From Paramicrobacterium chengjingii (GTDB lineage Bacteria; Actinomycetota; Actinomycetes; Actinomycetales; Microbacteriaceae): DNA of 64,000 bases. Below the pieces are notes generated by a model. That model was not told the origin of the DNA and searched no databases. It saw nothing but the letters and a program-made list of their open reading frames with translations. Each line of letters opens with the position of its first letter. Within the stretch, counting starts at the first letter, position 1. Below are positions 1-64,000 of this stretch, piece after piece. Position numbers and translations under genes: made by a program. The stretch lies in contig NZ_CP061169.1 of the NCBI RefSeq assembly GCF_011751765.2, positions 372,001 to 436,000 of the forward strand, written 5' to 3'.

Positions 1-487
1 TGCCGAGGCTCTGTGTGAGCACGTAGTACAGGCGGGCAATGGAGGTCGCCTGTCGCTCTTCGAGCTCCGGGTGAGCGACGACGAGGTTCTCCGCCATCCC
101 CCGATACCCCTCCGCGACGGCCTCGTGCAGTTTGTGACTTTCTCTCGGATCTCGCAGAACACGGACAACGTTCTCGAGACTCGCAAGGAGAGCCTCCTTA
201 TTGTCGGAGAACACCGATGGAAGCTCGTTCACGAGAGTTGAAAAGCCGTCGATCAGTGACGCGCCCGTGCCTTCGAGCACGAGGTTCTCGAGATCATCAC
301 CAATGCCGGTTCCGAGCGCCTCCACGAGTGCCTCGGTCACCAAACGATCCTTCGAGCCGAAATGGTAACCAATCGCGGCAAGGCTCACACCGGCCGCAGT
401 GGCAATGTCCCGTGCTGTCGTCTTGGCAATGCCCTGCTCGGCGATGACCCTCCGTGCTCCCGCCAGCAAGTCTTCTCTGTTTCCCAT
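1..487 (-). CDS. TetR-family transcriptional regulator (3' end outside window)
   Basis: About 162 codons are visible, starting at the ATG at 487 and running off the left edge, so the C-terminus is missing. The N-terminal helix-turn-helix is typical of TetR proteins: an AGARRVIAEQG helix, then TARDIATAAGVSLAAIGYHF at about residues 23-42, followed by SKDRLVTEAL. The rest should be the ligand-binding domain, whose ligand cannot be told. The gene is divergent from the FAD monooxygenase at 592, and the 104-bp gap holds three copies of a TGTCTnAGACA-like palindrome. It is therefore probably the repressor of that enzyme and of itself. Family assignment is firm; target and ligand are inference. Confidence 0.92.
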   Translation of the reverse strand, partial: MGNREDLLAGARRVIAEQGIAKTTARDIATAAGVSLAAIGYHFGSKDRLVTEALVEALGTGIGDDLENLVLEGTGASLIDGFSTLVNELPSVFSDNKEALLASLENVVRVLRDPRESHKLHEAVAEGYRGMAENLVVAHPELEERQATSIARLYYVLTQSLG

Positions 488-506
488 GGCTCGATTCTAG
501 TCAAGC

Positions 507-571
507 GTCTCAGACATTTGTATTAGACAAACAAGGCCGATTCCTGTACAAATGTCTTAGACAAATGTACA
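507..571. promoter_or_regulatory. Triple TetR-type operator in the TetR/monooxygenase divergon
   Basis: Three related palindromes occur: GTCTCAGAC at 507-515, TGTATTAGACA at 519-529 and TGTCTTAGACA at 553-563. The third sits inside a larger near-palindrome, 545-571, whose arms are TGTACAAATGTCT and AGACAAATGTACA. The location between divergent genes fits binding sites of the TetR protein encoded at 1-487. This is sequence symmetry only, with no binding evidence. Confidence 0.65.
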
Positions 572-591
572 AATTGAGGAAATGGGCTCGA

Positions 592-1833
592 ATGACTACA
601 GAAACTCCCCACGTTCTGATCTCAGGCGGTGGAATCGCTGGCACGGCGCTCGCTCTGCGTCTCGTGGAGCAGGGCATCCGCACAACCGTCGTCGAGAGAG
701 CCGAAGCGCCCCGTGAGGGAGGGCAGGTCGTCGATCTTCGGGGAGCAAGCCGCGTTGTGGCCGAGCAGATGGGACTCATGCCTGGAATCCGCGAGTATCA
801 ACTCCATGAGAAGGGCATCGCCTACATCGGCTCTCGTGGTGCCGTGTACGCCCGAATGTCGATGGAGGACTACGACGGAAAAGGCGCAGTGGCTGAGATT
901 GAGATCGCACGCGGTGACCTGCACCGCGTGCTTCTCAAACGTCTTGACGAGGCGAGCGGGGCTGCGCCGGGGCTTTTGAGCCTTCGCTATGGCGAGCACA
1001 TCGCCGCTCTCGAACAAAACGACGACGGTGTGAACATTGCGTTCGCGTCGGGAGCGGCCGATCGATTCGACCTTGTCGTCGGCGGTGATGGAGTGCACTC
1101 GGCGACTAGGCGCATGGGCGTCGGACCCGAGGAAGACTTCTCGACGTATCTCGGCGGCTACACTGCATTCTTCAGTATGCCGACGCCAGCCGGAATCGAG
1201 CCCGGCTGGTTCACAATGCGAGCTGTGCCGGGAGTCGCGGTCGGCGTGAGGCCCGGCCCAGACCCCGACACCTCGATGGTCCTCGTGATGATTCGAATGG
1301 ATCGTCACCCCGCATTGCGGCGTGACCGCGCTGCTCAACTGGCGTTGGTGCGTCGGATGGTTTCCGCCGCCGGCTGGCATGCCCCGGCGATGCTGGCAGC
1401 GCTCGAGCAATCGCAGGACTTCTATTTCGATGAGCTAGTTCGCATCGAGGTTCCTGACGTCTCGCACGGCCGCGTCACGTTGATCGGCGACGCCGCTTCG
1501 TCTGGTTCGCCGCTGTCGGGAATGGGAACGGCGACGGCGCTCATCGGTGCCTACCTCCTCGCCGCCGAGATCGCGGCGTCGCCCGATGACGTTGTTGCAG
1601 CGACGAGTCGCTATGCCACGGCGATTGCACCCTTTTCGGAGGCGGGGCAGGTGCTCCCCGGAGGTGGCATTCGCTTCATGGTTCCGAGAAGCACGGTCGG
1701 AAGCGTTATGTCGCAATGGGTCATGCGCGTCCTGGTCTCTCGCGCCCTGAGACCGACAATGAAGCGCATGGTCGGCGGAGGTCAGAACACTGCGCCGGCG
1801 CTGCCACAGAATGACCCAGTCGGGCACCATTAG
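592..1833 (+). CDS. FAD-dependent monooxygenase (PHBH/TetX-like)
   Basis: This 413-aa protein belongs to the group A flavin monooxygenases, which hydroxylate small organic molecules with NAD(P)H and oxygen. The FAD-binding GGGIAG motif is at about residues 10-15, the DLVVGGDGVHSATRR 'DG' motif is mid-protein, and the second FAD motif (VTLIGDAASSGSPLSGMG) is near residue 300. A longer open frame reaches back to 454, but that part would cover the operators. The ATG at 592 places the Rossmann motif at the expected distance and has a GAGGA sequence upstream. It is divergent from a TetR gene, an arrangement usual for inducible detoxifying or antibiotic-modifying oxygenases. The substrate is unknown. 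Confidence 0.9.
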   Translation: MTTETPHVLISGGGIAGTALALRLVEQGIRTTVVERAEAPREGGQVVDLRGASRVVAEQMGLMPGIREYQLHEKGIAYIGSRGAVYARMSMEDYDGKGAVAEIEIARGDLHRVLLKRLDEASGAAPGLLSLRYGEHIAALEQNDDGVNIAFASGAADRFDLVVGGDGVHSATRRMGVGPEEDFSTYLGGYTAFFSMPTPAGIEPGWFTMRAVPGVAVGVRPGPDPDTSMVLVMIRMDRHPALRRDRAAQLALVRRMVSAAGWHAPAMLAALEQSQDFYFDELVRIEVPDVSHGRVTLIGDAASSGSPLSGMGTATALIGAYLLAAEIAASPDDVVAATSRYATAIAPFSEAGQVLPGGGIRFMVPRSTVGSVMSQWVMRVLVSRALRPTMKRMVGGGQNTAPALPQNDPVGHH

Positions 1834-1882
1834 GCTTGATGATCGCGTGCCGTTGATGTGCAGGTCGGAAGGGGGAGTCGTC

Positions 1883-2614
1883 GTGGTAGAAACGCTCGTC
1901 ATCATCCCGACCTACAACGAGAGGGCAAACATCGCCGATGTCGTCGCGCGGGTTCGCAGCTCTGTCTCAGACGCGCACGTTCTCGTGGTCGACGATGCCT
2001 CGCCAGACGGCACCGGTGCGCTCGCCGACGAGCTCGCGGCATCCGATTCGCACATTCACGTTCTGCACAGGGTAGGTAAGCAGGGGCTCGGAGCCGCATA
2101 CTCGGCGGCGTTCGAGTGGGGGCTTGAGCGTTCGTTCGAGCGGCTGATCGAAATGGATGCCGATGGGTCGCACCTTCCGGAGCAGTTGCCGCGTCTACTG
2201 GAAGCATCGCGCGGAGGCGCGGACCTTGTGTTGGGGTCGCGCTGGGTGGCAGGTGGCGGCATCGAAAACTGGCCGTGGCACAGGCGGATGCTGTCGCGCG
2301 GAGGCAGTGCGTATGCACGGTGGGTACTCCGCATGCCGTATCGCGACGTGACGGGTGGGTACCGAGTATTTACGGCCGATGCTCTGCGCAGTCTTGGCCG
2401 TGACGACGTGCACAGCCAGGGATACGGCTTTCAGGTCGACATGCTGTGGCACGCACACCGGGCGGGTCTGCGCATCGTCGAGGTTCCGATCACCTTCGTG
2501 GAACGCACGCGCGGTCGGTCGAAGATGACGACGGGCATCGTGATCGAGGCGATGTGGCGCGTGACCTTGTGGGGTCTTGCGTCGTTGCCGGGGAAATTCC
2601 GTTCCGCGCGGTGA
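1883..2614 (+). CDS. GT2 glycosyltransferase, polyprenol-phosphate mannosyltransferase type
   Basis: This 243-aa protein starts LVIIPTYNERANI and carries the GT-A signature LIEMDADGSHLPEQLP with a DAD metal-binding motif near residue 92. This is the pattern of Ppm/DPM1-type synthases, which transfer mannose from GDP-mannose to polyprenol phosphate on the cytoplasmic face of the membrane. It matches the single-domain, soluble form of the family. The GTG at 1883 is chosen because GGAAGGGGGA lies six bases upstream; an ATG at 1811 in the same frame overlaps the preceding gene. Other GT2 polyprenol-sugar synthases (for example glucosyl donors) cannot be excluded. Confidence 0.85.
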   Translation: MVETLVIIPTYNERANIADVVARVRSSVSDAHVLVVDDASPDGTGALADELAASDSHIHVLHRVGKQGLGAAYSAAFEWGLERSFERLIEMDADGSHLPEQLPRLLEASRGGADLVLGSRWVAGGGIENWPWHRRMLSRGGSAYARWVLRMPYRDVTGGYRVFTADALRSLGRDDVHSQGYGFQVDMLWHAHRAGLRIVEVPITFVERTRGRSKMTTGIVIEAMWRVTLWGLASLPGKFRSAR

Positions 2615-2775
2615 TGGAGATGGCTTCACAGCGCGCAGCCCTCGCCGGCATCCTGGTCAGCTGCTCGCAACGCACGAAGCAGAGTGGTGCCATTCTGGTA
2701 CGGCTATCATCTGAGACTTCCCGAAGGGCCCGACCGGTTATGATCTCCGAAATTGATGCACGAAACGGCGTTCGG

Positions 2776-3558
2776 TCAAACGGCAACCGTTGTGGGAGCG
2801 TCGAAGTAGCGACGCATCGTGCGGCGCCACGCATTGCCGGGCAAGTGCGGGTACAACAGCGACGCGGCAACGCAGTACTTGCTCACCGAGTGGGGCCGCA
2901 CACCGGCCGTAAGCAGCGCCCGGTCAAGCGGGCCCTTTCCGCCCGGCGATTTCGTCTCGACGAGAACGTCACTTGGCCCAAAGTGGCTCTCATTACCCGA
3001 GATGCATTCGAGATCGAGGTCGAGCGTGACACGCTGATCGTCGTGACAGAGCGTCGCTCGGCGGTACACGGTCTCGAGCACAGGGCGGAGCCTCGCGGCA
3101 TTCTCCCCGATGATCCTCTCGATAAAGGCCGTGTCTGAGGCCGTCAGATCACTCGGAGTCAAAGGGTCGTGATCAATGCGTTCCTTGACCGTCTGGCCCC
3201 GGTAGCCCTTCGACTTCACCTCGAGCATGCAGTCGCCCGACTCGCAGTACGTGCGCGTGCGCACCTTATATCGATGACGGCGGCCCTGCACGTGCTGACG
3301 GTAGAACCGAAACTCCGGAGAATCGAAGTAGACGGTTCTGTAGCTGAAGAGACGCGCGCGATCGATCTCAAGCACACGGAACTCTCCGGGCATCTGACCG
3401 AGCATCGCGGCAAGCAGCGCACGCGGCACGAAGTATTTGCGGTCGACACGCGTCATGAGCCGCGCCTGCTCGTTGAGCTGGTCAAGCGAGATTGGCTCGA
3501 GGTCGCTGAGATGATCGAGCAGCGGGGTCGCAGACAACTCGGTGCCTGTGATGGTCAT
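2776..3558 (-). CDS. VTC-domain (polyphosphate polymerase-like) protein
   Basis: This 260-aa protein has the basic tunnel motifs of VTC catalytic domains: RVDRKYFVP at residues 37-45, YFDSPEFRFYRQH near 77-89, RHRYKVRTR near 94-102, EVKSKG near 113 and VETKSPGG towards the end. Eukaryotic VTC4 makes inorganic polyphosphate from ATP; the bacterial relatives are usually soluble and poorly characterised. The ATG at 3558 overlaps the TGA of the DUF4956 gene by four bases, so the two are translationally coupled; an upstream start at 3609 would overlap more deeply. Pairing of VTC-domain and DUF4956 genes is common in bacteria and suggests a membrane-linked polyphosphate-related function. Catalytic activity is inferred, not shown. 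Confidence 0.87.
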   Translation of the reverse strand: MTITGTELSATPLLDHLSDLEPISLDQLNEQARLMTRVDRKYFVPRALLAAMLGQMPGEFRVLEIDRARLFSYRTVYFDSPEFRFYRQHVQGRRHRYKVRTRTYCESGDCMLEVKSKGYRGQTVKERIDHDPLTPSDLTASDTAFIERIIGENAARLRPVLETVYRRATLCHDDQRVTLDLDLECISGNESHFGPSDVLVETKSPGGKGPLDRALLTAGVRPHSVSKYCVAASLLYPHLPGNAWRRTMRRYFDAPTTVAV

Positions 3559-4331
3559 CGTGTCACTGCTGCGTGCTGCTTCGTGGAATCGGCGTGCTCG
3601 TCGCGCCATTCGGACTCAGGGCCGGCGACGTCGGGGGCCTGAAAGCGCTCAAGCGCGGGTGCGTGCTCGCCGTGCCCTGCCGCGGACGAGCCGTGCCGAA
3701 AGAAGGGCAAAGTGCCCAGAAGAGGACGGAATCGTGAGGATTGTCCGTGTTTCAGCACTGCGCCCTCTTCTCGGGCATCCGCCTGGACAACGCGCGCGCT
3801 GTAGCGAACGTCGACGAGTGTGGTGTCACGCACGAGGTCGACGTCGAGCACTTCTACGCGGGTGACGTGGGCGTCGAGAGTCTGTTCGAGGTGCGCGCTC
3901 AATTCAGCCTCGTTCGTGAATGCACGGTCGAGCGTGATGGTGTGCCGGCGACTGCCCGGTGCAACATGCGGGCTGTCGATGACCGCCATCACGAGAAGCA
4001 TGAGCGCAGAGAGCGCTGGCGTCACCCAGAGTGGCGACGGCTGCAGCCCGGCGAGGAGCCCGAGCGCCAACGACACGAAGTAGTACGCGATCTCTTGTTG
4101 CGTAATCTGGTCGCTGCGCAGGCGAATGATCGAGAGGATGCCGAAGAGGCCGATGCCGAGCCCAATGCCCACCTCGACGGAACTCAACGCCATCGTCACC
4201 GCGAAGACACCGACGTTGAGCGCGATGTATGACAGCAGCAGGTCGCGACGACGGTGCCGCCGGAAGTACAGCACGTAGGCCAGAAGCGTGATGGCGATGA
4301 GGTCGGTCGAAATCGCGATGACGAGTGACAT
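3555..4331 (-). CDS. DUF4956 membrane protein
   Basis: This 258-aa protein has an N-terminal membrane part with about four hydrophobic segments (residues 3-23, 32-50, 52-70 and 86-118). The conserved run GIGLFGILSIIRLRSDQITQ lies between them, followed by a cytoplasmic C-terminal half of about 130 residues. This layout and the RLRSDQI motif are typical of DUF4956. It is the first gene of a two-gene unit with the VTC-domain protein and lies directly downstream of a two-component system. The 106-bp gap above it contains a candidate response-regulator site at 4389-4415. The molecular function of the family is unknown. Confidence 0.87.
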   Translation of the reverse strand: MSLVIAISTDLIAITLLAYVLYFRRHRRRDLLLSYIALNVGVFAVTMALSSVEVGIGLGIGLFGILSIIRLRSDQITQQEIAYYFVSLALGLLAGLQPSPLWVTPALSALMLLVMAVIDSPHVAPGSRRHTITLDRAFTNEAELSAHLEQTLDAHVTRVEVLDVDLVRDTTLVDVRYSARVVQADAREEGAVLKHGQSSRFRPLLGTLPFFRHGSSAAGHGEHAPALERFQAPDVAGPESEWRDEHADSTKQHAAVTR

Positions 4332-4388
4332 GTTCTTCTCCCTGATGATCTGTTGTCATCTAGCCTCTGGCGGTGAGTTAAGGGAGCA

Positions 4389-4415
4389 GTGAAACGCAGA
4401 TGAGAGTTCTCACAT
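4389..4415. promoter_or_regulatory. Candidate response-regulator binding site upstream of DUF4956
   Basis: On the minus strand TCTCAT (4405-4400) is followed 11 bases later by TTTCAC (4394-4389), the direct-repeat spacing usual for OmpR/PhoB-type regulators. A degenerate opposite half (TCACAT, 4410-4415) follows a four-base spacer. The same layout recurs at 6838-6875 and 37909-37935. It lies 58-84 bases above the DUF4956 start. Confidence 0.45.
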
Positions 4416-4437
4416 CTCGTGCGATCGCGCGTTGTCG

Positions 4438-5100
4438 TCAGCGTGCGACGAGTCGGTACCCGGCACCGCGAACAGTTTCAAAGCGGTCGGTGCCGAGCTT
4501 GGAGCGCAGATAGCGAATGTACACGTCGACGACGTTGGAGCCAGGGTCGAAGTCGAAACCCCACACTTGGCTGAGAAGCTGCTGGCGGCTGAGCACCTCG
4601 TCTGGATGCCGCATGAATACCTCGAGCAGCGCGTATTCGCGAGTGGTGAGTTCGACAGTCTGTTCGCCGACAAGCGCACGACGGGTGCGGAGGTCGAGCG
4701 ATACGTCGCCCGATTTGAGAATTGTCGCCTCTCCGGCCGAATCGGTGCGCAGTCGCAGTCGGACGCGAGCAAGCAGCTCCTCGAACGAAAACGGTTTGCG
4801 CATGTAGTCGTCGGCTCCGCCCGAAAGCCCGGCGACGGTGTCTTCGATGGCGTCGCGTGCGGTCAGAATAATGATCGGCATCTCGATTCGATCACCGCGA
4901 ACCCTGCGCAGCACGCTGAAGCCGTCGAGCCCAGGCAACCCAATGTCGAGCACCATCAGGTCGAAGTCGCCCGACCGGGCGAACTCGACAGCCGAGTGGC
5001 CGTCGGTGACGGTCTCAGAGCGAAATCCGTTTGCCCGCAGACCCTTTTCGATGAACGACGAGATGCGCTCTTCGTCTTCGGCAATCAGGATACGTTTCAC
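4438..5100 (-). CDS. OmpR-family response regulator
   Basis: This 220-aa protein has a receiver domain at residues 1-120, with the acidic pair AEDEE near residue 8, the phospho-acceptor Asp52 in MVLDIGLPGLDG, the switch residue in IILTARD and the Lys in MRKPFSFEEL. A winged-helix domain follows (TTREYALLEVFMRHPDEVLSRQQLLSQVWGFDF, then VDVYIRYLRSKLG). The GTG at 5100 overlaps the histidine kinase stop codon by four bases, so the two genes are coupled. Likely binding sites with an 11-bp direct repeat lie above its own operon, above DUF4956 and above the PepSY lipoprotein gene at 37224. Confidence 0.95.
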   Translation of the reverse strand: MKRILIAEDEERISSFIEKGLRANGFRSETVTDGHSAVEFARSGDFDLMVLDIGLPGLDGFSVLRRVRGDRIEMPIIILTARDAIEDTVAGLSGGADDYMRKPFSFEELLARVRLRLRTDSAGEATILKSGDVSLDLRTRRALVGEQTVELTTREYALLEVFMRHPDEVLSRQQLLSQVWGFDFDPGSNVVDVYIRYLRSKLGTDRFETVRGAGYRLVAR

Positions 5101-6504
5101 TGCTCCTCCTCTGGGCTCGTCCACGGCAGGTCGAGCATGAATGTCGCACCCTTGCCTGGGGTCGAGTCGATTGTGACGGATCCGCCGTGTGCTTCGGCGA
5201 TGCGCGCGACGATCGCGAGCCCGAGACCCGTGCCATGGCGACGGGTCTCGGCACTGCCGCGCGCGAAGCGCTGGAAGATGCGCTGATGGTCTTCTTCGGC
5301 AATGCCGTCGCCGGTGTCAGTGACCCAGAGCTGCACGCGGTCGCCGGCCACGCGGCCCCCGAGCGTGATCACGTCGCCCTCGTCGGTATGGCTGACGGCA
5401 TTGGATGCCAGTTGAAGCAGCGCCTGGGTGAGGCGCTGCTCGTCGGCGATGGCGAAGGCTTCGGGAGTCTCGTCGATGTTCCACCGTCGGTCGGCGAGAG
5501 CCGTGGCCTTGGCGAACGTCTCGATGACGAGATCGGTGAGATCGGTGGGCCCGACCAATAGAAAATCTGGTCGCTCGCTTCGCGCAAGCATGACCAGATC
5601 GTCAACGAGCCGTGTCATGCGTTCAAGCTCGTCGCTGACGAGCCGCATGGTCTGCTCTAGATCGTCGGGGTCGTCGCTCATCACATCGAGGTGTCCGCGA
5701 ATCACCGTGATGGGAGTGCGCAGCTCGTGCCCAGCATCATCGAGAAACCGGCGTTGGCCAGTGAACGCTGTCTCGAGTCGATCGAGCATGCCGTTGAACG
5801 TGACGGCGAGCTGTGCAACATCGTCATTTCCGACGACGTCGATGCGTCGGCCGAGGTCGGTTTCGGTGATGCGCGCTGCGGTCAAGCGAACGTCGCGAAT
5901 CGGAGCCAGCACACGTCCCGCGATGAACCAGCCGGTGACGCCGGCGAGCAGAAGCGAGACGATGGCCACGATCGACATGATCCAAATCGTCGCCAACGCG
6001 TCATCATGCTCCGGAGCGAGAAACTCGGCGATCACGAGCTGCCCCGTCGCGGGGTCGCCCTCGACCGAGACGGGTATGACGGCGTACTTCACCGGACCCG
6101 CATCGGTCGCGAGCGTCCCGGTTGTCGGAGTCGTGACGGTCGCGGCCTTTCGGACGAAGGCAGAATCCTGATCGAGACGTGCCGCCGGGTCGCCTCCGCT
6201 TCGGCGGTCGGCTACGCCGTCGACAATGCTGAAGAACATTTCGGAGTCTTCGGCGAGATTGTGCTGCAGATGGCTCGTGAGCAGCTCCCTCACAGTGAAG
6301 AACTCTGTTCCTGTGCTGGGGTCGGGCTTGCTGGCTGAGGCGCGAAACTTGTCTGCTTCGTGGCTGAGCTCCGCACCGACCTGAGCATCCGCACGTGAGA
6401 AGAGCGATCGACCGGTGACGGCAACGATCGCGACGACGGCGATTGTCACCAGCAGCAGAATCCAGGCGAGAATACGCGTGCGCGCTGTTACCCCGCGGCG
6501 ACGT

Positions 6505-6512
<8 letters not shown>
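5097..6512 (-). CDS. Sensor histidine kinase
   Basis: This 471-aa protein has TM1 at residues 14-34, an extracytoplasmic region of about 140 residues, TM2 at 175-196, a HAMP linker at about 197-250, the phospho-acceptor His262 in DDAGHELRTPITV, and a HATPase domain with an N-box (ASNAVSHT), a G1 box (DTGDGIAEE) and a G2 box (GTGLGLAIV). The start is unusual. The ATG at 6512 lies inside the GAC/GAT repeat that encodes the poly-Asp tail of the preceding gene, overlaps it by eight bases and has no visible Shine-Dalgarno. Several further in-frame ATGs occur in the repeat. Initiation therefore probably depends on ribosomes finishing the upstream small protein. It is the partner of the regulator at 4438. 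Confidence 0.93.
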
Positions 6513-6804
<292 letters not shown>

Positions 6805-6837
6805 GGCTCAAGTGTGGCTGAGAACCATGCCGTGGCG

Positions 6838-6875
6838 GTGAGATCGTGATGAGAGAGTTCTCATGTTCGCCTCAC
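6838..6875. promoter_or_regulatory. Candidate autoregulatory site of the two-component operon
   Basis: The site is a 38-bp near-palindrome with 17-base arms. The left arm is GTGAGATCGTGATGAGA (6838-6854) and the right arm is TCTCATGTTCGCCTCAC (6859-6875), separated by GAGT. Each arm is itself a direct repeat of a TCTCAT-like hexamer at 11-bp spacing. It lies 34-71 bases above the first gene of the operon (start 6804). Confidence 0.55.
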
Positions 6876-6886
6876 GGGAACTCTGG

Positions 6887-7420
6887 TCACGCGGCAAGGG
6901 GCAGTGGGTCGAAGTCGATGGTGGCATCCGTCGCCAGCCGTGCATGCGTCTCAACGTCGAACCGTTCGGTTCCGTAACGGAGCCTCTCGCGTTCGACGCC
7001 TTCGACAATGAACCCGGCACGCGTGGCGACCCGGCAGGATGCAGGATTATCGACGCGGTGCCCGAGTTCGAGACGATGAATGCTCTGTTCCGTGAACGCC
7101 CACGTCGCAACAGTCGCGAGTGCGCGGGTCGCGATGCCCTGCCCGCGGGCGCCAGCAGCGAGCCAGTAATACGTCCAGCCGGTGCTGTGGCGGTATTCGA
7201 TGCTGCTGATCCCGATGTTGCCCACGGGAACATCGTCGACGCACGAGGCAAAATTGACGGCGGATGCTTCGTTGGGCAGCGCATCGCGGATGAACGCGCG
7301 GCAGGCTTCGACCGACGACACATCGGCAGTGCCCACCTGGCGAGTGAGGTCGGGCGAGGTGGCAATGCACTCTCGCAGCGCAGAGGCATCGGAGAGTCTC
7401 CAGGGCCGCAGCGTGATCAT
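6887..7420 (-). CDS. GNAT-family N-acetyltransferase (RimJ/RimL-like)
   Basis: This 177-aa protein starts MITLRPWRLSDASALRECI. It has the acetyl-CoA-binding segment in WLAAGARGQGIATRALATVATWAF (Q/RxxGxG/A motif, about residues 90-113) and the late motif HRLELGHRVDNPASCRVATRAGF, typical of the RimJ/RimL branch that acetylates protein N-termini or small amines. It stands alone: the lactate dehydrogenase gene ends 20 bases upstream and the kinase operon starts downstream. The substrate is unknown. Confidence 0.9.
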   Translation of the reverse strand: MITLRPWRLSDASALRECIATSPDLTRQVGTADVSSVEACRAFIRDALPNEASAVNFASCVDDVPVGNIGISSIEYRHSTGWTYYWLAAGARGQGIATRALATVATWAFTEQSIHRLELGHRVDNPASCRVATRAGFIVEGVERERLRYGTERFDVETHARLATDATIDFDPLPLAA

Positions 7421-7440
7421 GATGCGACCCTACAGGGCAG

Positions 7441-8706
7441 TCAGTCTGTTGTGCTCGCCGCCTCGACAGCATCCGATGAAAGTCGCATGAATCGCGAGAG
7501 CTGGGTGACATGACGCGGTTGCAGCTCCGCGAGCGAAGAGACACCGAGTAGCTTCATGGTGCGAACGATTTCGTCGCGCAGAATCGCGATTGTGCGGTTG
7601 ACTCCCTCGCGGCCACCCGCCATGAGCCCGTAGAGATACGCGCGGCCAATGAGCGTGAAGTCGGCACCGAGGGCGACAGAGGCGACGATGTCCGCTCCGT
7701 TCATGATGCCGGTATCGACCATCACCGTGGCGTCGTCCCCGACCTCGCGACGCACACTCGGCAGCAGGTGAAACGGGATCGGGGCGCGGTCGAGCTGGCG
7801 CCCACCGTGGTTTGAGAGCACGATGCCATCGACGCCGAGATCTACGAGCTTGGCGGCGTCGGCGACGTTCTGCACGCCCTTCACCACAATCTTGCCCGGC
7901 CACATGCCTCGAATGACATCGAGATCGTCGAAGCTGATCGTCGGGTCCATTGCGGCATCGAGCAGTTCGCCGACCGTGCCGCCCGTTGACGATAGTGACG
8001 CGAATTCGAGTTTCGGCGTCGTCAGAAAGTCGATCCACCACCATGGTCGAGGAATTGCATTGATGATCGTGCCTGCCGTGAGTTGCGGTGGAATGGAGAA
8101 TCCGTTGCGCTTATCGCGCAGGCGCGCACCGGCGACGGGTGTGTCGACGGTGAAGAAGAGGGTGTCGAACCCGGATGCTGCAGCACGACGCGTCAGCTCG
8201 TAAGAAACTTCGCGGTCGCGCATGACGTACAGCTGAAACCAGTTGCGCCCGTAAGGGTTCGCTGCCTTCACATCTTCGATCGACGTTGTGCCGAGTGTGG
8301 AGAGCGTGAAAGGAATTCCGGCATCGCGTGCAGCGCTCGCGCCCGCGATCTCGCCTTCCGTCTGCATGAGCCGCGTGAATCCGGTGGGCGCGATGCCAAA
8401 TGGCAGGGCGCTGCTGTCACCGAGGATCGTCGTCGACGTGTCGACACTCGCGGCGGGTCGCAGCACGTCGGGGTGAAACTCGATGTCTTTGAACGCCTGG
8501 CGTGCGCGGTCGAGGGAGATCTCGCCCTCGGCCGCTCCGTCCGTGTAGTCGAAGGCTGCGGCGGGAGTGCGTTTCTTGGCGATCGTGCGCAGATCATCGA
8601 TGGTGAGCGCAGCGTCGAGCCGACGTTTTCTGCCGTTGAACTCCGGCTTTTTGAATGACATGAGCTCAAAGATCTCAGCGGGCTTCGGGAGCTGGCGAGT
8701 GACCAT
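7441..8706 (-). CDS. lldD: FMN-dependent alpha-hydroxy-acid (L-lactate) dehydrogenase
   Basis: This 421-aa TIM-barrel flavoprotein carries the family signature [13 protein letters not shown] with the catalytic His and Arg, FMN-phosphate contacts in [19 protein letters not shown] and IGRAYLYG, and the N-terminal block [17 protein letters not shown]. These enzymes oxidise L-lactate or related 2-hydroxy acids to 2-oxo acids and pass electrons to oxygen or quinones. The ATG at 8706 is preferred because AGAGGA lies about eight bases upstream; a longer frame exists but runs through the regulator gene. The start overlaps the 3' end of the FadR-type regulator by 32 bp, so the two form one operon. L-lactate is the likely substrate; glycolate or mandelate are alternatives. 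Confidence 0.87.
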
Positions 8707-9421
8707 TCTGCGATTCCTCTCGGTGCGATGGGTCGGTGATCTGGGCGTAGTAGCCCGTGATGTGGTCGTGGACACGTGTTCGTGCGGCATCCGGATCGCG
8801 ATCGGTGATTGCGCTGAGCAGTCCGGCGTGCTCGGCGCGCAGCCGTGCGGCTGTAGGAGGCCAGTCCTCGATGCGCTCGCTGCCTTCGCGCACGTAGGAC
8901 TCGATGGCATCGCGCAGTCCGGCCATCGTCGCCGCGATGACGGCGTTGCCCGAGGCCTCCGCGAGTGAGAGGTGAAAGCGAGCGTCGAGAGCCAAAAACT
9001 CATCAGGGGTGAGGCCATCGGCATTCATCGCGGTCAGCAGGGCCTCGGCGTCGCCGAGATCCGGATGCTGGTGAGCAAGCGTTTCGGCGACCGATGTCTC
9101 GAGAACCAGACGCGTAGCGACGATGTCGCGCAGAGCGAATCCCTGTGCTGCAACCTGAAGGCGCAGCAGCGCAGACATGCCACCTCGCGGGGTGGCGACG
9201 ATAATTGCCCCAGCGCCGGGTCCCGAGCCGGCGGCTGTGCGGATGAGCCCAAGCACCTCGAGCACGCGCAAGGCTTCGCGCACGCTGGATCTGCCGACCC
9301 CGAGCTCAGCGGCGAGAGCGCGCTCCCCGGGAAGGCGGTCACCGGGAACGAGTGTGCCGTCGAGCAGATCCGACTCGACACGGGAGAGTACGGTCTGCCA
9401 TGCGCGCTGCTCCTCAGTCAC
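8675..9421 (-). CDS. FadR/LldR-type GntR-family repressor
   Basis: This 248-aa protein starts at a GTG. It has an N-terminal winged helix ([20 protein letters not shown], then [16 protein letters not shown]) and an all-helical FCD ligand-binding domain with the metal-binding pattern [16 protein letters not shown] and a late His in AEHAGLL. Two identical TGGTCAGACCA palindromes lie just upstream of its start. Because the gene overlaps the 2-hydroxy-acid dehydrogenase, it very likely represses this operon and is relieved by lactate or a related acid, as LldR does. Confidence 0.9.
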
Positions 9422-9442
9422 GGTGCCTCCAGCAGATCGATG

Positions 9443-9467
9443 TGGTCAGACCATAGTGGTCAGACCA
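9443..9467. promoter_or_regulatory. Tandem FadR/LldR operator
   Basis: Two perfect copies of TGGTCAGACCA lie at 9443-9453 and 9457-9467, 14 bp centre to centre and 22-46 bases upstream of the regulator start. The TGGTCnGACCA core is the kind of site bound by PdhR/LldR-type FadR proteins. Confidence 0.75.
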
Positions 9468-9511
9468 CACAATACCACTGACTGGCTCGGGTTGGCAGCT
9501 GTAAGCGGGCG

Positions 9512-11347
9512 TTAGACGCCGCCTCCGCCCCCTCCGCCGCCACCGCCGCCAGCCGAGCCTCCTCCGCTCGAGCCGCCCGTGCTCGACGACGACGCGACGG
9601 CGCTCGTCGACAACGTCGAGATGCCACTCGAGAACGCCGAGGCGTTGAACCCTCCAGTGCCGTAGTACCACTCGGGCGTTGTACTGCCGGTGTATTGGTA
9701 AAGCACGACGAGTTGATCGGCCCACTGCTTTTCCTGGCCAAAGATCACGGCGAAAGGCAGAAGTTTCTCGTAGAGATGCAGCACCTGGCGCGCGTCGGTG
9801 GGGTCGAAGCTTCGTCGCTCAGCCCCGGACGGCGATTGCAGCATCCTGATTCGGTCGGCCTCTGCCCACCGGATGAACTCCTCAAGGCCTTTGAGATGAT
9901 CGCGCAACTCTGCGCCAGCGGAGGAAAGCGGTGTATATGCAACGAGCAGCAAGCAGACGACGAACGCCGCGATCGACGCCAGAAGCAACGCGATGGGCAG
10001 CCCCGGGTCAACGTGCAGAACGAGCGAGGCCGCTCCGAAACCGATCGACACCAGCATCACGAGAAAGCTGACCAGAAGGGTGCCTTTGCCTGCCTTGCTC
10101 AGATCAGTGCGGCGAACGCCGCGGCGTTTCAGAACATCCTTCGCCCAGGTGAGGGTGTCTTGAGCGACCTTCGAAAATCGCCGGTCGGTGCTGCCGAACT
10201 CGAAGATGGCACCGGCGGGGGCACCCCCGAACAGCCCGTACAACAGCATACGGCCATCGGCATCGGCTCTCGACGGATCAAGAAGCTGAGCCTGCAGCCG
10301 TGTGCCGCCGAACAGCTTTCGCTTTCCTTCGAGTATGCGGATGCTGCCCGTCACTGCCTGCTCAAGCACCTCGGCGGGAATTGCCTTCGCCTTCTTGCCG
10401 AGAAAGACCGCTGCCTGCAATGCATCGATGCCCTGTGGTGGCTCATACTCGGCGATGATCGTAGGGCGACCCGGAGCATCCTTGAGCGTACGAACGCGGG
10501 TGACGATCGCCGGAATGATCAGGGCGATGGCGGCGATCGTTGCCAGCAGCTGCAGCCAGCCCCACGGGCGGGCGAAGAACGAGGTGTCATACGGCGTGAA
10601 CGTACCCTGTTCGAACCCGACCGAGATGCTCATCGTCTCGTAGGGGCTCAGGTCATACGCGGATGCCGTCACAATCGCCGCGCCGTCGGCATCCGTCGTT
10701 GCTGAAATCGTGCACTGTTCCGTTGCGCCTTGAGCGCCTTTGTAGCAGGACTGCTCATCCGTGAGGGCGTCGACGAGGTCGGCGGGGACGTGCAGGGTCG
10801 CGGCCACGGAGCCGAACGGCTGAACCCAGTCGACACCGTTGACGTCCCAATAGAATTCGTCAGCATCGGTGTCGTCGAATGACCACGTGACGTGGCGAAG
10901 CGTGTAGGTGAAGACGAACGTCTGCGTGCCGTGCAGGTAGTTATCCGAGCGAGCCGTCATCTGGAACGTTCCGTCTTCGGAGTCGGTCTCGGCTGGGAAT
11001 TCGTTACCGTCGGCGTCGGTGATCGATACGAGCTCGGGCTCGAGAGGCTGCCCGTTGTAGGTGTCGGGGATGCTGCGTCGCATGCCGTGGTTCTGGTCGA
11101 AATCGGGGAAGTCTGCCGTGAACTCCTCGACGACCTCGAGCATGCTGCCGCCGTCATCATCACGACCGATCGTGTAGTCGACGTCGAGACTGCGAAAGTC
11201 GAAGTCGTCCACATCGCCTGCGACCGGGCCGATTGCTGCGAAGGCAGGTGCCGTTGTGGCGCCCGCAGCGACGGCTGCCGGCCCAGTCAGCATCGCCCCG
11301 ACGCTCGCCGCCCCCGCGACGATAATGATGCGTGCGATTCTCTCCAT
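9512..11347 (-). CDS. DUF2207 membrane protein
   Basis: This 611-aa protein has a signal peptide (MERIARIIIVAGAASVGAM, cleavage around residue 33) and an extracytoplasmic beta-rich DUF2207 domain containing DVDYTIGRDDDGGSMLEVVE and later FVFTYTLRHV. A transmembrane segment lies near residue 250 (WGWLQLLATIAAIALIIPAI), with two more near residue 400-450. A cytoplasmic region follows, and the C-terminus is almost pure Gly/Ser, ending in eleven glycines and Val. This poly-Gly end is characteristic of the family. A longer open frame continues upstream, but the ATG at 11347 directly precedes the signal peptide. The function of the family is unknown. Confidence 0.9.
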   Translation of the reverse strand: MERIARIIIVAGAASVGAMLTGPAAVAAGATTAPAFAAIGPVAGDVDDFDFRSLDVDYTIGRDDDGGSMLEVVEEFTADFPDFDQNHGMRRSIPDTYNGQPLEPELVSITDADGNEFPAETDSEDGTFQMTARSDNYLHGTQTFVFTYTLRHVTWSFDDTDADEFYWDVNGVDWVQPFGSVAATLHVPADLVDALTDEQSCYKGAQGATEQCTISATTDADGAAIVTASAYDLSPYETMSISVGFEQGTFTPYDTSFFARPWGWLQLLATIAAIALIIPAIVTRVRTLKDAPGRPTIIAEYEPPQGIDALQAAVFLGKKAKAIPAEVLEQAVTGSIRILEGKRKLFGGTRLQAQLLDPSRADADGRMLLYGLFGGAPAGAIFEFGSTDRRFSKVAQDTLTWAKDVLKRRGVRRTDLSKAGKGTLLVSFLVMLVSIGFGAASLVLHVDPGLPIALLLASIAAFVVCLLLVAYTPLSSAGAELRDHLKGLEEFIRWAEADRIRMLQSPSGAERRSFDPTDARQVLHLYEKLLPFAVIFGQEKQWADQLVVLYQYTGSTTPEWYYGTGGFNASAFSSGISTLSTSAVASSSSTGGSSGGGSAGGGGGGGGGGGV

Positions 11348-11407
11348 GATCCGGAGTCTATCGACGCGAGTGGGCCCGTCCGCAATGGGGAGGGGTACCC
11401 TCGATGA

Positions 11408-12325
11408 GTGCCGATCTCCCCTCTTCCGCAGCGCCACGGGCTCGATGCCGCGTGGGTGCGAACCCCACGCGAACGCCGGTGGAAGACAATGCGGCAGTTT
11501 CTCGTCGAGCGACTCCCGAAACTGGCACCCGAGCGTATCGACGAGATGCTCGCGAACGGCGAATTCGCAGGCGACGCAGGGCTTCCGTTTTCCGCAAATG
11601 CCACCTACACACCGCATACCTTCGTCTGGTTTCACCGTGATCTGCGCGACGAGATCGAGGTGCCTTTCGAGCTTGACGTGCTGCATCGTGACGACCGCAT
11701 CGTCGTGATCGACAAGCCGCACTTTCTCTCGACGATTCCCCGCGGAAGGCACGTGACGCAGAGTGTCGTGGTGAAGGCCCGCCGCATGCTCGACATGCCA
11801 CAGCTCGTCCCCGCGCACAGGCTCGATCGCATCACTGCCGGAGTGCTGCTTCTGACGGCTTCTCGTGAGTGGCGGGGCGCGTACCAGACCATGTTTGACC
11901 GTCGTGAGGTCGAGAAGGAATATGAGGCGATCGCCGCGGCACCAGGTGATCGTGAGCTGCCGGCAACCGTGCGCAGTCACATCGTCAAGATCCACGGGGA
12001 GATGCGTGCCTACGACGTGGCGGATCGTGAGCCGAACTCAGAGACCCGAATCGAGCTGGTTGAGCAGAATGGCGCTCTCGGTCGCTATCGCGCGATTCCC
12101 CGCACGGGCAAGACGCACCAGATTCGCCTGCACATGAATGATCTCGGGCTGCCGATCGTGAATGATCCGTTCTACCCGGACGTCGTCGATGTCTCCATTG
12201 ATGACTTCTCGGCACCGTTGCAACTACTGGCGAAGACTCTGCGTTTCATCGACCCTGTTGACGGCACGACGCGAGAGTTCCAGAGCGCGCGCACCCTTGA
12301 GGCGTGGGAGTCTTCCAGTCGATAA
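11408..12325 (+). CDS. RluA-family pseudouridine synthase
   Basis: This 305-aa protein starts at a GTG. The catalytic motif HRLDRITAGVLLLT (catalytic Asp, near residue 138) and the late RTGKTHQIRLHMNDLGLPIVND segment are the hallmarks of RluA-type enzymes, which isomerise uridine in 23S rRNA or tRNA. The N-terminal about 85 residues look like the short, S4-like leader of actinobacterial members. It is divergent from the DUF2207 gene with a 60-bp gap and convergent with the MarR gene, and appears monocistronic. The RNA target is not predictable. Confidence 0.9.
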   Translation: MPISPLPQRHGLDAAWVRTPRERRWKTMRQFLVERLPKLAPERIDEMLANGEFAGDAGLPFSANATYTPHTFVWFHRDLRDEIEVPFELDVLHRDDRIVVIDKPHFLSTIPRGRHVTQSVVVKARRMLDMPQLVPAHRLDRITAGVLLLTASREWRGAYQTMFDRREVEKEYEAIAAAPGDRELPATVRSHIVKIHGEMRAYDVADREPNSETRIELVEQNGALGRYRAIPRTGKTHQIRLHMNDLGLPIVNDPFYPDVVDVSIDDFSAPLQLLAKTLRFIDPVDGTTREFQSARTLEAWESSSR

Positions 12326-12333
12326 CCGTGGAA

Positions 12334-12795
12334 TCAGTCGTCGGAGGAACCGGGATGCTGCTCGGTGACAACACGGTGCAGAAACTCACGAAGACTCTGG
12401 GCTTCGTGGTCGTTCAGCGTAGAGAGGTACGCATCTTCCGCTTCGTGCTCGACGCGTGACGCCTCGTGAAAGAGGTGCTGTCCCTCATCGGTCAGCTCGA
12501 CGACGTTGCGTCGTCGATCGTGAACGAGCGGATGCCGCGACACGATCTTCTTCGCTTCGAGCCCGTCGAGCAACGCGACCATCGTCGTGCGGTCCACTCC
12601 GAGAAGCTGCGAGACTTCCTGCTGGGATGTGGACTGTCGCGATGCCACGACACGCAGCACGCCCAGATCACGTGAATCGATGCCGAACGGCTCGAGGGCC
12701 TCGGTTGTGGCTGCGATCAGCTGCAGGGTGGCGTGTTTCAGCAGGTACCCCAGAACGCTCGTCACCTCGCGGCCAAGGTCATCAGGGCTCGACAT
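12334..12795 (-). CDS. MarR-family transcriptional regulator
   Basis: This 153-aa winged-helix protein contains the MarR core STSQQEVSQLLGVDRTTMVALLDGLE followed by the wing VHDRRRNVVELTDEG at about residues 90-105. It is divergent from the NAD-dependent epimerase at 12865, and the 69-bp gap contains a palindrome at 12819-12839. It is therefore the likely repressor of that gene and of itself. The inducer is unknown. Confidence 0.93.
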   Translation of the reverse strand: MSSPDDLGREVTSVLGYLLKHATLQLIAATTEALEPFGIDSRDLGVLRVVASRQSTSQQEVSQLLGVDRTTMVALLDGLEAKKIVSRHPLVHDRRRNVVELTDEGQHLFHEASRVEHEAEDAYLSTLNDHEAQSLREFLHRVVTEQHPGSSDD

Positions 12796-12818
12796 GTGTC
12801 AATTGTAGCGCTACGCTG

Positions 12819-12839
12819 ATCGTCAGTAATACTGATGAT
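12819..12839. promoter_or_regulatory. MarR-type operator
   Basis: ATCGTCAGTA-A-TACTGATGAT is a near-perfect 21-bp palindrome with one mismatch between the arms. It is centred between the divergent MarR and epimerase genes, and a further half-like repeat (GATCAGTAAT) follows towards the epimerase. Confidence 0.65.
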
Positions 12840-12864
12840 CAGTAATGCGACTGAAGGGATAATC

Positions 12865-13809
12865 ATGATCTTGATCACGGGCGGAACCGGATTTATCGGT
12901 TCGCACACGGTACGGGCGCTCCACGAACTCGGGGAGACCTGCCTTCTGTTTCAGCGCAGCGCCACGAGCATCCCAGACCACCTCGCCGACGTTCCCGTTC
13001 TGGTGGAACAGGGCGACGTCACAGATCGGGATGCCGTGCTCGATGTCGGACGACGTCACCGAATCACGGGAATCGTGCATCTCGCGGGGTATGCCGAGTG
13101 GTTGTCGGGCCCCGACGCTGCTGCTCCCGCGGCACGCAGGGCACTGAGCCCCCTCTTCAACATCATTGATGCAGCACAGACGTGGGGAGTCGACCGGGTC
13201 AGCGTCGCGAGCACGATCGGTGTTTACGGTGGCGTTGACGCGGAAGGGCCCCTGCGTGAAGACATGCCTGTCTTGCTCTCGGCGCCGCACCCGATTCCAC
13301 GGTCGAAGAAGATCAGCGAGCTGCTGACCGAGCAGCTTGCCGAAGCATCCGGAATTGAGATCATCAACCTCCGGATCTCTGGCACATGGGGGCCTCGAGG
13401 GCATGACGACCCGTTCTTCGCTGCGCCCGCGCTGGTTCACGCAGCCGCACGGGGGCGCGCCCCCGACTTCTCGGCGCAGATCGCCCAGCCTTACGCCGAC
13501 GACGCTCTCGATCTCTGTTACGTCAAAGACACGGGGCGGGCCATCGCCATGCTCCAGCGTGCCGACACCCTCTCGCACCGCACCTACAACATCGGATCCG
13601 GACGTTCAACCTCCAATGCCGACATTATGACAGCGCTCTCTGACGTCGGCGCGCCCGTTGAATATGAGCTGCCGACTGGGGCGACATCGTCAATGCCTCC
13701 GATGGACATTGAACGTCTCGCCAAGGACACGGGATTCGCGCCCGAGTACGACACAGAGCGTGCGGTCGCTGACTATCTCGCGTGGCTGAAGGCGGGAAAC
13801 GTCCGCTAG
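12865..13809 (+). CDS. NAD-dependent epimerase/dehydratase-family protein (atypical)
   Basis: This 314-aa extended-SDR protein starts at the ATG at 12865, with GAAGGGA six bases upstream. The NAD-binding motif is GGTGFIG at residues 6-12. The region where extended SDRs carry YxxxK reads IPRSK, so the Lys is present but the catalytic Tyr position appears to be Ile. The enzyme may therefore be catalytically altered or be an NmrA-like sensor or reductase. It is controlled, by context, by the divergent MarR regulator. Substrate unknown. Confidence 0.85.
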   Translation: MILITGGTGFIGSHTVRALHELGETCLLFQRSATSIPDHLADVPVLVEQGDVTDRDAVLDVGRRHRITGIVHLAGYAEWLSGPDAAAPAARRALSPLFNIIDAAQTWGVDRVSVASTIGVYGGVDAEGPLREDMPVLLSAPHPIPRSKKISELLTEQLAEASGIEIINLRISGTWGPRGHDDPFFAAPALVHAAARGRAPDFSAQIAQPYADDALDLCYVKDTGRAIAMLQRADTLSHRTYNIGSGRSTSNADIMTALSDVGAPVEYELPTGATSSMPPMDIERLAKDTGFAPEYDTERAVADYLAWLKAGNVR

Positions 13810-13828
13810 CAGACGCTCTCGCCTACGA

Positions 13829-14335
13829 CTATTCGTCGAAAGGGCTGGAATTCGGCACCCAGGGGGCATCGTGCTCGTGATCCTCTGGATATGCCGTGGG
13901 CACGAGAATCTGGCCGGGATAAATCGTGCTGCGGCAGTCGAATGCGGGCTCCACATCGACGGTCTCGAGTTGCCACCACCGGCGGTCGAAGCGGTCGCAG
14001 ATCACGCTGGCAACGTCACCTGACGTGACTTCGTAGTACCAGTAGCCGGCGTCGTCTTGCAGAGCTTCACCCGATGCGCCCTCGCGGGCGCCCAGGTCTT
14101 CGATGTCTGCCGGGTCGAACTCCCCGGCGGCATCCTCGTCTGAATCGCTCGTGTCCGCGTCGTCGCCTTCTGGTGCGGGCACCTGAGTAGGTTCCGCTAT
14201 GACAGACGGCGTCGGCCGTGGTGCCGCAGAATCGTTTTCTGCGTCAGAATCACCTGACGAGCAGCCGACCACACCCAGTGCGAGCCCGAGCGAGAGGGCG
14301 CACGCCAGCATCCGTGTTCTGCTCGAGCGTTCCAT
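13829..14335 (-). CDS. Lipoprotein with LysM-like C-terminal region
   Basis: This 168-aa protein has a lipoprotein signal (LALGVVGC, lipobox Cys25), then a Ser/Asp/Pro-rich linker of about 60 residues rich in acidic residues. A C-terminal segment follows (YYEVTSGDVASVICDRF, then a cysteine pair and STIYPGQILVP) that resembles a LysM fold: a V..GD..S/A.I start and an .I.PGQ.L end. It is likely anchored on the outer face of the membrane, with possible peptidoglycan contact. It is convergent with the epimerase gene (19-bp gap). Function unknown. Confidence 0.8.
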   Translation of the reverse strand: MERSSRTRMLACALSLGLALGVVGCSSGDSDAENDSAAPRPTPSVIAEPTQVPAPEGDDADTSDSDEDAAGEFDPADIEDLGAREGASGEALQDDAGYWYYEVTSGDVASVICDRFDRRWWQLETVDVEPAFDCRSTIYPGQILVPTAYPEDHEHDAPWVPNSSPFDE

Positions 14336-14428
14336 GCGGGGGACTCTACCAGCCGTTTGCCGACGATCTCAGCTGTGAAACTCAGGCAGTATTGTGGCGG
14401 TAGTCGCCGCGGATTTTCGGAGGTGCGT

Positions 14429-15169
14429 GTGAGCGAGTCAAACAACGTGACGTGGATTATCGGTGCGAGCTCTGGCGTTGGGGCCTCCAGTGCTGTCGCG
14501 CTCGCGACATCTGGTCGCACGCTCGTGCTCAGCGGGCGACGCGTCGCGTCTCTCGAGAAGGTGCGTGCGCAGGTAGAGAAACGGGGCGGAACGGCACTTG
14601 CCCTTCCCATGGATGCCTCGGACGACGTCGCGACACGAGAAACTCTCGACCGCATCCACGCTGAGGCTGGATCTGTGTCCGAGGTGGTGTTTTGCGCTGG
14701 GCTCAATGTGCCGAAGCGCAACTGGGATCTTCTCGAGATCTCCGAGTTTCAGGCAGTTGTCGAGACGAACCTCACGTCGGTTGCACGAGGCATGGCCGCG
14801 GTACTGCCTGACATGCGGGCCAACGGCGGTGGCCGGGTTGTCGTTATCTCATCGTGGGCGGGCTGGTCGTTCGGGCGCGGAGCGGGCGTGGCGTACTCCG
14901 CGAGTAAGACGGGGCTCACCTCACTGACTGAATCGCTCAATGATCAAGAGAGTGCACATGGCATCAGTGCGACGGTGATTTGTCCGGGGGATATCGACAC
15001 GGAGTTCGTAGACAAACGTCCGGCGGTCCCGGATGCTGAGGCGCGCACGCGCATGCTCAGTCCTGACGATGTGGCGCGTGCAGTCGCGTTTGTGCTCGAC
15101 TCTCCGGCCGAGGTCTGTGTCAATGAGCTGGTCATTTCACCAGTGCACAGTCACTCGTACGGTAAGTAG
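14429..15169 (+). CDS. Short-chain dehydrogenase/reductase
   Basis: This 246-aa classical SDR has the cofactor motif GASSGVG at residues 11-17, Ser in VVVISSWAG and the catalytic YSASK near residue 153. The GTG at 14429 has GGAGG five bases upstream and gives the usual distance to the glycine motif; a longer frame from 14357 is less likely. It stands alone, divergent from the lipoprotein gene. Substrate unknown. Confidence 0.88.
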   Translation: MSESNNVTWIIGASSGVGASSAVALATSGRTLVLSGRRVASLEKVRAQVEKRGGTALALPMDASDDVATRETLDRIHAEAGSVSEVVFCAGLNVPKRNWDLLEISEFQAVVETNLTSVARGMAAVLPDMRANGGGRVVVISSWAGWSFGRGAGVAYSASKTGLTSLTESLNDQESAHGISATVICPGDIDTEFVDKRPAVPDAEARTRMLSPDDVARAVAFVLDSPAEVCVNELVISPVHSHSYGK

Positions 15170-15192
15170 CTGTCGGGAGTGGGAACGGAATC

Positions 15193-15240
15193 GCCGTAGC
15201 CGAAGCTATAGTCCTAGCCGCAGCCGTAGCTATAGCCCTA
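15193..15240. repeat. Two 24-bp tandem units downstream of the SDR
   Basis: Units at 15193-15216 and 15217-15240 differ at three positions and share GCCG-AGCCG-AGCTATAG-CCTA. Each contains the palindromic core TAGCTATAG. The tract lies in the 184-bp gap between convergent genes and has no spacer structure; it may act as a terminator region or be decaying repeat DNA. Confidence 0.7.
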
Positions 15241-15354
15241 GTCGCACGGCCTCAAAGCGGCGCGGTCGCACAAGCCTCAGTGGCCACCGGCGCACTCCGC
15301 GTAGCGCTTCGAGTCTTGTACTCGTGCGTGGTGTTCCCGGGGCCGCCGCGTACG

Positions 15355-16821
15355 TCAGGTGCGCGGCCTGGTATCTCGGCCGGGGCCAGGTGGGTCGCGG
15401 CCGTCGTCTGACGAGCTGTCTCCTGGCTTGCGCCGCCTGCCGAGATACCGTCGGTTGACGTACCAGTCTGGTGGAACGAGTCTCGGGTGGCCTGTGTCGT
15501 CTCTGATGAGAGCCCATTCGCCTCGTTCAACCAGACGGTGATGAAACCAACACAACATGACACCGTTGGTGGCGTCGGTCTTCCCGTCTTTCGCCCACCC
15601 CTGCACATGGTGTGCTTCACACAGCCAGGCGGGGATGTCACAGTCGGCGGCAACACACGTGCCGCCATCACGGGCGATCAGGGCGAGGCGTTGCTTCGGG
15701 GTGAACTCACGTCTGGCATACCCGAGGTTCAGCACGTCACCGTCACTGCCGATAACAACCTGGCGGGTGTCTCCGTCGCATCGCATCTGCTTCACGAACG
15801 ACATGGGAAGCGGTGCTGGTGTGCCCGGAGACCAGGCCGCACCCGTACCCGCATCAAGGTCAGTGTCTTTCACGGTGACCAGCACGGTGGGTCCTCTGCC
15901 GTGGAGTTTGGGCGCGGACTGTTGTTTCCCGGTGCCGCCGATGATCGCGGTGAACACGTCGGCACGTTCCTGCTGCTTCGACCGTGCTTCCGGTTCTTCA
16001 CCGTGGGCTGCGAGTTCTTCGGTCTCCATGAACTTTGGTGACGTTCTCTTGGACATGAATGCGTCAAACACCGGTGTCACCTGTGCCGCCTGTTCCGGGG
16101 AGAGAGTGCCGGTGATTCTCATACTCCCGTCGTCCTGGTGACGAAACACCAGAGCACGTGCTTCATGGAGTTCTTCCGCTGTGGGTTCCACACCATCCGG
16201 ATCAAGTGCGACACAGAACATGCGGGCCTGCTGACGCAGGGCATCCGCCGTGACGGGAACCTCACCGTATGCACCCGTCGCGTTGCCGAGCAGTGTGCTC
16301 TCGGCCCACTCTGCTTGTTCCGGTGCCACCCGAGACAGTACCGGCGCCAACGCCGACGTGATCACCTCAGCAACATCCAAACCGATCGTGCCCTCAGCAA
16401 GCGCCGCAGCCGTCTGGGTGAAGACCGGATCGAGAGGCAACCCCGTGTCGGACACCCGCGGTGTCGCCTGTTCGGCGACTTTCGTGTATCGGTGCGCTGT
16501 GGAGTTCTTCACCCCCGTCACCTTCTCAAACAAAGCTGTCGGGGACGAGGACCCGTGACGGGCAGCAAGACCATCAAATCCAGCATCGGTATTGGAGCGC
16601 CGGGCAATGTCCCCGACGTTGAAGATCTGGCGGCCCTCGACGAGGCGGGTGATGTTCCCCAGAACACCGACGTAGGTCAGCAGAGCATCGGCCGACAACG
16701 CCGCCGGATCGACCGAGGCAAGCTCAGCAGCGCTAGCAAGCGTGTTCTCCGCAACACGCACAGCCACAGCATCCGGACCCTCCACAGGCTCGAAATCGGA
16801 GACTGTCGCTGTGTTTCGCAT
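15355..16821 (-). CDS. DUF222 (13E12-type) HNH endonuclease-domain protein
   Basis: This 488-aa protein has an N-terminal DUF222 region of about 300 residues (including DAALLTYVGVLGNITRLVE-like helices and DPDGVEPTAEELHEARAL). A C-terminal HNH domain follows: CVAADCDIPAWLCEAHHVQGW, then TNGVMLCWFHHRLV, with paired Cys and His residues for metal and catalysis. This 13E12-repeat-type family is common and often multicopy in actinobacteria. It is not part of a recognisable phage or mobile element here. The start is the ATG at 16821; a GTG two codons earlier is possible. Physiological role unknown. Confidence 0.92.
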   Translation of the reverse strand: MRNTATVSDFEPVEGPDAVAVRVAENTLASAAELASVDPAALSADALLTYVGVLGNITRLVEGRQIFNVGDIARRSNTDAGFDGLAARHGSSSPTALFEKVTGVKNSTAHRYTKVAEQATPRVSDTGLPLDPVFTQTAAALAEGTIGLDVAEVITSALAPVLSRVAPEQAEWAESTLLGNATGAYGEVPVTADALRQQARMFCVALDPDGVEPTAEELHEARALVFRHQDDGSMRITGTLSPEQAAQVTPVFDAFMSKRTSPKFMETEELAAHGEEPEARSKQQERADVFTAIIGGTGKQQSAPKLHGRGPTVLVTVKDTDLDAGTGAAWSPGTPAPLPMSFVKQMRCDGDTRQVVIGSDGDVLNLGYARREFTPKQRLALIARDGGTCVAADCDIPAWLCEAHHVQGWAKDGKTDATNGVMLCWFHHRLVERGEWALIRDDTGHPRLVPPDWYVNRRYLGRRRKPGDSSSDDGRDPPGPGRDTRPRT

Positions 16822-16940
16822 GACCACAGTCTTCCAGCACCCACCGACATTCCTACCGACACAAACCCCCGATCACACCACCATTGTGGATTACTCGCAA
16901 AACTTTCTACCTGTGGACGACAAAGCTGCAAGCTGCACCC

Positions 16941-16960
16941 CGCGACAAATTGTTGTCGCG
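16941..16960 (-). terminator. Hairpin after the GntR gene
   Basis: The arms CGCGACAA (16941-16948) and TTGTCGCG (16953-16960) form a perfect 8-bp stem with a four-base loop. The hairpin starts 12 bases after the stop of the GntR gene on the minus strand. No clear U-tract follows. Confidence 0.5.
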
Positions 16961-16972
16961 TCAGAACCTCAT

Positions 16973-17794
16973 CTATTCGCGCGACGTGTCGCGGCTGCCG
17001 CGACTCTCGAGTAGATGCCCCACCTCTGCGAGTGTCGCGAACATGATCTCGTTCACGGCTTTCTGCGCAGCATCCGGGTCACGACGCGCAAGGGCCTCGG
17101 CTAGCTCGACGTGGCGCCCCGCTGACGCCGAGTCGAGGCTCTGCGCGGTTGAATACGAGCGCGACGCATTGCTGCCGCGAATATGCAACGCCGTCGAGAC
17201 AGTGTCGGCGAACTGGCCGATAACCGCATTGCCGGTGCCCTCGAGCATGAGCCGATGAAGGGTGGCGTCAGCGGCGAAGAACGTGTGCGGATCACGGTCT
17301 TCGTAGGCACGCTGCATCGTGTATCCGGCTTCGACGACGGAGGCACGAGCATCGTCGCTCATACGCAGTGCGGCGAAATGAGCTGCGGCATGCTCGATGC
17401 CGAGACGCAGTTCAAGCAGCTCATACATCTGCTGAAGGTATTCAGGGCCCTCGCCGCGCCACTCGACGACGTGTGGATTGAGTAGATCCCACTGATCACG
17501 CGGCTGCACACGTGTGCCGCGCTGCGGGCGTGACTCGACGAGTCCCATCGAGCTGAGCGTGCGAATTCCTTCACGCACGACGGAGCGTGAAATGCCGAGT
17601 TGTTCACACACTTGTTCCGCATAGATGATCGATCCGATGGGGAGCTCTCCCGTGACGATCTGCTGCCCGATGACGTCAACGACGCGGTCGTACAGGCCGT
17701 GCCCGCGTCGCGTATTGAAGCGGGTGCGGGGCGGAGGCAGTGGCGGCACATCCGAGCGCCACATGATGGCGTCTCGTTGATCATCTTCTTTCAT
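16973..17794 (-). CDS. FadR-type GntR-family regulator of a sugar cluster
   Basis: This 273-aa protein has a winged helix at about residues 30-95 (GQQIVTGELPIGSIIYAEQV, then LGISRSVVREGIRTLSSMGLVESRPQRGT) and an FCD domain with the metal-site pattern AADATLHRLMLEGTGN. The ATG at 17794 follows GGAGGGG by six bases; the open frame extends further up but would run into the SDR gene. It lies 31 bp downstream of the SDR in the same orientation and is divergent from the sugar importer at 18751. It probably controls both units in response to a sugar acid or sugar. Confidence 0.9.
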   Translation of the reverse strand: MKEDDQRDAIMWRSDVPPLPPPRTRFNTRRGHGLYDRVVDVIGQQIVTGELPIGSIIYAEQVCEQLGISRSVVREGIRTLSSMGLVESRPQRGTRVQPRDQWDLLNPHVVEWRGEGPEYLQQMYELLELRLGIEHAAAHFAALRMSDDARASVVEAGYTMQRAYEDRDPHTFFAADATLHRLMLEGTGNAVIGQFADTVSTALHIRGSNASRSYSTAQSLDSASAGRHVELAEALARRDPDAAQKAVNEIMFATLAEVGHLLESRGSRDTSRE

Positions 17795-17825
17795 GCCGCA
17801 CCCCTCCGCGATGTGCTTTCGCGCT

Positions 17826-18611
17826 TTAGTTCGCCTGATATGCCTCTGACGGAATTTGTGTAGCGAGTTTCCCGCCGCTGACGTCAATCAATGAGCCGGT
17901 GATGTACGAAGCCTGATCAGAAGCAAGAAAACAAACCAGGTTGGCGATGTCATCGGTGCTGCCCCAGCGCCGCAGTGTCAACGTATCGAGAAGTTCACGT
18001 TGTTCACCCTCGGGCAACTCTGTGAAGTGATTCATCTGCGTGGGGATCATTCCTGGCGCATATGCGTTAACCGTGATGTTCCACGGACCCAACTCGCCTG
18101 CGAGTCCGCGAGTGAAATGCACGACTGCCGCCTTAGACGTTGCGTAGGCAACGTTGCGTACCCGCGGCGAAATAGCTGCGAACGACGCCGCGTTGATGAT
18201 ACGCCCCGCGCCTTGCTTCTTCATGTACGGGGTCACCGCCTTGCACATCAGGAACGTGCCCTTCACGTTGACGTCCTGAATGAAATCCCAGGTGCGCTCG
18301 TCAAGTTCGTCAATGAGGGCATCACCCACCACTCCAGCGTTGTTGACGAGAATATCGATGCTGCCCAGCGCTGCGTGCGCGTCGTCGAGTACCTCGGCAA
18401 TTCGCTCCGCATCGCGCACATCGCACGTGTAGCTACGTGACGCGGGATCGATTGCCGTGAGCTCGCTCGCCACAGAAGCGATGTCGTCACCGTTTACATC
18501 GCAGGCGACGACGTGCGCTCCTTCGCGGGCGAGAGAGAGTGCGATATTGCGGCCGATTCCGCGGCCCGCACCGGTGATGACGGCGACTTTGTCGCCCAGA
18601 TCTATCTGCAT
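17826..18611 (-). CDS. Short-chain dehydrogenase of the sugar cluster
   Basis: This 261-aa SDR has the motif GAGRGIG (about residues 13-19), the NNAG block, Ser in IINAASFA and YATSK. It has the usual C-terminal pattern SDQASYITGSLIDVSGG. It is co-directional with the GntR gene and divergent from the binding-protein/permease/zinc-dehydrogenase operon. An oxidation of a sugar or of a sugar-derived alcohol is the best guess. ATG 18611 is chosen because a GGAG sequence is correctly placed and an upstream in-frame ATG has none. Confidence 0.88.
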   Translation of the reverse strand: MQIDLGDKVAVITGAGRGIGRNIALSLAREGAHVVACDVNGDDIASVASELTAIDPASRSYTCDVRDAERIAEVLDDAHAALGSIDILVNNAGVVGDALIDELDERTWDFIQDVNVKGTFLMCKAVTPYMKKQGAGRIINAASFAAISPRVRNVAYATSKAAVVHFTRGLAGELGPWNITVNAYAPGMIPTQMNHFTELPEGEQRELLDTLTLRRWGSTDDIANLVCFLASDQASYITGSLIDVSGGKLATQIPSEAYQAN

Positions 18612-18750
18612 GTCGGCTCCATTGCCCCGCGTCACGAACGCGGTCACGTTTTGATCACGTCATTGATACGTCATACTTATTGTATATACCCTAGAGATTG
18701 ACGGCGCATCAGTGTCTGCCACAGTGCAACGAAGCACAGGAGGTCAAGCA
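18612..18750. promoter_or_regulatory. Divergent promoter region of the sugar cluster
   Basis: This gap between the SDR and the binding-protein gene contains the direct repeat ACGTCAT...ACGTCAT (18657 and 18668) and the AT-rich palindrome GTATATAC (18682-18689) within TTGTATATACC. GntR/FadR-type proteins often bind GTATAC-like sites. A strong AGGAGG (18738-18743) precedes the binding-protein ATG. Exact promoters are not clear. Confidence 0.4.
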
Positions 18751-20049
18751 ATGAAGTTTGGATCGGCAAAGCGTGTCGTGGCCCTAGCCGCGGCAGCGCT
18801 GCTCAGCGCAGGCGTACTCACCGCCTGCAGCAGTGGCGGTGGTGGAGACGATGGGGGGTCGAAGACCCTCAACATCACCCTCGCCAATCACGTCTGGACC
18901 GACGTGATCACAAAGAAGATCCCGGAGTTCGAAAAGGAATCCGGTCTCAAGGTTGTCGTCAACCAGTTGAGCGAAGACCAACTCGTTGACAACTACAAGG
19001 TCAAGCTCAACGCCGGCTCCAGTGACGTCGACGTCATGATGTACCGCCCGCTGCAGGTGGGAAAGCTCTTTGGCCAGAGCGGCTACTTCGCCGATATCAC
19101 CGACAAGGTGAGCGACGCGGGCGACTGGAACTGGGATGACTTTCAAGACGGACCCGTGGGTCTGACCACGTACGAAGACAAGGTTGTCGGCGTTCCGATG
19201 ATCACTGAGAACGAGATGGTCTACTACCGCAAGGATCTTCTGGAGAAGTCGGGCCTTGAGGTTCCGACAACGATGGAAGAGCTGATGAACGCGGCGAAGA
19301 CCATCAAGGAAGACAACGATGGTGTCGCTGGCATTGTCATGCGCAGCCAGGCATCCGCAGCGGTGACGCAGTTCTCTGGGTTTCTCTACAGCTTCGGCGG
19401 CGCGTGGGAAGACGATGACGGCAACTCGGCCATCGACAGCGATGAAGCCAAAGAAGCCTACGCGTACTACGGCAAGTTGCTGCACGATTACGGTCCCGAC
19501 CAGATCAGCACAGACATGAGTTGGCCCGAAGCTGCGGCGATCTTCGCGCAGGGCAATGCCGGCTTCTGGATCGATGCGTCAAGCCTTTACGAGAACGTCG
19601 TGAGTCCCGACAAATCGAAGATCGGCGACCAGGTTGGCTTCACAGCGTTCCCTGAAGGGCCAGCGGGATCGAAGCCATACAACGTGGCGGCCTGGGCACT
19701 GGGTATCAACGCAGCATCGCAAAACCAGGACAACGCGTGGAAGTTCATCAAGTGGGCGACGAGCCCCGAGATGACTCTTGCGATTCAGCAGGAAGGCGTT
19801 CCGAGCGCTCGCACGTCGGTGTGGGATGACCCGGAAGGTACGTCCAGCTTCCCTGAGGAACTCGCGAAGGCCATTGCCGAGAACGGTAAGGCCGGAGTCG
19901 GAAACGACCGGCCCCTCGTTGTCGGAGTTGCAGAGGCACGTGAGATCGTCGGCGCTCCGATCGTCGAGGCGATCACGGGTGGTGACTCGGATGCCGCGGC
20001 CGATGCCGCGAGCACGAAGTTCCAGGACCTCCTGGATTCCGAGAAATAG
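18751..20049 (+). CDS. CUT1-type sugar ABC transporter substrate-binding lipoprotein
   Basis: This 432-aa protein has a lipoprotein signal (LLSAGVLTAC, Cys26) and a type-I extracellular solute-binding fold, with VMMYRPLQVGKLF and MVYYRKDLLEKSGLEVPTTM, the latter being the classical central motif. The start is the ATG at 18751 with AGGAGG seven bases upstream. It captures a sugar or oligosaccharide on the outer face of the membrane for the two permeases that follow. A strong hairpin separates it from the permease genes. No ATPase gene is in the cluster. The ligand is unknown. Confidence 0.93.
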   Translation: MKFGSAKRVVALAAAALLSAGVLTACSSGGGGDDGGSKTLNITLANHVWTDVITKKIPEFEKESGLKVVVNQLSEDQLVDNYKVKLNAGSSDVDVMMYRPLQVGKLFGQSGYFADITDKVSDAGDWNWDDFQDGPVGLTTYEDKVVGVPMITENEMVYYRKDLLEKSGLEVPTTMEELMNAAKTIKEDNDGVAGIVMRSQASAAVTQFSGFLYSFGGAWEDDDGNSAIDSDEAKEAYAYYGKLLHDYGPDQISTDMSWPEAAAIFAQGNAGFWIDASSLYENVVSPDKSKIGDQVGFTAFPEGPAGSKPYNVAAWALGINAASQNQDNAWKFIKWATSPEMTLAIQQEGVPSARTSVWDDPEGTSSFPEELAKAIAENGKAGVGNDRPLVVGVAEAREIVGAPIVEAITGGDSDAAADAASTKFQDLLDSEK

Positions 20050-20067
20050 TTGACACTGAAGTAGAAG

Positions 20068-20104
20068 GCGGATGCTGGCGCTCACCCTGAGCGCCAGCAT
20101 CCGC
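20068..20104 (+). terminator. Strong hairpin between binding-protein and permease genes
   Basis: The 17-base arms 20068-20084 (starting GCGGATGCTGG) and 20088-20104 pair perfectly around a CCC loop, 19 bases after the binding-protein stop. No U-run follows. It probably acts as a 3' mRNA stabiliser or partial terminator, giving more binding protein than permease. Confidence 0.75.
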
Positions 20105-20136
20105 TCTCCCCTCGCCGATATGAACGAGTGAGACGA

Positions 20137-21060
20137 ATGACAACGACGTCGCTGAACCAGCTCTCGGGCAAAGAACGGTTCTCGCGCTGGGTGAACGCCC
20201 GCCGCAAATGGATCTTCGCCGCCCCCGCCATGATTTTCACCGCCATCTTGATCGGCTTTCCCATCGGATGGACCCTGTACCTGAGCGTCACGGACGCTAA
20301 GGGTTCTGTGCGTGCCCCGGCCGATTTCATCGGCTTCGAAAACTACCTCGACGTGCTGACGGACGTTGACCGGTTCTGGCCTGCTGCGCTGCGCACGGGC
20401 GTTTTCACGTTCGGTGCCCTCGCCATCGAGCTCATCGCTGGTATGTGCATCGCGCTTCTGCTGTGGCGGCCGTTCAAAGCGCAGAAATGGGTTCGCGTGG
20501 CGATCCTTCTGCCGTTCGTTGCCACCCCGGTGGCGATTGCGATGATGTGGCGCCTGATCTTCGACCCGAATATCGGCTTCGCGAACAGACTGCTCGGCTG
20601 GATCGGAATTGCACCGCAACCGTGGTTCTCCGAACCGGCGACGACGCTTCCGACGTTGATGTTCGTCGACATTTGGGAGTTCACCCCGATGATCGCGATC
20701 ATTCTGCTTGCCGGCCTCACGTCGCTCTCTGACGAGCCAGACGAAGCGGCGCGCATCGACGGCGCAAGTGCGTGGCAGCGTTTTTGGTATGTGACGTTGC
20801 CGCTTCTGCGACCGGTTGTGCTCGTCGCTGTGCTGCTGCGCTCGATTGATGCCCTCAAGACATTCGACCTGCTCTATGTCGTGAAGGGGCAGGGCGGCGG
20901 GTCCTTCCATGAGGCCGAAACGTTGAACATCTACGTGTATGGGCTGAGCTTCAAGTACAACGACTTTGGAACGGCATCCGCCGTTTTGATCATCTTCTTC
21001 CTGATGATCCTGTTCGTGATGTGGTTACTGACTTTCCGTCGAAAGGGGGCAAAGCTATGA
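20137..21060 (+). CDS. ABC sugar permease (MalF-like)
   Basis: This 307-aa protein has six predicted membrane segments, the first at about residues 27-50, and the EAA loop EAARIDGASAWQRFWYVTLPLL (split here only by function) near residue 205, which docks the ATPase. A GTG three codons upstream is an alternative start. It is the first permease of a CUT1 importer, followed by the second permease with a four-base overlap. Confidence 0.92.
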   Translation: MTTTSLNQLSGKERFSRWVNARRKWIFAAPAMIFTAILIGFPIGWTLYLSVTDAKGSVRAPADFIGFENYLDVLTDVDRFWPAALRTGVFTFGALAIELIAGMCIALLLWRPFKAQKWVRVAILLPFVATPVAIAMMWRLIFDPNIGFANRLLGWIGIAPQPWFSEPATTLPTLMFVDIWEFTPMIAIILLAGLTSLSDEPDEAARIDGASAWQRFWYVTLPLLRPVVLVAVLLRSIDALKTFDLLYVVKGQGGGSFHEAETLNIYVYGLSFKYNDFGTASAVLIIFFLMILFVMWLLTFRRKGAKL

Positions 21061-21932
21061 GCGCGACGATGACACCGAAGAATTCCGAGCGATCGGCCCC
21101 CGTCAAGCACAGGCGACCGGCACGGCTCAAGGCGTACAGCGCGTTCCGAGGCACAATGATCGTGCTCGTTGTGCTGGCGTTCCTCGTGCCGCTGGCCTGG
21201 ATGGTCATGGCGTCGTTCAAGACGAACGTCGACATTCATGACACGTCGAAGTCGTTTCTCTTCACGCCGATTCTCGACAACTATTCGCATGTGCTCGGCA
21301 ACGACAACTACCTCGGATTCGTGTGGAACAGCTTCTGGGTGGCGTTCTGTTCAACGGGCATCTCACTGCTCATCGGAGTGCCGGCGGCCTACTCGATGAG
21401 CCGGTTCAACATGCAGAAGTCGGCGCTGCTTGTGCTGCTCGCGCGCATCATCCCCGGTGTCAGCCTGCTTGTGCCGTGGTACTACGTGTTCGCGAACCTC
21501 GGCTGGGTCGGCGGGTACGGTGTGCTGATCGTTTCGCACATGTTCATTCTGATTCCGATCAGCGTGTACATCATGATGTCGTTCTTCGACTCGATGCCGA
21601 TCGAGCTGGAGGAGGCGTCGCTTGTCGATGGGCTGACGCCGATCGGCGCGTTCCTGCGGATTCTGCTGCCGTTGTCCGTTCCGGGCATCGCGACCGCAGG
21701 CATCCTCTCGTTCATCTTCTCGTGGAACAACTTCATGTTCGCCCTCGTGCTCTCGGGTGCCAACACGAAGACGCTGCCTGTCGCGGTGTTCGATTTCGTA
21801 TCGTACGCGAGCATCGACTGGGGTGCCATCATGGCGGCGGCATGCATCATGACTCTGCCGATCATCGTGATTGCGTTGTTTGCGCAGAAATACATCGTCT
21901 CCGGCCTGACCGCCGGCGCGACAAAGGGGTGA
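21057..21932 (+). CDS. ABC sugar permease (MalG-like)
   Basis: This 291-aa protein has six membrane segments and the EAA loop EEASLVDGLTPIGAFLRI near residue 185. Its ATG overlaps the TGA of the preceding permease (ATGA), so the two are translationally coupled. Together with the binding protein at 18751 they form an importer that lacks a dedicated ATPase and presumably uses a shared MsiK-like ATPase encoded elsewhere. Confidence 0.93.
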   Translation: MSATMTPKNSERSAPVKHRRPARLKAYSAFRGTMIVLVVLAFLVPLAWMVMASFKTNVDIHDTSKSFLFTPILDNYSHVLGNDNYLGFVWNSFWVAFCSTGISLLIGVPAAYSMSRFNMQKSALLVLLARIIPGVSLLVPWYYVFANLGWVGGYGVLIVSHMFILIPISVYIMMSFFDSMPIELEEASLVDGLTPIGAFLRILLPLSVPGIATAGILSFIFSWNNFMFALVLSGANTKTLPVAVFDFVSYASIDWGAIMAAACIMTLPIIVIALFAQKYIVSGLTAGATKG

Positions 21933-21935
21933 TGG

Positions 21936-22940
21936 ATGCTGTCGCGAATGAGCGCCGTCTTGAAGACGGCGCGCGGCGAGGCTGGTGTTGAGCTGGCAGA
22001 GGTCGACGTGCCCGAGCCCGTGCCCGGCTTCGCGCGCCTCCGAGTGATTGCGACGGGCGTCTGCGGCACCGACATTCACATTGCCCGCGATGAGTATGGC
22101 TACGACGCTCCCGTTGTGATGGGTCACGAGATTCTCGGCGACGTCGATGCCGTCGGGGACGACGCCGATCGGCACTGGGTGTCGCGACGCGTGGCGACCG
22201 AAACGTATTTCAGTACCTGCGGCCGTTGTGATTGGTGTCGTGACGGGCGGGTGAATCTGTGCCCGAACCGCCGTTCGATCGGCTCTTTCGAGAATGGCGG
22301 TTTTGCGCCGTACGTCGTCGTTCCGATCGGCAACCTTCACGGGGTGGCGGGTGAAAGCATCGGAGCGGTGCTTGCCGAGCCGCTCGCCTGTGTTGCGCAG
22401 TGCCTCTGCGACCCGGCGGTTGTAAACCCGGGCGACGAGGTGCTCGTCGTTGGCCCCGGCGCGATGGGGCAGCTGAGCGCTCAGGTTGCTCGTGCTCAGG
22501 GTGGCACCGTGACTCTTGCGGGACTGCCACATGACGACGGTCGGCTGCGGGTCGCCCGGGAACTCGGCTTCAGCACCACGACACAGACTCCGGATGCCGA
22601 GAGCTTCGACGTTGTGCTCGAGGCATCCGGAAGTGCTCCGGGCGCGGCACGTGCCCTCAGCGCGGTGAAGCGCGCCGGGCGCTACGTTCAAGTCGGCATT
22701 TTCGGACGTGACGTGGCGTTGCCCATCGACGCTGTGCTGTACAAAGAGCTCACGGTGACGAGCGGCTTCGCGTCGACGCCGGCGTCGTGGCGCCGAGCCT
22801 TGATGCTCATGGAGCAGGGCCTTGTCGAGCTCGACCCCCTTGTGACCGAGAGCGTGCCCCTCGCGGAGTGGGAGCGTGCATTCGAGAGCATTCGCGCCGG
22901 GAACGGCATCAAGACGGTCATCGATCCCCAGGCTGAGTGA
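21936..22940 (+). CDS. Zinc-dependent medium-chain dehydrogenase of the sugar cluster
   Basis: This 334-aa MDR protein has catalytic zinc ligands in TGVCGTDIH and GHEI and all four structural-zinc cysteines in CGRCDWCRDGRVNLC. Its Rossmann motif is VVGPGAMGQLSAQ. These enzymes oxidise sugar alcohols, sugars or threonine-like alcohols with NAD(P). It starts four bases after the second permease stop, so it belongs to the importer operon. It probably catalyses the first or second oxidation of the imported sugar together with the SDR at 17826. An ATG four codons later is an alternative start. Confidence 0.9.
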   Translation: MLSRMSAVLKTARGEAGVELAEVDVPEPVPGFARLRVIATGVCGTDIHIARDEYGYDAPVVMGHEILGDVDAVGDDADRHWVSRRVATETYFSTCGRCDWCRDGRVNLCPNRRSIGSFENGGFAPYVVVPIGNLHGVAGESIGAVLAEPLACVAQCLCDPAVVNPGDEVLVVGPGAMGQLSAQVARAQGGTVTLAGLPHDDGRLRVARELGFSTTTQTPDAESFDVVLEASGSAPGAARALSAVKRAGRYVQVGIFGRDVALPIDAVLYKELTVTSGFASTPASWRRALMLMEQGLVELDPLVTESVPLAEWERAFESIRAGNGIKTVIDPQAE

Positions 22941-24351
22941 CGGCAAAGCCTGCCGCAACCGCGCCGGCGAGTGCAAATGCCGCGGCCCCGACAAACAGCC
23001 AGGAGAAGCCCGAGGTGAGTGCCTCAGGTGCGGCGATGCCAGCGTCCGTGAGCGCCGATGTGCGCGTTGCGGCGAGCGTCGAGAGCACGGCGAGTCCGAG
23101 TGCGCCGCCGATCTGTTGACTTGTGTTGACGAGCCCACCTGCAAGTCCGGCTTCACCGCCCTGTACGCCCTCGACGGCGAGTTGTGTTGTCGCGACGAAG
23201 GCGCCGCCGATGCCGATGCCGATCAGAACCGTCGGACCGAGAATCTGCGTCACGAACGCAGCATCCGATGGAGCGAACGCGAGCCACACGAGGCCCGCGG
23301 CAAGCACGACGAGGAAGCCGATGAGCGTGCTTTTCTCGCCGAAACGCGTGATCACGGCAGGTGCGATGCCCGCGAACACGACGAGCGCGGCGGCCAGAGG
23401 TAGTTGCGTGAGCCCGGCGGTAAGAGCGCTGTAGCCGAGCACCGCCTGCATGTAGATCGACAGAGCGAAGAACAGTGCGATCATTGCGGCTCCGACAAGC
23501 AGCATCACGATGTTGCCGACAGTCAAGCTGCGGTTGCGAAAGACGGCGAGCGGGATCAGGGGCTGTGACGTGCGCCGCTCGATCATCACGAGCGTGATGC
23601 CGAGAATGACGGCGGCTGCGGCGAGAGTCAGGGGCAGCGGATGCACGAATCCGACCTGCTCAACCGCGCTGAACGCACCGACGGCGGTCACGAGCGCACT
23701 TGTGACGGCGGCCGCGCCGAGGACATCCAGGCGGCCCCTCTGTACTGATGCGTCTGGGGCGACCAGGAGGGGGATCGCCACGATGACGGCGATGCCGATC
23801 GGCACGTTCACATAGAACACGGACTGCCAGCCCAGCGACGCGGTGAGCACACCGCCGAGCAGCACACCTGCTGCCGAGCCGATGCCTGCAACGCCGCCCC
23901 AGACGCCAAGCGCACGGGCGCGTTCTTGAGACTGGGTGAAGAGGTGGGTGAGCAGTGCGAGGGCGGCAGGTGCGAGCAGCGCTGCCGACACTCCCTGCAT
24001 CACGCGTGCGGTGATGAGCATTCCGCTTGTGATCGAGAAGCCGGCAAGCGCGGATGCCACGACGAATCCCGCGGTGCCGACAAGAAAGAGCCGGCGATGC
24101 CCGTAGCGGTCGGCGAGACGTCCGCCGAGCAGCAGAAGGCCGCCGAAGGGAAGAACGTAGGCCGTAATGACCCACGCCAGTGCAGCGGTGTCCATATGGA
24201 GGTTGCCCCCGAGCACGGGCAGGGCGATGTTGACGATGGAGGCGTCGAGAACGACGAGAAACTGCGCCAACGCGAGGAACACCAGTGCGAGCCAGCGTCG
24301 AGGGCTTCGAACGGTCGCCGAACCAGCGACCTCGGTTGTAGACATTTTCAT
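22918..24351 (-). CDS. MFS drug exporter, DHA2/EmrB-QacA type (14 TM)
   Basis: This 477-aa protein has about fourteen membrane segments. It carries motif A (GRLADRYGHRRLFL, about residues 77-90), the early segment VVLDASIVNIALPVL with the membrane Asp, and motif C (GIGSAAGVLLGGVL). The family exports cationic drugs and antibiotics with proton exchange. Its 3' end overlaps the convergent dehydrogenase gene by 23 bp. Upstream on the same strand lie two tiny membrane-protein genes and a TetR gene, which probably controls the unit. A hairpin at 24395-24435 separates it from them. Substrate unknown. Confidence 0.93.
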   Translation of the reverse strand: MKMSTTEVAGSATVRSPRRWLALVFLALAQFLVVLDASIVNIALPVLGGNLHMDTAALAWVITAYVLPFGGLLLLGGRLADRYGHRRLFLVGTAGFVVASALAGFSITSGMLITARVMQGVSAALLAPAALALLTHLFTQSQERARALGVWGGVAGIGSAAGVLLGGVLTASLGWQSVFYVNVPIGIAVIVAIPLLVAPDASVQRGRLDVLGAAAVTSALVTAVGAFSAVEQVGFVHPLPLTLAAAAVILGITLVMIERRTSQPLIPLAVFRNRSLTVGNIVMLLVGAAMIALFFALSIYMQAVLGYSALTAGLTQLPLAAALVVFAGIAPAVITRFGEKSTLIGFLVVLAAGLVWLAFAPSDAAFVTQILGPTVLIGIGIGGAFVATTQLAVEGVQGGEAGLAGGLVNTSQQIGGALGLAVLSTLAATRTSALTDAGIAAPEALTSGFSWLFVGAAAFALAGAVAAGFAVTQPGDR

Positions 24352-24394
24352 TGACCTTTCGGATCAGTGCGAGCAGCGCTCGCTGAGTTATTGG

Positions 24395-24435
24395 GGCGCT
24401 TCGTCACGGGCACGTGGCACCCGTGACGAAGCGCC
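24395..24435 (-). terminator. Strong hairpin upstream of the MFS gene
   Basis: Perfect 16-base arms (24395-24410 and 24420-24435, GGCGCTTCGTCACGGG and complement) enclose a nine-base loop. The hairpin begins six bases after the stop of the 45-aa gene on the minus strand and lies before the MFS start. It may be a terminator or attenuator. Confidence 0.7.
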
Positions 24436-24440
24436 GCGAA

Positions 24441-24578
24441 TCAGTTCCAGAGCCCGAGCATCAGAATGATGCCAAGAGTGGTGGCACCGAAGACGATCCA
24501 CCAGGCGGTCTTCTCGCCAGTCCACCGGGACGGAGCGGGGTCAGCGGTGTGACCGGTGGGCTCGATGTTGGTTGTCAT
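24441..24578 (-). CDS. Small membrane protein, 45 aa
   Basis: The frame codes for 45 residues: a polar, Pro-containing N-terminus, then TAWWIVFGATTLGIILMLGLW as one membrane span ending at the C-terminus. AAGGAGA lies six bases before the ATG. It is 30 bp downstream of the 27-aa gene and upstream of the MFS exporter, in the same orientation. Short single-span partners are known for some secondary transporters, so an accessory subunit of the exporter is possible; that is inference. No family recognised. Confidence 0.65.
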   Translation of the reverse strand: MTTNIEPTGHTADPAPSRWTGEKTAWWIVFGATTLGIILMLGLWN

Positions 24579-24608
24579 TGCGTTCTCCTTTTCGATGTGT
24601 GATGTGCG

Positions 24609-24692
24609 TTACTGCCACTGCGTGAACATTGCGACAGCGAGCAGTGCGAGCGGGATCAGGGCGATCCAGCGCATTGTGATCTCGTTGGTCAT
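24609..24692 (-). CDS. Tiny membrane protein, 27 aa
   Basis: The frame codes for 27 residues: MTNEITMRW followed by a hydrophobic stretch (IALIPLALLAVAMF) and TQWQ. A very strong ribosome-binding site (AAAGGAGGAAAC) directly precedes the ATG, which argues that the frame is translated. A palindromic operator at 24711-24732 lies just upstream. It is probably co-transcribed with the 45-aa gene. The function is unknown; it may be a transporter subunit. Confidence 0.62.
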   Translation of the reverse strand: MTNEITMRWIALIPLALLAVAMFTQWQ

Positions 24693-24710
24693 GTTTCCTC
24701 CTTTACAAAT

Positions 24711-24732
24711 AGAGTGTTCAGTCACTCACTCT
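24711..24732. promoter_or_regulatory. TetR-type operator in front of the small membrane genes
   Basis: AGAGTG (24711-24716) and CACTCT (24727-24732) form the outer arms of a 22-bp imperfect palindrome, 19 bases upstream of the 27-aa gene. The half-site resembles that of the palindrome at 25343-25360 above the TetR gene, which suggests one regulator for both. Confidence 0.6.
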
Positions 24733-24777
24733 TGTGGGCAACAAAAATCGGCGACGTCTGCGGTGTCGACGTTGAGG

Positions 24778-25341
24778 TCAGCGCGGGTGGCGGATGCCGT
24801 GGGAGAGGATGCCTGCCCAGGGCGCCCGCTGCTCGTCGATGCGAGCGGCGACGATCAAATGGCAGAGCTGCCCGTATGCCACGAAGCTCTGCACGGCGTC
24901 GTCGCTACCGCGGGACCGGCTTTTGGCGAACGACGTGATGCGCTCGAGTCCGGCGCGGAGCGCTTCGCCAACCTCGGAAATGTCGGCTACGGACTGCGCA
25001 TGGGCCTGAAGCATGAGAAGGCGTCGATCGGCAATGAGCTCCGCATAGGCTCCGCCCATCTCGTGCAGAATGACCTGCGGCTCCTGCGGGGACGCCCCGT
25101 CTGCCCCCTGTTCAAGTGCTCCGAGTATCTCGGTAAAACACGACTCGAGTGCGGCAACGAAGAGGCCTTCCTTGCTGGGAAAGAGCTTGAAAACGTAGGC
25201 GGGGGAGATCTTCGCCGCACGGGCGACGTCGGCGACTGTCGTTCCGTGGAAGCCACCCCGCGAAAACTCGTCGAGCGCGGCGGCTGCGACGAGAGGTCGG
25301 CGCACTTCGGCCGTGGAGAGAGTAGAGCTTCGAGTGGACAT
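24778..25341 (-). CDS. TetR-family regulator of the MFS unit
   Basis: This 187-aa protein has an N-terminal HTH with GTTVADVARAAKISPAYVFK (about residues 30-49) followed by LFPSKEGLF, the usual TetR pattern. The ATG at 25341 is chosen because the operator palindrome 25343-25360 begins two bases upstream; a start at 25377 would put the operator inside the gene. It is the first gene of the minus-strand series TetR, 27 aa, 45 aa, MFS, and is probably autoregulated and drug-responsive. Confidence 0.88.
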   Translation of the reverse strand: MSTRSSTLSTAEVRRPLVAAAALDEFSRGGFHGTTVADVARAAKISPAYVFKLFPSKEGLFVAALESCFTEILGALEQGADGASPQEPQVILHEMGGAYAELIADRRLLMLQAHAQSVADISEVGEALRAGLERITSFAKSRSRGSDDAVQSFVAYGQLCHLIVAARIDEQRAPWAGILSHGIRHPR

Positions 25342-25342
25342 A

Positions 25343-25360
25343 TGAGTGACTGTACACTCA
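25343..25360. promoter_or_regulatory. TetR autoregulatory operator
   Basis: TGAGTG-ACTGTA-CACTCA is an 18-bp palindrome immediately upstream of the TetR start codon. Its arms match the TGAGTG/CACTC halves of the site at 24711-24732. Confidence 0.65.
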
Positions 25361-25405
25361 CTCCCGGGGCGATGCAACTACGGGGCGTGGATGAAGCGTG
25401 ATATT

Positions 25406-25963
25406 TTATGTCGCCGACGCGGCAAACGTGGAGAGCGCGATGTCTGCGATGGCGCGCACCTCCGTCGTGGATCCGCCATCGCGAGCACGTGTTGATAGTC
25501 CCTCGATGACGGCGATGATGAAGTCGGCCATGGCGCCGGGATCTGTCTCGGGTGCAACATCGCCCTCGCGGATGCCGCGTTGAATTCGCTCGGCAATGTG
25601 CCGACTCAGCTCTCGGCGCTCGCGGACTAAGCGTGGCTCGCTCAGGAGAAAGCATCCGGGTGGGTTGGCGTGATCTGTATATGCGGCAGCAGAGATTCGG
25701 ACAAGCTCGCTGATGCCGGCGTGGGCGGTCGGCTGATCGAGGGCGCGATCCATCTGTGTGGCTACTCTGTCGAAATAATAGGCCGCCGCTTCGGAAAAGA
25801 GGGCGTCTTTATCGCCGAATGCGGCGTACAGGCTCGGCGCGGTGATCCCCATCGAGCGTGTGAGTTCAGCCACCGTCGTCTCGTCATAGCCGTTGCGCCA
25901 AAAGCGCTCCATCGCAACGAGGAGCGCTGCTTCGCGATCGAAGCCACGGGGACGTCCGGCCAT
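25406..25963 (-). CDS. TetR-family regulator of the adjacent SDR
   Basis: This 185-aa protein starts GRPRGFDREAALLVAMERFW, has the HTH TTVAELTRSMGITAPSLYAAF (about residues 28-48) followed by GDKDALF, and a C-terminal domain of the YxxHRF/TetR_C type (HANPPGCFLLSE). It is divergent from the SDR gene at 26039, and two CTATAG-type palindromes lie in the 75-bp gap. It therefore most likely represses the SDR and itself. Confidence 0.92.
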   Translation of the reverse strand: MAGRPRGFDREAALLVAMERFWRNGYDETTVAELTRSMGITAPSLYAAFGDKDALFSEAAAYYFDRVATQMDRALDQPTAHAGISELVRISAAAYTDHANPPGCFLLSEPRLVRERRELSRHIAERIQRGIREGDVAPETDPGAMADFIIAVIEGLSTRARDGGSTTEVRAIADIALSTFAASAT

Positions 25964-25972
25964 TTCGTAATT

Positions 25973-26028
25973 CTATAGCAAGAGCTACGGAATGTGTTAG
26001 CCTCGTAAATCTATAGCAAATACTACAG
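25973..26028. promoter_or_regulatory. Pair of TetR operators between TetR and SDR
   Basis: CTATAGCAAGAGCTACGG (25973-25990) and CTATAGCAAATACTACAG (26011-26028) share the layout CTATAG-N6-CTAYRG, an inverted repeat with 38 bp between the copies. One copy lies next to each divergent start. Confidence 0.65.
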
Positions 26029-26038
26029 AAAGGCTGGC

Positions 26039-26743
26039 ATGCAGATTGAGGGAAAGGTCGTACTCGTCACCGGCGCGAATCGTGGAATCGGGGCCGAGTT
26101 CGTCACCCAGTTGAAGGCGCGGGGCGCGCGAAAGATCTATGCGGCCGCACGCGACGTCGCTACATTGCCTGACCACGGGATCGAACCAATCGAACTCGAC
26201 GTAACCGACTCGGCGCGCATCGCGGCTCTTGCCGACGAACTCGCCGACGTTCAATTGATCATCAACAACGCGGGGATCGCAACGGGAGAGTCTCTTATCG
26301 GCGGTGACGTTGCACGCATTCGCCACGAACTCGATACGAACGCGTTCGGGCCGCTCCTTCTGGTTCGCACGCTAGCGGGTGCTTTGGCTGAGAACGGCGG
26401 CGGAGCGGTCATCAACGTTATCTCTGCGGCCTCGTGGTTCGCGGCGCCCGGGGCCACGAGCTATGCGCTGTCGAAGGCGGCAGCCTGGAGCGCGACGGAC
26501 GGCATCAGGCTCGAGCTTGCCGGGCAGGGCACTCAGGTGCTCGCTGTGCACATGGCGCTTGTCGATACCGATATGACGGCCGCATTGGATGCACCGAAGA
26601 CGAGTGCCGTCGATGTTGTTTCGGCCGCGCTCGACGGGCTGGAAGCGGGCGAGAGTGAAGTGCTGGCCGACGAGGCAACGCGTGGGCTCAAGCGCACGCT
26701 GAACCAGAGCCCAGAAGAGCGGTATGGGGCCCCTCTGGCGTGA
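26039..26743 (+). CDS. Short-chain dehydrogenase (TetR-controlled)
   Basis: This 234-aa SDR has the cofactor motif TGANRGIG near residues 11-18, NNAG in the middle, INVISAAS and the catalytic YALSK near residue 142. It is a short form of the classical SDR fold. A divergent TetR gene with operators in between indicates inducible expression, often seen with oxidoreductases for aldehydes or quinones. The substrate is unknown. Confidence 0.9.
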   Translation: MQIEGKVVLVTGANRGIGAEFVTQLKARGARKIYAAARDVATLPDHGIEPIELDVTDSARIAALADELADVQLIINNAGIATGESLIGGDVARIRHELDTNAFGPLLLVRTLAGALAENGGGAVINVISAASWFAAPGATSYALSKAAAWSATDGIRLELAGQGTQVLAVHMALVDTDMTAALDAPKTSAVDVVSAALDGLEAGESEVLADEATRGLKRTLNQSPEERYGAPLA

Positions 26744-26762
26744 CAGTCATCGCCTGTGAGGC

Positions 26763-26810
26763 GGATGCCGAATGGCGAGGCAGCGCGCAGGGCGCTGCCT
26801 CGCAGCATCC
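26763..26810. terminator. Bidirectional terminator hairpin
   Basis: The inner arms CGAGGCAGCGC (26776-26786) and GCGCTGCCTCG (26792-26802) are perfect, and outer arms GGATGC (26763-26768) and GCATCC (26805-26810) extend the structure. It lies between the convergent SDR and the small gene at 26813. Confidence 0.8.
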
Positions 26811-26812
26811 GG

Positions 26813-27070
26813 TCATCTGAATCCGCCGTAGTACACGAGGGCGCGAGCGTTCGCGGCTTCGCGCTGCACGCGTGCACGCTCGTTCTGGTGCGCTGTGTGC
26901 GGGTCGATTTCGAACCGCGGGCGACGCAGCCGCGTGAGGAGCCGACTCAGCCATGACGTGCGCCGTGGCCTGCGCGTGCGCTGTGGCGGGTGACTTTCGG
27001 TTGGGGGCCGAGTACTCGGCGGATGCGAGGTCTCGACCGGCTGGACGGGGGACTGTACTGATGTGCTCAC
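26813..27070 (-). CDS. Small basic hypothetical protein, 85 aa
   Basis: This 85-aa frame starts at a GTG (27070) with GAAAGAG upstream. It has a Pro/Thr-rich N-terminus, an Arg-rich middle (RTRRPRRTSWLSRLLTRLRRPRF) and a C-terminal helix ending ANARALVYYGGFR. It ends directly at a strong terminator hairpin, which supports a real gene. No family is recognised; similar short basic proteins with a helical tail are common in Microbacteriaceae. Confidence 0.5.
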   Translation of the reverse strand: MSTSVQSPVQPVETSHPPSTRPPTESHPPQRTRRPRRTSWLSRLLTRLRRPRFEIDPHTAHQNERARVQREAANARALVYYGGFR

Positions 27071-27542
27071 TGTGACTCTTTCGATGGTGTGTGAACTCGT
27101 GCGGGCGCGCTGAAGACCCCCGGCGCACAGGGCGTCGGGGCGCGACAAACGTCGCGATGGGTAAGCCGGTCAAAAGGCCCGCACGAAGGGGTGACCGACC
27201 GGCGTGAACGTGACCTATCGCCACGGAGGCGGGCAGGACGAATGGCGCCCTAAGTGGCGCTCAGAACAGGATGTTCAGAAAAGGGGAAGACCCCGAGCGG
27301 TTATGCGTTCCCGCAGGAGGCATTGCGCATGAGATCGCCGAGGACAAAGCCTGCAGCACCCTGTTCGTTCCGGGCAGTTGCGATGATCATTGTCGCCCCC
27401 TCTCTGCTTGTCGTTACGTCAGATGAACGACAGCTTTACAGACTATGGGTATGTGTGTGATGAGCGCAAGAGTTCTTGTGAAAAAAGTTCAGAAAGTTTA
27501 AGAGAAGCGTCGTCGCTGGCACTTGACGAAAGAAGATAGTGA
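27071..27542. other. 472-bp region without a confident gene
   Basis: This stretch separates the 85-aa gene from the TetR gene at 27543. It holds only weak candidates, the best being the 43-codon frame at 27329. The last 70 bases are AT-richer than the surroundings (AAAAAAGTTCAGAAAGTTTA) and probably contain the promoter of the TetR/GMC unit. No RNA gene was recognised. Confidence 0.5.
27329..27460 (+). CDS. Possible 43-aa membrane or secreted peptide
   Basis: A 43-codon frame starts at an ATG eight bases after a perfect AGGAGG (27315-27320). It has a basic start (MRSPRTK) followed by a hydrophobic stretch (VAMIIVAPSLLVV) and a polar end. The strong ribosome-binding site is the main support. 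It may still be chance. Confidence 0.28.
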   Translation: MRSPRTKPAAPCSFRAVAMIIVAPSLLVVTSDERQLYRLWVCV

Positions 27543-28100
27543 GTGTTAACTTTCAAGGTGAGCACGCAGAGGAGAGCACGAATTCCGCTTGCGGTGCGAC
27601 GGGAGCAGATTCTTGCTGCAGCGCTTGTTGAGTTCGGTCACAAGGGGCTGCATGGCGGGTCGACCGTTGCAATCGCCAGAGACATCGACATCTCTCACCC
27701 GAATCTTTTTCGGATCTACCCGACAAAGCACGAGCTCTTTGTCGCCGTGCTGAAGCATGTCTTCGAGAGAGTCGAGGCGAGGATGCTCTCGGTGGGTGAG
27801 AGTGCAGAAGAGAACCCGCTCGACGCGATGTCTGATGCATGGGGCGTTCTTATGCAGGAGCGTGATCTCATGTTCATGATCCTTCAAGGGTATGCGGCAT
27901 CCGACGATGACAATATCCGCGACATTATGCGCGAGTGGACGCGCGAGGTCTTCGAACGAGTAGAGGTGCTTCCCGGCGTTGGCGAGGACGGCGCCCATGA
28001 CTTTATCGCGCAGGGAATGTTCTACATGGCCGCCGCGGCAATGGATCTTCCTGCCCGCGGCGACGCGTGGGCGGCTCGTTTTCTCGCGTCGGGTGCCTGA
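27543..28100 (+). CDS. TetR-family regulator of the GMC oxidoreductase
   Basis: This 185-aa protein has the HTH GSTVAIARDIDISHPNLFRIYP (about residues 39-60) followed by TKHELFVAVLKHVFERVE, a TetR pattern. The start is a GTG at 27543, or a second GTG at 27558. The GMC oxidoreductase starts ten bases after its stop, so the two form one operon, an arrangement in which the regulator probably represses its own operon. Ligand unknown, possibly a lipid or sterol-like compound. Confidence 0.87.
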   Translation: MLTFKVSTQRRARIPLAVRREQILAAALVEFGHKGLHGGSTVAIARDIDISHPNLFRIYPTKHELFVAVLKHVFERVEARMLSVGESAEENPLDAMSDAWGVLMQERDLMFMILQGYAASDDDNIRDIMREWTREVFERVEVLPGVGEDGAHDFIAQGMFYMAAAAMDLPARGDAWAARFLASGA

Positions 28101-28110
28101 GAGTCGAAAC

Positions 28111-30273
28111 GTGACAGAGCATCAGAGTGCTGACGTCATCGTCGTTGGGAGCGGTTTTGGAGGTGCCGTCGCGGCTGCGCGACTTGCCCAGTCCGGATTC
28201 TCCGTCGTCGTTCTCGAACGCGGTCGCCGCTGGACACCCGGCAGTTTTCCGCGTCGCCCGCGCATCGACGACGGGTGGCTCTGGGGCGTGGACCGCGGCC
28301 TCTACAGCATCCGTTGGCTCGGGCGGATGCTGACGGTGCAGGCCGCGGGATGGGGTGGCGGATCGCTCGCGTACGCCAACGTCTTCGCGCGCCCGTTCGA
28401 CCGGGCATTCGACGACCGCTGGCCGTCACGGCTACGACGTGGTCAACTCGACGCCTATTACGACCTCGCCGCACACATGCTGGGCGTCTCACCTGTCGGT
28501 ATCGACCCGAGAATCGGACGCGTGCCCGCACGCACCGAATTGATCGAACGTCATATGCAGAACGGCAACCGCAGCGACGCGACCATGCGACCGAACCTCG
28601 CCGTGACTTTCGGTGACCCCGACATATGGAAGCCCAACAAACACGGAGTGCTTCAGCGCGGATGCGCCTTCGTCGGAGAATGCGTCATCGGGTGCAATCA
28701 GGGCGCAAAGAACAGCCTTGATCACACCTATCTCGCCGTCGCCGAGAATGCGGGAGCCATGGCCGTCACAGACGCCCAGGTGACGCGCATCGAGTCGCGC
28801 GACGGCGAGTACGTGGTGACGACGACCACGCCGTCTGACGCAGCATCCCCTCAGCGCACCTGGTCAGCGCCCCGCGTCATTCTCGCCGCCGGGGCCGTCG
28901 GGACGACCGAACTGCTTCTGCGTTCGCGCGACGTTCATGGCACGCTCCCACGATTGTCGTCGCAGTTAGGTGCCGGGTTTTCGGGGAACGGGGACTTTCT
29001 CACGCTTGCCGAGCTGAAGACGCCCCAGGGAGATATGAGCACCGGGCCGACGATCACCACAAGCACGATCGTCGATGTGCCTGAGGGCGGGCGTTCCGTC
29101 TGGTATCAGGTGCAGGACGGCGCTTTTCCACGTGCCGTCCACGACCTTCTCGACGCGGTCATGCCCGCCACGAGAGCGCGCGCATGGTGGCGTCGCCGCC
29201 GCAGTGCCATCCACGATCGGCGTCGCATCTTCACCGTTCTCGCCATGGGGCACGATTCGGGAAACGGCACGTTACGACTCAATCGCTTCGGAAGCGTGAC
29301 GCTTGACTGGCGCAACCGGTGGCAGTCTCATCTCTACCGCTCGCAGCGGCGGATCGGCCCCCTGCTCGAGCGCCTGCTTCGCGCACGACTTTACAATCCG
29401 TTCACATGGTCCCTGCTCAGGAGGACGACGACGGTCCACCCGCTCGGTGGCGTCCGGTCGGGTGAGAACCCAGATGTGGCTGTCGTCGATGAGGCAGGAG
29501 AGGTTCACGGGTATCCGGGACTCTACGTGATGGACGGCGCCGTACTCCCCGCCTCGACGGGAGTGAACCCATCGGCGACAATTCTCGCCGTGGCCGAGAG
29601 ATCGGTCGAGACCCTTATTCGGCGCGCGGGAAACCCCGAGTGGCGCGCCCCAGAGTGGAGTGACGTCATGCCATCGTCCGTACCCGAAGACCGCGCTGCG
29701 CTCTTTGCCGCAGACCTCCACGCGTCGACGCGTGGAGGAGGCGTTCACTTCGCCGAGAGGATGCTCACGGAGCCATCGGCACGCTCACAGGTCGCCCTGA
29801 TGCTGACCGTCGAGGCTGCGAGTATCGACGGTTTTCTCACTGACCCCGCGCACACTCTCCAGGTCGTGGGCACCGTCGACGCGGAGAACATCGCGACGGG
29901 CGTCGCAGTGAGAGGAACTCTCTCGCTGTTTCCGGACGGTCGCGACGAAGCGATGATCTACGAGCTTCAGTTCACCGACGATAGCGGCCGTGAGCTGACT
30001 CTGTCGGGGACGAAATCGGTGTCGTCTCGCACCCCGCTTGGGCTGTTGAACGGACTCACACGACTGCGCGTCACCATCCAGCCAGCGGACGCCGTGGGCG
30101 ACAGTCAGCCTGACCATGAGATGGTGATCGGGTGGCGGGACCTCGTCAGTCTCCTGACGTCGATCAGGGGGAGAGGTTTCACTCGATCGCGTCGGCTGCG
30201 CACGGTCACTCGCTTCGCGGCCTTCTTCGTGCGCTCCGCGGTGACAAGGCCGCCGGTGCGTGCACGCCGCTAG
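28111..30273 (+). CDS. GMC-family oxidoreductase (cholesterol oxidase-like)
   Basis: This 720-aa flavoprotein has the FAD motif VVGSGFGGAVAAARLAQSG (residues 11-29), a substrate domain, and the C-terminal GMC block DGAVLPASTGVNPSATILAVAER near residue 475-500. About 190 residues follow this point and form an extra C-terminal region with no family assigned by eye. Full-length members of the cholesterol-oxidase branch show this type of architecture. No signal peptide is seen. The GTG at 28111 is chosen because it directly precedes the Rossmann strand; the frame is open into the TetR gene. The substrate is probably a hydrophobic alcohol. Confidence 0.87.
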   Translation: MTEHQSADVIVVGSGFGGAVAAARLAQSGFSVVVLERGRRWTPGSFPRRPRIDDGWLWGVDRGLYSIRWLGRMLTVQAAGWGGGSLAYANVFARPFDRAFDDRWPSRLRRGQLDAYYDLAAHMLGVSPVGIDPRIGRVPARTELIERHMQNGNRSDATMRPNLAVTFGDPDIWKPNKHGVLQRGCAFVGECVIGCNQGAKNSLDHTYLAVAENAGAMAVTDAQVTRIESRDGEYVVTTTTPSDAASPQRTWSAPRVILAAGAVGTTELLLRSRDVHGTLPRLSSQLGAGFSGNGDFLTLAELKTPQGDMSTGPTITTSTIVDVPEGGRSVWYQVQDGAFPRAVHDLLDAVMPATRARAWWRRRRSAIHDRRRIFTVLAMGHDSGNGTLRLNRFGSVTLDWRNRWQSHLYRSQRRIGPLLERLLRARLYNPFTWSLLRRTTTVHPLGGVRSGENPDVAVVDEAGEVHGYPGLYVMDGAVLPASTGVNPSATILAVAERSVETLIRRAGNPEWRAPEWSDVMPSSVPEDRAALFAADLHASTRGGGVHFAERMLTEPSARSQVALMLTVEAASIDGFLTDPAHTLQVVGTVDAENIATGVAVRGTLSLFPDGRDEAMIYELQFTDDSGRELTLSGTKSVSSRTPLGLLNGLTRLRVTIQPADAVGDSQPDHEMVIGWRDLVSLLTSIRGRGFTRSRRLRTVTRFAAFFVRSAVTRPPVRARR

Positions 30274-31202
30274 CGTGGCTCGGGGGCGATGACGACGTTT
30301 TCGAAGACTTCGCCCGCGAGCGCATGGTCGATCTGGCGGCGGAGCAGCTTCGCCATGCGCGGGAGCATTGCCGTTGAGGCGCCGCCCACGTGCGGGGCGA
30401 TGAGCACGTTGGGTAGGGAAAAGAGCTCATGGCCCTCGGGAAGCGGCTCGGGCTCGGTCACGTCAAGGCCGAATCGGAGACGACCCGTGCGCGCTTCGAC
30501 AAGCATGGCTTCCGTGTCGACGACCTTTCCCCGAGCGACATTGACGACGAGCGCGTCGTCAGAGAGCGCGGCGAGAAATGCAGCATCCACGAGGTGTGTT
30601 GTCTCGGCGTTGAGCGGAACGGAAAGAATGACGATCTCCGCTTCGGGAAGAAGCACGGGCAGCTCATCGAAACCGTGAACGTGGCCAGCAGTGACGTCGC
30701 GTGCGGTGCGGGCTACGCGAGTGACGGATGCCTCAAAGCCCTCGAGGCGCCTTTCGAGGGCGGCCCCGATGCCGCCGTAACCCACGATGAGCACGCGTCG
30801 ATCCGCGAGGCTGGCGTAACGGGCAGGGGACCATGTGCCCTGGTCTGCGGCGCGCACGAAGTCGGGGATTCCTCGTTGCGACGCAAGAATAAGCGCCATC
30901 GCGAGTTCGGCCGTTGACGCCTCGTGAACGGATGCCGCATTGGCGAATGCTCTGCCTGAGGGAAGGTATTTCGTGACGCCGTCATAGCCGATGGACTGGC
31001 TCTGCACCAGCTGAGTCGTTACCGTCTCAAGATTCGCGAGTGGTCGAGGGCCGCCCATGTACGGGCCTACGGCAATGTCGATGTGATCGACCGGCGCAGG
31101 GCCGTCCATGTCCCAGCGGATCATTTCGACGCCGTCGGGCACGTCGCCGACCATGTTTCGCAGTGCATTACCCGGAGTGCTGACGACAAGGCGTTGTGAC
31201 AT
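30270..31202 (-). CDS. D-2-hydroxyacid dehydrogenase (NAD-dependent)
   Basis: This 310-aa protein has the NAD motif VLIVGYGGIGAALE near residue 140 and the catalytic triad of the family: Arg in NVARGKVVD, Glu in DVTEPEPLPEGH and His in IAPHVGGAS. It reduces 2-oxo acids or oxidises D-2-hydroxy acids in the cytoplasm. It is the last gene of the L-rhamnonate operon, 23 bp after the FAH-family gene. It may act on a pathway 2-oxo acid, though the classical pathway needs no such enzyme. Its stop overlaps the convergent GMC gene by four bases. Confidence 0.9.
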   Translation of the reverse strand: MSQRLVVSTPGNALRNMVGDVPDGVEMIRWDMDGPAPVDHIDIAVGPYMGGPRPLANLETVTTQLVQSQSIGYDGVTKYLPSGRAFANAASVHEASTAELAMALILASQRGIPDFVRAADQGTWSPARYASLADRRVLIVGYGGIGAALERRLEGFEASVTRVARTARDVTAGHVHGFDELPVLLPEAEIVILSVPLNAETTHLVDAAFLAALSDDALVVNVARGKVVDTEAMLVEARTGRLRFGLDVTEPEPLPEGHELFSLPNVLIAPHVGGASTAMLPRMAKLLRRQIDHALAGEVFENVVIAPEPR

Positions 31203-31225
31203 GCTCCGAGCCTACCTGCGCAGCT

Positions 31226-32080
31226 TCACGTGAGTGCTGGCACCAGGTGCTGTTTCTGTGTGCCGAGCCCTTCAATTCCGATCTCCATCGTGTCGCCAGC
31301 GCGAAGATACGGGAATCGACCAGACAGAGCGACCCCTTGCGGCGTACCTGTGTTGATGAGGTCCCCTGGCTCGAGCACGAGGTACTGCGAGAGGTGGTGC
31401 ACAATTGTGGCGACGGAGAAGATCATGTCGTTTGTGTTGGAATCCTGCCTCGGTTCCCCGTTGACGCGCGACCACAGGCGCAGAGATTGAGGATCCACAT
31501 CGTCTGCCGGGATGAGTGCCGGCCCGAGCGGATTGAATGTCTCGCAGTTCTTCCCCTTCGACCACTGACCACCTGAGTGAGCCGATTGGTATTCGCGCTC
31601 CGAGACGTCGTTGCTTACGACATAACCAGCGATATGCTCCAGGGCCTCCTCGGGCGACGTGAGGTAGCGCGCACGCGTGCCGATCACCACGCCGAGCTCG
31701 ACCTCCCAATCGACGCGCTGTGCGCCCGGAGGAATGGCGACGTCGTCGAATGGGCCGACAATTGTGTTGGGATGTTTGTGAAAAAGAATCGGCACTTCGG
31801 GAGGAGCATCGCCAGATTCGGCTGCATGCGCCGCGTAGTTTTGCCCGATGCAGAGAACAGCCATCGGATGAGCGATAGGTGCACCAATGCGCTCCCCCTC
31901 GGCATCCGTCACCTCGACCAGATCACCTGCCGACAGCGCTGCACGAGCGCGCTCAATACCGTCTTCCGCGAGGAATGTTCCGTCGATATCCGCGGTCAGC
32001 GAGTCGAGGGAAAACGTGCGCCCGTTGCGACGAACGACAGGGCGCTCGCTGCCAATCGGACCGAGTCTCATGAGTTCCAT
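31226..32080 (-). CDS. Fumarylacetoacetase-family hydrolase, probable 2,4-didehydro-3-deoxy-L-rhamnonate hydrolase
   Basis: This 284-aa protein has the FAH fold with metal ligands in VDWEVELGVVIG (Asp/Glu) and the upstream IGQNYAAHAAESG. The late GDLINTGTPQGVALS motif completes the active site. In the non-phosphorylative L-rhamnose pathway an enzyme of this family (LRA6-type) cleaves 2,4-diketo-3-deoxy-L-rhamnonate to pyruvate and L-lactate. Adjacency to L-rhamnonate dehydratase makes that role the best prediction. Related enzymes act on acylpyruvates, so the exact substrate is inferred from context. Confidence 0.88.
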   Translation of the reverse strand: MELMRLGPIGSERPVVRRNGRTFSLDSLTADIDGTFLAEDGIERARAALSAGDLVEVTDAEGERIGAPIAHPMAVLCIGQNYAAHAAESGDAPPEVPILFHKHPNTIVGPFDDVAIPPGAQRVDWEVELGVVIGTRARYLTSPEEALEHIAGYVVSNDVSEREYQSAHSGGQWSKGKNCETFNPLGPALIPADDVDPQSLRLWSRVNGEPRQDSNTNDMIFSVATIVHHLSQYLVLEPGDLINTGTPQGVALSGRFPYLRAGDTMEIGIEGLGTQKQHLVPALT

Positions 32081-32105
32081 GTGCTTCTTCCTTCGTGTTG
32101 TCGCC

Positions 32106-33290
32106 TCAGTGCGTGTACGGGCGGTGCTTGTCGATCTCGGGATTCAGCTCGACGCCAAAACCAGGGGTCTCGGGAACCGTGAGTCGCCCGTTCACGGGAA
32201 CGGGCTCGCCGAGCAGCATAGGCGAGAACATCGGGACTACCTCTTCGGCGGTTTCGTGCATCATCAGGAACTCCGCGAATGGGCTGTTCGTACGTGTGAC
32301 GACGAAGTGGTATGAGTACACGGATGAGCCGTGCGGGATGACTAGTGCACCGTGGGCGTCTGCGAGCGCCGAGATTTTGATGAGCTCCGTGATACCACCG
32401 CACCAACCGACATCGGGCTGGATGATATCTGCGGCATCCATCTCGAGAAGGTGACGAAAGCCCCAGCGCGTCGCCTCATGCTCACCTGTCGTGACGAGCA
32501 TTGTCGGCGGAACGTTCTTCTTGAGTTGCGCGTAGCCCCAATAGTCGTCGGGAATGAGTGCTTCCTCGATCCATTTGAGACCGTACTCCGCTGCCCCGTG
32601 GGCGAGGCGCGTCGCATATTCCACATCGAGCGACATCCAGCAGTCGAGCATGAGCCAGAAGTCATCGCCGACCTTCTCGCGCATATCGCGGATCATCTCG
32701 AGGTTCTTGCGCATCCCTTCTTCGCCCTCGGCCGGACCGTGGTGGAGGGGCATTTTTCCTCCGATGAAACCGAGCTCTTGCGCTTTGTCTGGCCGCGCGC
32801 CAGTTGCATAGAACTGCAGTTCGTCTCGCACGGGCCCGCCAAGAAGAGCGAATACTGGCTCCTGCCGGATTTTTCCCAGCAAGTCATAGAGGGCGAGGTC
32901 GACTCCCGAAATTGTGTTGAGAACAACGCCTCGACGTCCGTAGAACAACGTCGACTTATACATCTGATCCCAGATGCGTTCGATGTCGGTGACCGTAGCT
33001 CCCTCAAGGAAGCGTGCAAGGTGCTTCTCTACGATGAATGCGCCGATTTCGCCCGCCGTTGTGACAGAGAACCCGACGGTACCGTCATCAGCTTCGATCT
33101 CGACAACGAGGGTGCCGAGAACGTTCAGCCCGAAGCTCTGACGCGACTCCCGATACTCCGGATAGACAGACATCGGCGTAGCGATATGGTCGTCGATCCA
33201 ATGCCCACGTTGCTGGTCGTGGTAGTCAGCGCCCCCGCCGCGCAGGGTATAGGCGCGTACCTGACGGATGATTCTTTCGTTGGCAGCCAT
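32106..33290 (-). CDS. rhmD: L-rhamnonate dehydratase
   Basis: This 394-aa enolase-superfamily protein carries the full RhmD pattern: GGGADYHDQ near residue 18, [14 protein letters not shown] near 30, [16 protein letters not shown] near 49, [21 protein letters not shown], metal ligands in [16 protein letters not shown] and TTGEHE, and [12 protein letters not shown] with the His in [12 protein letters not shown]. This agrees closely with the E. coli enzyme as I recall it. It dehydrates L-rhamnonate to 2-keto-3-deoxy-L-rhamnonate using Mg2+. It sits between a medium-chain dehydrogenase and a FAH-family hydrolase in the same operon. Confidence 0.96.
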
Positions 33291-33337
33291 GATCTCTACT
33301 TTCTCCGAGCGAAGCTCGACACGTGAATGCTGAACGC

Positions 33338-34360
33338 TCAGCGGTCGAACCGTACGAGCACTTTTCCTGCGGTACCGTCGCCGGACGCGAGTGACCGAAA
33401 TGCGGCATCGGCTTCATTCGGTGCAACCTGTCTGCTGATGAGCTCACCGAATCGCTCATCTCCGTGAGCGACGAACATAGCGGCATCGGTGAAGTCGATC
33501 GCCGAATAGGTGAAGCTGCCGACGATCGTACGCTCCTCGGTGCTAATGCGGAACGCGTCGAGTGACAGCTCTGGCGAGCCCATTCCGACAAGGCAGACGC
33601 TCCCGCCGAATTTGGTCGCGCTCACCGCATCGCGGAGGGTGGGACTGATACCGACGGCGTCGATTGCCACATCAACAAGACCGCCGAGACGCGTCACGTT
33701 CGATGTGACGTCGCCGAGTTTAGGATCAAGCACCGTTGCCCCGAGTCGTTCGCAGAGTGCGCGCCGGGCTGGATCGAGCTCGCTGACGTACACGGTCTTG
33801 ACCCCGTGCATCGTGAGTGCGATGACGGCGGACTGACCAATAGGCCCCCCGCCGACGACGAGTGCACGTGATACGTCGGGCGTGAGAACTCTTCGCACGG
33901 CATGCACCGCGACAGCAAGAGGTTCGATCAGCGCGCCATACTCGATTGGCATGTCTTCGGGCAGCGAAACGATGTTGCGAGCGGGCACGGTCACGTAGTC
34001 CGCAAACGCTGCGTCAATTTCTGGTGCGACTCCGATTACGGTCTTGTCGGGCGAATGCTGCTCCCGACCTCGGTATTCGTGTGACTGGGACTCCGGGATG
34101 ACGACAGGGTTGAACGTCGCTGGCGCTCCAATGTCGACCCCCGAGACTTTTGTGCCGACGGCATCCACGCGACCGACGGTCTCGTGCCCCATGACCTGAC
34201 CAGGGAAGCGGCGGCCGTTCTCGCCCGTGAATCCGTGAATGTCTGAACCGCAAATTCCGGTAGCCACGACCCGGAGGCGAACTTCGTCGGGTGCGAGTGC
34301 TGCGGCCGCGCGCTCCTCGACGGCCAGCCGCCCGATTTCGGCCAATACAAGTGCACGCAT
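33338..34360 (-). CDS. Medium-chain dehydrogenase of the L-rhamnonate operon, lacking the structural zinc site
   Basis: This 340-aa MDR protein has catalytic-zinc ligands in [10 protein letters not shown] and GHETVG plus the Glu in [14 protein letters not shown], and the Rossmann motif [11 protein letters not shown]. Where relatives have four structural cysteines, it reads [19 protein letters not shown], with none. Its neighbours suggest it oxidises 2-keto-3-deoxy-L-rhamnonate at C4, the step done by an SDR (LRA5) in Sphingomonas, or alternatively L-rhamnose itself. Its ribosome-binding site (GGAGA) lies within the end of the upstream transporter gene. The reaction is inference. Confidence 0.88.
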
Positions 34361-34364
34361 CTAA

Positions 34365-35726
34365 TCATTTCTCCTTGATCGCGGCGAATGCGCCGGTGGC
34401 GTCACGGCCGTCTGTTGCCTTGATGAGTGGACTGATGAGGGTGCTTGCCCAGATCATTGCCGCGCCGACAAAGGCAATGATCGCCAAAAGAATCAGTCCT
34501 GCGTCGGGGCCGAAGGCCCCCTCAGCCCATGTCTTAGCGACAGGGGCCACGAAACCTCCGAGACTCCCAATCGCGTTGATGAGTGCGATTCCAGATGCAG
34601 CGGCGGCGCCGAGCATGAACGAGGTCGGCAGCGTCCAGAAAACGGGTTGCACCGAGATGAACCCTGCAGCGCCAAGTGAAAGCGCCGCAAGCCCGAGGAT
34701 CGGGTTGTCAAAGACGCTCGACAAGACAATTCCGAGCCCTGCAGCAGCGAGCGCGCACGTGGCGATGAGACGTCGCTGACCGGAACTGTCGGCAAGGCGG
34801 GAGAGCACGAATGTGGCGATCAGAGCGAAGCCCCAGGGAACCGCTGTGAGAAGCCCCACCTCGAGACCGACGTCGGTGCCGACAAGCGCTGCGATCTGGC
34901 TTGGGAGGTAGAAGGTGATGCCATAGACGCTCATCTGAATGGTGAAATAGATGGCCGCGAAGTAGAGAACTTTCGGATTCGTGAGTGCGCGAATCGACCC
35001 CTTGGGTGAATGGTCCTCCTTGGCCGAGTCTTCGATAGCAAGCTCGGCGAGCAGTGCGTCGCGCTCCCCGGTGGAGAGCCACTTGGCTTTATGAGGGCCA
35101 TCGTCGAGATAGAAGAAGGCGATGATTCCGACGATGACTGTGATGACGCCTGTCACAGAGAACATCAGCTGCCACCCCGTGAGGCCGAAGAGTCCGTGCA
35201 TATCGAGAAGGGCACCTGAGAGGGGTCCGCCGAAGATGAACGCCAGGGGAGCTCCGAAGTAGAAGAGGCCATTGACCCGTGCGCGGTAGTTGAGCGGAAT
35301 CCAGTACGTGAGGAACAGAATTACGCCGGGGAAGAACCCCGCCTCGGCAACGCCGAGCAGCACTCGGAGTAGGTAGAAGATCCACTCGTTGTGTGCAAAC
35401 ACCATGAGGGTCGAGACGATGCCCCATGTCACCATGATGCGTGCCATCCAGATCTTGGCGCCGACCTTGCGCATGATGATGTTGCTCGGAACTTCGACGG
35501 CTGCATAGCCGAGGAAGAAGATTCCGGCCCCGAGCGCGTACGCGGCGTTGGATATGCCCGTGTCAGCCTGAAATGCCTCTTTGGCGAATCCAAGGTTGGA
35601 ACGATCGAGGAACGCAAGGATGTACATGAGCAGCAGAATGGGAATCAGGCGCCAGGTGACCTTGCGAACGACTGCGCCGAGCGTTCGATCCTGCGTGGCG
35701 CGTACCCGTGGGGACTGAGAGGACAT
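34365..35726 (-). CDS. rhmT: MFS transporter of the ACS family, L-rhamnonate uptake (RhmT-like)
   Basis: This 453-aa protein has twelve predicted membrane segments. Its N-terminal half carries YILAFLDRSNLGFAK and ALGAGIFFLGYA, and its middle AEAGFFPGVILFL, patterns of the anion:cation symporter family and of RhmT in particular. It should import L-rhamnonate or a related sugar acid with protons. It is the first gene of the L-rhamnonate operon, 34-134 bp below the IclR gene, with two candidate operators in between. Orthology to RhmT is supported by operon content (IclR, transporter, RhmD). Confidence 0.87.
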   Translation of the reverse strand: MSSQSPRVRATQDRTLGAVVRKVTWRLIPILLLMYILAFLDRSNLGFAKEAFQADTGISNAAYALGAGIFFLGYAAVEVPSNIIMRKVGAKIWMARIMVTWGIVSTLMVFAHNEWIFYLLRVLLGVAEAGFFPGVILFLTYWIPLNYRARVNGLFYFGAPLAFIFGGPLSGALLDMHGLFGLTGWQLMFSVTGVITVIVGIIAFFYLDDGPHKAKWLSTGERDALLAELAIEDSAKEDHSPKGSIRALTNPKVLYFAAIYFTIQMSVYGITFYLPSQIAALVGTDVGLEVGLLTAVPWGFALIATFVLSRLADSSGQRRLIATCALAAAGLGIVLSSVFDNPILGLAALSLGAAGFISVQPVFWTLPTSFMLGAAAASGIALINAIGSLGGFVAPVAKTWAEGAFGPDAGLILLAIIAFVGAAMIWASTLISPLIKATDGRDATGAFAAIKEK

Positions 35727-35766
35727 TGCTCATCTCCGTTGACTTCGTGTTCTCAAGACGATTCAG

Positions 35767-35802
35767 ATTCACGTATGTGAACTGGCATTCAAGTGGATGA
35801 AC
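35767..35802 (-). promoter_or_regulatory. Tandem IclR-type operators of the L-rhamnonate operon
   Basis: ATTCACGTATGTGAAC (35767-35782) and ATTCAAGTGGATGAAC (35787-35802) are two copies of ATTCA-N6-TGAAC, each an inverted repeat (TTCAC-GTAT-GTGAA is perfect in the first). They lie 20 bp centre to centre and 41-76 bases above the transporter start. Confidence 0.7.
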
Positions 35803-35859
35803 GCGAGGCAGTATTGCACCACCGGCGTGGAAAGGCAAGCAAAGCCCTCGGAGCGTGGC

Positions 35860-36636
35860 TCAGCTCCGTGTAAGACCCATTCCTTCGCGAATCAGAGCGG
35901 CAGCTCTCGAAAGCGGAGCGTAGAGCGAGTGAGGCCATGCCTCATCGGTTCTATGGCTGGGCATCGTAATGCTCAACGCTGCGGCAATCCCCGTCTCGGA
36001 CTCCGACGTCAGCGGAACCGCAACGCATCTGCAGTCATCGACGAACTCCTCATCATCGAGCGCGTATCCGGTATAGCGCGCCGTGTCGACAAGCGCGAGT
36101 AGCGCGTCGACGTCCGTGACAGTGCGCGGCGTCAGGCGAGGAAGCACGACTGCGGTCAGTCGACGCTCGACTTCGTCGTGGTCGAGGGTGCTGAGTAGGG
36201 CCTTGCCAATGCCTGTCGCATGAGCGTGTAATCGCATGCCCACCATTGAGGCGAGCCGCATGGGATTCGGCGACGGGCTGATGCCGATATAGACGTTCTC
36301 GACTCCGTCAAGCCGTGCAAGCTGAACAGTCTCACCAGTCTCGGCCGTCAGCTGGTTCATGATCGGCTGCGCCTGCTCGATCAGCAGACGATGACCGTCA
36401 TACTGCTGCCCGATTTGCCAGGTTCGCAACCCAAGCGTGTATCGGCGATTATCGGGATGCTGTTCAAGCCAGCTGGACGACACCAAAGTGCGCAGCAACC
36501 CATGCGCACTTGAACGGGGGAGCGAGAGAGCCTCGAGAATCTCGGTGAATGTCGCGGACCCGGCACCCGCAATGAAGTCGATGATGTCGAGGGCGCGATT
36601 CGCCGATTTCACAGGCTGTGCTGTCTGCTGAGACAT
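35860..36636 (-). CDS. IclR-family regulator of the L-rhamnonate operon
   Basis: This 258-aa protein has an N-terminal winged helix (SANRALDIIDFIAGAGSATFTEILEALSLPRSSAHGLLRTL, about residues 11-51) and a C-terminal GAF-like effector domain with HAHATGIGKALLSTL and DDEEFVDDCRCVAVPL. The gene precedes rhmT on the same strand, as the IclR-type RhmR does near rhmT-rhmD in E. coli. It is therefore the likely sensor of L-rhamnonate or a pathway intermediate. It may activate or repress. Confidence 0.92.
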   Translation of the reverse strand: MSQQTAQPVKSANRALDIIDFIAGAGSATFTEILEALSLPRSSAHGLLRTLVSSSWLEQHPDNRRYTLGLRTWQIGQQYDGHRLLIEQAQPIMNQLTAETGETVQLARLDGVENVYIGISPSPNPMRLASMVGMRLHAHATGIGKALLSTLDHDEVERRLTAVVLPRLTPRTVTDVDALLALVDTARYTGYALDDEEFVDDCRCVAVPLTSESETGIAAALSITMPSHRTDEAWPHSLYAPLSRAAALIREGMGLTRS

Positions 36637-36667
36637 GGGTCGAGCCTACTGCCGCAGTGCTCAGGTC

Positions 36668-37117
36668 TCAGGCCATCGCCTTCTTGACCAGAGCGACGAT
36701 CGTCTTCTCTGCCGCGGCGGTGAGCTCGGTGACCGCGTACGACGTCGGCCAGAGGCCGCTGGAATCGTCAAGAGCCGCCTCAGGGGAGAACCCGAATGTC
36801 GAGTACCGCTGCTTGTCGGTGTCGCCGCTGCGAAAGAAGCAGACAACTTTGCCGTCTCGCGCGTAGGCGGGTTGACCGTACCAGAGCTTCGGTGAGAGTT
36901 CCGGTGCCGTTGCCGTCACGATCGCGTGAAGACGTTCGGCCACGACGCGATCAGAATCAGACATCGACTGGATCTTGTCCAGAAGATCGAGCTCTTCAGA
37001 GGCCTTCTTGTTTCGTTTGCCACGGCTTGACTCGTTCTTGAGCTCTGAAGCCCGGGCCTTTATCGCTGCCCGTTCTTCGTCAGAAAAGCCACCGGTGCCG
37101 CTGTTTTTCGTGCTCAT
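36668..37117 (-). CDS. DUF1801 (YdhG-like) protein
   Basis: This 149-aa protein has a charged N-terminal half (FSDEERAAIKARASELK, then many Lys/Glu). A DUF1801-type C-terminal domain follows, with RLHAIVTATAPELSPKLWYGQPAYARDGKVVCFF and later KQRYSTFGF. The ATG at 37117 is chosen over one at 37159. Members are small cytosolic proteins of uncertain role, sometimes linked with iron handling. It stands alone between the IclR gene and the PepSY lipoprotein gene. Confidence 0.85.
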   Translation of the reverse strand: MSTKNSGTGGFSDEERAAIKARASELKNESSRGKRNKKASEELDLLDKIQSMSDSDRVVAERLHAIVTATAPELSPKLWYGQPAYARDGKVVCFFRSGDTDKQRYSTFGFSPEAALDDSSGLWPTSYAVTELTAAAEKTIVALVKKAMA

Positions 37118-37223
37118 CGCCGCCACTCCCTCTCGGATTACGGGTGATGTGCTCTTCACACTAGTTGTGTCGAGTGCTCACGACTTCTCGATTTCTGATC
37201 AGTTTCCCCACGTGCCAGCACTC

Positions 37224-37868
37224 TTAATCGTCAGTTGTGAGTAGCTCACCGGTTTCGGCGTTGATCGTCACTTCGTAGTCTTCGCCCGAGTCCGCGTCGA
37301 TGTCGAACTGCCACTGCGGGCCACTCTCTGTGCCTTCTAGCTTCCATTCATTGACGGTGCCATCCTGCGCGTCGAGAGCCGTGGCGAGCGCGTCATCCCA
37401 CGAAACGATGTTGTTAAGATCGATCACCTCTGAGGTTTTTTCGGCAACGTCATCCGATTCGATCTTCTCTGTTCTCTCACCGAACTTCTCGCCCGTGGTG
37501 GCGTCGATACGCACCTCATACTCTTCGCTGTCTGAGACCAACTCGATCGAATATGCGTAGCGATCGCGGCTCCAATCAAGCTCGATCTCGGCGAGATCGC
37601 CGTCGAATGCGCTCTGCGCCGTCTCAACGGCATCCTCCCACTCGATCGCGAAGTCCGTGGTCGCCAGATCGGCACCGCGCTTGGTCGTGGACGCGTCGGA
37701 CCCCTCCGCGTTGCCGCTGGAGTTCTCGCTGCTCTGAGACGAACCTGACGTGGAATCGCCGTCTGCGGCCGACGTCGACCCTGTGTCATCGGCGCAACCG
37801 GCCAGTGTCAATCCGAGTGCCAGTGCAGCTGCTGTGATTGCTGTAGTGCGGATGCTGTGAAGTCTCAT
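37224..37868 (-). CDS. PepSY-domain lipoprotein
   Basis: This 214-aa protein has a lipoprotein signal (ALGLTLAGC, Cys25), a Ser/Gly/Asn-rich linker, and two PepSY repeats at about residues 70-135 (ending YEVRIDATTGEKF) and 145-214 (ending YEVTINAETGELL). It should sit on the outer face of the membrane. PepSY lipoproteins are often controlled by two-component systems. The 5' region holds a site (37909-37935) like those at the kinase operon, about 33 kb away, so it may be a member of that regulon. Confidence 0.92.
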   Translation of the reverse strand: MRLHSIRTTAITAAALALGLTLAGCADDTGSTSAADGDSTSGSSQSSENSSGNAEGSDASTTKRGADLATTDFAIEWEDAVETAQSAFDGDLAEIELDWSRDRYAYSIELVSDSEEYEVRIDATTGEKFGERTEKIESDDVAEKTSEVIDLNNIVSWDDALATALDAQDGTVNEWKLEGTESGPQWQFDIDADSGEDYEVTINAETGELLTTDD

Positions 37869-37908
37869 ACCGTCACCATAAGCATGTGCTGGACGATGCG
37901 GGCACTAA

Positions 37909-37935
37909 ATGAGAGGAGTCTCATGTGTGCCTCAT
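37909..37935 (-). promoter_or_regulatory. Candidate response-regulator site upstream of PepSY lipoprotein
   Basis: ATGAGA-GGAG-TCTCAT (37909-37924) is a perfect inverted repeat, and CCTCAT (37930-37935) follows the second half at 11-bp spacing. This is the same layout as at 6849-6875. The site lies 41-67 bases upstream of the start codon. Confidence 0.5.
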
Positions 37936-38011
37936 GCGACCGTATCGCGCACAAGGCGATGTCGCACCATCCCGGTTAGGGCGGTCCCTACCGGGTGCTC
38001 AGGGCACACGA

Positions 38012-39427
38012 TCACGGGTCGAATCGGCGAGGTGAAGTCGTGCGAGCGACCAAATGCCGCAGGGCCTCGAGGCTGCCAGTCACCGCGCCGAGCGCCCGCG
38101 CCTGCACAAGCACGTTGCCGAGTGCAGTGGCTTCGACGGGTCCCGCGAATACGGGGAGCCCCGCGCGCTTCGCCGTCAACCGGCAGAGCAGATCGTTCTG
38201 TGATCCGCCGCCCACGATATGGATCGCCGACACCGTCTTTCCTGACAGCTCGGATGCCGCGAGCACGGCGTCCGCGAAAGCATCCGCGAGACTCTCGATG
38301 ATGCAGCGCACCATTGCGGTGCGCGATTGCGGAACTGGCATTCCGCGTTCTGCCAGCCATGCGGAGATGCGCGACGGCATATCGCCTGGCGGAAGAAAAC
38401 GGGGGTCATTCGCGTCGAAGACGGGCTGCTCATCGGAAACCGCGGCGGCTGCCCCCAGCAGCGCGACAAGATCGATCGCCTCGCCCGACTCCGCCTCCCA
38501 CGTGCGCACCGATTCCGAGAGCAGCCATAGCCCCATGACGTTGTGCAGAAATCGCACGCGGCCGTCGACGCCGCCCTCGTTCGTGAAGTTAGCCTCGCGT
38601 GCGGCATCGGAGAGCACCGGATGCTCGAGCTCGACGCCGACAAGTCCCCACGTTCCACAGCTGATGTAGGCCGCGTCGGTGCCGGTCATTGGAACAGCGA
38701 CGACAGCGGAAGCCGTGTCGTGCGATCCGACAGCCGTGACGGCGACACCCTCGAGGCCGGTCGCGCTCGCTGCCGTTCCGCTGATATGGCCGATTGTCTC
38801 ACCGGGGCGCACAAGGGAAGGAAGGATGCTTCGAGGCAGCCGCAGCCGCTCGATGAGTTTGTCGTTCCACCCGCTTCCGTCGACGCGCAGTAGACCCGTC
38901 GTCGATGCGTTCGTCACCTCGGCTGACGCATTGCCCGTGAGCCAGTATGCGAGCAGATCGGGGATCAGCAATGCGCTGTCAGAGTAGTGGAGGTACCCGG
39001 CAGCACGGTCGGCGGCCAGCTGATAGAGCGTATTGAACGGCAGAAACTGCAGTCCGTTTTCGGCGTAGAGCTCGGCGAACGGCGTTGACGCGTGTACGTC
39101 GGCGACGGCGGCATCCGTTCTGCCGTCCCTATAGTGAAACGGCAGACCGAGCAACCGGCCATCGCGCATCAGACCGTAATCGACGGCCCACGCGTCAATG
39201 CCGATCGAGGCGATGTCGTCGACCGTGGATGCCGCGGTGCGCAGCCCCTCGGCGGCGGCGCGGTACAGCTCAACGACATTGACATGCAGTCCGTCGCGCA
39301 GCGCGACGGATCCGGTGGGGAAGCGCGCAACTGCGTTGAGCCTCAGCTCGTCTGGCCCGACGCGGCCAAGCATGACTCGGCCGCTCGACGCCCCCAGATC
39401 AACTGCGGCGACGGTCGTTGTGCTCAT
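38012..39427 (-). CDS. rhaB: L-rhamnulose kinase
   Basis: This 471-aa FGGY-family kinase has the ATP-binding N-terminal DLGASSGRVMLGRV (residues 10-23), IGIDAWAVDYGLM near residue 75, and the C-terminal ATPase block IHIVGGGSQNDLLCRLTAKR with the adenine-binding glycines. YISCGTWGLVGVELE is characteristic of RhaB. It phosphorylates L-rhamnulose to L-rhamnulose 1-phosphate, the substrate of the aldolase encoded by the preceding gene. It is the last gene of the rha operon. Confidence 0.94.
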   Translation of the reverse strand: MSTTTVAAVDLGASSGRVMLGRVGPDELRLNAVARFPTGSVALRDGLHVNVVELYRAAAEGLRTAASTVDDIASIGIDAWAVDYGLMRDGRLLGLPFHYRDGRTDAAVADVHASTPFAELYAENGLQFLPFNTLYQLAADRAAGYLHYSDSALLIPDLLAYWLTGNASAEVTNASTTGLLRVDGSGWNDKLIERLRLPRSILPSLVRPGETIGHISGTAASATGLEGVAVTAVGSHDTASAVVAVPMTGTDAAYISCGTWGLVGVELEHPVLSDAAREANFTNEGGVDGRVRFLHNVMGLWLLSESVRTWEAESGEAIDLVALLGAAAAVSDEQPVFDANDPRFLPPGDMPSRISAWLAERGMPVPQSRTAMVRCIIESLADAFADAVLAASELSGKTVSAIHIVGGGSQNDLLCRLTAKRAGLPVFAGPVEATALGNVLVQARALGAVTGSLEALRHLVARTTSPRRFDP

Positions 39428-39454
39428 GCGGTCTCACCGCCGGAGTCGTGCATC

Positions 39455-39500
39455 GCTGTGGACATTGTGCACCGGCATAACTCAGTACATTGTCCGCAGC
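39455..39500 (-). repeat. Imperfect inverted repeat between rhaEW and rhaB
   Basis: The arms GCTGTGGACA (39455-39464) and TGTCCGCAGC (39491-39500) pair with one mismatch around a 26-base loop, in the 94-bp gap. A direct repeat of ACATTGT and GTGCACC is superposed. It may be an RNA structure or a protein site; the role is unknown. Confidence 0.45.
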
Positions 39501-39521
39501 GGTGCACCATAACAAGCGCGC

Positions 39522-41558
39522 TCATCGCAAGAACGCCGCCGCGACTCCCGCGTCCACAGGAATGTGCAGCCCTGTCGTGTGGTCGAGGTCGCTCGTGCAC
39601 AGCACGAACACGGCGTTTGCGACGTTCTCGGGCACGACCTCGCGTTTCAGAATGGTGCGCTGCGCGTAGAACTTGCCGAGGTCCTCCTCGGGAATTCCAT
39701 ACGTCTTGGCGCGGTTGGCGCCCCAGCCCGAGGCGAAGATCCCCGAGCCGCGCACGACGCCGTCTGGGTTGATGCCATTCACCTTGATGCCGTGCTCGCC
39801 GAGCTCGGCGGCCAAAAGCCGCACCTGGTGCGCCTGGTCGGCCTTCGTCGCAGAGTAGGCGATGTTGTTTGGCCCGGCGAACACCGAGTTCTTGCTCGAG
39901 ATGTACACGATGTCGCCGCCCAGCTGTTGGTCGATGAGCACGCGCGCGGCGTGCTTCGATACCAGGAACGACCCCTTCGCCATCACATTGTGCTGCAGAT
40001 CCCAGTCTTTCTCCGTCGTCTCGAACAATGACTTCGAAAGCGACAGCCCCGCGTTATTCACGACGAGATCGAGGCCGCCGAACGAAAGCACCGTCTCGTC
40101 GATGGCCGCCTTCACTGCCTTCTCATTCGACACGTCGGCGGCGATTCCGATGGCGACGTCCGTATTTCCCAGCTCAGACGCCGCTGCGCGTGCCTTCTCA
40201 GCGTCAAGGTCGGCGATCACGACGCACGCGCCTTCAGCAGCGAGACGCGTGGCGATGGCCTTGCCGATTCCGGATGCTGCGCCGGTGACGAGCGCTATGC
40301 GCGTCGCGAGCGGCTTGGGCTTCGGCATCCGCTGCAGTTTTGCCTCTTCGAGAGCCCAGTACTCAATGCGGAACTTTTCGCGCTCACTGATCGGGGCATA
40401 GCTCGACAACCCCTCGGCTCCGCGCATCACGTTGATCGCGTTCACGTAGAATTCGCCGGCAACGCGCGCGGTCTGCTTGTCTTTGCCGTAGCTGAACATA
40501 CCGACGCCTGGCACGAGAATGATCAGCGGGTCGGCCCCGCGCATCGCGGGCGAGTCCGCGGCGGCGTTGCTCTCGTAGTATGCGGTGTAATCGGCACGGT
40601 ATTGCTCGTGCAGCTCGGGCAGACGTTTGAGAATCTGATCGACGCTTGCCGTCGCAGGCAGGTCGATTACGAGAGGCTTCACCTTCGTGCGCAGAAAGTG
40701 GTCGGGGCAGCTTGTGCCGAGTTCGGCAAGTCGTGGGTGCTCTGCCGCACTCAGAAAGTCGAGCACAACATCAGAGTCGGTGACGTGACCGACAACGGGA
40801 CGGTCAGTGGATGCGAGGGCGCGCAGCGCTGGTGCGAGTGCCGCCGCTTTGGCGCGGCGTTCCGCCTCGGGAAGCGGCTCGTAACCGGGCAATGTGGATC
40901 CAAACGGCTCCGCCCGTGAATGCTCCGCAATGTATTGGTCAGCGGTCTCGATGATCCAGAGCGAGTTCTTCTCGGCCTCGTCAGAGGTGTTACCCCAGGC
41001 GGTGATCCCGTGACCGCCGAGGATGCAGCCGACAGCATCCGGGTTCTTGCTCTTAATTTCGGCAATGTCGAGGCCCAGTTGAAAGCCGGGGCGACGCCAG
41101 GGAACCCAGACAACGCGGTCGCCGAAGATCTTCGCCGTGAGGTGCTCCCCGTCTTTCGCCGTCGCGATGGCGATACCGGCATCCGGATGCAGGTGATCGA
41201 CGTGTGCGGCATCGACGAGTCCGTGCATCGCGGTGTCGATCGACGGCGCGGCGCCGCCCTTGCCGAAGAGCGTGTGGTCGAACGCGGCAACCATCTCGTC
41301 TTCGCGATCGATGCCCGGGTACACGTTCTGCAGGGCGCGCAGTCGATCGACGCGCAGCACAGCGAGGCCCTCCTCCGTCAATGTGCCCAGGTCGCCACCC
41401 GAACCCTTCACCCACATGAGCTCGACGTTCTCGCCCGTGACAGGGTCGGTCTCGAGTCCCTTCGCCGAGGTGTTGCCCCCGGCGAAATTGGTGTTCTTGG
41501 GATCGGCTCCGAGCCGGTTGCTGCGCGCGATGAGCTCGGCGGCGGTGGCGTTAGTCAT
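39522..41558 (-). CDS. rhaEW: Bifunctional L-rhamnulose-1-phosphate aldolase / L-lactaldehyde dehydrogenase
   Basis: This 678-aa fusion has a class II aldolase domain in residues about 1-400, with NRLGADPKNTNFAGGNTSAKG at the start and zinc-binding histidines in VDAAHVDHLHPDAGIAIA and ILGGHGITAWG. A SDR domain in residues about 420-678 has TGAASGIGKAIA, NNAG, ISSKNS and catalytic YSATK. The first cleaves rhamnulose 1-phosphate to dihydroxyacetone phosphate and L-lactaldehyde; the second oxidises the aldehyde to L-lactate. This is the RhaEW/RhaD-type fusion known from Bacillus and rhizobia. Confidence 0.94.
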   Translation of the reverse strand: MTNATAAELIARSNRLGADPKNTNFAGGNTSAKGLETDPVTGENVELMWVKGSGGDLGTLTEEGLAVLRVDRLRALQNVYPGIDREDEMVAAFDHTLFGKGGAAPSIDTAMHGLVDAAHVDHLHPDAGIAIATAKDGEHLTAKIFGDRVVWVPWRRPGFQLGLDIAEIKSKNPDAVGCILGGHGITAWGNTSDEAEKNSLWIIETADQYIAEHSRAEPFGSTLPGYEPLPEAERRAKAAALAPALRALASTDRPVVGHVTDSDVVLDFLSAAEHPRLAELGTSCPDHFLRTKVKPLVIDLPATASVDQILKRLPELHEQYRADYTAYYESNAAADSPAMRGADPLIILVPGVGMFSYGKDKQTARVAGEFYVNAINVMRGAEGLSSYAPISEREKFRIEYWALEEAKLQRMPKPKPLATRIALVTGAASGIGKAIATRLAAEGACVVIADLDAEKARAAASELGNTDVAIGIAADVSNEKAVKAAIDETVLSFGGLDLVVNNAGLSLSKSLFETTEKDWDLQHNVMAKGSFLVSKHAARVLIDQQLGGDIVYISSKNSVFAGPNNIAYSATKADQAHQVRLLAAELGEHGIKVNGINPDGVVRGSGIFASGWGANRAKTYGIPEEDLGKFYAQRTILKREVVPENVANAVFVLCTSDLDHTTGLHIPVDAGVAAAFLR

Positions 41559-41603
41559 TTTCTCTCCACAAGTTCGATGGTGTTGGGCACGCAGACGGGC
41601 CGG

Positions 41604-42770
41604 TCATGCTCCCCAGCCGGCTTGGGTTCCGCCGACACGCTCATTCTCGATACTCCGCTGGTAGCCGGATGCTGCATAGGCAGCCATCGGATCGGCAGGG
41701 AGTCCTCGTGATTCACGCCAGTCGGCGAGAGGGGCGCGCACGTCCGTGTAGAACGCGTCCATGACGATGCCGTTTGCGCCAAGCACATCGTGCTCGCTCT
41801 GCGCGGCGTTAAGAGCATCGCGGTCGAGCAGGAGCGCCCGCGCCGTCATCTCTTGAACGTTGAGCACAGAACGGATCTGGCCGGGGATCTTGTCTTCGAC
41901 GTTGTGGCACTGGTCGAGCATGAACGCCACGTCGGGGTTGTTGAAACCGCCTCCGCGTACGACTTCCATGAGAATGCGGAACAGCTGGAATGGATCGGCC
42001 GCTCCGACGATCAGGTCGTCGTCTGCGTAGAAGCGTGAGTTGAAGTCGAACGAGCCGAGCTTGCCGAGACGCAGAAGCTGCGCAACGATGAACTCGATGT
42101 TGGTTCCGGGGGCGTGGTGACCGGTGTCGAGGCATACCTTCGCCTTGTCGCCGAGAGCGCTCACCTGTGCGTAAGAGGTTCCCCAGTCGGGAACATCCGT
42201 GTGGTAGAACGCCGGCTCGAAGAACTTGTACTCGAGCACCATTCGCTGGTCGTCGCCGAGACGCTCGTAGATGGTCGAAAGCGACTCGTGCAGCCAGTCT
42301 TGGCGTGAACGGATGTCGCCCTGACCCGGGTAATTGGTGCCGTCGGCGAGCCAGATCTTGAGGTCGCGCGAGCCCGTTGCATCCATGACATCGATGCACC
42401 GGAAGTGGTGGTCGATCGCCTTCTGACGCACGGAGGGGTCTGAATGCGTGAGTGAGCCGAACTTGTAGATATCGTCTTGGAACGTGTTCGAATTCACTGT
42501 GCCAAGCTGCACGCCGTGCTCGGCAGCGTAGCCGCGAAGCGCCGCGAAGTCATCGACGTGGTCCCACGGAATGTGCAGGGCGACGGCGGGAGCGAGACCG
42601 GTAAAGCGGTGAACTGTCGCAGCATCCGCAATCTTCTCTTCAACGGTGCGGGGCGTGCCCGGCGTGCCGAACACCTTGAAGCGGGTGCCGGAGTTGCCGA
42701 ACGCCCACGACGGTAGTTCGATGGCCTGTTTGGCGAGCTCCGGGGCAATCGCATCGAAACGATCTGACAT
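41604..42770 (-). CDS. rhaI: L-rhamnose isomerase (RhaI type)
   Basis: This 388-aa protein belongs to the RhaI form (Pseudomonas stutzeri type), a TIM-barrel metal enzyme distinct from E. coli RhaA. Diagnostic stretches are ELPSWAFGNSGTRF at residue 18, VALHIPWDHVDDF near 64, KIWLADGTNYPGQGD near 137, EYKFFEPAFYHTDVPDWG near 180 and CLDTGHHAPGTNIEFI with metal ligands near 212-217. It converts L-rhamnose to L-rhamnulose. It lies between rhaS and rhaEW in the operon, after a strong hairpin. Confidence 0.95.
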   Translation of the reverse strand: MSDRFDAIAPELAKQAIELPSWAFGNSGTRFKVFGTPGTPRTVEEKIADAATVHRFTGLAPAVALHIPWDHVDDFAALRGYAAEHGVQLGTVNSNTFQDDIYKFGSLTHSDPSVRQKAIDHHFRCIDVMDATGSRDLKIWLADGTNYPGQGDIRSRQDWLHESLSTIYERLGDDQRMVLEYKFFEPAFYHTDVPDWGTSYAQVSALGDKAKVCLDTGHHAPGTNIEFIVAQLLRLGKLGSFDFNSRFYADDDLIVGAADPFQLFRILMEVVRGGGFNNPDVAFMLDQCHNVEDKIPGQIRSVLNVQEMTARALLLDRDALNAAQSEHDVLGANGIVMDAFYTDVRAPLADWRESRGLPADPMAAYAASGYQRSIENERVGGTQAGWGA

Positions 42771-42804
42771 TGGTTCTGCTCCTTGTGTGACGAAAGTGTG
42801 GGGG

Positions 42805-42836
42805 GATGCGCCGGCGGTGCTGACCGCCGGCGCATC
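42805..42836 (-). terminator. Strong hairpin between rhaS and rhaI
   Basis: The arms 42805-42818 (GATGCGCCGGCGGT) and 42823-42836 are perfect 14-base complements around a four-base loop, nine bases after the rhaS stop on the minus strand. No U-tract is clear. It probably works as an mRNA-stabilising or attenuating element that favours rhaS. Confidence 0.75.
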
Positions 42837-42844
42837 GGTGACGA

Positions 42845-43900
42845 CTAGAAGTCGAAATCGTCGATGTTGTCTGCGGTGAAGACGAACGGATCGCCGAGGG
42901 TGATGACGCCGTCAGCGCCCACCGTGTACGAAGTCTCGTCTGTGCTCAGCCCTTCGACCGAGAAAGAGTCACCTTCTTCGCCGGTGATGTCGCCGTCGAT
43001 CAGCGCCTTGGCCGCGAAGGCGGCGAGGATGCCGAGGTCTTCGGGGTTCCACAGAGCGAACGAGGTGACGGTGCCGTCTTCGACATACTCACGCATGTCG
43101 TTCGGGGTGCCGAGGCCGGTCAGTGCGACCTCGCCCTTGAAGTCCGATGTCGAGAGGTAGCGAGCGGCCGCCGCGATGCCGACCGTCGTGGGAGAGATGA
43201 TGCCCTTGAGGTCGGGGTAGGTGGAGAGCAGCGCCTCTGTCTTGTCGAACGATGTCTGGTCGTCGTCGTTGCCGTACACGGTGTCGACGAGCTCGATGTC
43301 AGGGTAGTCCGAGTCGAGGTACGTCTTCATCTCTTCGATCCAGGCGTTCTGGTTCGTCGCGTTGGCGGCGGCAGACAGAATCGCGATCTGGCCCTCGCCG
43401 TCGATCTGCTCGGCGATCAGATCGACCTGCTTCTTCGCGATCAGTTCGGCGTTTGATGCCGAGACGTAGAGATCACGGCACTCGGGATCAACGTCGGAAT
43501 CGAAGGTGACGACGGCGACGCCGGCATCCCGTGCCTCGCCAAGAGCATCGCAGAGCGCATTGGGATCGTTTGCCGAAAGCACGATGGCATCGACGCTCTG
43601 CTGTGTGAGCGTATTGATGTATGTCACCTGACCATCGGCCGTCGCTTCTGTCGGCCCGACCTCCTTGTACGTTCCGCCGAAGCCTTCGATGGCGGATTTG
43701 CCCGCGGCGTCAGACGCTTCGAAGTACGGGTTGCCGAGGCTCTTCGGCAAGAACGCGATGTCGTAGGAGTCACCTCCGCCGTCACCGCCGCCGTCGGACT
43801 CTCCGCCGCTGGCGGAACAGGCGGTCGCCGTGAGTGACACTCCGAGGGCAAGAGCGACAAGCGCCATTCCCGATCGGGAGCGTTTTCTGAACAACGTCAT
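42845..43900 (-). CDS. rhaS: Rhamnose ABC transporter substrate-binding lipoprotein
   Basis: This 351-aa protein has a lipoprotein signal (GVSLTATAC, Cys28) and a periplasmic-binding-protein type I fold (DIAFLPKSLGNPYFEASDAAGKS, then DAIVLSANDPNAL and VVTFDSDVDP). The sequence pattern is that of RhaS sugar-binding proteins. It presents L-rhamnose to the permeases RhaP/RhaQ. It is encoded downstream of rhaQ, and a strong hairpin follows its stop. Confidence 0.93.
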   Translation of the reverse strand: MTLFRKRSRSGMALVALALGVSLTATACSASGGESDGGGDGGGDSYDIAFLPKSLGNPYFEASDAAGKSAIEGFGGTYKEVGPTEATADGQVTYINTLTQQSVDAIVLSANDPNALCDALGEARDAGVAVVTFDSDVDPECRDLYVSASNAELIAKKQVDLIAEQIDGEGQIAILSAAANATNQNAWIEEMKTYLDSDYPDIELVDTVYGNDDDQTSFDKTEALLSTYPDLKGIISPTTVGIAAAARYLSTSDFKGEVALTGLGTPNDMREYVEDGTVTSFALWNPEDLGILAAFAAKALIDGDITGEEGDSFSVEGLSTDETSYTVGADGVITLGDPFVFTADNIDDFDF

Positions 43901-43941
43901 TGTTCGTCCTTCTTTCTGTGTTGTGCAGGGGTGGAGCAGGG

Positions 43942-44982
43942 TCAGGATGCCGCGGCAGCACGCCGTCGCTCGGCGAAGCGCTTTAAGGCGGTGATGATTG
44001 AGGGAACGATCACAGACACGACAAGAAGCAGACCCGTCGCGACGTTGATCACATCGGAGGAGACGTCGGCGAGGCGAAGTGCGCTGCGCAGTGCGCCGAT
44101 CACGAGAACGCCGGCGATGACGCCGACGAGTGAACCTCGGCCGCCGAAAATAGAGACGCCTCCGACGAGCACTGCCGCAACGACGACGAGTTCGAGTCCC
44201 ATGGCGTTGTCACCCCGCGCGGAGTCGTAGCGAAACGTCCAGAAGGCGCCGGCCAGTGCCGACACCGTGCCGCTCGCCACGAAGAACCAGAACTTGAGAC
44301 GTCCGGCATCGATGCCGGAAAACGCGGATGCTTCCTTGTTGAGACCGATCGCGTAGGTACTGCGTCCGACCCCTGTTGCGTGCAGAATCACGATCGCGAT
44401 GATCGCGAGCACGATGAACACGACAAGCACGGTCGGAATCGCGGTGCCGCGCCCGAAGAGACGTTCCTTCACCAGATCGGTGAAAACATCGGGGAACCCG
44501 GTTACGGCCGTTGTGCCGAGAATTCCGACGGCGATTCCCCGGTAGAGCGCGAGCGATCCGATCGTCACGGCGAGAGACGGGAGGCCCACCGTCGTCACGA
44601 GAAACCCGTTGAGTGCTCCGCCGATTACGCCGACGACCATCGCCGCGGCGATCGCGACGGGTACAGGAACTCCCGCCTGGTACAGGGCACCGATCGTCAC
44701 GCTCGACAGGCCGACCATGCTTGCAACAGACAGGTCGATCTCACCGGTGATGATGACGAACGTCATCGGCAGCGCTATGAGAAGAACGGGGAAGACGTCG
44801 AGGATCAGAAAGTAGAGCGTGTTCGGGGTGTTGAAGTTGTCGACGCTGGCCGCGGCGATGATCCACACGATGATGAGCAGGGCGATGATCGCCGCTGACC
44901 GCCCGAAGAGGAGCGTGCGCAGGCGTGACGTCAGCGGAGGGGCTTCTGGCCCCGTCGTCGTCTTCTCGAGTGTGCGCGTCAT
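43942..44982 (-). CDS. rhaQ: Rhamnose ABC transporter permease
   Basis: This 346-aa protein has eight to ten membrane segments. The CUT2-permease stretch ITGEIDLSVASMVGLSS (near residue 80) and AFSGIDAGRLKFWFFVASGTVSALAG (near residue 226) are typical of ribose/rhamnose-type permeases. Its ATG at 44982 overlaps the rhaP stop (ATGA). P and Q labels follow gene order and are not certain. Confidence 0.92.
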   Translation of the reverse strand: MTRTLEKTTTGPEAPPLTSRLRTLLFGRSAAIIALLIIVWIIAAASVDNFNTPNTLYFLILDVFPVLLIALPMTFVIITGEIDLSVASMVGLSSVTIGALYQAGVPVPVAIAAAMVVGVIGGALNGFLVTTVGLPSLAVTIGSLALYRGIAVGILGTTAVTGFPDVFTDLVKERLFGRGTAIPTVLVVFIVLAIIAIVILHATGVGRSTYAIGLNKEASAFSGIDAGRLKFWFFVASGTVSALAGAFWTFRYDSARGDNAMGLELVVVAAVLVGGVSIFGGRGSLVGVIAGVLVIGALRSALRLADVSSDVINVATGLLLVVSVIVPSIITALKRFAERRRAAAAS

Positions 44983-46007
44983 GAGCTGACTCCTTCGCGA
45001 TCGGCGGAGGGGGTTTGTCGTTCTCGTGCCAGTGCCCGCTGTGTGCGCTGATACAGCACGCGATCGAGAACGATGGCGCCGATGATGAGCGCGCCGACGA
45101 CGGCCTGCTGCCAGAAGTCTTGAATGCCGACGGTGGGAAGCGCCCGGTTGATGGTGGACAGCAGCACGGCTCCGATGGCGGCTCCCAGCACCGTTCCGCT
45201 TCCGCCGAAGATCGCGACGCCGCCGATGACGGCCGCAGCAACGGAGTCGAGTTCCATACCCGTTCCTGCCGTTGCGCTCACCGTCGCGTAGCGTGCCGCA
45301 TACATCACGCCCGCGATGCCCGACAGTGTTCCTGAGATGACGAACGTTCCAAAAACGCGGCGTGCAACGGGAAGACCGTAGAGCTCTGCGGCATCCGGAT
45401 TCGACCCGATCGCGTACAGATCGCGGCCTGAGCGCGTGTAGCCGAGGTAATAGGCGAGCACGGCGAACGCGATGAGAGCGATGACGGTGAGCCACGGGAT
45501 GCCGAAGAGCGATCCGGTGCCGATCGCCGTAAAGTCGCGTGGCAGGTCAGAGGCGTTGATGCGCGTGGAGCCGGCCCACGCGATGTCGATGCCGCGGTAG
45601 ATGTAGAGCGTGCCCAGCGTGATGACGAGCGCGGGAACTTTCGCGACGCTCACGAGCAGACCATTGATGACGCCGAGCGCCGTGCCGAGCAGCACGCCGA
45701 GAACGATCACGAGAATTGTGGGTGCTCCGGGCCAGTCCGTGAACATGCGACCTGTTGCGTAGGCGGAGAGGCCGAGGACTGCGCTTACCGACAGGTCGAT
45801 GTTTCGCGTAATGATCACGACGGCCTGCGCGATCGCAAGCAGAACGAGAATCGAGGGCGTCAGGAGGAGATTGCGGAATCCATCTGAGCCGAATGCGAAG
45901 TTCGAATTGAAGAGTGTGGCGATGACGACGACGACGATCACGGCGAGTGCGACGCTCGTCTCACGTCGTTTGATGAGTGCGCTCAGGCGTGACGCTGTGG
46001 CGTTCAT
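44979..46007 (-). CDS. rhaP: Rhamnose ABC transporter permease
   Basis: This 342-aa CUT2 permease has the motif [21 protein letters not shown] near residue 66 and [26 protein letters not shown] near residue 206. Its ATG overlaps the rhaT stop by four bases, and its stop overlaps rhaQ by four bases, so the three genes are coupled. With rhaQ it forms the membrane channel of the rhamnose importer. Confidence 0.93.
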
Positions 46008-47518
46008 GCGGCATCTCCCGTTCGGGTCGCTGCGGTCATGACGGTCTCTGATGTCGCCTCGTCGCGCGTGAGTTCAGCGGTGAGGCGCCCCTCGCGCACA
46101 ACAAGCACGCGGTCGCTCATGCCAAGCACTTCGGGCAGTTCGGACGAGATCATGAGTATTGCCATTCCCTGCTGGGCAAGCTCGTCGAGAAGTCTGTGCA
46201 CTTCAGCTTTCGTACCGACGTCGATTCCACGGGTCGGCTCATCGACAATGAGCAGTCGGGGGTTCGTTTCGAGCCATTTCGCGAGAACCACCTTCTGCTG
46301 GTTTCCTCCCGACATCGTGCGCGCCTCGCTGTCGAGGTCACCTGCTTTGACGCGCAGCTTTGCCGCGCCCTCACGAGCACTGTCGTATTCGCGCTTGCTC
46401 GACATCAGACCCCACTTGGCGAGGGTGCGTCTGATCACGAGCGTCATGTTTCGCGCAATCGACATATCGACGATAAGGCCCTGCTGGCGGCGGTCTTCGG
46501 GCACGAGGCCGATGCCTGCGCTGATCGCTTTGCGCGGGTTACCCTTCGCCAGCGACGTGCCATCGACGCGAATAGCGCCCTCGGTGTAACTGTCGATGCC
46601 GAAGATGGCACGTGCGATCTCGCTGCGACCGGCGCCGACGAGTCCTGCGAGCCCCACGATCTCGCGCTCGCGAACGGTGAAGCTCACATCGGAGAACACT
46701 CCGGGCGAGGTCAGGCCGTCGACTGAGAGCACAACGTCGCCTGCCTCGATGCCCTCCGTTTTCGGGAATAGTGTGTCGACGTCGCGCCCGACCATGCGGG
46801 TCACGATCTCGGCCGACGTGACCGAATCGATGCTGTGGGTCGAGACGTAGGTGCCGTCGCGCATCACCGTGACTGTGTCGCAAAGATCGAAGATCTCGTC
46901 GAATCGATGCGAGATGAACACGATGCCTCGGCCCTCGTCGCGCAGAGCGCGCGCGATGGTGAAGAGGCGAGTCACCTCGACACCGCTCAGTGCTGCTGTC
47001 GGCTCATCCATCACGAGAACTCGGGCGTCGAGCGAGATCGCCTTGGCGATCTCGAGCACTTGCTGGTCGGCGATGGAAAGCCCGAGTGCAGGTCGCGCGG
47101 GGTCAATGGAGACGCCGAGACGGTCAAACAGCTGTGCTGTCTCGTCGTTCATTGTGCGGCGATCGATGGCCCCCGCGGCTCGCACGGGGTGACGCCCCAT
47201 AAACACGTTCTCGGCAACCGAGAGGTCGGGGAAGAGTGTCGGCTCTTGGTAGATGACGGCGATTCCCGCGTTCTTCGCCTCTGCCGTTGAGGCAAAATCG
47301 ACGCTCTCGCCCGCCAACGTCATGGCCCCCGAGTCTCGGCGGTGCACGCCGGCGATCACCTTGACGAGTGTCGACTTGCCTGCGCCGTTCTCGCCGACGA
47401 GCGCGTGGATTGAGCCGGGGACGAGCGTCAAGCTGCCTGCATCGAGGGCGACGACCGACCCGAAGGTCTTTCGCACGTCGCGCAGCTCGAGAATTGCAGG
47501 GGTGTCAGGGATCGACAT
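46004..47518 (-). CDS. rhaT: Rhamnose ABC transporter ATP-binding protein
   Basis: This 504-aa protein has two ABC modules, as usual for CUT2 importers. The first has Walker [10 protein letters not shown] at residues about 38-46, a degenerate signature ([16 protein letters not shown]) and Walker [12 protein letters not shown]. The second has a degenerate Walker A (GLVGAGRSE, near 287) with signature [15 protein letters not shown] and Walker [13 protein letters not shown]. It powers rhamnose uptake and is the first gene of the seven-gene rha operon. Confidence 0.95.
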
Positions 47519-47543
47519 TGATCGGGCTCCGAAGGGTAGGCAA

Positions 47544-47596
47544 TGAATCGTTTCAGGGGTGCAATTAGACTAGATACGCGTCTATGCAGATGTCAA
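47544..47596 (-). promoter_or_regulatory. Promoter and LacI operator of the rha operon
   Basis: On the minus strand TTGACA (47596-47591) and TAGTCT (47572-47567) are spaced by 18 bases. A near-palindrome TGAAACGATTCA (minus; TGAATCGTTTCA on +, 47544-47555) lies just after the -10 box and 26-37 bases above the rhaT start. Position over the transcription start is ideal for repression. Confidence 0.72.
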
Positions 47597-47621
47597 GGCA
47601 GAATGGCACATGTTGTGGGTA

Positions 47622-47633
47622 TGAGACGTTTCA
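47622..47633. promoter_or_regulatory. Second LacI operator, towards lacI gene 1
   Basis: TGAGACGTTTCA is one change from TGAAACGTTTCA. It lies 78 bp centre to centre from the first site and 43-54 bases above the ATG of the LacI gene at 47676, which fits looping or autoregulation. Confidence 0.65.
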
Positions 47634-47675
47634 CTCACCCGTGTATGCTGGCGGCAGTCACAATGGGAGGCCCGA

Positions 47676-48689
47676 ATGGCAGCGAGTGTTCGCGACGTCG
47701 CCGATAGGGCCGGCGTGTCCGTCGGCACGGTGTCTAATGTGCTGAATCGCCCCGAGCGGGTAGCGCCGACTACCGTCAAACGCGTCACAACGGCGATCGC
47801 CGACCTTGGCTTTGTGCGCAACGATGCCGCGCGCCAGCTGCGCGCGGGCCATAGCCGCAGTATTGGGCTCTCGGTTCTCGACATCGGGAATCCCTTCTTC
47901 ACCGACATCGCTCGAGGTGCTGAAGATCGCGCTCGCGAAGCTGGGCTTTCTGTTCTGCTCGCCAACAGCGACGAGGACTCGAGCCGCGAATCGGAGCACC
48001 TCGACCTCTTCGCAGAGCAGCGCGTCTTCGGCATCCTGCTAACTCCCGTTGGAGCACGGCCCGAAAGACTCGAGTCGCTTCGTCGGCAAGGGACCCCGAC
48101 GGTGCTCGTCGACCGGCAGACTGACAGCGATGACTTCTCGTCGGTTGCCGTCGACGACGTCGCGGGCGGATACATGGCCGTGAAGCATCTGCTCGACATC
48201 GGCAGACGACGCATCGTTTTCGTTGGGGGCCCGGCGCGAATTCGACAGGTTGCCGATCGCCTCGAGGGTGCGCAGAAAGCGGTCGCCGACGTGAGCGATG
48301 CCACGCTCGACGTGGTTCTGCAGGATTCTCTGTCTGTGCTGCAGGGGAGGGCCGCGGGCGAGAGACTGAGCTCTCGCCCCGCGTTGAATCGCCCGGATGC
48401 GGTCTTCGCGGCGAACGATCTGCTGGCGATGGGGCTGCTTCAAGCATTCGCAATGCTCGGCAGCATCCGGGTTCCTGATGACGTCGCACTGATCGGCTAC
48501 GACGATATCGACTTCACGCGAGCCTCCGTTGTGCCGCTTTCGTCAATCAGGCAGCCGAGCCACGAAATCGGGCACTCCGCTGTCGACCTTTTGGTGCGCG
48601 AGAACGACGGGGCGTCTGATTTCGCGCATGAGCAGATCGTCTTTCAGCCGGAGCTTGTTGTGCGCGAATCGACGCACCGCGAGAGCTGA
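47676..48689 (+). CDS. LacI-family repressor 1 (probable rhamnose regulator)
   Basis: This 337-aa protein has an N-terminal HTH (VRDVADRAGVSVGTVSNVLN, about residues 5-24) with hinge helix AARQLRAGHSRSIG, then a PBP-type ligand domain (GNPFFTDIARGAEDRAREAG, GYDDIDFTRASVVPLSSIRQP). The ATG is preceded by GGGAGG. It is divergent from the rha operon, and TGAnnCGTTTCA sites lie between. Rhamnose or a derivative is the likely inducer. Confidence 0.92.
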   Translation: MAASVRDVADRAGVSVGTVSNVLNRPERVAPTTVKRVTTAIADLGFVRNDAARQLRAGHSRSIGLSVLDIGNPFFTDIARGAEDRAREAGLSVLLANSDEDSSRESEHLDLFAEQRVFGILLTPVGARPERLESLRRQGTPTVLVDRQTDSDDFSSVAVDDVAGGYMAVKHLLDIGRRRIVFVGGPARIRQVADRLEGAQKAVADVSDATLDVVLQDSLSVLQGRAAGERLSSRPALNRPDAVFAANDLLAMGLLQAFAMLGSIRVPDDVALIGYDDIDFTRASVVPLSSIRQPSHEIGHSAVDLLVRENDGASDFAHEQIVFQPELVVRESTHRES

Positions 48690-48795
48690 TCTGGGCAGAC
48701 GTGCGAATTGGCACGTTCGAGGGGATGGCGTCAGCTCGATCGCGCACGCATACCTATGATGGTTTGAGCGCATCGCGCGAGAAGGTGAGGGCAAC

Positions 48796-49800
48796 GTGGT
48801 CCGTCCGGTCGGGATTCGAGAAGTGGCCGAACGGGCGATGGTGTCTGTCGGCACTGTGTCCAACGTGCTGAACAAGCCCGACGTCGTTTCGACAAAGACG
48901 CTGGAACGAGTGCTAGCGACAATGGACGAACTCGGCTTCGTGCGAAACGACCTGGCTCGCCAACTAAAAATGGGTGGCGGCACGACGCTTGGAATGATTG
49001 TGCTTAACGTGGCCAACCCCTTCTTTGGTGACCTGGCGCACGCATGCGAGAGCGCGGCAGAAGCACGCGGCCACACGGTGATTTTCGGTAGCAGTGACCA
49101 ACTTGCTGGACGCGAGGATCGCTACATCGATCTTTTCGAGGAACAGCGCGTTCGTGGCATGATCATCGCTCCGCTCGACGGGTCAACCGAGCGGATTGAG
49201 CGATTGATTCGTCGCGGCATGCCGGTTGTTCTGTTCGATATTCATGCAGGCACAGGCGATTTTTGTTCTGTCGCGATGGATGGCTCTGAGGGTGGCTACC
49301 TTGCGACGCGACACCTCCTCGAGGCTGGACGACGACGAATCGCGTTCCTCGGTGGACCCCTCCACCAGGTCGCGGATCGATGGGACGGCGCGCTGAAGGC
49401 CGTCGACGAATTCGACGGAGCGGTACTGACACATATCGACACCGTCGACCAGACGATTGCTGATGGGCGGGCAATCGGCGACCGGCTGGCAGCCATGGAT
49501 CCGGAGTCTCGACCGGACGCGGTGTTTGGGGCAAACGATCTGCTCGCGCTCGGCCTTATGCAGTCCCTCGTCATAGCGGATGGAATCGAAGTTCCGCGCG
49601 ATATCGCCATCGTGGGTTACGACGATATCGACTACGCAGCATCAGCGATCGTGCCGCTGACAACCGTGCGTCAGCCGAAGGAAGCTCTGGCTCACGAGGC
49701 GGTTCGGCTGGTGCTTGACCATGCAGCATCCGGTACCTCGCATGTTCACGAGCACTCACTGCTCCCACCTGAGCTGGTGGTCAGAGCAAGTACTGTCTAA
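48796..49800 (+). CDS. LacI-family repressor 2 (paralogue)
   Basis: This 334-aa protein starts at a GTG. Its HTH (IREVAERAMVSVGTVSNVLN) has the same recognition helix SVGTVSNVLN as repressor 1, and the same length and hinge layout (LARQLKMGGG), so the two probably bind the same or very similar operators. The ligand domain differs moderately. It lies 106 bp downstream of repressor 1 in the same orientation and convergent with a GH78 gene. Confidence 0.92.
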   Translation: MVRPVGIREVAERAMVSVGTVSNVLNKPDVVSTKTLERVLATMDELGFVRNDLARQLKMGGGTTLGMIVLNVANPFFGDLAHACESAAEARGHTVIFGSSDQLAGREDRYIDLFEEQRVRGMIIAPLDGSTERIERLIRRGMPVVLFDIHAGTGDFCSVAMDGSEGGYLATRHLLEAGRRRIAFLGGPLHQVADRWDGALKAVDEFDGAVLTHIDTVDQTIADGRAIGDRLAAMDPESRPDAVFGANDLLALGLMQSLVIADGIEVPRDIAIVGYDDIDYAASAIVPLTTVRQPKEALAHEAVRLVLDHAASGTSHVHEHSLLPPELVVRASTV

Positions 49801-49825
49801 GCTGCACCTTTACTCTTCAGCGTGT

Positions 49826-52800
49826 TCACCAGGTTCGGCCAACTGTGCTGAAGCCTGTTTCTCCGAGCTGGAAGGCCAGCGGAACGTCATCGTCGGCCGC
49901 CCATGAGTATGCAGTTTCTGGCTGTTCTCGCACGCGCACGCCAACTTCTACTGAAGCGATCGTGGTGGACGCGGAAAGGCGAGTCACATCAACACTCACT
50001 CGATTCCACCCGGCGGGCCAGATGGTGCCGACTCCTCGAGCGATGCTCCCGTCGGCGCCGTTGACGATGATGAAGGACTCCATGGCGCGGGCAGGATTCT
50101 TGAGGCAGAGATCGAGCATTGCATAGACAAACCTCGCTTTTCGTCGATCTGCGCCGACGCCGACGACGACTGGGAATCGGGCAGATAATTGTGTTCCTGG
50201 CCCGACGGCAGTAGCTGGGGTGCGGCGAGTTCCTTGCACGAGAGCGACAGGGCCTTCGGGCTGTTCGTGCGGAACCGGCATGCAGTGCAGTCCGGCGGGC
50301 ATTGTGGCGATGGGCAAAGCATCAATGGCGGTGAGTGAATCGGCGGCAAGAGCCCTCGACAGCCAGTCGCGTTCGCCGACAACATCCGGTGACGGGTCCG
50401 GTCGATAGGGAGAGTGCCACGACGACTCGTTCCGCAATGCCGAGCTCTGCGCTCTTCTCTTGATTGTGAATCGTCGGGTGTGCGTACCCGCTCGCAGAAC
50501 TTCTTCGTTGCGACCAGCGAGTCGCAACACAGCTTCGGCCGAGACAGGAACAGTAAGCTCAATGGCTCCTTCGCGTCCATCGAGCCAGTAGCGCACATGA
50601 ATCTTGCCTCGGACCGTGTGGGTTGTGAGCGACAGCGTGTCGATGCCTGTGACAAATTGTGGCTCGACAGCGAAACGCGACCACCCAGCTCGCACCGGGC
50701 GCACGCCCGCAAGCCACTGCCACGCCCAGCCCGCGACGGGGCCACCGAGACCGATATGGTCGAGCGACCCGGTTCCGGTGTTTCCCGGGTCGATCCACCA
50801 GCACTCCCAGAACGTGCCTGGTCCGTGATGGAGCATCGCTCCGATCCCTGGCTCGGCTGATTGATGGAGCGAGTCGAAAATCGACTGCGAATGATCCGTC
50901 CGAGCGAGCGCCCTCACTGTCGTGCGCGTCGTGGCAAAGCCCGAGGTCAGGCGGTCTCCTCGTGCAGAGACATCTTCAGCTATACGATCGGCCGCGCGGG
51001 ATGCCGCGGCCCCTGAGAGCACGGCTGACTCGACGGCAATCGCATTCGCTGCCTGTGTGCCGTTTCCGAACACGTCACGATCAGCATCGTAAAACGCGGC
51101 GCGTGCCGCCCGGCGCAACCCATCGGCTTGTTCTCGCCTGATTGCCGCCGCAGCCGAATCTCCGGTGTCCTCTTCAAGCAGGGCGAGCGACTCGAGACAA
51201 TCGATCACCGCGCCAGTGTGGTGCAGCGGCGGCGGAGTCTGTGTAAGTGCAAGCCAGTCGGATCCGTAACTGTGGGGAGCCATGTCGATGACCCCGTCGT
51301 CGCCACGCAGCATCCATTGATAGTCTGCCCAATCTCGCAGGGCAGGAAGGGTCTCGCGCACTACTCTCTCGTCGCCGTAATGCAGCCAATGATTGAGGAG
51401 CACCCGTTGGAGCGCGCCGCCCCAGACTGGATCCGGACTGATCCGGGGCCGTCTGATGTCGGGAGAGATCGCCGGGATGCTGCCGTCAGACTGTTGGCTC
51501 GTGCGCAGATCGGCGAGCCATTTCGTGAAGAAAGCCTGCATGTCAAAAGCAGAGAATGAGAACTCGGCCGCCGAAGCCGTATCTCCGGTCCACCCAGATT
51601 GCTCACGGGTGGGGCAGTCCTCAGGAATTCCGTGCAGATTGTTGAGCAGAGTCCGCTGTGCAGTGAGCGAGAGTGCGGCTACGCGTGAATCATCGGTCTT
51701 GAGCTCGCTGATGCTTTCAAGATCCGAGTGAAGACTCCATGCTTCAACTCGTAGCTGGGCGTCGGAGGGAAGGCCGAGAATCTCGACGTAACGAAAGCCG
51801 TGATAGGCGAACCATGGCTCACAAATGGCGTGCGGGAATGGTCCGGCGAGGTACTCGACAACCTGCCGCACACGACCATTGTCGAACGGCATCGTGAGGT
51901 TCGTCGTGTCGAGTCGGCCGTTTTCGTCGAGATGCTCGCCATGAATCACTCTCACGATGGCGTCCGGCGGAAGCGGCGACAAGAGAGTGATTCTCGTTCT
52001 GCCGGCGATATTCGTTCCGACGTCGTAGACGCGACTCGTGGCCGAGCGGGTGACTTCTGTCACAGCCTGCGGTGAGACGCGATGAACGGCAGGGGACGGA
52101 TCAGGGGTAACGATTGCCGGTGGTGTGGTGAACGATGACGGGGCTGTGTTCGCCTCGCATACGCACAGCGCATCCGACGTATCGAAATCGATCTCCTCGA
52201 CTGTCCTTTCGTGTCGCTCGAGGTAGAAAGGCTCATCGTGTGTGATTTCGCTGGCAGCGGCGGTCATCTCCGGGCCGGTGCCAGCGCGGATGATGGTGCC
52301 GTCAGCCGCGTGCGCGACGAGCTCTCCCAGCAGTCGTGGATCTTCGCCAGAGCGCGCCCATTCGCCCAAACCGAGCGCGAAGTCGATGGAATTCTCTCCG
52401 GCGATGACGAGGTCGGTAACGTCGTAGCTTCTATACAGTGCCCGACAGAGATCGGTTCGCGACGGATCTGCGCAGTCGGCGTTCACAGCAACTCCGTTGA
52501 CGGATGCCCGTACAAGCCCCTGGGCAGTGAGGTGGAGTCGAGCCCGCTCGATTGTGCCGTCAAGGTGCATTCTGCGGCGCAGCACAGTGAGCGGCGGGTG
52601 AGATACCCAGCGCGCACTCCAATCGTCGAGCGTCCACGGGCCCGTCTCGAAGCGCGATGGTTCAGCCCACTCTGACCATTCGCCCGTTTCATCTCGCACC
52701 TGAACGGTCCAGGCATACAGCTCATGGGCGTCAAGCTCAGTGTCGAGTTCTACGAAAGGATCACTGGACTCGACGGCGCCGCTATCGAAGAGGTGTGGGC

Positions 52801-53101
52801 CGTCGTTGGATCGAGGATCGACGAGACCTGTGCTCGCGCGCACGACGAATGCGGTCTGCTGCTGATTGTGGCGGTCTAGGGGAGTCACCCACGAAAGTCG
52901 TGACCTTCTCTCGGATGCGAGCGCAATGAACCGGTCCACAGATCGACGCGACGATGTCGTGCCGGGACCGTGCGCATTGTCAGTGCGTCGTCCGTCGACT
53001 CTCAACGATGTTGGTACCGGACTGGTCACGATGGCCCCTTCGCCGCTGGTCACAAACAGTGACCCTCTGAGAATTCTCTCGGCCGCGAATGAATATTTCA
53101 T
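49826..53101 (-). CDS. GH78 alpha-L-rhamnosidase with extra C-terminal domain
   Basis: This protein of about 1091 aa has no signal peptide. It has N-terminal beta domains (DWSARWVSHPP, RARLHLTAQGLVRASVNGV near residue 186), the GH78 acid region HGIPEDCPTREQSGWTGDT near residue 492-510, and the late general base in TFWECWWIDPGNTGTGSLDH. The (alpha/alpha)6 core ends near 860, and about 190 residues follow (LRNESSWHSPYRPDPS to the end) that look like a further beta domain. It hydrolyses terminal alpha-L-rhamnose, probably in the cytoplasm on imported rhamnosides. ATG 53101 and GTG 53104 are both possible starts. Confidence 0.93.
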   Translation of the reverse strand: MKYSFAAERILRGSLFVTSGEGAIVTSPVPTSLRVDGRRTDNAHGPGTTSSRRSVDRFIALASERRSRLSWVTPLDRHNQQQTAFVVRASTGLVDPRSNDGPHLFDSGAVESSDPFVELDTELDAHELYAWTVQVRDETGEWSEWAEPSRFETGPWTLDDWSARWVSHPPLTVLRRRMHLDGTIERARLHLTAQGLVRASVNGVAVNADCADPSRTDLCRALYRSYDVTDLVIAGENSIDFALGLGEWARSGEDPRLLGELVAHAADGTIIRAGTGPEMTAAASEITHDEPFYLERHERTVEEIDFDTSDALCVCEANTAPSSFTTPPAIVTPDPSPAVHRVSPQAVTEVTRSATSRVYDVGTNIAGRTRITLLSPLPPDAIVRVIHGEHLDENGRLDTTNLTMPFDNGRVRQVVEYLAGPFPHAICEPWFAYHGFRYVEILGLPSDAQLRVEAWSLHSDLESISELKTDDSRVAALSLTAQRTLLNNLHGIPEDCPTREQSGWTGDTASAAEFSFSAFDMQAFFTKWLADLRTSQQSDGSIPAISPDIRRPRISPDPVWGGALQRVLLNHWLHYGDERVVRETLPALRDWADYQWMLRGDDGVIDMAPHSYGSDWLALTQTPPPLHHTGAVIDCLESLALLEEDTGDSAAAAIRREQADGLRRAARAAFYDADRDVFGNGTQAANAIAVESAVLSGAAASRAADRIAEDVSARGDRLTSGFATTRTTVRALARTDHSQSIFDSLHQSAEPGIGAMLHHGPGTFWECWWIDPGNTGTGSLDHIGLGGPVAGWAWQWLAGVRPVRAGWSRFAVEPQFVTGIDTLSLTTHTVRGKIHVRYWLDGREGAIELTVPVSAEAVLRLAGRNEEVLRAGTHTRRFTIKRRAQSSALRNESSWHSPYRPDPSPDVVGERDWLSRALAADSLTAIDALPIATMPAGLHCMPVPHEQPEGPVALVQGTRRTPATAVGPGTQLSARFPVVVGVGADRRKARFVYAMLDLCLKNPARAMESFIIVNGADGSIARGVGTIWPAGWNRVSVDVTRLSASTTIASVEVGVRVREQPETAYSWAADDDVPLAFQLGETGFSTVGRTW

Positions 53102-53131
53102 CACGGTAGCCGAACGAACCTCGACTTCAAC

Positions 53132-53175
53132 TTGACAAGTTTCTGCAACTCACACATCATAGCTGAAAGGTTTCA
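53132..53175. promoter_or_regulatory. Divergent GH78/importer promoter with LacI operator
   Basis: TTGACA (53132-53137) is spaced 17 bases from CATCAT (53155-53160) for the + strand. TGAAAGGTTTCA (53164-53175), a perfect palindrome except for the central GG, follows directly over the expected start site. The same operator sequence occurs at 62214-62225. Confidence 0.65.
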
Positions 53176-53265
53176 ATTATGAGTATCTGCACCGATGATG
53201 CTGTCGGAACATGCGCTCGCACCGAAACAGTCCCGCTTTAAACACTCACGTTAGGAAAGCTGACA

Positions 53266-54612
53266 ATGACGTCACACACAGCGAGGAATTCGCGCCGTGC
53301 GATTGCTGCACTTGCTGCAGCGATCATGATTCCAGCGCTCGCCGCGTGCGGAGGAAGCTCCGCATCCGGGAGTGGTGGAGCCGGCGAAGTCGAGGGCAGT
53401 TCCATCGTCCTCACGACAATTACCGGACTTGAACCGCAGTTTCAAAAGTACGCAGACGCGTATATGGAGGAATTCCCCGATCGCAAGGTCGAGGTTCGCA
53501 GCACGACAGACGATGCTGCCGAGTACGCGCAACAGCTTGCGACCGCGCGATTGAGCGGTGAGCTGCCCGATGTCTTCTTCAACGTGGACTTTCTGGCTGA
53601 CACGCTCGCCGCTAATAAGGTCACTCTCGACTTGGCGCCAGGTCTGAAAGAGGGAAAGCTGGGAGATCTCAATGCTGACTCCTTTCTTCCGCAGTTCGTC
53701 GGCCAGTATCGCCCACTCGCCGATCAAGACAAGATCACGGGATTGCCGGTAAGCGCTGACTCGGTCGGGCTCTTCTACAACAAGTCGCTTTTCGACGAGC
53801 TCGGAGTAACGGAGTACCCGGAAGCGGACTGGACGTGGGACGACATGTATCGCGTCGCGGAAGAGATTAAGGACAAAAGCGGCGACACCGTGACGGGGCT
53901 TGCTGCGCCGCTTGGCGACGGATCTGACCAGATCGTGTTCGGTCCTGTCATCAACGCGTTCGGCGGGACGGTATTTGACCCGGAGACAGGGAAGTCTGGA
54001 ATTGGGCAGCCCAAGGCCCTCAAGGCGTGGGAACTCCTTCTTGGCGCGTACGGAACGGCATCAGGCCCGTACACCACAACAACAGACGACCCATCGCTCA
54101 AGTTCGAATCCGGAAACGTGGCAATGGCCATCGCGTCTCGCGGAGCGGTGCCCGGACTTCAGACGACGCTCGTTGATGACGAGTGGGACGTTCAGAAGAT
54201 GCCAACGATCAATGGCAACTCAACAGCGGGCGGTGGATCGTACGGGCTCTCGATCGCGCAGACAAGCGAGAGCCAGGATGCCGCATGGGCGTTCTTGGGC
54301 TGGTTTTACGACACGGATGCTGGAATGAAGGTAGCGCAGGACGTCGGTGGGGTCATCCCTCCCACGGACGATGGCATTGACAACGGAACGTGGAAAGACG
54401 GCGCTGCGCCGCCAGAGCACATTGCGATCTTCGGTGATTCTGCTCGTGAGGCCGTGCTCATCGCGCAGATGCCCGGCTCGTCGTCGACCACCCTGCAAGA
54501 GGCAACGAAGAAGGCGACCCAAGAAGTGGTGCTGAACGGTATGTCGATCGAAGAAGCGTTCGGTGTGGCAGAGAAGGCCGTCAACGAAGCCATCGAGAAG
54601 CAGAGCAAGTAA
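53266..54612 (+). CDS. CUT1-type oligosaccharide-binding lipoprotein
   Basis: This 448-aa protein has a lipoprotein signal (IMIPALAAC, Cys28) and the solute-binding motif VGLFYNKSLFDELGVTEYPEADWTWDDM near residue 165. It starts the rhamnoside importer operon. Placed between two GH78 rhamnosidases, it probably binds rhamnose-containing oligosaccharides or glycosides. A hairpin follows the stop. Confidence 0.92.
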   Translation: MTSHTARNSRRAIAALAAAIMIPALAACGGSSASGSGGAGEVEGSSIVLTTITGLEPQFQKYADAYMEEFPDRKVEVRSTTDDAAEYAQQLATARLSGELPDVFFNVDFLADTLAANKVTLDLAPGLKEGKLGDLNADSFLPQFVGQYRPLADQDKITGLPVSADSVGLFYNKSLFDELGVTEYPEADWTWDDMYRVAEEIKDKSGDTVTGLAAPLGDGSDQIVFGPVINAFGGTVFDPETGKSGIGQPKALKAWELLLGAYGTASGPYTTTTDDPSLKFESGNVAMAIASRGAVPGLQTTLVDDEWDVQKMPTINGNSTAGGGSYGLSIAQTSESQDAAWAFLGWFYDTDAGMKVAQDVGGVIPPTDDGIDNGTWKDGAAPPEHIAIFGDSAREAVLIAQMPGSSSTTLQEATKKATQEVVLNGMSIEEAFGVAEKAVNEAIEKQSK

Positions 54613-54619
54613 GGGGCAC

Positions 54620-54648
54620 CCGGGCGGGGCGAGGCTGGTCCCGCCCGG
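54620..54648 (+). terminator. Hairpin between binding-protein and permease genes
   Basis: The arms CCGGGCGGG (54620-54628) and CCCGCCCGG (54640-54648) form a 9-bp perfect stem with an 11-base loop, seven bases after the stop codon. The position mirrors the hairpins at 20068 and 42805. Confidence 0.65.
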
Positions 54649-54671
54649 ACTCCTGATCATCGGAGATCGTA

Positions 54672-55631
54672 TTGGCAAATTCAGTTCTTGACACACAAAC
54701 GACACGAGCCCGCAAGAACAACATTCATCGCGCTCCTGACAAACCTCACGGTCGTCGCCGAGACAAACGAATTGATGCGCTCACAGCGGCAGTGTTTCTC
54801 GCGCCGGGGATGCTTGCATTCGCCGTCTTCGTGATTGTCCCCGCACTCGGCGGCCTTGTGCTGAGTTTCTTTCAATGGGACCTGTTCGGAGTTCCGACAT
54901 GGGTCGGCCTCGAAAACCTCATCCGGCTCTTCAGCGATGCGCAGATGTGGCAAGCATTGTGGGTCACCGTACTGTTCGTGTTGCTCGGCGTCATCCCCAC
55001 GATCATGGTCGGGTTCGTTCTCGCGGTTCTCATCAATACGAATCTGCCGGGTATCGGGGCGATCCGCGTTCTCTATTTCGCACCCATGATCGCTTCCGCC
55101 GCTGTCGCCTCGCTCATCTGGGCCAATTTGTACAGCTCGCGGGGACTTGTGAACCAGGTACTCAGCTGGATCGGCGTGCAAGGGCCAAACTGGCTCTCTG
55201 ACCTGACCTGGGCTCGCCCGGCACTCGTCATCATGATGATCTGGAGCGCGCTCCCTATTGTCATCATCCTCTATCTGGCCGGCTTGCAACGGGTGTCTGA
55301 CGACATCTATTCCGCGGCCTCACTCGATGGGGCAAGTAAATGGCGGCAAATCTGGTCAATGACCTGGCCGAATGTCTGGGGCACGACGCTGCTCATCGCC
55401 GTACTGCAGACGGTGGGCTTTGTGAGTGGATCGTTCGAGATCGCGCTCATCATGACGGACGGCGGTCCTCTGGGCACAACGCAATCAATCGCACTCTATT
55501 CGTACAAGGTCGCCTTTTTTGAACGAGACATCGGCTATGCAAGCGCGCTTTCGCTGTTCCAACTCGTGATCATGATCGCCATTGTCATCCTCGTGCGTGC
55601 GATCGTGCGATTCCGAAAGGAGCGTGTCTGA
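54672..55631 (+). CDS. ABC sugar permease (MalF-like) of the rhamnoside importer
   Basis: This 319-aa protein starts at a TTG with GGAG six bases upstream and has six membrane segments after a basic N-terminus. The EAA loop AASLDGASKWRQIWSMTWP lies near residue 215. The final TGA overlaps the ATG of the next permease by one base. No ATPase is encoded in the operon, so a shared ATPase is presumed. Confidence 0.92.
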   Translation: MANSVLDTQTTRARKNNIHRAPDKPHGRRRDKRIDALTAAVFLAPGMLAFAVFVIVPALGGLVLSFFQWDLFGVPTWVGLENLIRLFSDAQMWQALWVTVLFVLLGVIPTIMVGFVLAVLINTNLPGIGAIRVLYFAPMIASAAVASLIWANLYSSRGLVNQVLSWIGVQGPNWLSDLTWARPALVIMMIWSALPIVIILYLAGLQRVSDDIYSAASLDGASKWRQIWSMTWPNVWGTTLLIAVLQTVGFVSGSFEIALIMTDGGPLGTTQSIALYSYKVAFFERDIGYASALSLFQLVIMIAIVILVRAIVRFRKERV

Positions 55632-56458
55632 TGCGAACCTCGCGCACAGGCATCATCGTCCGTTACGTCGCGATCGTTCTCGGCGGCCTCATCATGGCGA
55701 TCCCGCTGCTCTTCATGGTCTCTGGTTCGCTCAAGTCGGCAGCAGAAGTGAAAGCCTTCCCTCCGGTGCTCGTACCAGAGACGCCGATCTGGCAGAACTT
55801 CGTTGACGCCTGGAATTTTTTGACACCGCAGGTTATCGGAAATACGTTTATCTTCAGTCTCGGCGTCGTCGGGCTGCAGCTACTCTTGTCGTTGCCCGCT
55901 GCTTTCGCGCTCGCGAAGATCCCGTTCAAATGGTCGGCAGCGATACTCGCGACACTCGTTGTCCCCATGATGATCCCGGGTAATCTCACGCTCATCCCAC
56001 TCTTCGTCGTGACGTTCGAATTGGGGTGGCTCAATACCTACGCCGGGCTCATCATCCCGATGGCCGCCCAATGTGCATTCTCAATACTGCTCTTTCGACA
56101 GTTCTTCGCCACCTTGCCCTCGGGACTCATTGAAGCGGCACGCATCGACGGCGCAAGCTGGTGGAGAGTGCTGAGATCCATCGCGCTTCCTCTGGCCAAA
56201 CCGGCTCTCGCCACGTTCTGCTCGATCAGTTTCCTGACCGCGTGGAACATGTATATCTGGCCGCAGGTCATTGCCCCAAACCCGGCCAACAGGGTGATCA
56301 ACGTGGCTCTTGCTCCGTTGGCCGGCGGCGAGAATTCCGTGATCTCACCGGCTATCGGACTCGCCGGTGCGGTTATCGCGATGCTGCCGGTGCTCATCGT
56401 TTTCATCGTGTTTCAGAAGTGGTATCTCAAGGGCATCGCCGGAACGGGGCTCGAATGA
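55631..56458 (+). CDS. ABC sugar permease (MalG-like) of the rhamnoside importer
   Basis: This 275-aa protein has six membrane segments. Its EAA loop (EAARIDGASWWRVLRSIALP) lies near residue 170. Its start and stop codons overlap the neighbouring genes, and the GH78 gene follows at once (ATGA). It is the second permease of the importer. Confidence 0.93.
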   Translation: MRTSRTGIIVRYVAIVLGGLIMAIPLLFMVSGSLKSAAEVKAFPPVLVPETPIWQNFVDAWNFLTPQVIGNTFIFSLGVVGLQLLLSLPAAFALAKIPFKWSAAILATLVVPMMIPGNLTLIPLFVVTFELGWLNTYAGLIIPMAAQCAFSILLFRQFFATLPSGLIEAARIDGASWWRVLRSIALPLAKPALATFCSISFLTAWNMYIWPQVIAPNPANRVINVALAPLAGGENSVISPAIGLAGAVIAMLPVLIVFIVFQKWYLKGIAGTGLE

Positions 56459-59061
56459 TGCCTCCGACAGGGGAGTCCGCTCTGGCTGAAGCGAATCCCC
56501 GGCCATCGGGCGTGCCGAGCGCTCGCGTCACGCGACCGCGCGCGGAGTACCTCGATGATGCGTTTGGGGTCGGCACGGCCAAGCCGCGGCTATCGTGGCG
56601 CATTGAATCCGCGTCGGCGGAGTGGCGCTCGGATCGATACAGTCTGCGCATCGAGAGAGACGACGGGACGACGGACGCCGTCGTTGTCGATTCCGACGAG
56701 CAATTGTACGTTCCGTGGCCGTTCGCCCCATTGGTGTCTCGCGAGCGAGTCTGGGTAAGCGTTCGTGTCCGAAGCGGTGACGGCGTCTGGACTAACGAGA
56801 GTGAGTCTCTCGCCATCGAGGCCGGACTATTGGAACCAGGCGACTGGGTGAAAAAGCTCATCAGCCCGACGTCGATCGCAGGGCTCAACGATGCTGCTCC
56901 GTTGATGTTCGGGAGCGCCGATCTCGACGCACCGCCGGCGTCGGCGCGGCTGTACCTCACAGCTCACGGCATCGTCGAATTCACTATCAATGGGCGCCAG
57001 GTCGGTGACGACGTGTTCGCTCCCGGATGGACTGCCTACGAGAAGCGTCTGCGTTATCGGAGCTACGACGTCACATCGCTCGTGCACAAAGGGGCGAATG
57101 ATCTGCGCGCTCTCATCGGAAACGGCTGGTACCGCGGCCAGCTCGTGTGGCCGGGCAACCGATCGAGCTACGGAGATCGCCTGGGTGTGCTCGCGCAACT
57201 CGAGGTGAACTTCGCAGATGGTACGCGAAAAGTCTTCGGAACGGATGCTTCATGGGGCGCCGTGCCCAGTAGCATCCTCTTCGATGACTTCTATGACGGG
57301 CAACGTCGAGATTTGAGGATCGCAGATTCTCCGGAGGGCAAGGTCGTCGACACAGTCGATGAACTCGATGGAGACTTCGCACGACTCATTGCGCCATCCG
57401 GGCCCCCTGTGCGAGTGACCGAAACGCTCCAGGCTGTGCAGCTTCTCACGACGCCCTCGGGTAAGACAATCGTTGATTTTGGTCAGAATCTTGTGGGGTG
57501 GGTGCGTCTTCGCGTGAGTGGAGAGGCGGGTGCCCGCGTCAGCGTTCGACACGCAGAGGTTCTTGAACATGGGGAGCTTGGCATTCGTCCACTCCGCAGT
57601 GCTCTCGCGACGTGTGAATATATTCTCAATGGCACGCCCGGGGAGGTCTTGCAACCGACCTTCACCTTCAACGGGTTTCGGTATGCGGAGCTCTCGGGCG
57701 TCCCCGAGCTGGTGCTCGCCGACGTTGAAGCGCTCGTACTCGGCACAGATCTTGTGCGCACGGGGTGGTTTGAATCGTCTGATCCGCGGGTTAATCGTCT
57801 TCATGAGAACGTCGTGTGGAGCACTCGCGGCAACTTCCTTGATGTCCCCACCGACTGCCCTCAACGCGATGAGCGCCTGGGATGGACGGGAGACCTTCAG
57901 GTCTTCGCCCCCACCGCGACGTTCTTGTTCGACACAGCGGGGTTCCTGTCGGGCTGGCTCGGCGACCTCTCAGCGGAGCAGAAGCCGGACGGCGGGGTGC
58001 CATACGTGATTCCCGATGTTCTGCGTGAAGCTGACCCGGCAGCCGCTGCGTGGAGCGACGCCGCGACGATCGTCCCCGAGGCCGTGCACTCTGCATACGG
58101 CGATGTGGATGTGCTTCGGCGCCAGTACTCGTCTATGCGAGCGTGGGTTGAGAAGGTCCGCGGTATCGTCGGGCCGGACCTTCTGTGGAACACGGGTGCT
58201 CAGTTCGGGGATTGGCTCGATCCGACTGCCCCTCCAGACGACGCGTCCCGCGCGCAGGCGGATCCGGATGTTGTCGCTACGGCATATTTTGCTCGCTCGG
58301 TCGGCATTCTTGCGCGTACCGCGGCAACACTCGGTCTGCGGGCGGACGGTGAGGACTACGCGCAGCTTGAAAAACGTGCGCGCGCCGCGTTTATCGCAAC
58401 GTACGTCAGCGACGACGGGCACGTTCGCAGCGACTGCCAGACCGTCTACGCGCTCAGCATCGTCGGCGATCTCTTCGAGAGTGAACGACAGCGCACTGGC
58501 GCAGGTCAGCGTCTCGCCGAGCTTGTGACCGCAGCCGGATTCCGCGTCAGCACGGGATTCGTTGGAACTCCTCTCATCTTGGATGCGCTTTCGATGGCGG
58601 GATACCCAGAGCTGGCATATCGGATGCTTCTCGAAGAGTCGTGCCCGTCGTGGCTATACGCGGTTTCAATGGGTGCCACGACCGTCTGGGAGCGTTGGGA
58701 CTCAATGTTGTCGGACGGGTCGATCAATCCCGGCTCGATGACCTCGTTCAACCACTATGCCTACGGGGCCGTTGCCGACTGGCTGCATCGTTCCGTCGCC
58801 GGGCTGGCGCCGAGTTCTCCTGGCTATCAGACTGTTGACGTTCGGCCGCTCGTCACCGGTGATCTGTCGAGCGCGTCGGCTCGCCATCTCTCGCCATATG
58901 GCGAGATCGCGGTGGGCTGGAAGCTCGACCAGGGGCAGGTGGACCTCACGCTGACAATTCCCTACGGCGTGACCGCCAGGGTGTGGATGCCTGGTGCTGC
59001 AGACGCTGAGATAGTGGGCAACGGCAGCCACCGGTTCAGCTCGCTGTTTCAGCAGGTGTAA
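56455..59061 (+). CDS. GH78 alpha-L-rhamnosidase (second copy)
   Basis: This 868-aa protein has no signal peptide. N-terminal beta-sandwich domains (PRLSWRIESASAEWRSDRY, RLYLTAHGIVEFTINGRQVG) are followed by the classical catalytic signature FLDVPTDCPQRDERLGWTGD near residue 465, which contains the acid residues, and the late Glu in TTVWERWDSMLSDGSINPG. It shows the complete standard GH78 architecture and length. It is translationally coupled to the importer, and probably cleaves alpha-L-rhamnose from imported glycosides. Confidence 0.95.
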   Translation: MMPPTGESALAEANPRPSGVPSARVTRPRAEYLDDAFGVGTAKPRLSWRIESASAEWRSDRYSLRIERDDGTTDAVVVDSDEQLYVPWPFAPLVSRERVWVSVRVRSGDGVWTNESESLAIEAGLLEPGDWVKKLISPTSIAGLNDAAPLMFGSADLDAPPASARLYLTAHGIVEFTINGRQVGDDVFAPGWTAYEKRLRYRSYDVTSLVHKGANDLRALIGNGWYRGQLVWPGNRSSYGDRLGVLAQLEVNFADGTRKVFGTDASWGAVPSSILFDDFYDGQRRDLRIADSPEGKVVDTVDELDGDFARLIAPSGPPVRVTETLQAVQLLTTPSGKTIVDFGQNLVGWVRLRVSGEAGARVSVRHAEVLEHGELGIRPLRSALATCEYILNGTPGEVLQPTFTFNGFRYAELSGVPELVLADVEALVLGTDLVRTGWFESSDPRVNRLHENVVWSTRGNFLDVPTDCPQRDERLGWTGDLQVFAPTATFLFDTAGFLSGWLGDLSAEQKPDGGVPYVIPDVLREADPAAAAWSDAATIVPEAVHSAYGDVDVLRRQYSSMRAWVEKVRGIVGPDLLWNTGAQFGDWLDPTAPPDDASRAQADPDVVATAYFARSVGILARTAATLGLRADGEDYAQLEKRARAAFIATYVSDDGHVRSDCQTVYALSIVGDLFESERQRTGAGQRLAELVTAAGFRVSTGFVGTPLILDALSMAGYPELAYRMLLEESCPSWLYAVSMGATTVWERWDSMLSDGSINPGSMTSFNHYAYGAVADWLHRSVAGLAPSSPGYQTVDVRPLVTGDLSSASARHLSPYGEIAVGWKLDQGQVDLTLTIPYGVTARVWMPGAADAEIVGNGSHRFSSLFQQV

Positions 59062-59067
59062 ATGCGT

Positions 59068-59100
59068 GTGTGGCGAGACTCGTTTCGAGTGCCGCCACAC
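59068..59100. terminator. Bidirectional hairpin terminator
   Basis: Outer arms GTGTGGCG (59068-59075) and CGCCACAC (59093-59100), plus inner arms ACTCG/CGAGT around TTT, lie between the convergent GH78 gene and the Tat-exported enzyme gene. Confidence 0.75.
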
Positions 59101-59120
59101 AACGATGCAGCTCAAACGGG

Positions 59121-62120
59121 CTAGAGAGAACTCGCAGCCAATCGCACAGACTCTCCCTTCGCGTACGTCTCGTCAAATGACACGCCATCACCGGTTATCG
59201 TCACCGTGTCGTGGGTTGCCACGATGTTCAGTTTCTTCCCGCGCCAGCGAAGGTGTTTCACTCCGGCATCCGTTAGGCCCGATGGCAGATTCGGTGTGAT
59301 CACGAGTGAATCAGGCTCTGCCTCGACACCGACGAACGCATAAAGGAAGCTGGCCGGGACAAGCCCGCTCTCGGGAAAAGGCACGTCTGTTCCTACCGAC
59401 GAACCAGCTGTGGAGCCGTCGACAGTCGATTCTCCGCGGAACAGGGGAGCGCCGCCGCACAGATGATCGGGCTCTTTCCAACGATCCAGAATCGCGGTCA
59501 TGCGCGCCCATGCATCATCGGCCGACTGGTACTTCGCGCGTGCTATCACGTCAAAGCCAGACGTGTACAGAATTGCTCCACCATCCTGCACTTCATCTCC
59601 CCACGGAGTGGTGAGGTGGGTGAGGAAGAACCAGTAGCTGTTTCGCCTGGTTGTCGATCGCGGAGCAAACACCCACTTCGAATAGATGTCTGCCGGCCCT
59701 TCGACGTGATCGTTGAGCGCCGCGATGAATCGGGTCGAAGCGTCTGTTGCAGGGTTCCCGTCCACGTAGGCAATTGCGCCGTCCACGGATGTTGCAGACG
59801 ACCACCAGGCGAGAGACCCTGTCACGTCGGAGACCTCCAGGTAGTAGATTCCCGGCTCTTGAGGATCAACATCGATGTGTGCGACTCGCCCGTCGGACCA
59901 ATCACTGAACTGCTGGTTGGCGACCGTGGTCTGGGAACCCCCGGGCAGACCCTTGTAGAGCGTCATCGTGAACGTCGAACCACGATGGCCGAAGGTAGGG
60001 AATCGGGCCGCGACGCTCGTGAAGGCAGCATCGGCGGTGAAGCTCTGGCCAAGGGAGTGACCAGGCTCAATCGTGGGCGCGAGTCCGCCGCTTTCGATGA
60101 GCACGACGGGTTCCTGAAGCTCGGTATGACCGTTGTCGAGCCAGTCGAAGATGCGCGTAGCCATGTCGTCGGTCGGCAGCCCGAAGGATGCCGCTTCGAG
60201 ATTGACATACGTTGAGCCGTAGTCGTGCACGACACCGTCAACGTCGATGGTCTGGACATATCGGCCATCGGCATCGTTCCAGAACGTGGTGTTGTACCGC
60301 TTCTTGACGAGCTTTCGCAGCGCGCGCAGCCGCGCAGCCCTTCCTCTTTCTCCTGAGTGCTCCTCGAGTTGGGCAACAGCTTCGAGGGCGCCATAGAAAT
60401 AGGCATTGAGATACGCATCCTTGTACCCAAACGACGTGACATCCCAGTAATTCGAGGGCAATGCTCCGTCTCTGCCGTCATGGTCGGGAGACGTGATCGT
60501 GATTACTCCCTTTTTGCCGTCGAGGGAGTCGATGTAAAAATCAATTGCTTGTCTGACGCGCGGCATCATTGTCGACAGAAAGTCGGAGTCTCCTGTCCAT
60601 GAGTAATAGCGCCACGCACCGAGTACGTACAGTGCATTCGACGTGAAGTGTCGCGCATCGAAGAGTTCCGGGTCGGGAAACGGCCAACCTTGCGAGTCGG
60701 GCCACGACCATACGTAGCCATCGTCGTCGAGCGAGGTTCCGAGGAGCGAATCAGCCTGAGCGCCCGCCCCCGCCGTGCCAGTCCAGTCAAGGATGCGCCC
60801 TTCCCAGTCTGCCCATGCCATCGCGTGCCCGTCGAACCGGTAGCTCAGAGCGCGCTCCCAGTAGAACGTCGAGAGTTGCGCGGCCCTCGTAACATCCGAC
60901 GCTGTAAACACAGGGAAGATCTCGGGCAGGGCATCCGAATGCGTCGTGACGTCGATAGCGATGGTGCGCGAGATGGTCTGTGCCGGCTCAGCGCTGCCGG
61001 AGTTGAGCGCAAGAGCCATTGTCTCGGCAGTCATCCCACCGTCGATGACCGGTGCGTCTCCGGTGAACCGCAAATCGTACGGGCCGCTGCCCGTGCCAGA
61101 GATGGAGTCTGAACCCGACACCGGTGTGGTCCACGCGTCGCGGCGTTTCAATTGCTCAGACGGCATGTAGTCTCCTGCATTGCCATAGAAGCGCTTGAAA
61201 CGGATGCCGTCGGCATACTCGGTTGAATAGCCGTCCTTGACCCACGACGTGTTGAGAGTCAGCCCCGGGTCTGGTCGAGCATCCGTCTGCCACGTGATGT
61301 CGTACGTCGATGTTAGTGAGCCACCGTCGAGTTCCAGGTCCCATGTTGCGATCCCGTCAACATTGAAGCCGACGACGTCGAGTGTCATCGTGCGATCTGC
61401 CTGCACCTCCCGGTCGCCGTATGCTGCGCCGCCGAGGTCGACTGTTGTCTCGTCGAGGCTGCTCCACCACCCAGGAGTGCCCGTGCTGTCGGAAATCTCC
61501 ATATAGTAGGTGCCGGCAGATTGGGCGGGAACTTCGAGGTAGGCCCATCCGTTGTCTTGAACCGGGTTGATCTCGCGCCGGGCGATCTCCGTGAGGGTGG
61601 TGTCCGGCGTTCCGGAGTACAGGGCTATCGTGACAGTGGAGTTCTGGCTGCTCCAGGTGGGGAGTTGGGCCCCGACCTTTGAGAAACGGTACATCGACGT
61701 TGTGAATGACTGACCTAGTGTGTGCCCGGAGCTCAGTGGCACGGGAGAGTCCACCTGGTCTTGCTTGACCTCCGATGCCGATGGCAGCTGGATGCCGCTG
61801 ATGCTGAGCTTTTTGTCTGTCGCTGTGCACGTCACATCGGGGTTAAACCTGGCGTCGAAGAAGTCAGTTGCTCCAACGAACACAGAGGTGAATGTTGACG
61901 GCTCAAACGCACCCGCACCGCTTGGATCGCATGCGAATTGAGTGAGCTTGCCGTGTGCGCCGGAGATGCTGATGTATCCGTTCGTTAACTGATACGTTTC
62001 AGCTGCGGCAGCAGTGTGCTGTGGGCGCGCGAGTCCGGTCGCGGCGAAGAGGATGCCGCCGCCGGCTCCCTGGAGAAATTTCCTCCGATTGGTTCTGAAG
62101 CGCATAATGCCATTGCCCAT
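59121..62120 (-). CDS. Tat-exported six-hairpin glycosidase with duplicated beta module
   Basis: This 999-aa protein has a twin-arginine signal (NRRKFLQGAGGG at residues 11-22, Ala-rich cleavage region near 35-42). Two related modules of about 92 residues occur at about 130-221 and 683-775. Both begin with a GH-LGQSFT motif and end YYxEVSD/EISD plus WWSS. The middle (about 410-680) is (alpha/alpha)6-like, with DHDGRDGALPSNYWDVTSFGYKDAYLNAYFYG. The second module is inserted into the enzyme core. The family is not certain. The operator at 62214-62225 ties it to the rhamnose system. It may release rhamnosyl units outside the cell. Confidence 0.8.
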   Translation of the reverse strand: MGNGIMRFRTNRRKFLQGAGGGILFAATGLARPQHTAAAAETYQLTNGYISISGAHGKLTQFACDPSGAGAFEPSTFTSVFVGATDFFDARFNPDVTCTATDKKLSISGIQLPSASEVKQDQVDSPVPLSSGHTLGQSFTTSMYRFSKVGAQLPTWSSQNSTVTIALYSGTPDTTLTEIARREINPVQDNGWAYLEVPAQSAGTYYMEISDSTGTPGWWSSLDETTVDLGGAAYGDREVQADRTMTLDVVGFNVDGIATWDLELDGGSLTSTYDITWQTDARPDPGLTLNTSWVKDGYSTEYADGIRFKRFYGNAGDYMPSEQLKRRDAWTTPVSGSDSISGTGSGPYDLRFTGDAPVIDGGMTAETMALALNSGSAEPAQTISRTIAIDVTTHSDALPEIFPVFTASDVTRAAQLSTFYWERALSYRFDGHAMAWADWEGRILDWTGTAGAGAQADSLLGTSLDDDGYVWSWPDSQGWPFPDPELFDARHFTSNALYVLGAWRYYSWTGDSDFLSTMMPRVRQAIDFYIDSLDGKKGVITITSPDHDGRDGALPSNYWDVTSFGYKDAYLNAYFYGALEAVAQLEEHSGERGRAARLRALRKLVKKRYNTTFWNDADGRYVQTIDVDGVVHDYGSTYVNLEAASFGLPTDDMATRIFDWLDNGHTELQEPVVLIESGGLAPTIEPGHSLGQSFTADAAFTSVAARFPTFGHRGSTFTMTLYKGLPGGSQTTVANQQFSDWSDGRVAHIDVDPQEPGIYYLEVSDVTGSLAWWSSATSVDGAIAYVDGNPATDASTRFIAALNDHVEGPADIYSKWVFAPRSTTRRNSYWFFLTHLTTPWGDEVQDGGAILYTSGFDVIARAKYQSADDAWARMTAILDRWKEPDHLCGGAPLFRGESTVDGSTAGSSVGTDVPFPESGLVPASFLYAFVGVEAEPDSLVITPNLPSGLTDAGVKHLRWRGKKLNIVATHDTVTITGDGVSFDETYAKGESVRLAASSL

Positions 62121-62213
62121 GTGAACTCCGTTGTTCGAGTGTTGTGTAGGACACCAAGATTCGGGTGTCACTCTGTGCCAACTTCTGATTGCGTGTGGAT
62201 GCCGCATCAAAAT

Positions 62214-62258
62214 TGAAAGGTTTCAGAGAACTTTGTCAGAAGCCGGGCGGGCTGTCAA
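62214..62258 (-). promoter_or_regulatory. LacI operator and probable promoter of the Tat enzyme
   Basis: TGAAAGGTTTCA (62214-62225) is identical to the site at 53164. On the minus strand TTGACA (62258-62253) lies 27 bases upstream of the operator; the -10 box is weak (CAAAGT). It is 94-105 bases above the start codon. Confidence 0.6.
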
Positions 62259-62379
62259 GCACCTCACGTGGTTTCGCTGCATGACCGCGCCCGCAGGTTG
62301 TCGTTCTGGCAGCAGCGCTGTGTAGCGTGCTTCTATGTGGTCTGAGTCGATGGTCGGGCCGCACGCAACAACGTCAGGG

Positions 62380-63318
62380 TCACGTTTTTGATGACATTGC
62401 GGACAACGGGGTCGCTAGCCAATCGGCGATTCGTTCTATGCTTCTCTGGGCATGGGGGCTGTGCGGTCGATCAAGATGGCCGTGCAGCGTCTCCGGCTCA
62501 AGGGCGAGGTGCACGTGTACACCAGCATCCCTGGCTTGCCTGGCGAATTCCTCACCCGACAGGCGATGCTCGTCGTACTCAGAATTGAGAATGAAGATGG
62601 GTGCCATCCCATGAAGCTGCGCATTGCCGGCAAAGGCATACGGGTCACCACGCGGTTGCTCGGGGCCAAGGTAGTTGGCAACGATCTGATTGACAAGGCT
62701 TTGGGGAAAACGCGCCTCGGAGGGAGCCAGGGTGAGAGTCTTCTGCAACTCGGCAGACGCTTCTGGGAGCACCTCGTGCACGAGCGGATAGACAAGCACG
62801 GCCGATGTGGGACGAGGGCCCTGGCCGTCGCGAAGTCTGACGGCAACCCCTGCCGCCAGGTTTGCGCCCGCACTTGCTCCGCCGATGTGCATGAGCTTCG
62901 AATCGATTCCGAGCTCGTCGATTGCCCAATTCCATGCGTCGAGAAGGTCGATTGACGGCACAGGGAAATGTGCACCGAACAGCGCCTTGGTGTACTCGAC
63001 AGACAACACGGTGTACCCGCGCGCTGCGAGAGCGAGGGCCACCCAGTTGCTCTCGGGCATATCGAGGTTTCCGCCGACGAAGCTGCCGCCGTGCGCCCAT
63101 ACGAGAGCACCGCGCGGGGTGCTCGCCGGCGTATAGAGGCGAGCGGGTAGTTCGCCGCTCTGTGCGGGAATGAGCCGAGGCGTCACCGTCACCTGATTGA
63201 GCTCCGGATACCGTTCGATGAGCGATGCTGTGCCGACATCGGTACGCGGGTCAGGGTCAGATGTACCACTTTCCAAGCTGCGGATAGTTTCGGCGAATGA
63301 ATCAGCGGCGTCGTCCAT
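62380..63318 (-). CDS. Alpha/beta-hydrolase (HSL-type esterase)
   Basis: This 312-aa protein has the oxyanion HGG motif (WAHGGSFVGG, near residue 74), the nucleophile in GGASAGANLA near residue 148 and a late Asp/His (EYDEHRLSG, ETLHGHLD). This is the hormone-sensitive-lipase branch of esterases. No signal peptide is seen. An operator at 63328-63339 overlaps the ribosome-binding region. It may deacylate rhamnosyl esters or glycoconjugates after import; the substrate is unknown. It is upstream of the Tat enzyme on the same strand. Confidence 0.87.
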   Translation of the reverse strand: MDDAADSFAETIRSLESGTSDPDPRTDVGTASLIERYPELNQVTVTPRLIPAQSGELPARLYTPASTPRGALVWAHGGSFVGGNLDMPESNWVALALAARGYTVLSVEYTKALFGAHFPVPSIDLLDAWNWAIDELGIDSKLMHIGGASAGANLAAGVAVRLRDGQGPRPTSAVLVYPLVHEVLPEASAELQKTLTLAPSEARFPQSLVNQIVANYLGPEQPRGDPYAFAGNAQLHGMAPIFILNSEYDEHRLSGEEFARQARDAGVHVHLALEPETLHGHLDRPHSPHAQRSIERIADWLATPLSAMSSKT

Positions 63319-63327
63319 GCCATTCCT

Positions 63328-63339
63328 TGAATCGTTTCA
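63328..63339 (-). promoter_or_regulatory. LacI operator next to the esterase start
   Basis: TGAATCGTTTCA is identical to the operator in front of the rha operon (47544-47555). It lies only 10-21 bases above the ATG of the esterase and adjoins its AAGGA ribosome-binding site. Confidence 0.62.
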
Positions 63340-63488
63340 GAAAAGTATCGTCTGAGCCTACGGTGCACCGTGTCAGTCGTCAACGACGGTGCACGAGGAT
63401 CGATCGCGTGTCGCTCACGGCTCCAGAACGGTCAATGTGCGGGTGGGGTGAGTGAGAGTTGTCGGGTGAGACGACCTGACCTGAGATC

Positions 63489-64000
63489 TCAGACGCGGGC
63501 GTGCTCACGAACGGCCAGCGCCATGCGATTGATGGCCTGCTCGAGAATCGGCCGTGGTGTGGCGAAGATGAGCCGGGCGAATCCGGTGCCGTTAGAGCCA
63601 CACGAGGCGCCATCCGTGAGCGCGACCCCTGCCTTCTCTCGAAAGAATGCGGCAGGGCTGCCCTCGATCCCGAGCGCACGGCAGTCGAGCCAGGCGACGA
63701 ATGTTCCTTCCGGCGGCGTGTATGAGATTTCGGGGATTTTCTCCTCGAGAAGCTCGGCAAGGACGATGCGATTGCGAGCGTTGTAGGCGATCACCGAGTC
63801 CAGCCAGGAGCGCCCCGTTGCATAGGCAGCCGTATTCGCGATCACGCCGAGGGTGCTTGCCCCGTGACCTGCTTGATGCGCGATGCGCTCCCAGACGAGT
63901 GCATCAGCGTCATTGCTCGTGATGAACTGCGCACACTTCATTCCGGCGAGGTTCCACGCCTTCGCTGCCGACGTGCCGGTGACGGTATGCGATGCCGCAT
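63489..64000 (-). CDS. PLP-dependent aminotransferase, MalY/PatB type (5' end outside window)
   Basis: About 170 C-terminal residues are visible; the gene enters from the right edge. The PLP-lysine region reads TGTSAAKAWNLAGMKCAQ, close to the MalY/PatB pattern, and the C-terminal substrate-binding Arg is in GFARLIFATPR. PTPEGTF-like YTPPEGTFVAWLDCRAL is also typical. It may be a cystathionine beta-lyase or a related aminotransferase. It is co-directional with the esterase gene but has no clear operon link. Confidence 0.88.
   Translation of the reverse strand, partial: AASHTVTGTSAAKAWNLAGMKCAQFITSNDADALVWERIAHQAGHGASTLGVIANTAAYATGRSWLDSVIAYNARNRIVLAELLEEKIPEISYTPPEGTFVAWLDCRALGIEGSPAAFFREKAGVALTDGASCGSNGTGFARLIFATPRPILEQAINRMALAVREHARV

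Follow-up and report, generated by a model that had tools for sequence, protein, structure and literature searches.

A predicted LacI-family regulon for L-rhamnose and rhamnoside use in a Microbacteriaceae genome

Rhamnose genes and near-palindromic sites of the locus

The window, the whole 64,000-nucleotide stretch of Paramicrobacterium chengjingii DNA that was analysed, carries a rha operon on the reverse strand. Its first gene encodes a sugar ABC transporter ATPase with two PF00005 stretches (46004..47518). It is followed by two ABC permeases (43942..46007, PF02653; overlapping mechanical ORFs 43942-45495 and 44979-46007), a RhaS-type rhamnose-binding protein (42845..43900; TIGR02637, 371.9 bits, cut-off 342.25), the L-rhamnose isomerase RhaI (41604..42770; TIGR02635, 633.2 bits, cut-off 531.35) and the rhamnulose-1-phosphate aldolase/dehydrogenase RhaEW (39522..41558; TIGR02632, 1025.7 bits, cut-off 567.75), with all three cut-offs taken from NCBIfam. 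An FGGY carbohydrate kinase (38012..39427, reverse strand; Pfam FGGY_N, FGGY_C) is, by its position, probably the rhamnulokinase RhaB.

Next to the operon, two regulator genes lie on the forward strand: LacI 1 (47676..48689), the probable rhamnose repressor, and LacI 2 (48796..49800), the probable repressor of a rhamnoside cassette. Both combine a LacI helix-turn-helix (PF00356) with a periplasmic-binding-like effector domain (PF13377). The cassette comprises the alpha-L-rhamnosidase GH78a (49826..53104, reverse strand; PF17389, PF08531, PF05592), an oligosaccharide importer of SBP1 and two permeases (53266..56458, forward strand; PF01547, twice PF00528) and a second alpha-L-rhamnosidase, GH78b (56455..59061, forward strand; PF17389, 397 bits; start chosen by eye). 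A six-hairpin glycosidase, TatGH (59121..62120), and an HSL-family esterase (62380..63318; Abhydrolase_3, PF07859) follow on the reverse strand. Judged by eye, the N-terminus of TatGH is of the twin-arginine type, and that of GH78a has no evident signal peptide; the GH78b N-terminus was also read by eye. The esterase has no evident signal peptide.

The preliminary description had listed five palindromes here, and their coordinates, letters and intergenic location were all borne out. None matches the perfect 12-mer TGAAACGTTTCA fully: every one has a single base changed, which makes them near-palindromes. These putative operators lie at the rha operon (47544..47555, reverse strand, sense TGAAACGATTCA), the LacI 1 promoter (47622..47633, forward strand, TGAGACGTTTCA), the divergent region between GH78a and SBP1 (53164..53175, forward strand, TGAAAGGTTTCA in SBP1 sense), TatGH (62214..62225, reverse strand, sense TGAAACCTTTCA) and the esterase (63328..63339, reverse strand, sense TGAAACGATTCA), whose start codon is 9 bp further. 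Two sites thus separate the operon of RhaEW, RhaI and RhaS from LacI 1, and one separates GH78a from the SBP1 importer, the arrangement of a RhaR regulon; the shared site suggests co-regulation.

A further site within one mismatch of TGAAACGTTTCA, absent from the earlier list, lies inside the TatGH coding sequence (61990..62001, reverse strand, TGATACGTTTCA). It is identical in the sister genome G004, and so are 15% of the 12-mers throughout the gene; its conservation is therefore no evidence of function, and we rejected it as a second TatGH operator. No tandem repeats were found between 39000 and 64000.

Specificity, promoter geometry and recurrence of the sites

Near-perfect sites were confined to this locus. 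Only six places in the 3.62-Mb genome are within one mismatch of TGAAACGTTTCA, and all six fall in the 16-kb segment 47544-63339. A genome scan, proposed in the preliminary description, placed all four exact TGAAWSGTTTCA matches in the same segment. Equal frequency of the motif in coding DNA, which would have spoken against a regulon, was not seen: five of the six sites with at most one mismatch are intergenic, and none occurs elsewhere in the genome. The looser TGAAWSGTTTCA pattern by itself is only about twofold enriched. With up to two mismatches, 18 matches were found on both strands of the window, compared with 9.5 expected (2 of 100 shuffles reached 18). Genome-wide there were 59 places per strand with up to two mismatches to TGAAACGTTTCA, versus 40 for the reversed control; two-mismatch sites are therefore near background.

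The six sites have the even-palindrome form of LacI-family operators, with a central CG in four and GG/CC in two. For comparison, the available text of PMC4052901 gives a central CG for 1173 transcription factors and even palindromes for 1251.

Upstream of the rha operon lies TTGACA-18-TAGTCT, with the operator 35 bp past TTGACA. TTGACA lies 26 bp upstream of the operator at 53164 in the SBP1 promoter, and 27 bp upstream of that at 62214 in the TatGH promoter. Counted over genomes, the distance was 26-30 bp in 11 of the 12 TatGH promoters and 24-29 bp in seven of the eight SBP1 promoters having the site. When seven SBP1 promoters were aligned, the conserved blocks were TTGACA and the operator (plus the following A) only. 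A generic promoter scan stayed at background (4 found, 3.4 expected), and its top row was the SBP1 promoter.

TatGH orthologues were compared at 14 loci of other actinobacteria (62-73% identity, 305,743 bp in all). The operator was found at most 200 bp upstream of the orthologue in nine loci, while the reversed motif gave 0/14 and every control 0. The exceptions were both Kribbella species, Streptosporangium, Nonomuraea and Pseudolysinimonas, with no site in these 200 bp. In total, these loci contained 35 sites with at most one mismatch, against none for the reversed motif and two for 40 permuted palindromes together. The TatGH operator was also present in G000, G004 and G108. A GH78 homologue lay within 10 kb of TatGH in 12 of the 14 loci. 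Searched against PDB sequences, the TatGH profile had only two matches at E<=0.01, both named rhamnosidases. A fold search with the whole model returned a mixed six-hairpin list, from which a substrate cannot be named. Among the 41 homologues returned, names, where given, were mostly "MGH1-like", "GH116 family" or hypothetical. The role in rhamnoside use earlier proposed for the Tat-exported enzyme is thus probable, as judged from the recurrence of the operator upstream of its orthologues across genera.

The tie of the esterase to rhamnose appears weaker than that of TatGH. Its operator is conserved in G004, where TTGACG-17-TAGGCT was seen upstream by eye, and esterase homologues lie between rhaI and rhaEW in six of 15 rhaI loci. 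None of five orthologue loci in other genera (59-71% identity) had a site with at most one mismatch; a two-mismatch site was found at one of the five (the second copy in G207). The part proposed for the esterase in rhamnoside use draws on an operator seen in this genome and its sister only, and on the homologues lying in rha operons.

Candidate regulators of the sites

The recognition helix VSVGTVSNVLN is common to LacI 1 and LacI 2 only among the 24 LacI-family members of the genome (the other 22 were compared by helix alone), and the hinge residues of the two differ slightly (RAG vs KMG). Because they share the helix, both probably read the site.

LacI 1 was matched in 20 of 39 relatives, own genome excluded, and neighbourhoods of 20-50 kb were covered for 15 of the 20. 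In G001, G002, G003, G005, G006 and G022, LacI 1 is present with no LacI 2 orthologue, and the operator is kept at the rha genes. The site in the LacI 1 promoter is weaker in relatives: in G004, G001 and G003 it has two mismatches, and its distance to the rha site is 77-78 bp. Among the 15 neighbourhoods, G010 and G024 had no rha catabolic genes in the stretch covered, and G012 and G035 had two-mismatch sites. G028 has LacI 1 (54%) and a rha operon, yet no site even at two mismatches in 40 kb. LacI 2 orthologues occur near SBP1, GH78 or TatGH genes in several other genera. Occultella and Promicromonospora, with one match each (E<=1e-70), were considered as cases of LacI 2 alone; this was rejected, as both have diverged LacI 1-like proteins (44-50% identity, same helix) near rhaI.

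We read the sites as operators of a LacI-family L-rhamnose/rhamnoside regulon served by LacI 1 and probably LacI 2, with a probability of roughly 85%. The single rhamnose regulon of the preliminary description is thereby supported, as a prediction, by sequence, genome-wide specificity and comparative evidence. In the absence of inducer, LacI 1, and probably its paralogue LacI 2, would occupy TGAAACGTTTCA-like operators placed at the transcription start or shortly after it, and would impede RNA polymerase; an inducer derived from rhamnose would free them. TatGH would then trim rhamnosides outside the cell, and the SBP1 importer would take them up. The two cytoplasmic GH78 enzymes would release L-rhamnose, the esterase would strip acyl decorations, and the RhaS transporter, RhaI, RhaB and RhaEW would serve rhamnose uptake and catabolism.

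Other assignments of the sites are conceivable. LacI 1 (RhaR) might bind all of them alone, leaving LacI 2 another operator or the part of a co-sensor. For rha-type sites LacI 1 alone is enough, as the genomes lacking a LacI 2 orthologue show. A genome with only LacI 2 did not come to light, since Occultella and Promicromonospora each have a LacI 1-like protein near rhaI and an operator copy. However, LacI 2 has the identical recognition helix and its orthologues adjoin the cassette in several genera. The seven aligned SBP1 promoters, in which only TTGACA and the operator (plus A) are conserved, leave no other candidate site for it, and we regard this alternative as unlikely, if a serious one. 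The work could also be divided with little crosstalk: sites with a central CG (those of rha, LacI 1 and the esterase) would fall to LacI 1, and sites with a central GG/CC (those of SBP1 and TatGH) to LacI 2. This fits G000 and G004, in which SBP1 and TatGH account for all GG/CC-centred sites with at most one mismatch, but in Agromyces and Promicromonospora the promoters of TatGH and GH78a have CG-centred sites near LacI 2 orthologues. Given the identical helices and only slightly different hinges as well, such a split seems improbable.

A global regulator of the Cra/FruR or CcpA type was also considered as the owner of the sites. Both TGAAACGTTTCA and TGAATCGTTTCA fall within the E. coli Cra consensus and the fruB operators, according to the available text of PMC11157272; since the operator form equals that of Cra, sequence alone names no regulator. 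A global regulator would be expected to have sites elsewhere, but none with at most one mismatch lies outside the cluster. LacI 1 and LacI 2 are both below the NCBIfam cut-offs for ccpA and Cra (Cra model NF008452: 124.3 and 95.4 bits, cut-off 385), which makes such ownership very improbable. Chance clustering of a common short palindrome could draw on the only about twofold enrichment of the two-mismatch pattern in the window, but is refuted, practically to the point of dismissal, by the six of six near-perfect genomic sites in 16 kb and by the sites found again in other genera, where the controls gave none or almost none.

Promoter-specific flaws and relation to known systems

At several promoters a one-base flaw of the operator, particular to each promoter and fixed in orientation, is kept from genus to genus, while identity in most of the flanking DNA has fallen to roughly that expected by chance (Glaciibacter entered these identity averages twice in the rha set). 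The pattern was recognised post hoc and is confined to close orthologues. The sense variant of the rha operon, TGAAACGATTCA, was the same in eight of the 11 genera counted. The SBP1 variant TGAAAGGTTTCA had identical letters and orientation in the SBP1 promoters of seven genera. It was present in eight of nine genomes with an SBP1 orthologue of at least 60% identity, the exception being Kribbella catacumbae L092 (no site). G671 (71%) has the flaw in promoter DNA the same as that of Occultella and was left out of the count. Below 60% identity the variant was found in none of five genomes and is thus not general: Nonomuraea (56%) had no site near, G591 (58%) and G929 (54%) had other two-mismatch variants, and G011 (42%) and G207 (40%) carry TGAAACGTATCA. 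In the genus counts, G011 and M. murale, both recorded as Microbacterium, were counted as two.

A permutation of the flaw class count gave 0/100,000, a descriptive value, as the class limits of distance and identity were set post hoc and kinship and gene transfer were ignored. Of the rha promoters, the count covers those with a site of at most one mismatch (omitting G012, G035, G028, Nonomuraea, Streptosporangium and Kribbella catacumbae) no more than 70 bp away (omitting Agromyces and Humibacter). It also omits Kribbella soli (an ATPase gene with TGAAACCTTTCA) and a further Agromyces site lying upstream of TatGH. For GH78a, the own genus was excluded by rule; homologues with less than 41% identity, including Nonomuraea and Streptosporangium (other variants), and the second G011 copy (36%), which has TGATACGTTTCA, were excluded as well. 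The flaws of SBP1 (TGAAAGGTTTCA), GH78a (TGATACGTTTCA) and the rha operon (TGAAACGATTCA, sense) may be set-points maintained by selection, which would for instance make the importer leakier, and two paralogous repressors with the same helix would read them; we hold this tentatively, at somewhat less than even odds. If true, operator asymmetry in a local regulon would be a readable record of relative promoter set-points. The regulon itself would assign exported six-hairpin glycosidases, an uncharacterised group, and an esterase of the HSL type to a definite sugar pathway and suggest substrates for testing.

Systems of this general kind have been described before; the promoter-specific flaws are less ordinary. 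A literature search with the exact operator letters gave no match about rhamnose by title. A LacI-type RhaR regulon was predicted for Actinomycetales in 2013 (Rodionova et al., PMC3870299). As here, the prediction is that a LacI-family regulator jointly controls how L-rhamnose and rhamnose oligosaccharides are taken up and catabolised; the paper's available text names RhaFGHJ, the importer rhiLFG, the rhamnosidases ramA/rhmA and RhaEW. Unlike here, its main text never uses the word "esterase", and its available text mentions neither an exported MGH1-like glycosidase nor a pair of LacI paralogues sharing one operator. In E. coli, the operators of Cra (FruR) have these 12 letters too, among them the fruB distal variant TGAATCGTTTCA, but Cra belongs to another phylum and regulates >100 genes, as given in the available part of PMC11157272, whereas no near-perfect site lies outside the rhamnose cluster here. 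Chloroflexus similarly has a separate LacI-family regulator of a rhamnoside cassette, RhmR, besides its rhamnose regulator; there, however, RhaR belongs to the DeoR family and has a motif of its own (PMC3870299, available text), whereas here one operator seems to serve both LacI paralogues. A comparable case mentioned in the available part of PMC4052901 is E. coli GntR/IdnR, paralogous LacI-family repressors of which one is able to recognise the other's sites, there at gluconate and idonate genes and here, as predicted, at rhamnose genes.

Predicted operator sites and their place in the promoters

The preliminary description proposed one operator family at five rhamnose promoters, and all five 12-mers were present at the positions it claimed: at the rha operon (47544..47555, minus strand), at the regulator gene LacI 1 (47622..47633, plus), between the rhamnosidase GH78a and the solute-binding protein gene SBP1 (53164..53175, plus), at the Tat-exported six-hairpin glycosidase TatGH (62214..62225, minus) and at the esterase (63328..63339, minus). 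They have the perfect palindrome TGAAACGTTTCA in common, from which each is one base off. The genome scan proposed alongside them, on one contig of 3,622,515 bases with the window as its bases 372001-436000, placed all four exact TGAAWSGTTTCA matches within 47544-63339. All six places genome-wide with at most one mismatch from TGAAACGTTTCA lay in the same stretch, for which the reversed-control count, scaled by word number (37 of 631), suggests a chance expectation of ~0.01, against ~2 per genome. Within two mismatches there were 59 places per strand genome-wide and 40 for the reversed control; therefore, only near-perfect sites are informative.

The sixth near-perfect site (61990-62001) lies within the TatGH coding sequence. 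Its letters are the same in the sister species, but this was dropped as proof of function, because 15% of the 12-mers of that gene are equally conserved. An intragenic TGAAACGTTACA was also seen at the same place in two TatGH genes of other actinobacteria (L087:3518 and L090:11802), probably reflecting coding conservation.

Promoter distances were counted only for rows having the operator. It followed TTGACA by 26-30 bp in 11 of 12 TatGH promoters and by 24-29 bp in 7 of 8 SBP1 promoters. The pattern TTGAC[ACG] with TANNNT at a spacing of 16-19 was found in 10/17 rha-class rows and in none of six GH78a promoters. The rha promoter of the window's own genome reads TTGACA-18-TAGTCT, with the operator 11 bp past the -10, and the esterase promoter, judged by eye, reads TTGACG-17-TAGGCT there and in the sister species. 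From these distances, the operator falls on the start expected for transcription or immediately downstream of it, much as had been claimed for several of the sites, a position that fits steric repression.

Gene content and conservation of the locus

The leftward operon is an actinobacterial L-rhamnose operon, with an ABC ATPase, two permeases, a RhaS-type binding protein, RhaI, RhaEW and an FGGY kinase. To its right follow LacI 1 (47676..48689, plus), LacI 2 (48796..49800, plus), GH78a (49826..53104, minus), divergent from an importer (SBP1 and two permeases), and a second rhamnosidase, GH78b (56455..59061, plus). Beyond lie TatGH (59121..62120, minus) and an HSL-family esterase. No signal peptide was seen in the two GH78 proteins (N-termini judged by eye). 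A TatGH recorded in Paramicrobacterium fandaimingii is 90% identical to that of the window. TatGH has two copies of a beta-rich domain (59778-61772; 41% identical over 93 residues); in the predicted model, the second is flanked by helical segments of the catalytic region.

The entire locus is present in the sister species (G004), where rha, GH78a/SBP1, TatGH and the esterase each have their site, and LacI 1 has a two-mismatch version. The rha and LacI 1 operators (47544-47633) are 78 bp apart, and a spacing of 77-78 bp was retained in G004 and in the congeneric G001 and G003, although their LacI 1 copy has two mismatches. Counting against conservation, G012 and G035 had sites with two mismatches only. 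LacI 1 and the rha operon were present in G028, yet no site was found at the locus.

TatGH was compared across 14 actinobacterial loci (62-73% identity), taken from one scan of named genomes. Their 305,743 bp held 35 sites within one mismatch; the reversed motif gave 0 and 40 permuted palindromes gave 2 in total. A site lay within 200 bp upstream of TatGH in 9 of the 14, with 0 for every control, and none was found there in Nonomuraea (nearest upstream site ~340 bp off), Streptosporangium, two Kribbella and Pseudolysinimonas. A GH78 homologue was within 10 kb in 12/14 loci, the exceptions being Glaciibacter and a 6.8-kb contig. In Microbacterium sp. STN6, rhaI, an esterase homologue and rhaEW come immediately after TatGH, and both TatGH and rhaI are preceded by an operator of their own. 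In two Kribbella loci (L081, L092), LacI 2 (84-85%) and the importer permeases (80-85%) are much closer to those of the window than rhaI is (68-69%), which suggests that the rhamnoside cassette was transferred.

Of 396 family genomes, seven had an esterase orthologue (E ≤ 1e-75). Six of these orthologues reach at least 59% identity (G000, the window's own, G004, G011, G108, G207 and G405), and all six genomes fall among the 9/398 with TatGH. The genus Paramicrobacterium has a predicted operator for its esterase; outside the genus, no site within one mismatch was found at five orthologue loci (59-71% identity) or at a G284 match of 46%. In G011, G108, Glaciibacter, Agromyces, Humibacter and Promicromonospora, rhaI and rhaEW flank a more distant HSL-type homologue (39-45%). 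These are 6 of 15 rhaI loci (L177, L180, L181, L183, L184 and L186 of L174-L188), from five genera; none of eight further genomes examined had such a homologue. Esterases thus recur in rhamnose operons without being universal there.

Promoter-specific variants and the probable repressors

The single-base departure from the palindrome differed by promoter. On the sense strand, SBP1 promoters carried TGAAAGGTTTCA in 7/7 genera counted, GH78a promoters TGATACGTTTCA in 6/6, and rha promoters TGAAACGATTCA in 8/11 (two reversed, one perfect); TatGH promoters were mixed. This concordance was reached in 0 of 100,000 shuffles of variants among classes, a comparison that ignores kinship and transfer and uses classes set after seeing the data, with some promoter rows left out. 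Ungapped flanks had a mean identity of 0.25-0.36, versus 0.89-1.00 for the sites. With gaps allowed, 19 of 21 SBP1 flank pairs were inside the range of 100 shuffles, Paramicrobacterium-Humibacter (left) just equalling the best shuffle; the exceptions were Paramicrobacterium-Kribbella (left) and Agromyces-Promicromonospora (well outside on the right, by a single point on the left). The departure was thus kept where neutral DNA was randomised, in some five seemingly independent lineages. Among SBP1 orthologues below 60% identity, it was kept in 0/5. Our best guess, by analogy, is that these departures may tune promoter set points; the lac operators, which are naturally asymmetric, offer a parallel.

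Among the 24 LacI-family helix-turn-helix domains of the genome, only LacI 1 and LacI 2 have the helix VSVGTVSNVLN and the hinge GFVRNDxARQL. LacI 1 accompanied rhamnose genes and rha operators in six genomes without a LacI 2 orthologue (G001, G002 and G003 of the genus; G005, G006 and G022 of the family), and in several genera LacI 2 orthologues are located at the rhamnoside cassette. Gapped alignment of seven SBP1 promoters left as conserved blocks TTGACA and the operator with its following A, and nothing else. The most economical reading, with a probability of roughly 0.6, is that LacI 1 and LacI 2 both read one operator. Occultella and Promicromonospora were considered as genomes with LacI 2 only and ruled out: near rhaI, both encode a diverged LacI 1-like protein that shares the helix, so they provide no such natural experiment.

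Relation to known regulons

The E. coli Cra operator (PMC11157272) has the same letters as the operator found here, but neither LacI 1 nor LacI 2 scored as a Cra protein. A full-text search for the exact operator 12-mers returned nine papers, none with a title on rhamnose. A 2013 comparative study (PMC3870299) predicts that in Actinomycetales a LacI-type RhaR controls rhamnose catabolism together with rhamnoside import and rhamnosidases; this kind of regulon was therefore already known. The present locus extends it by TatGH and the esterase, by a pair of LacI paralogues that share a reading head, and by the promoter-specific departures from the palindrome.
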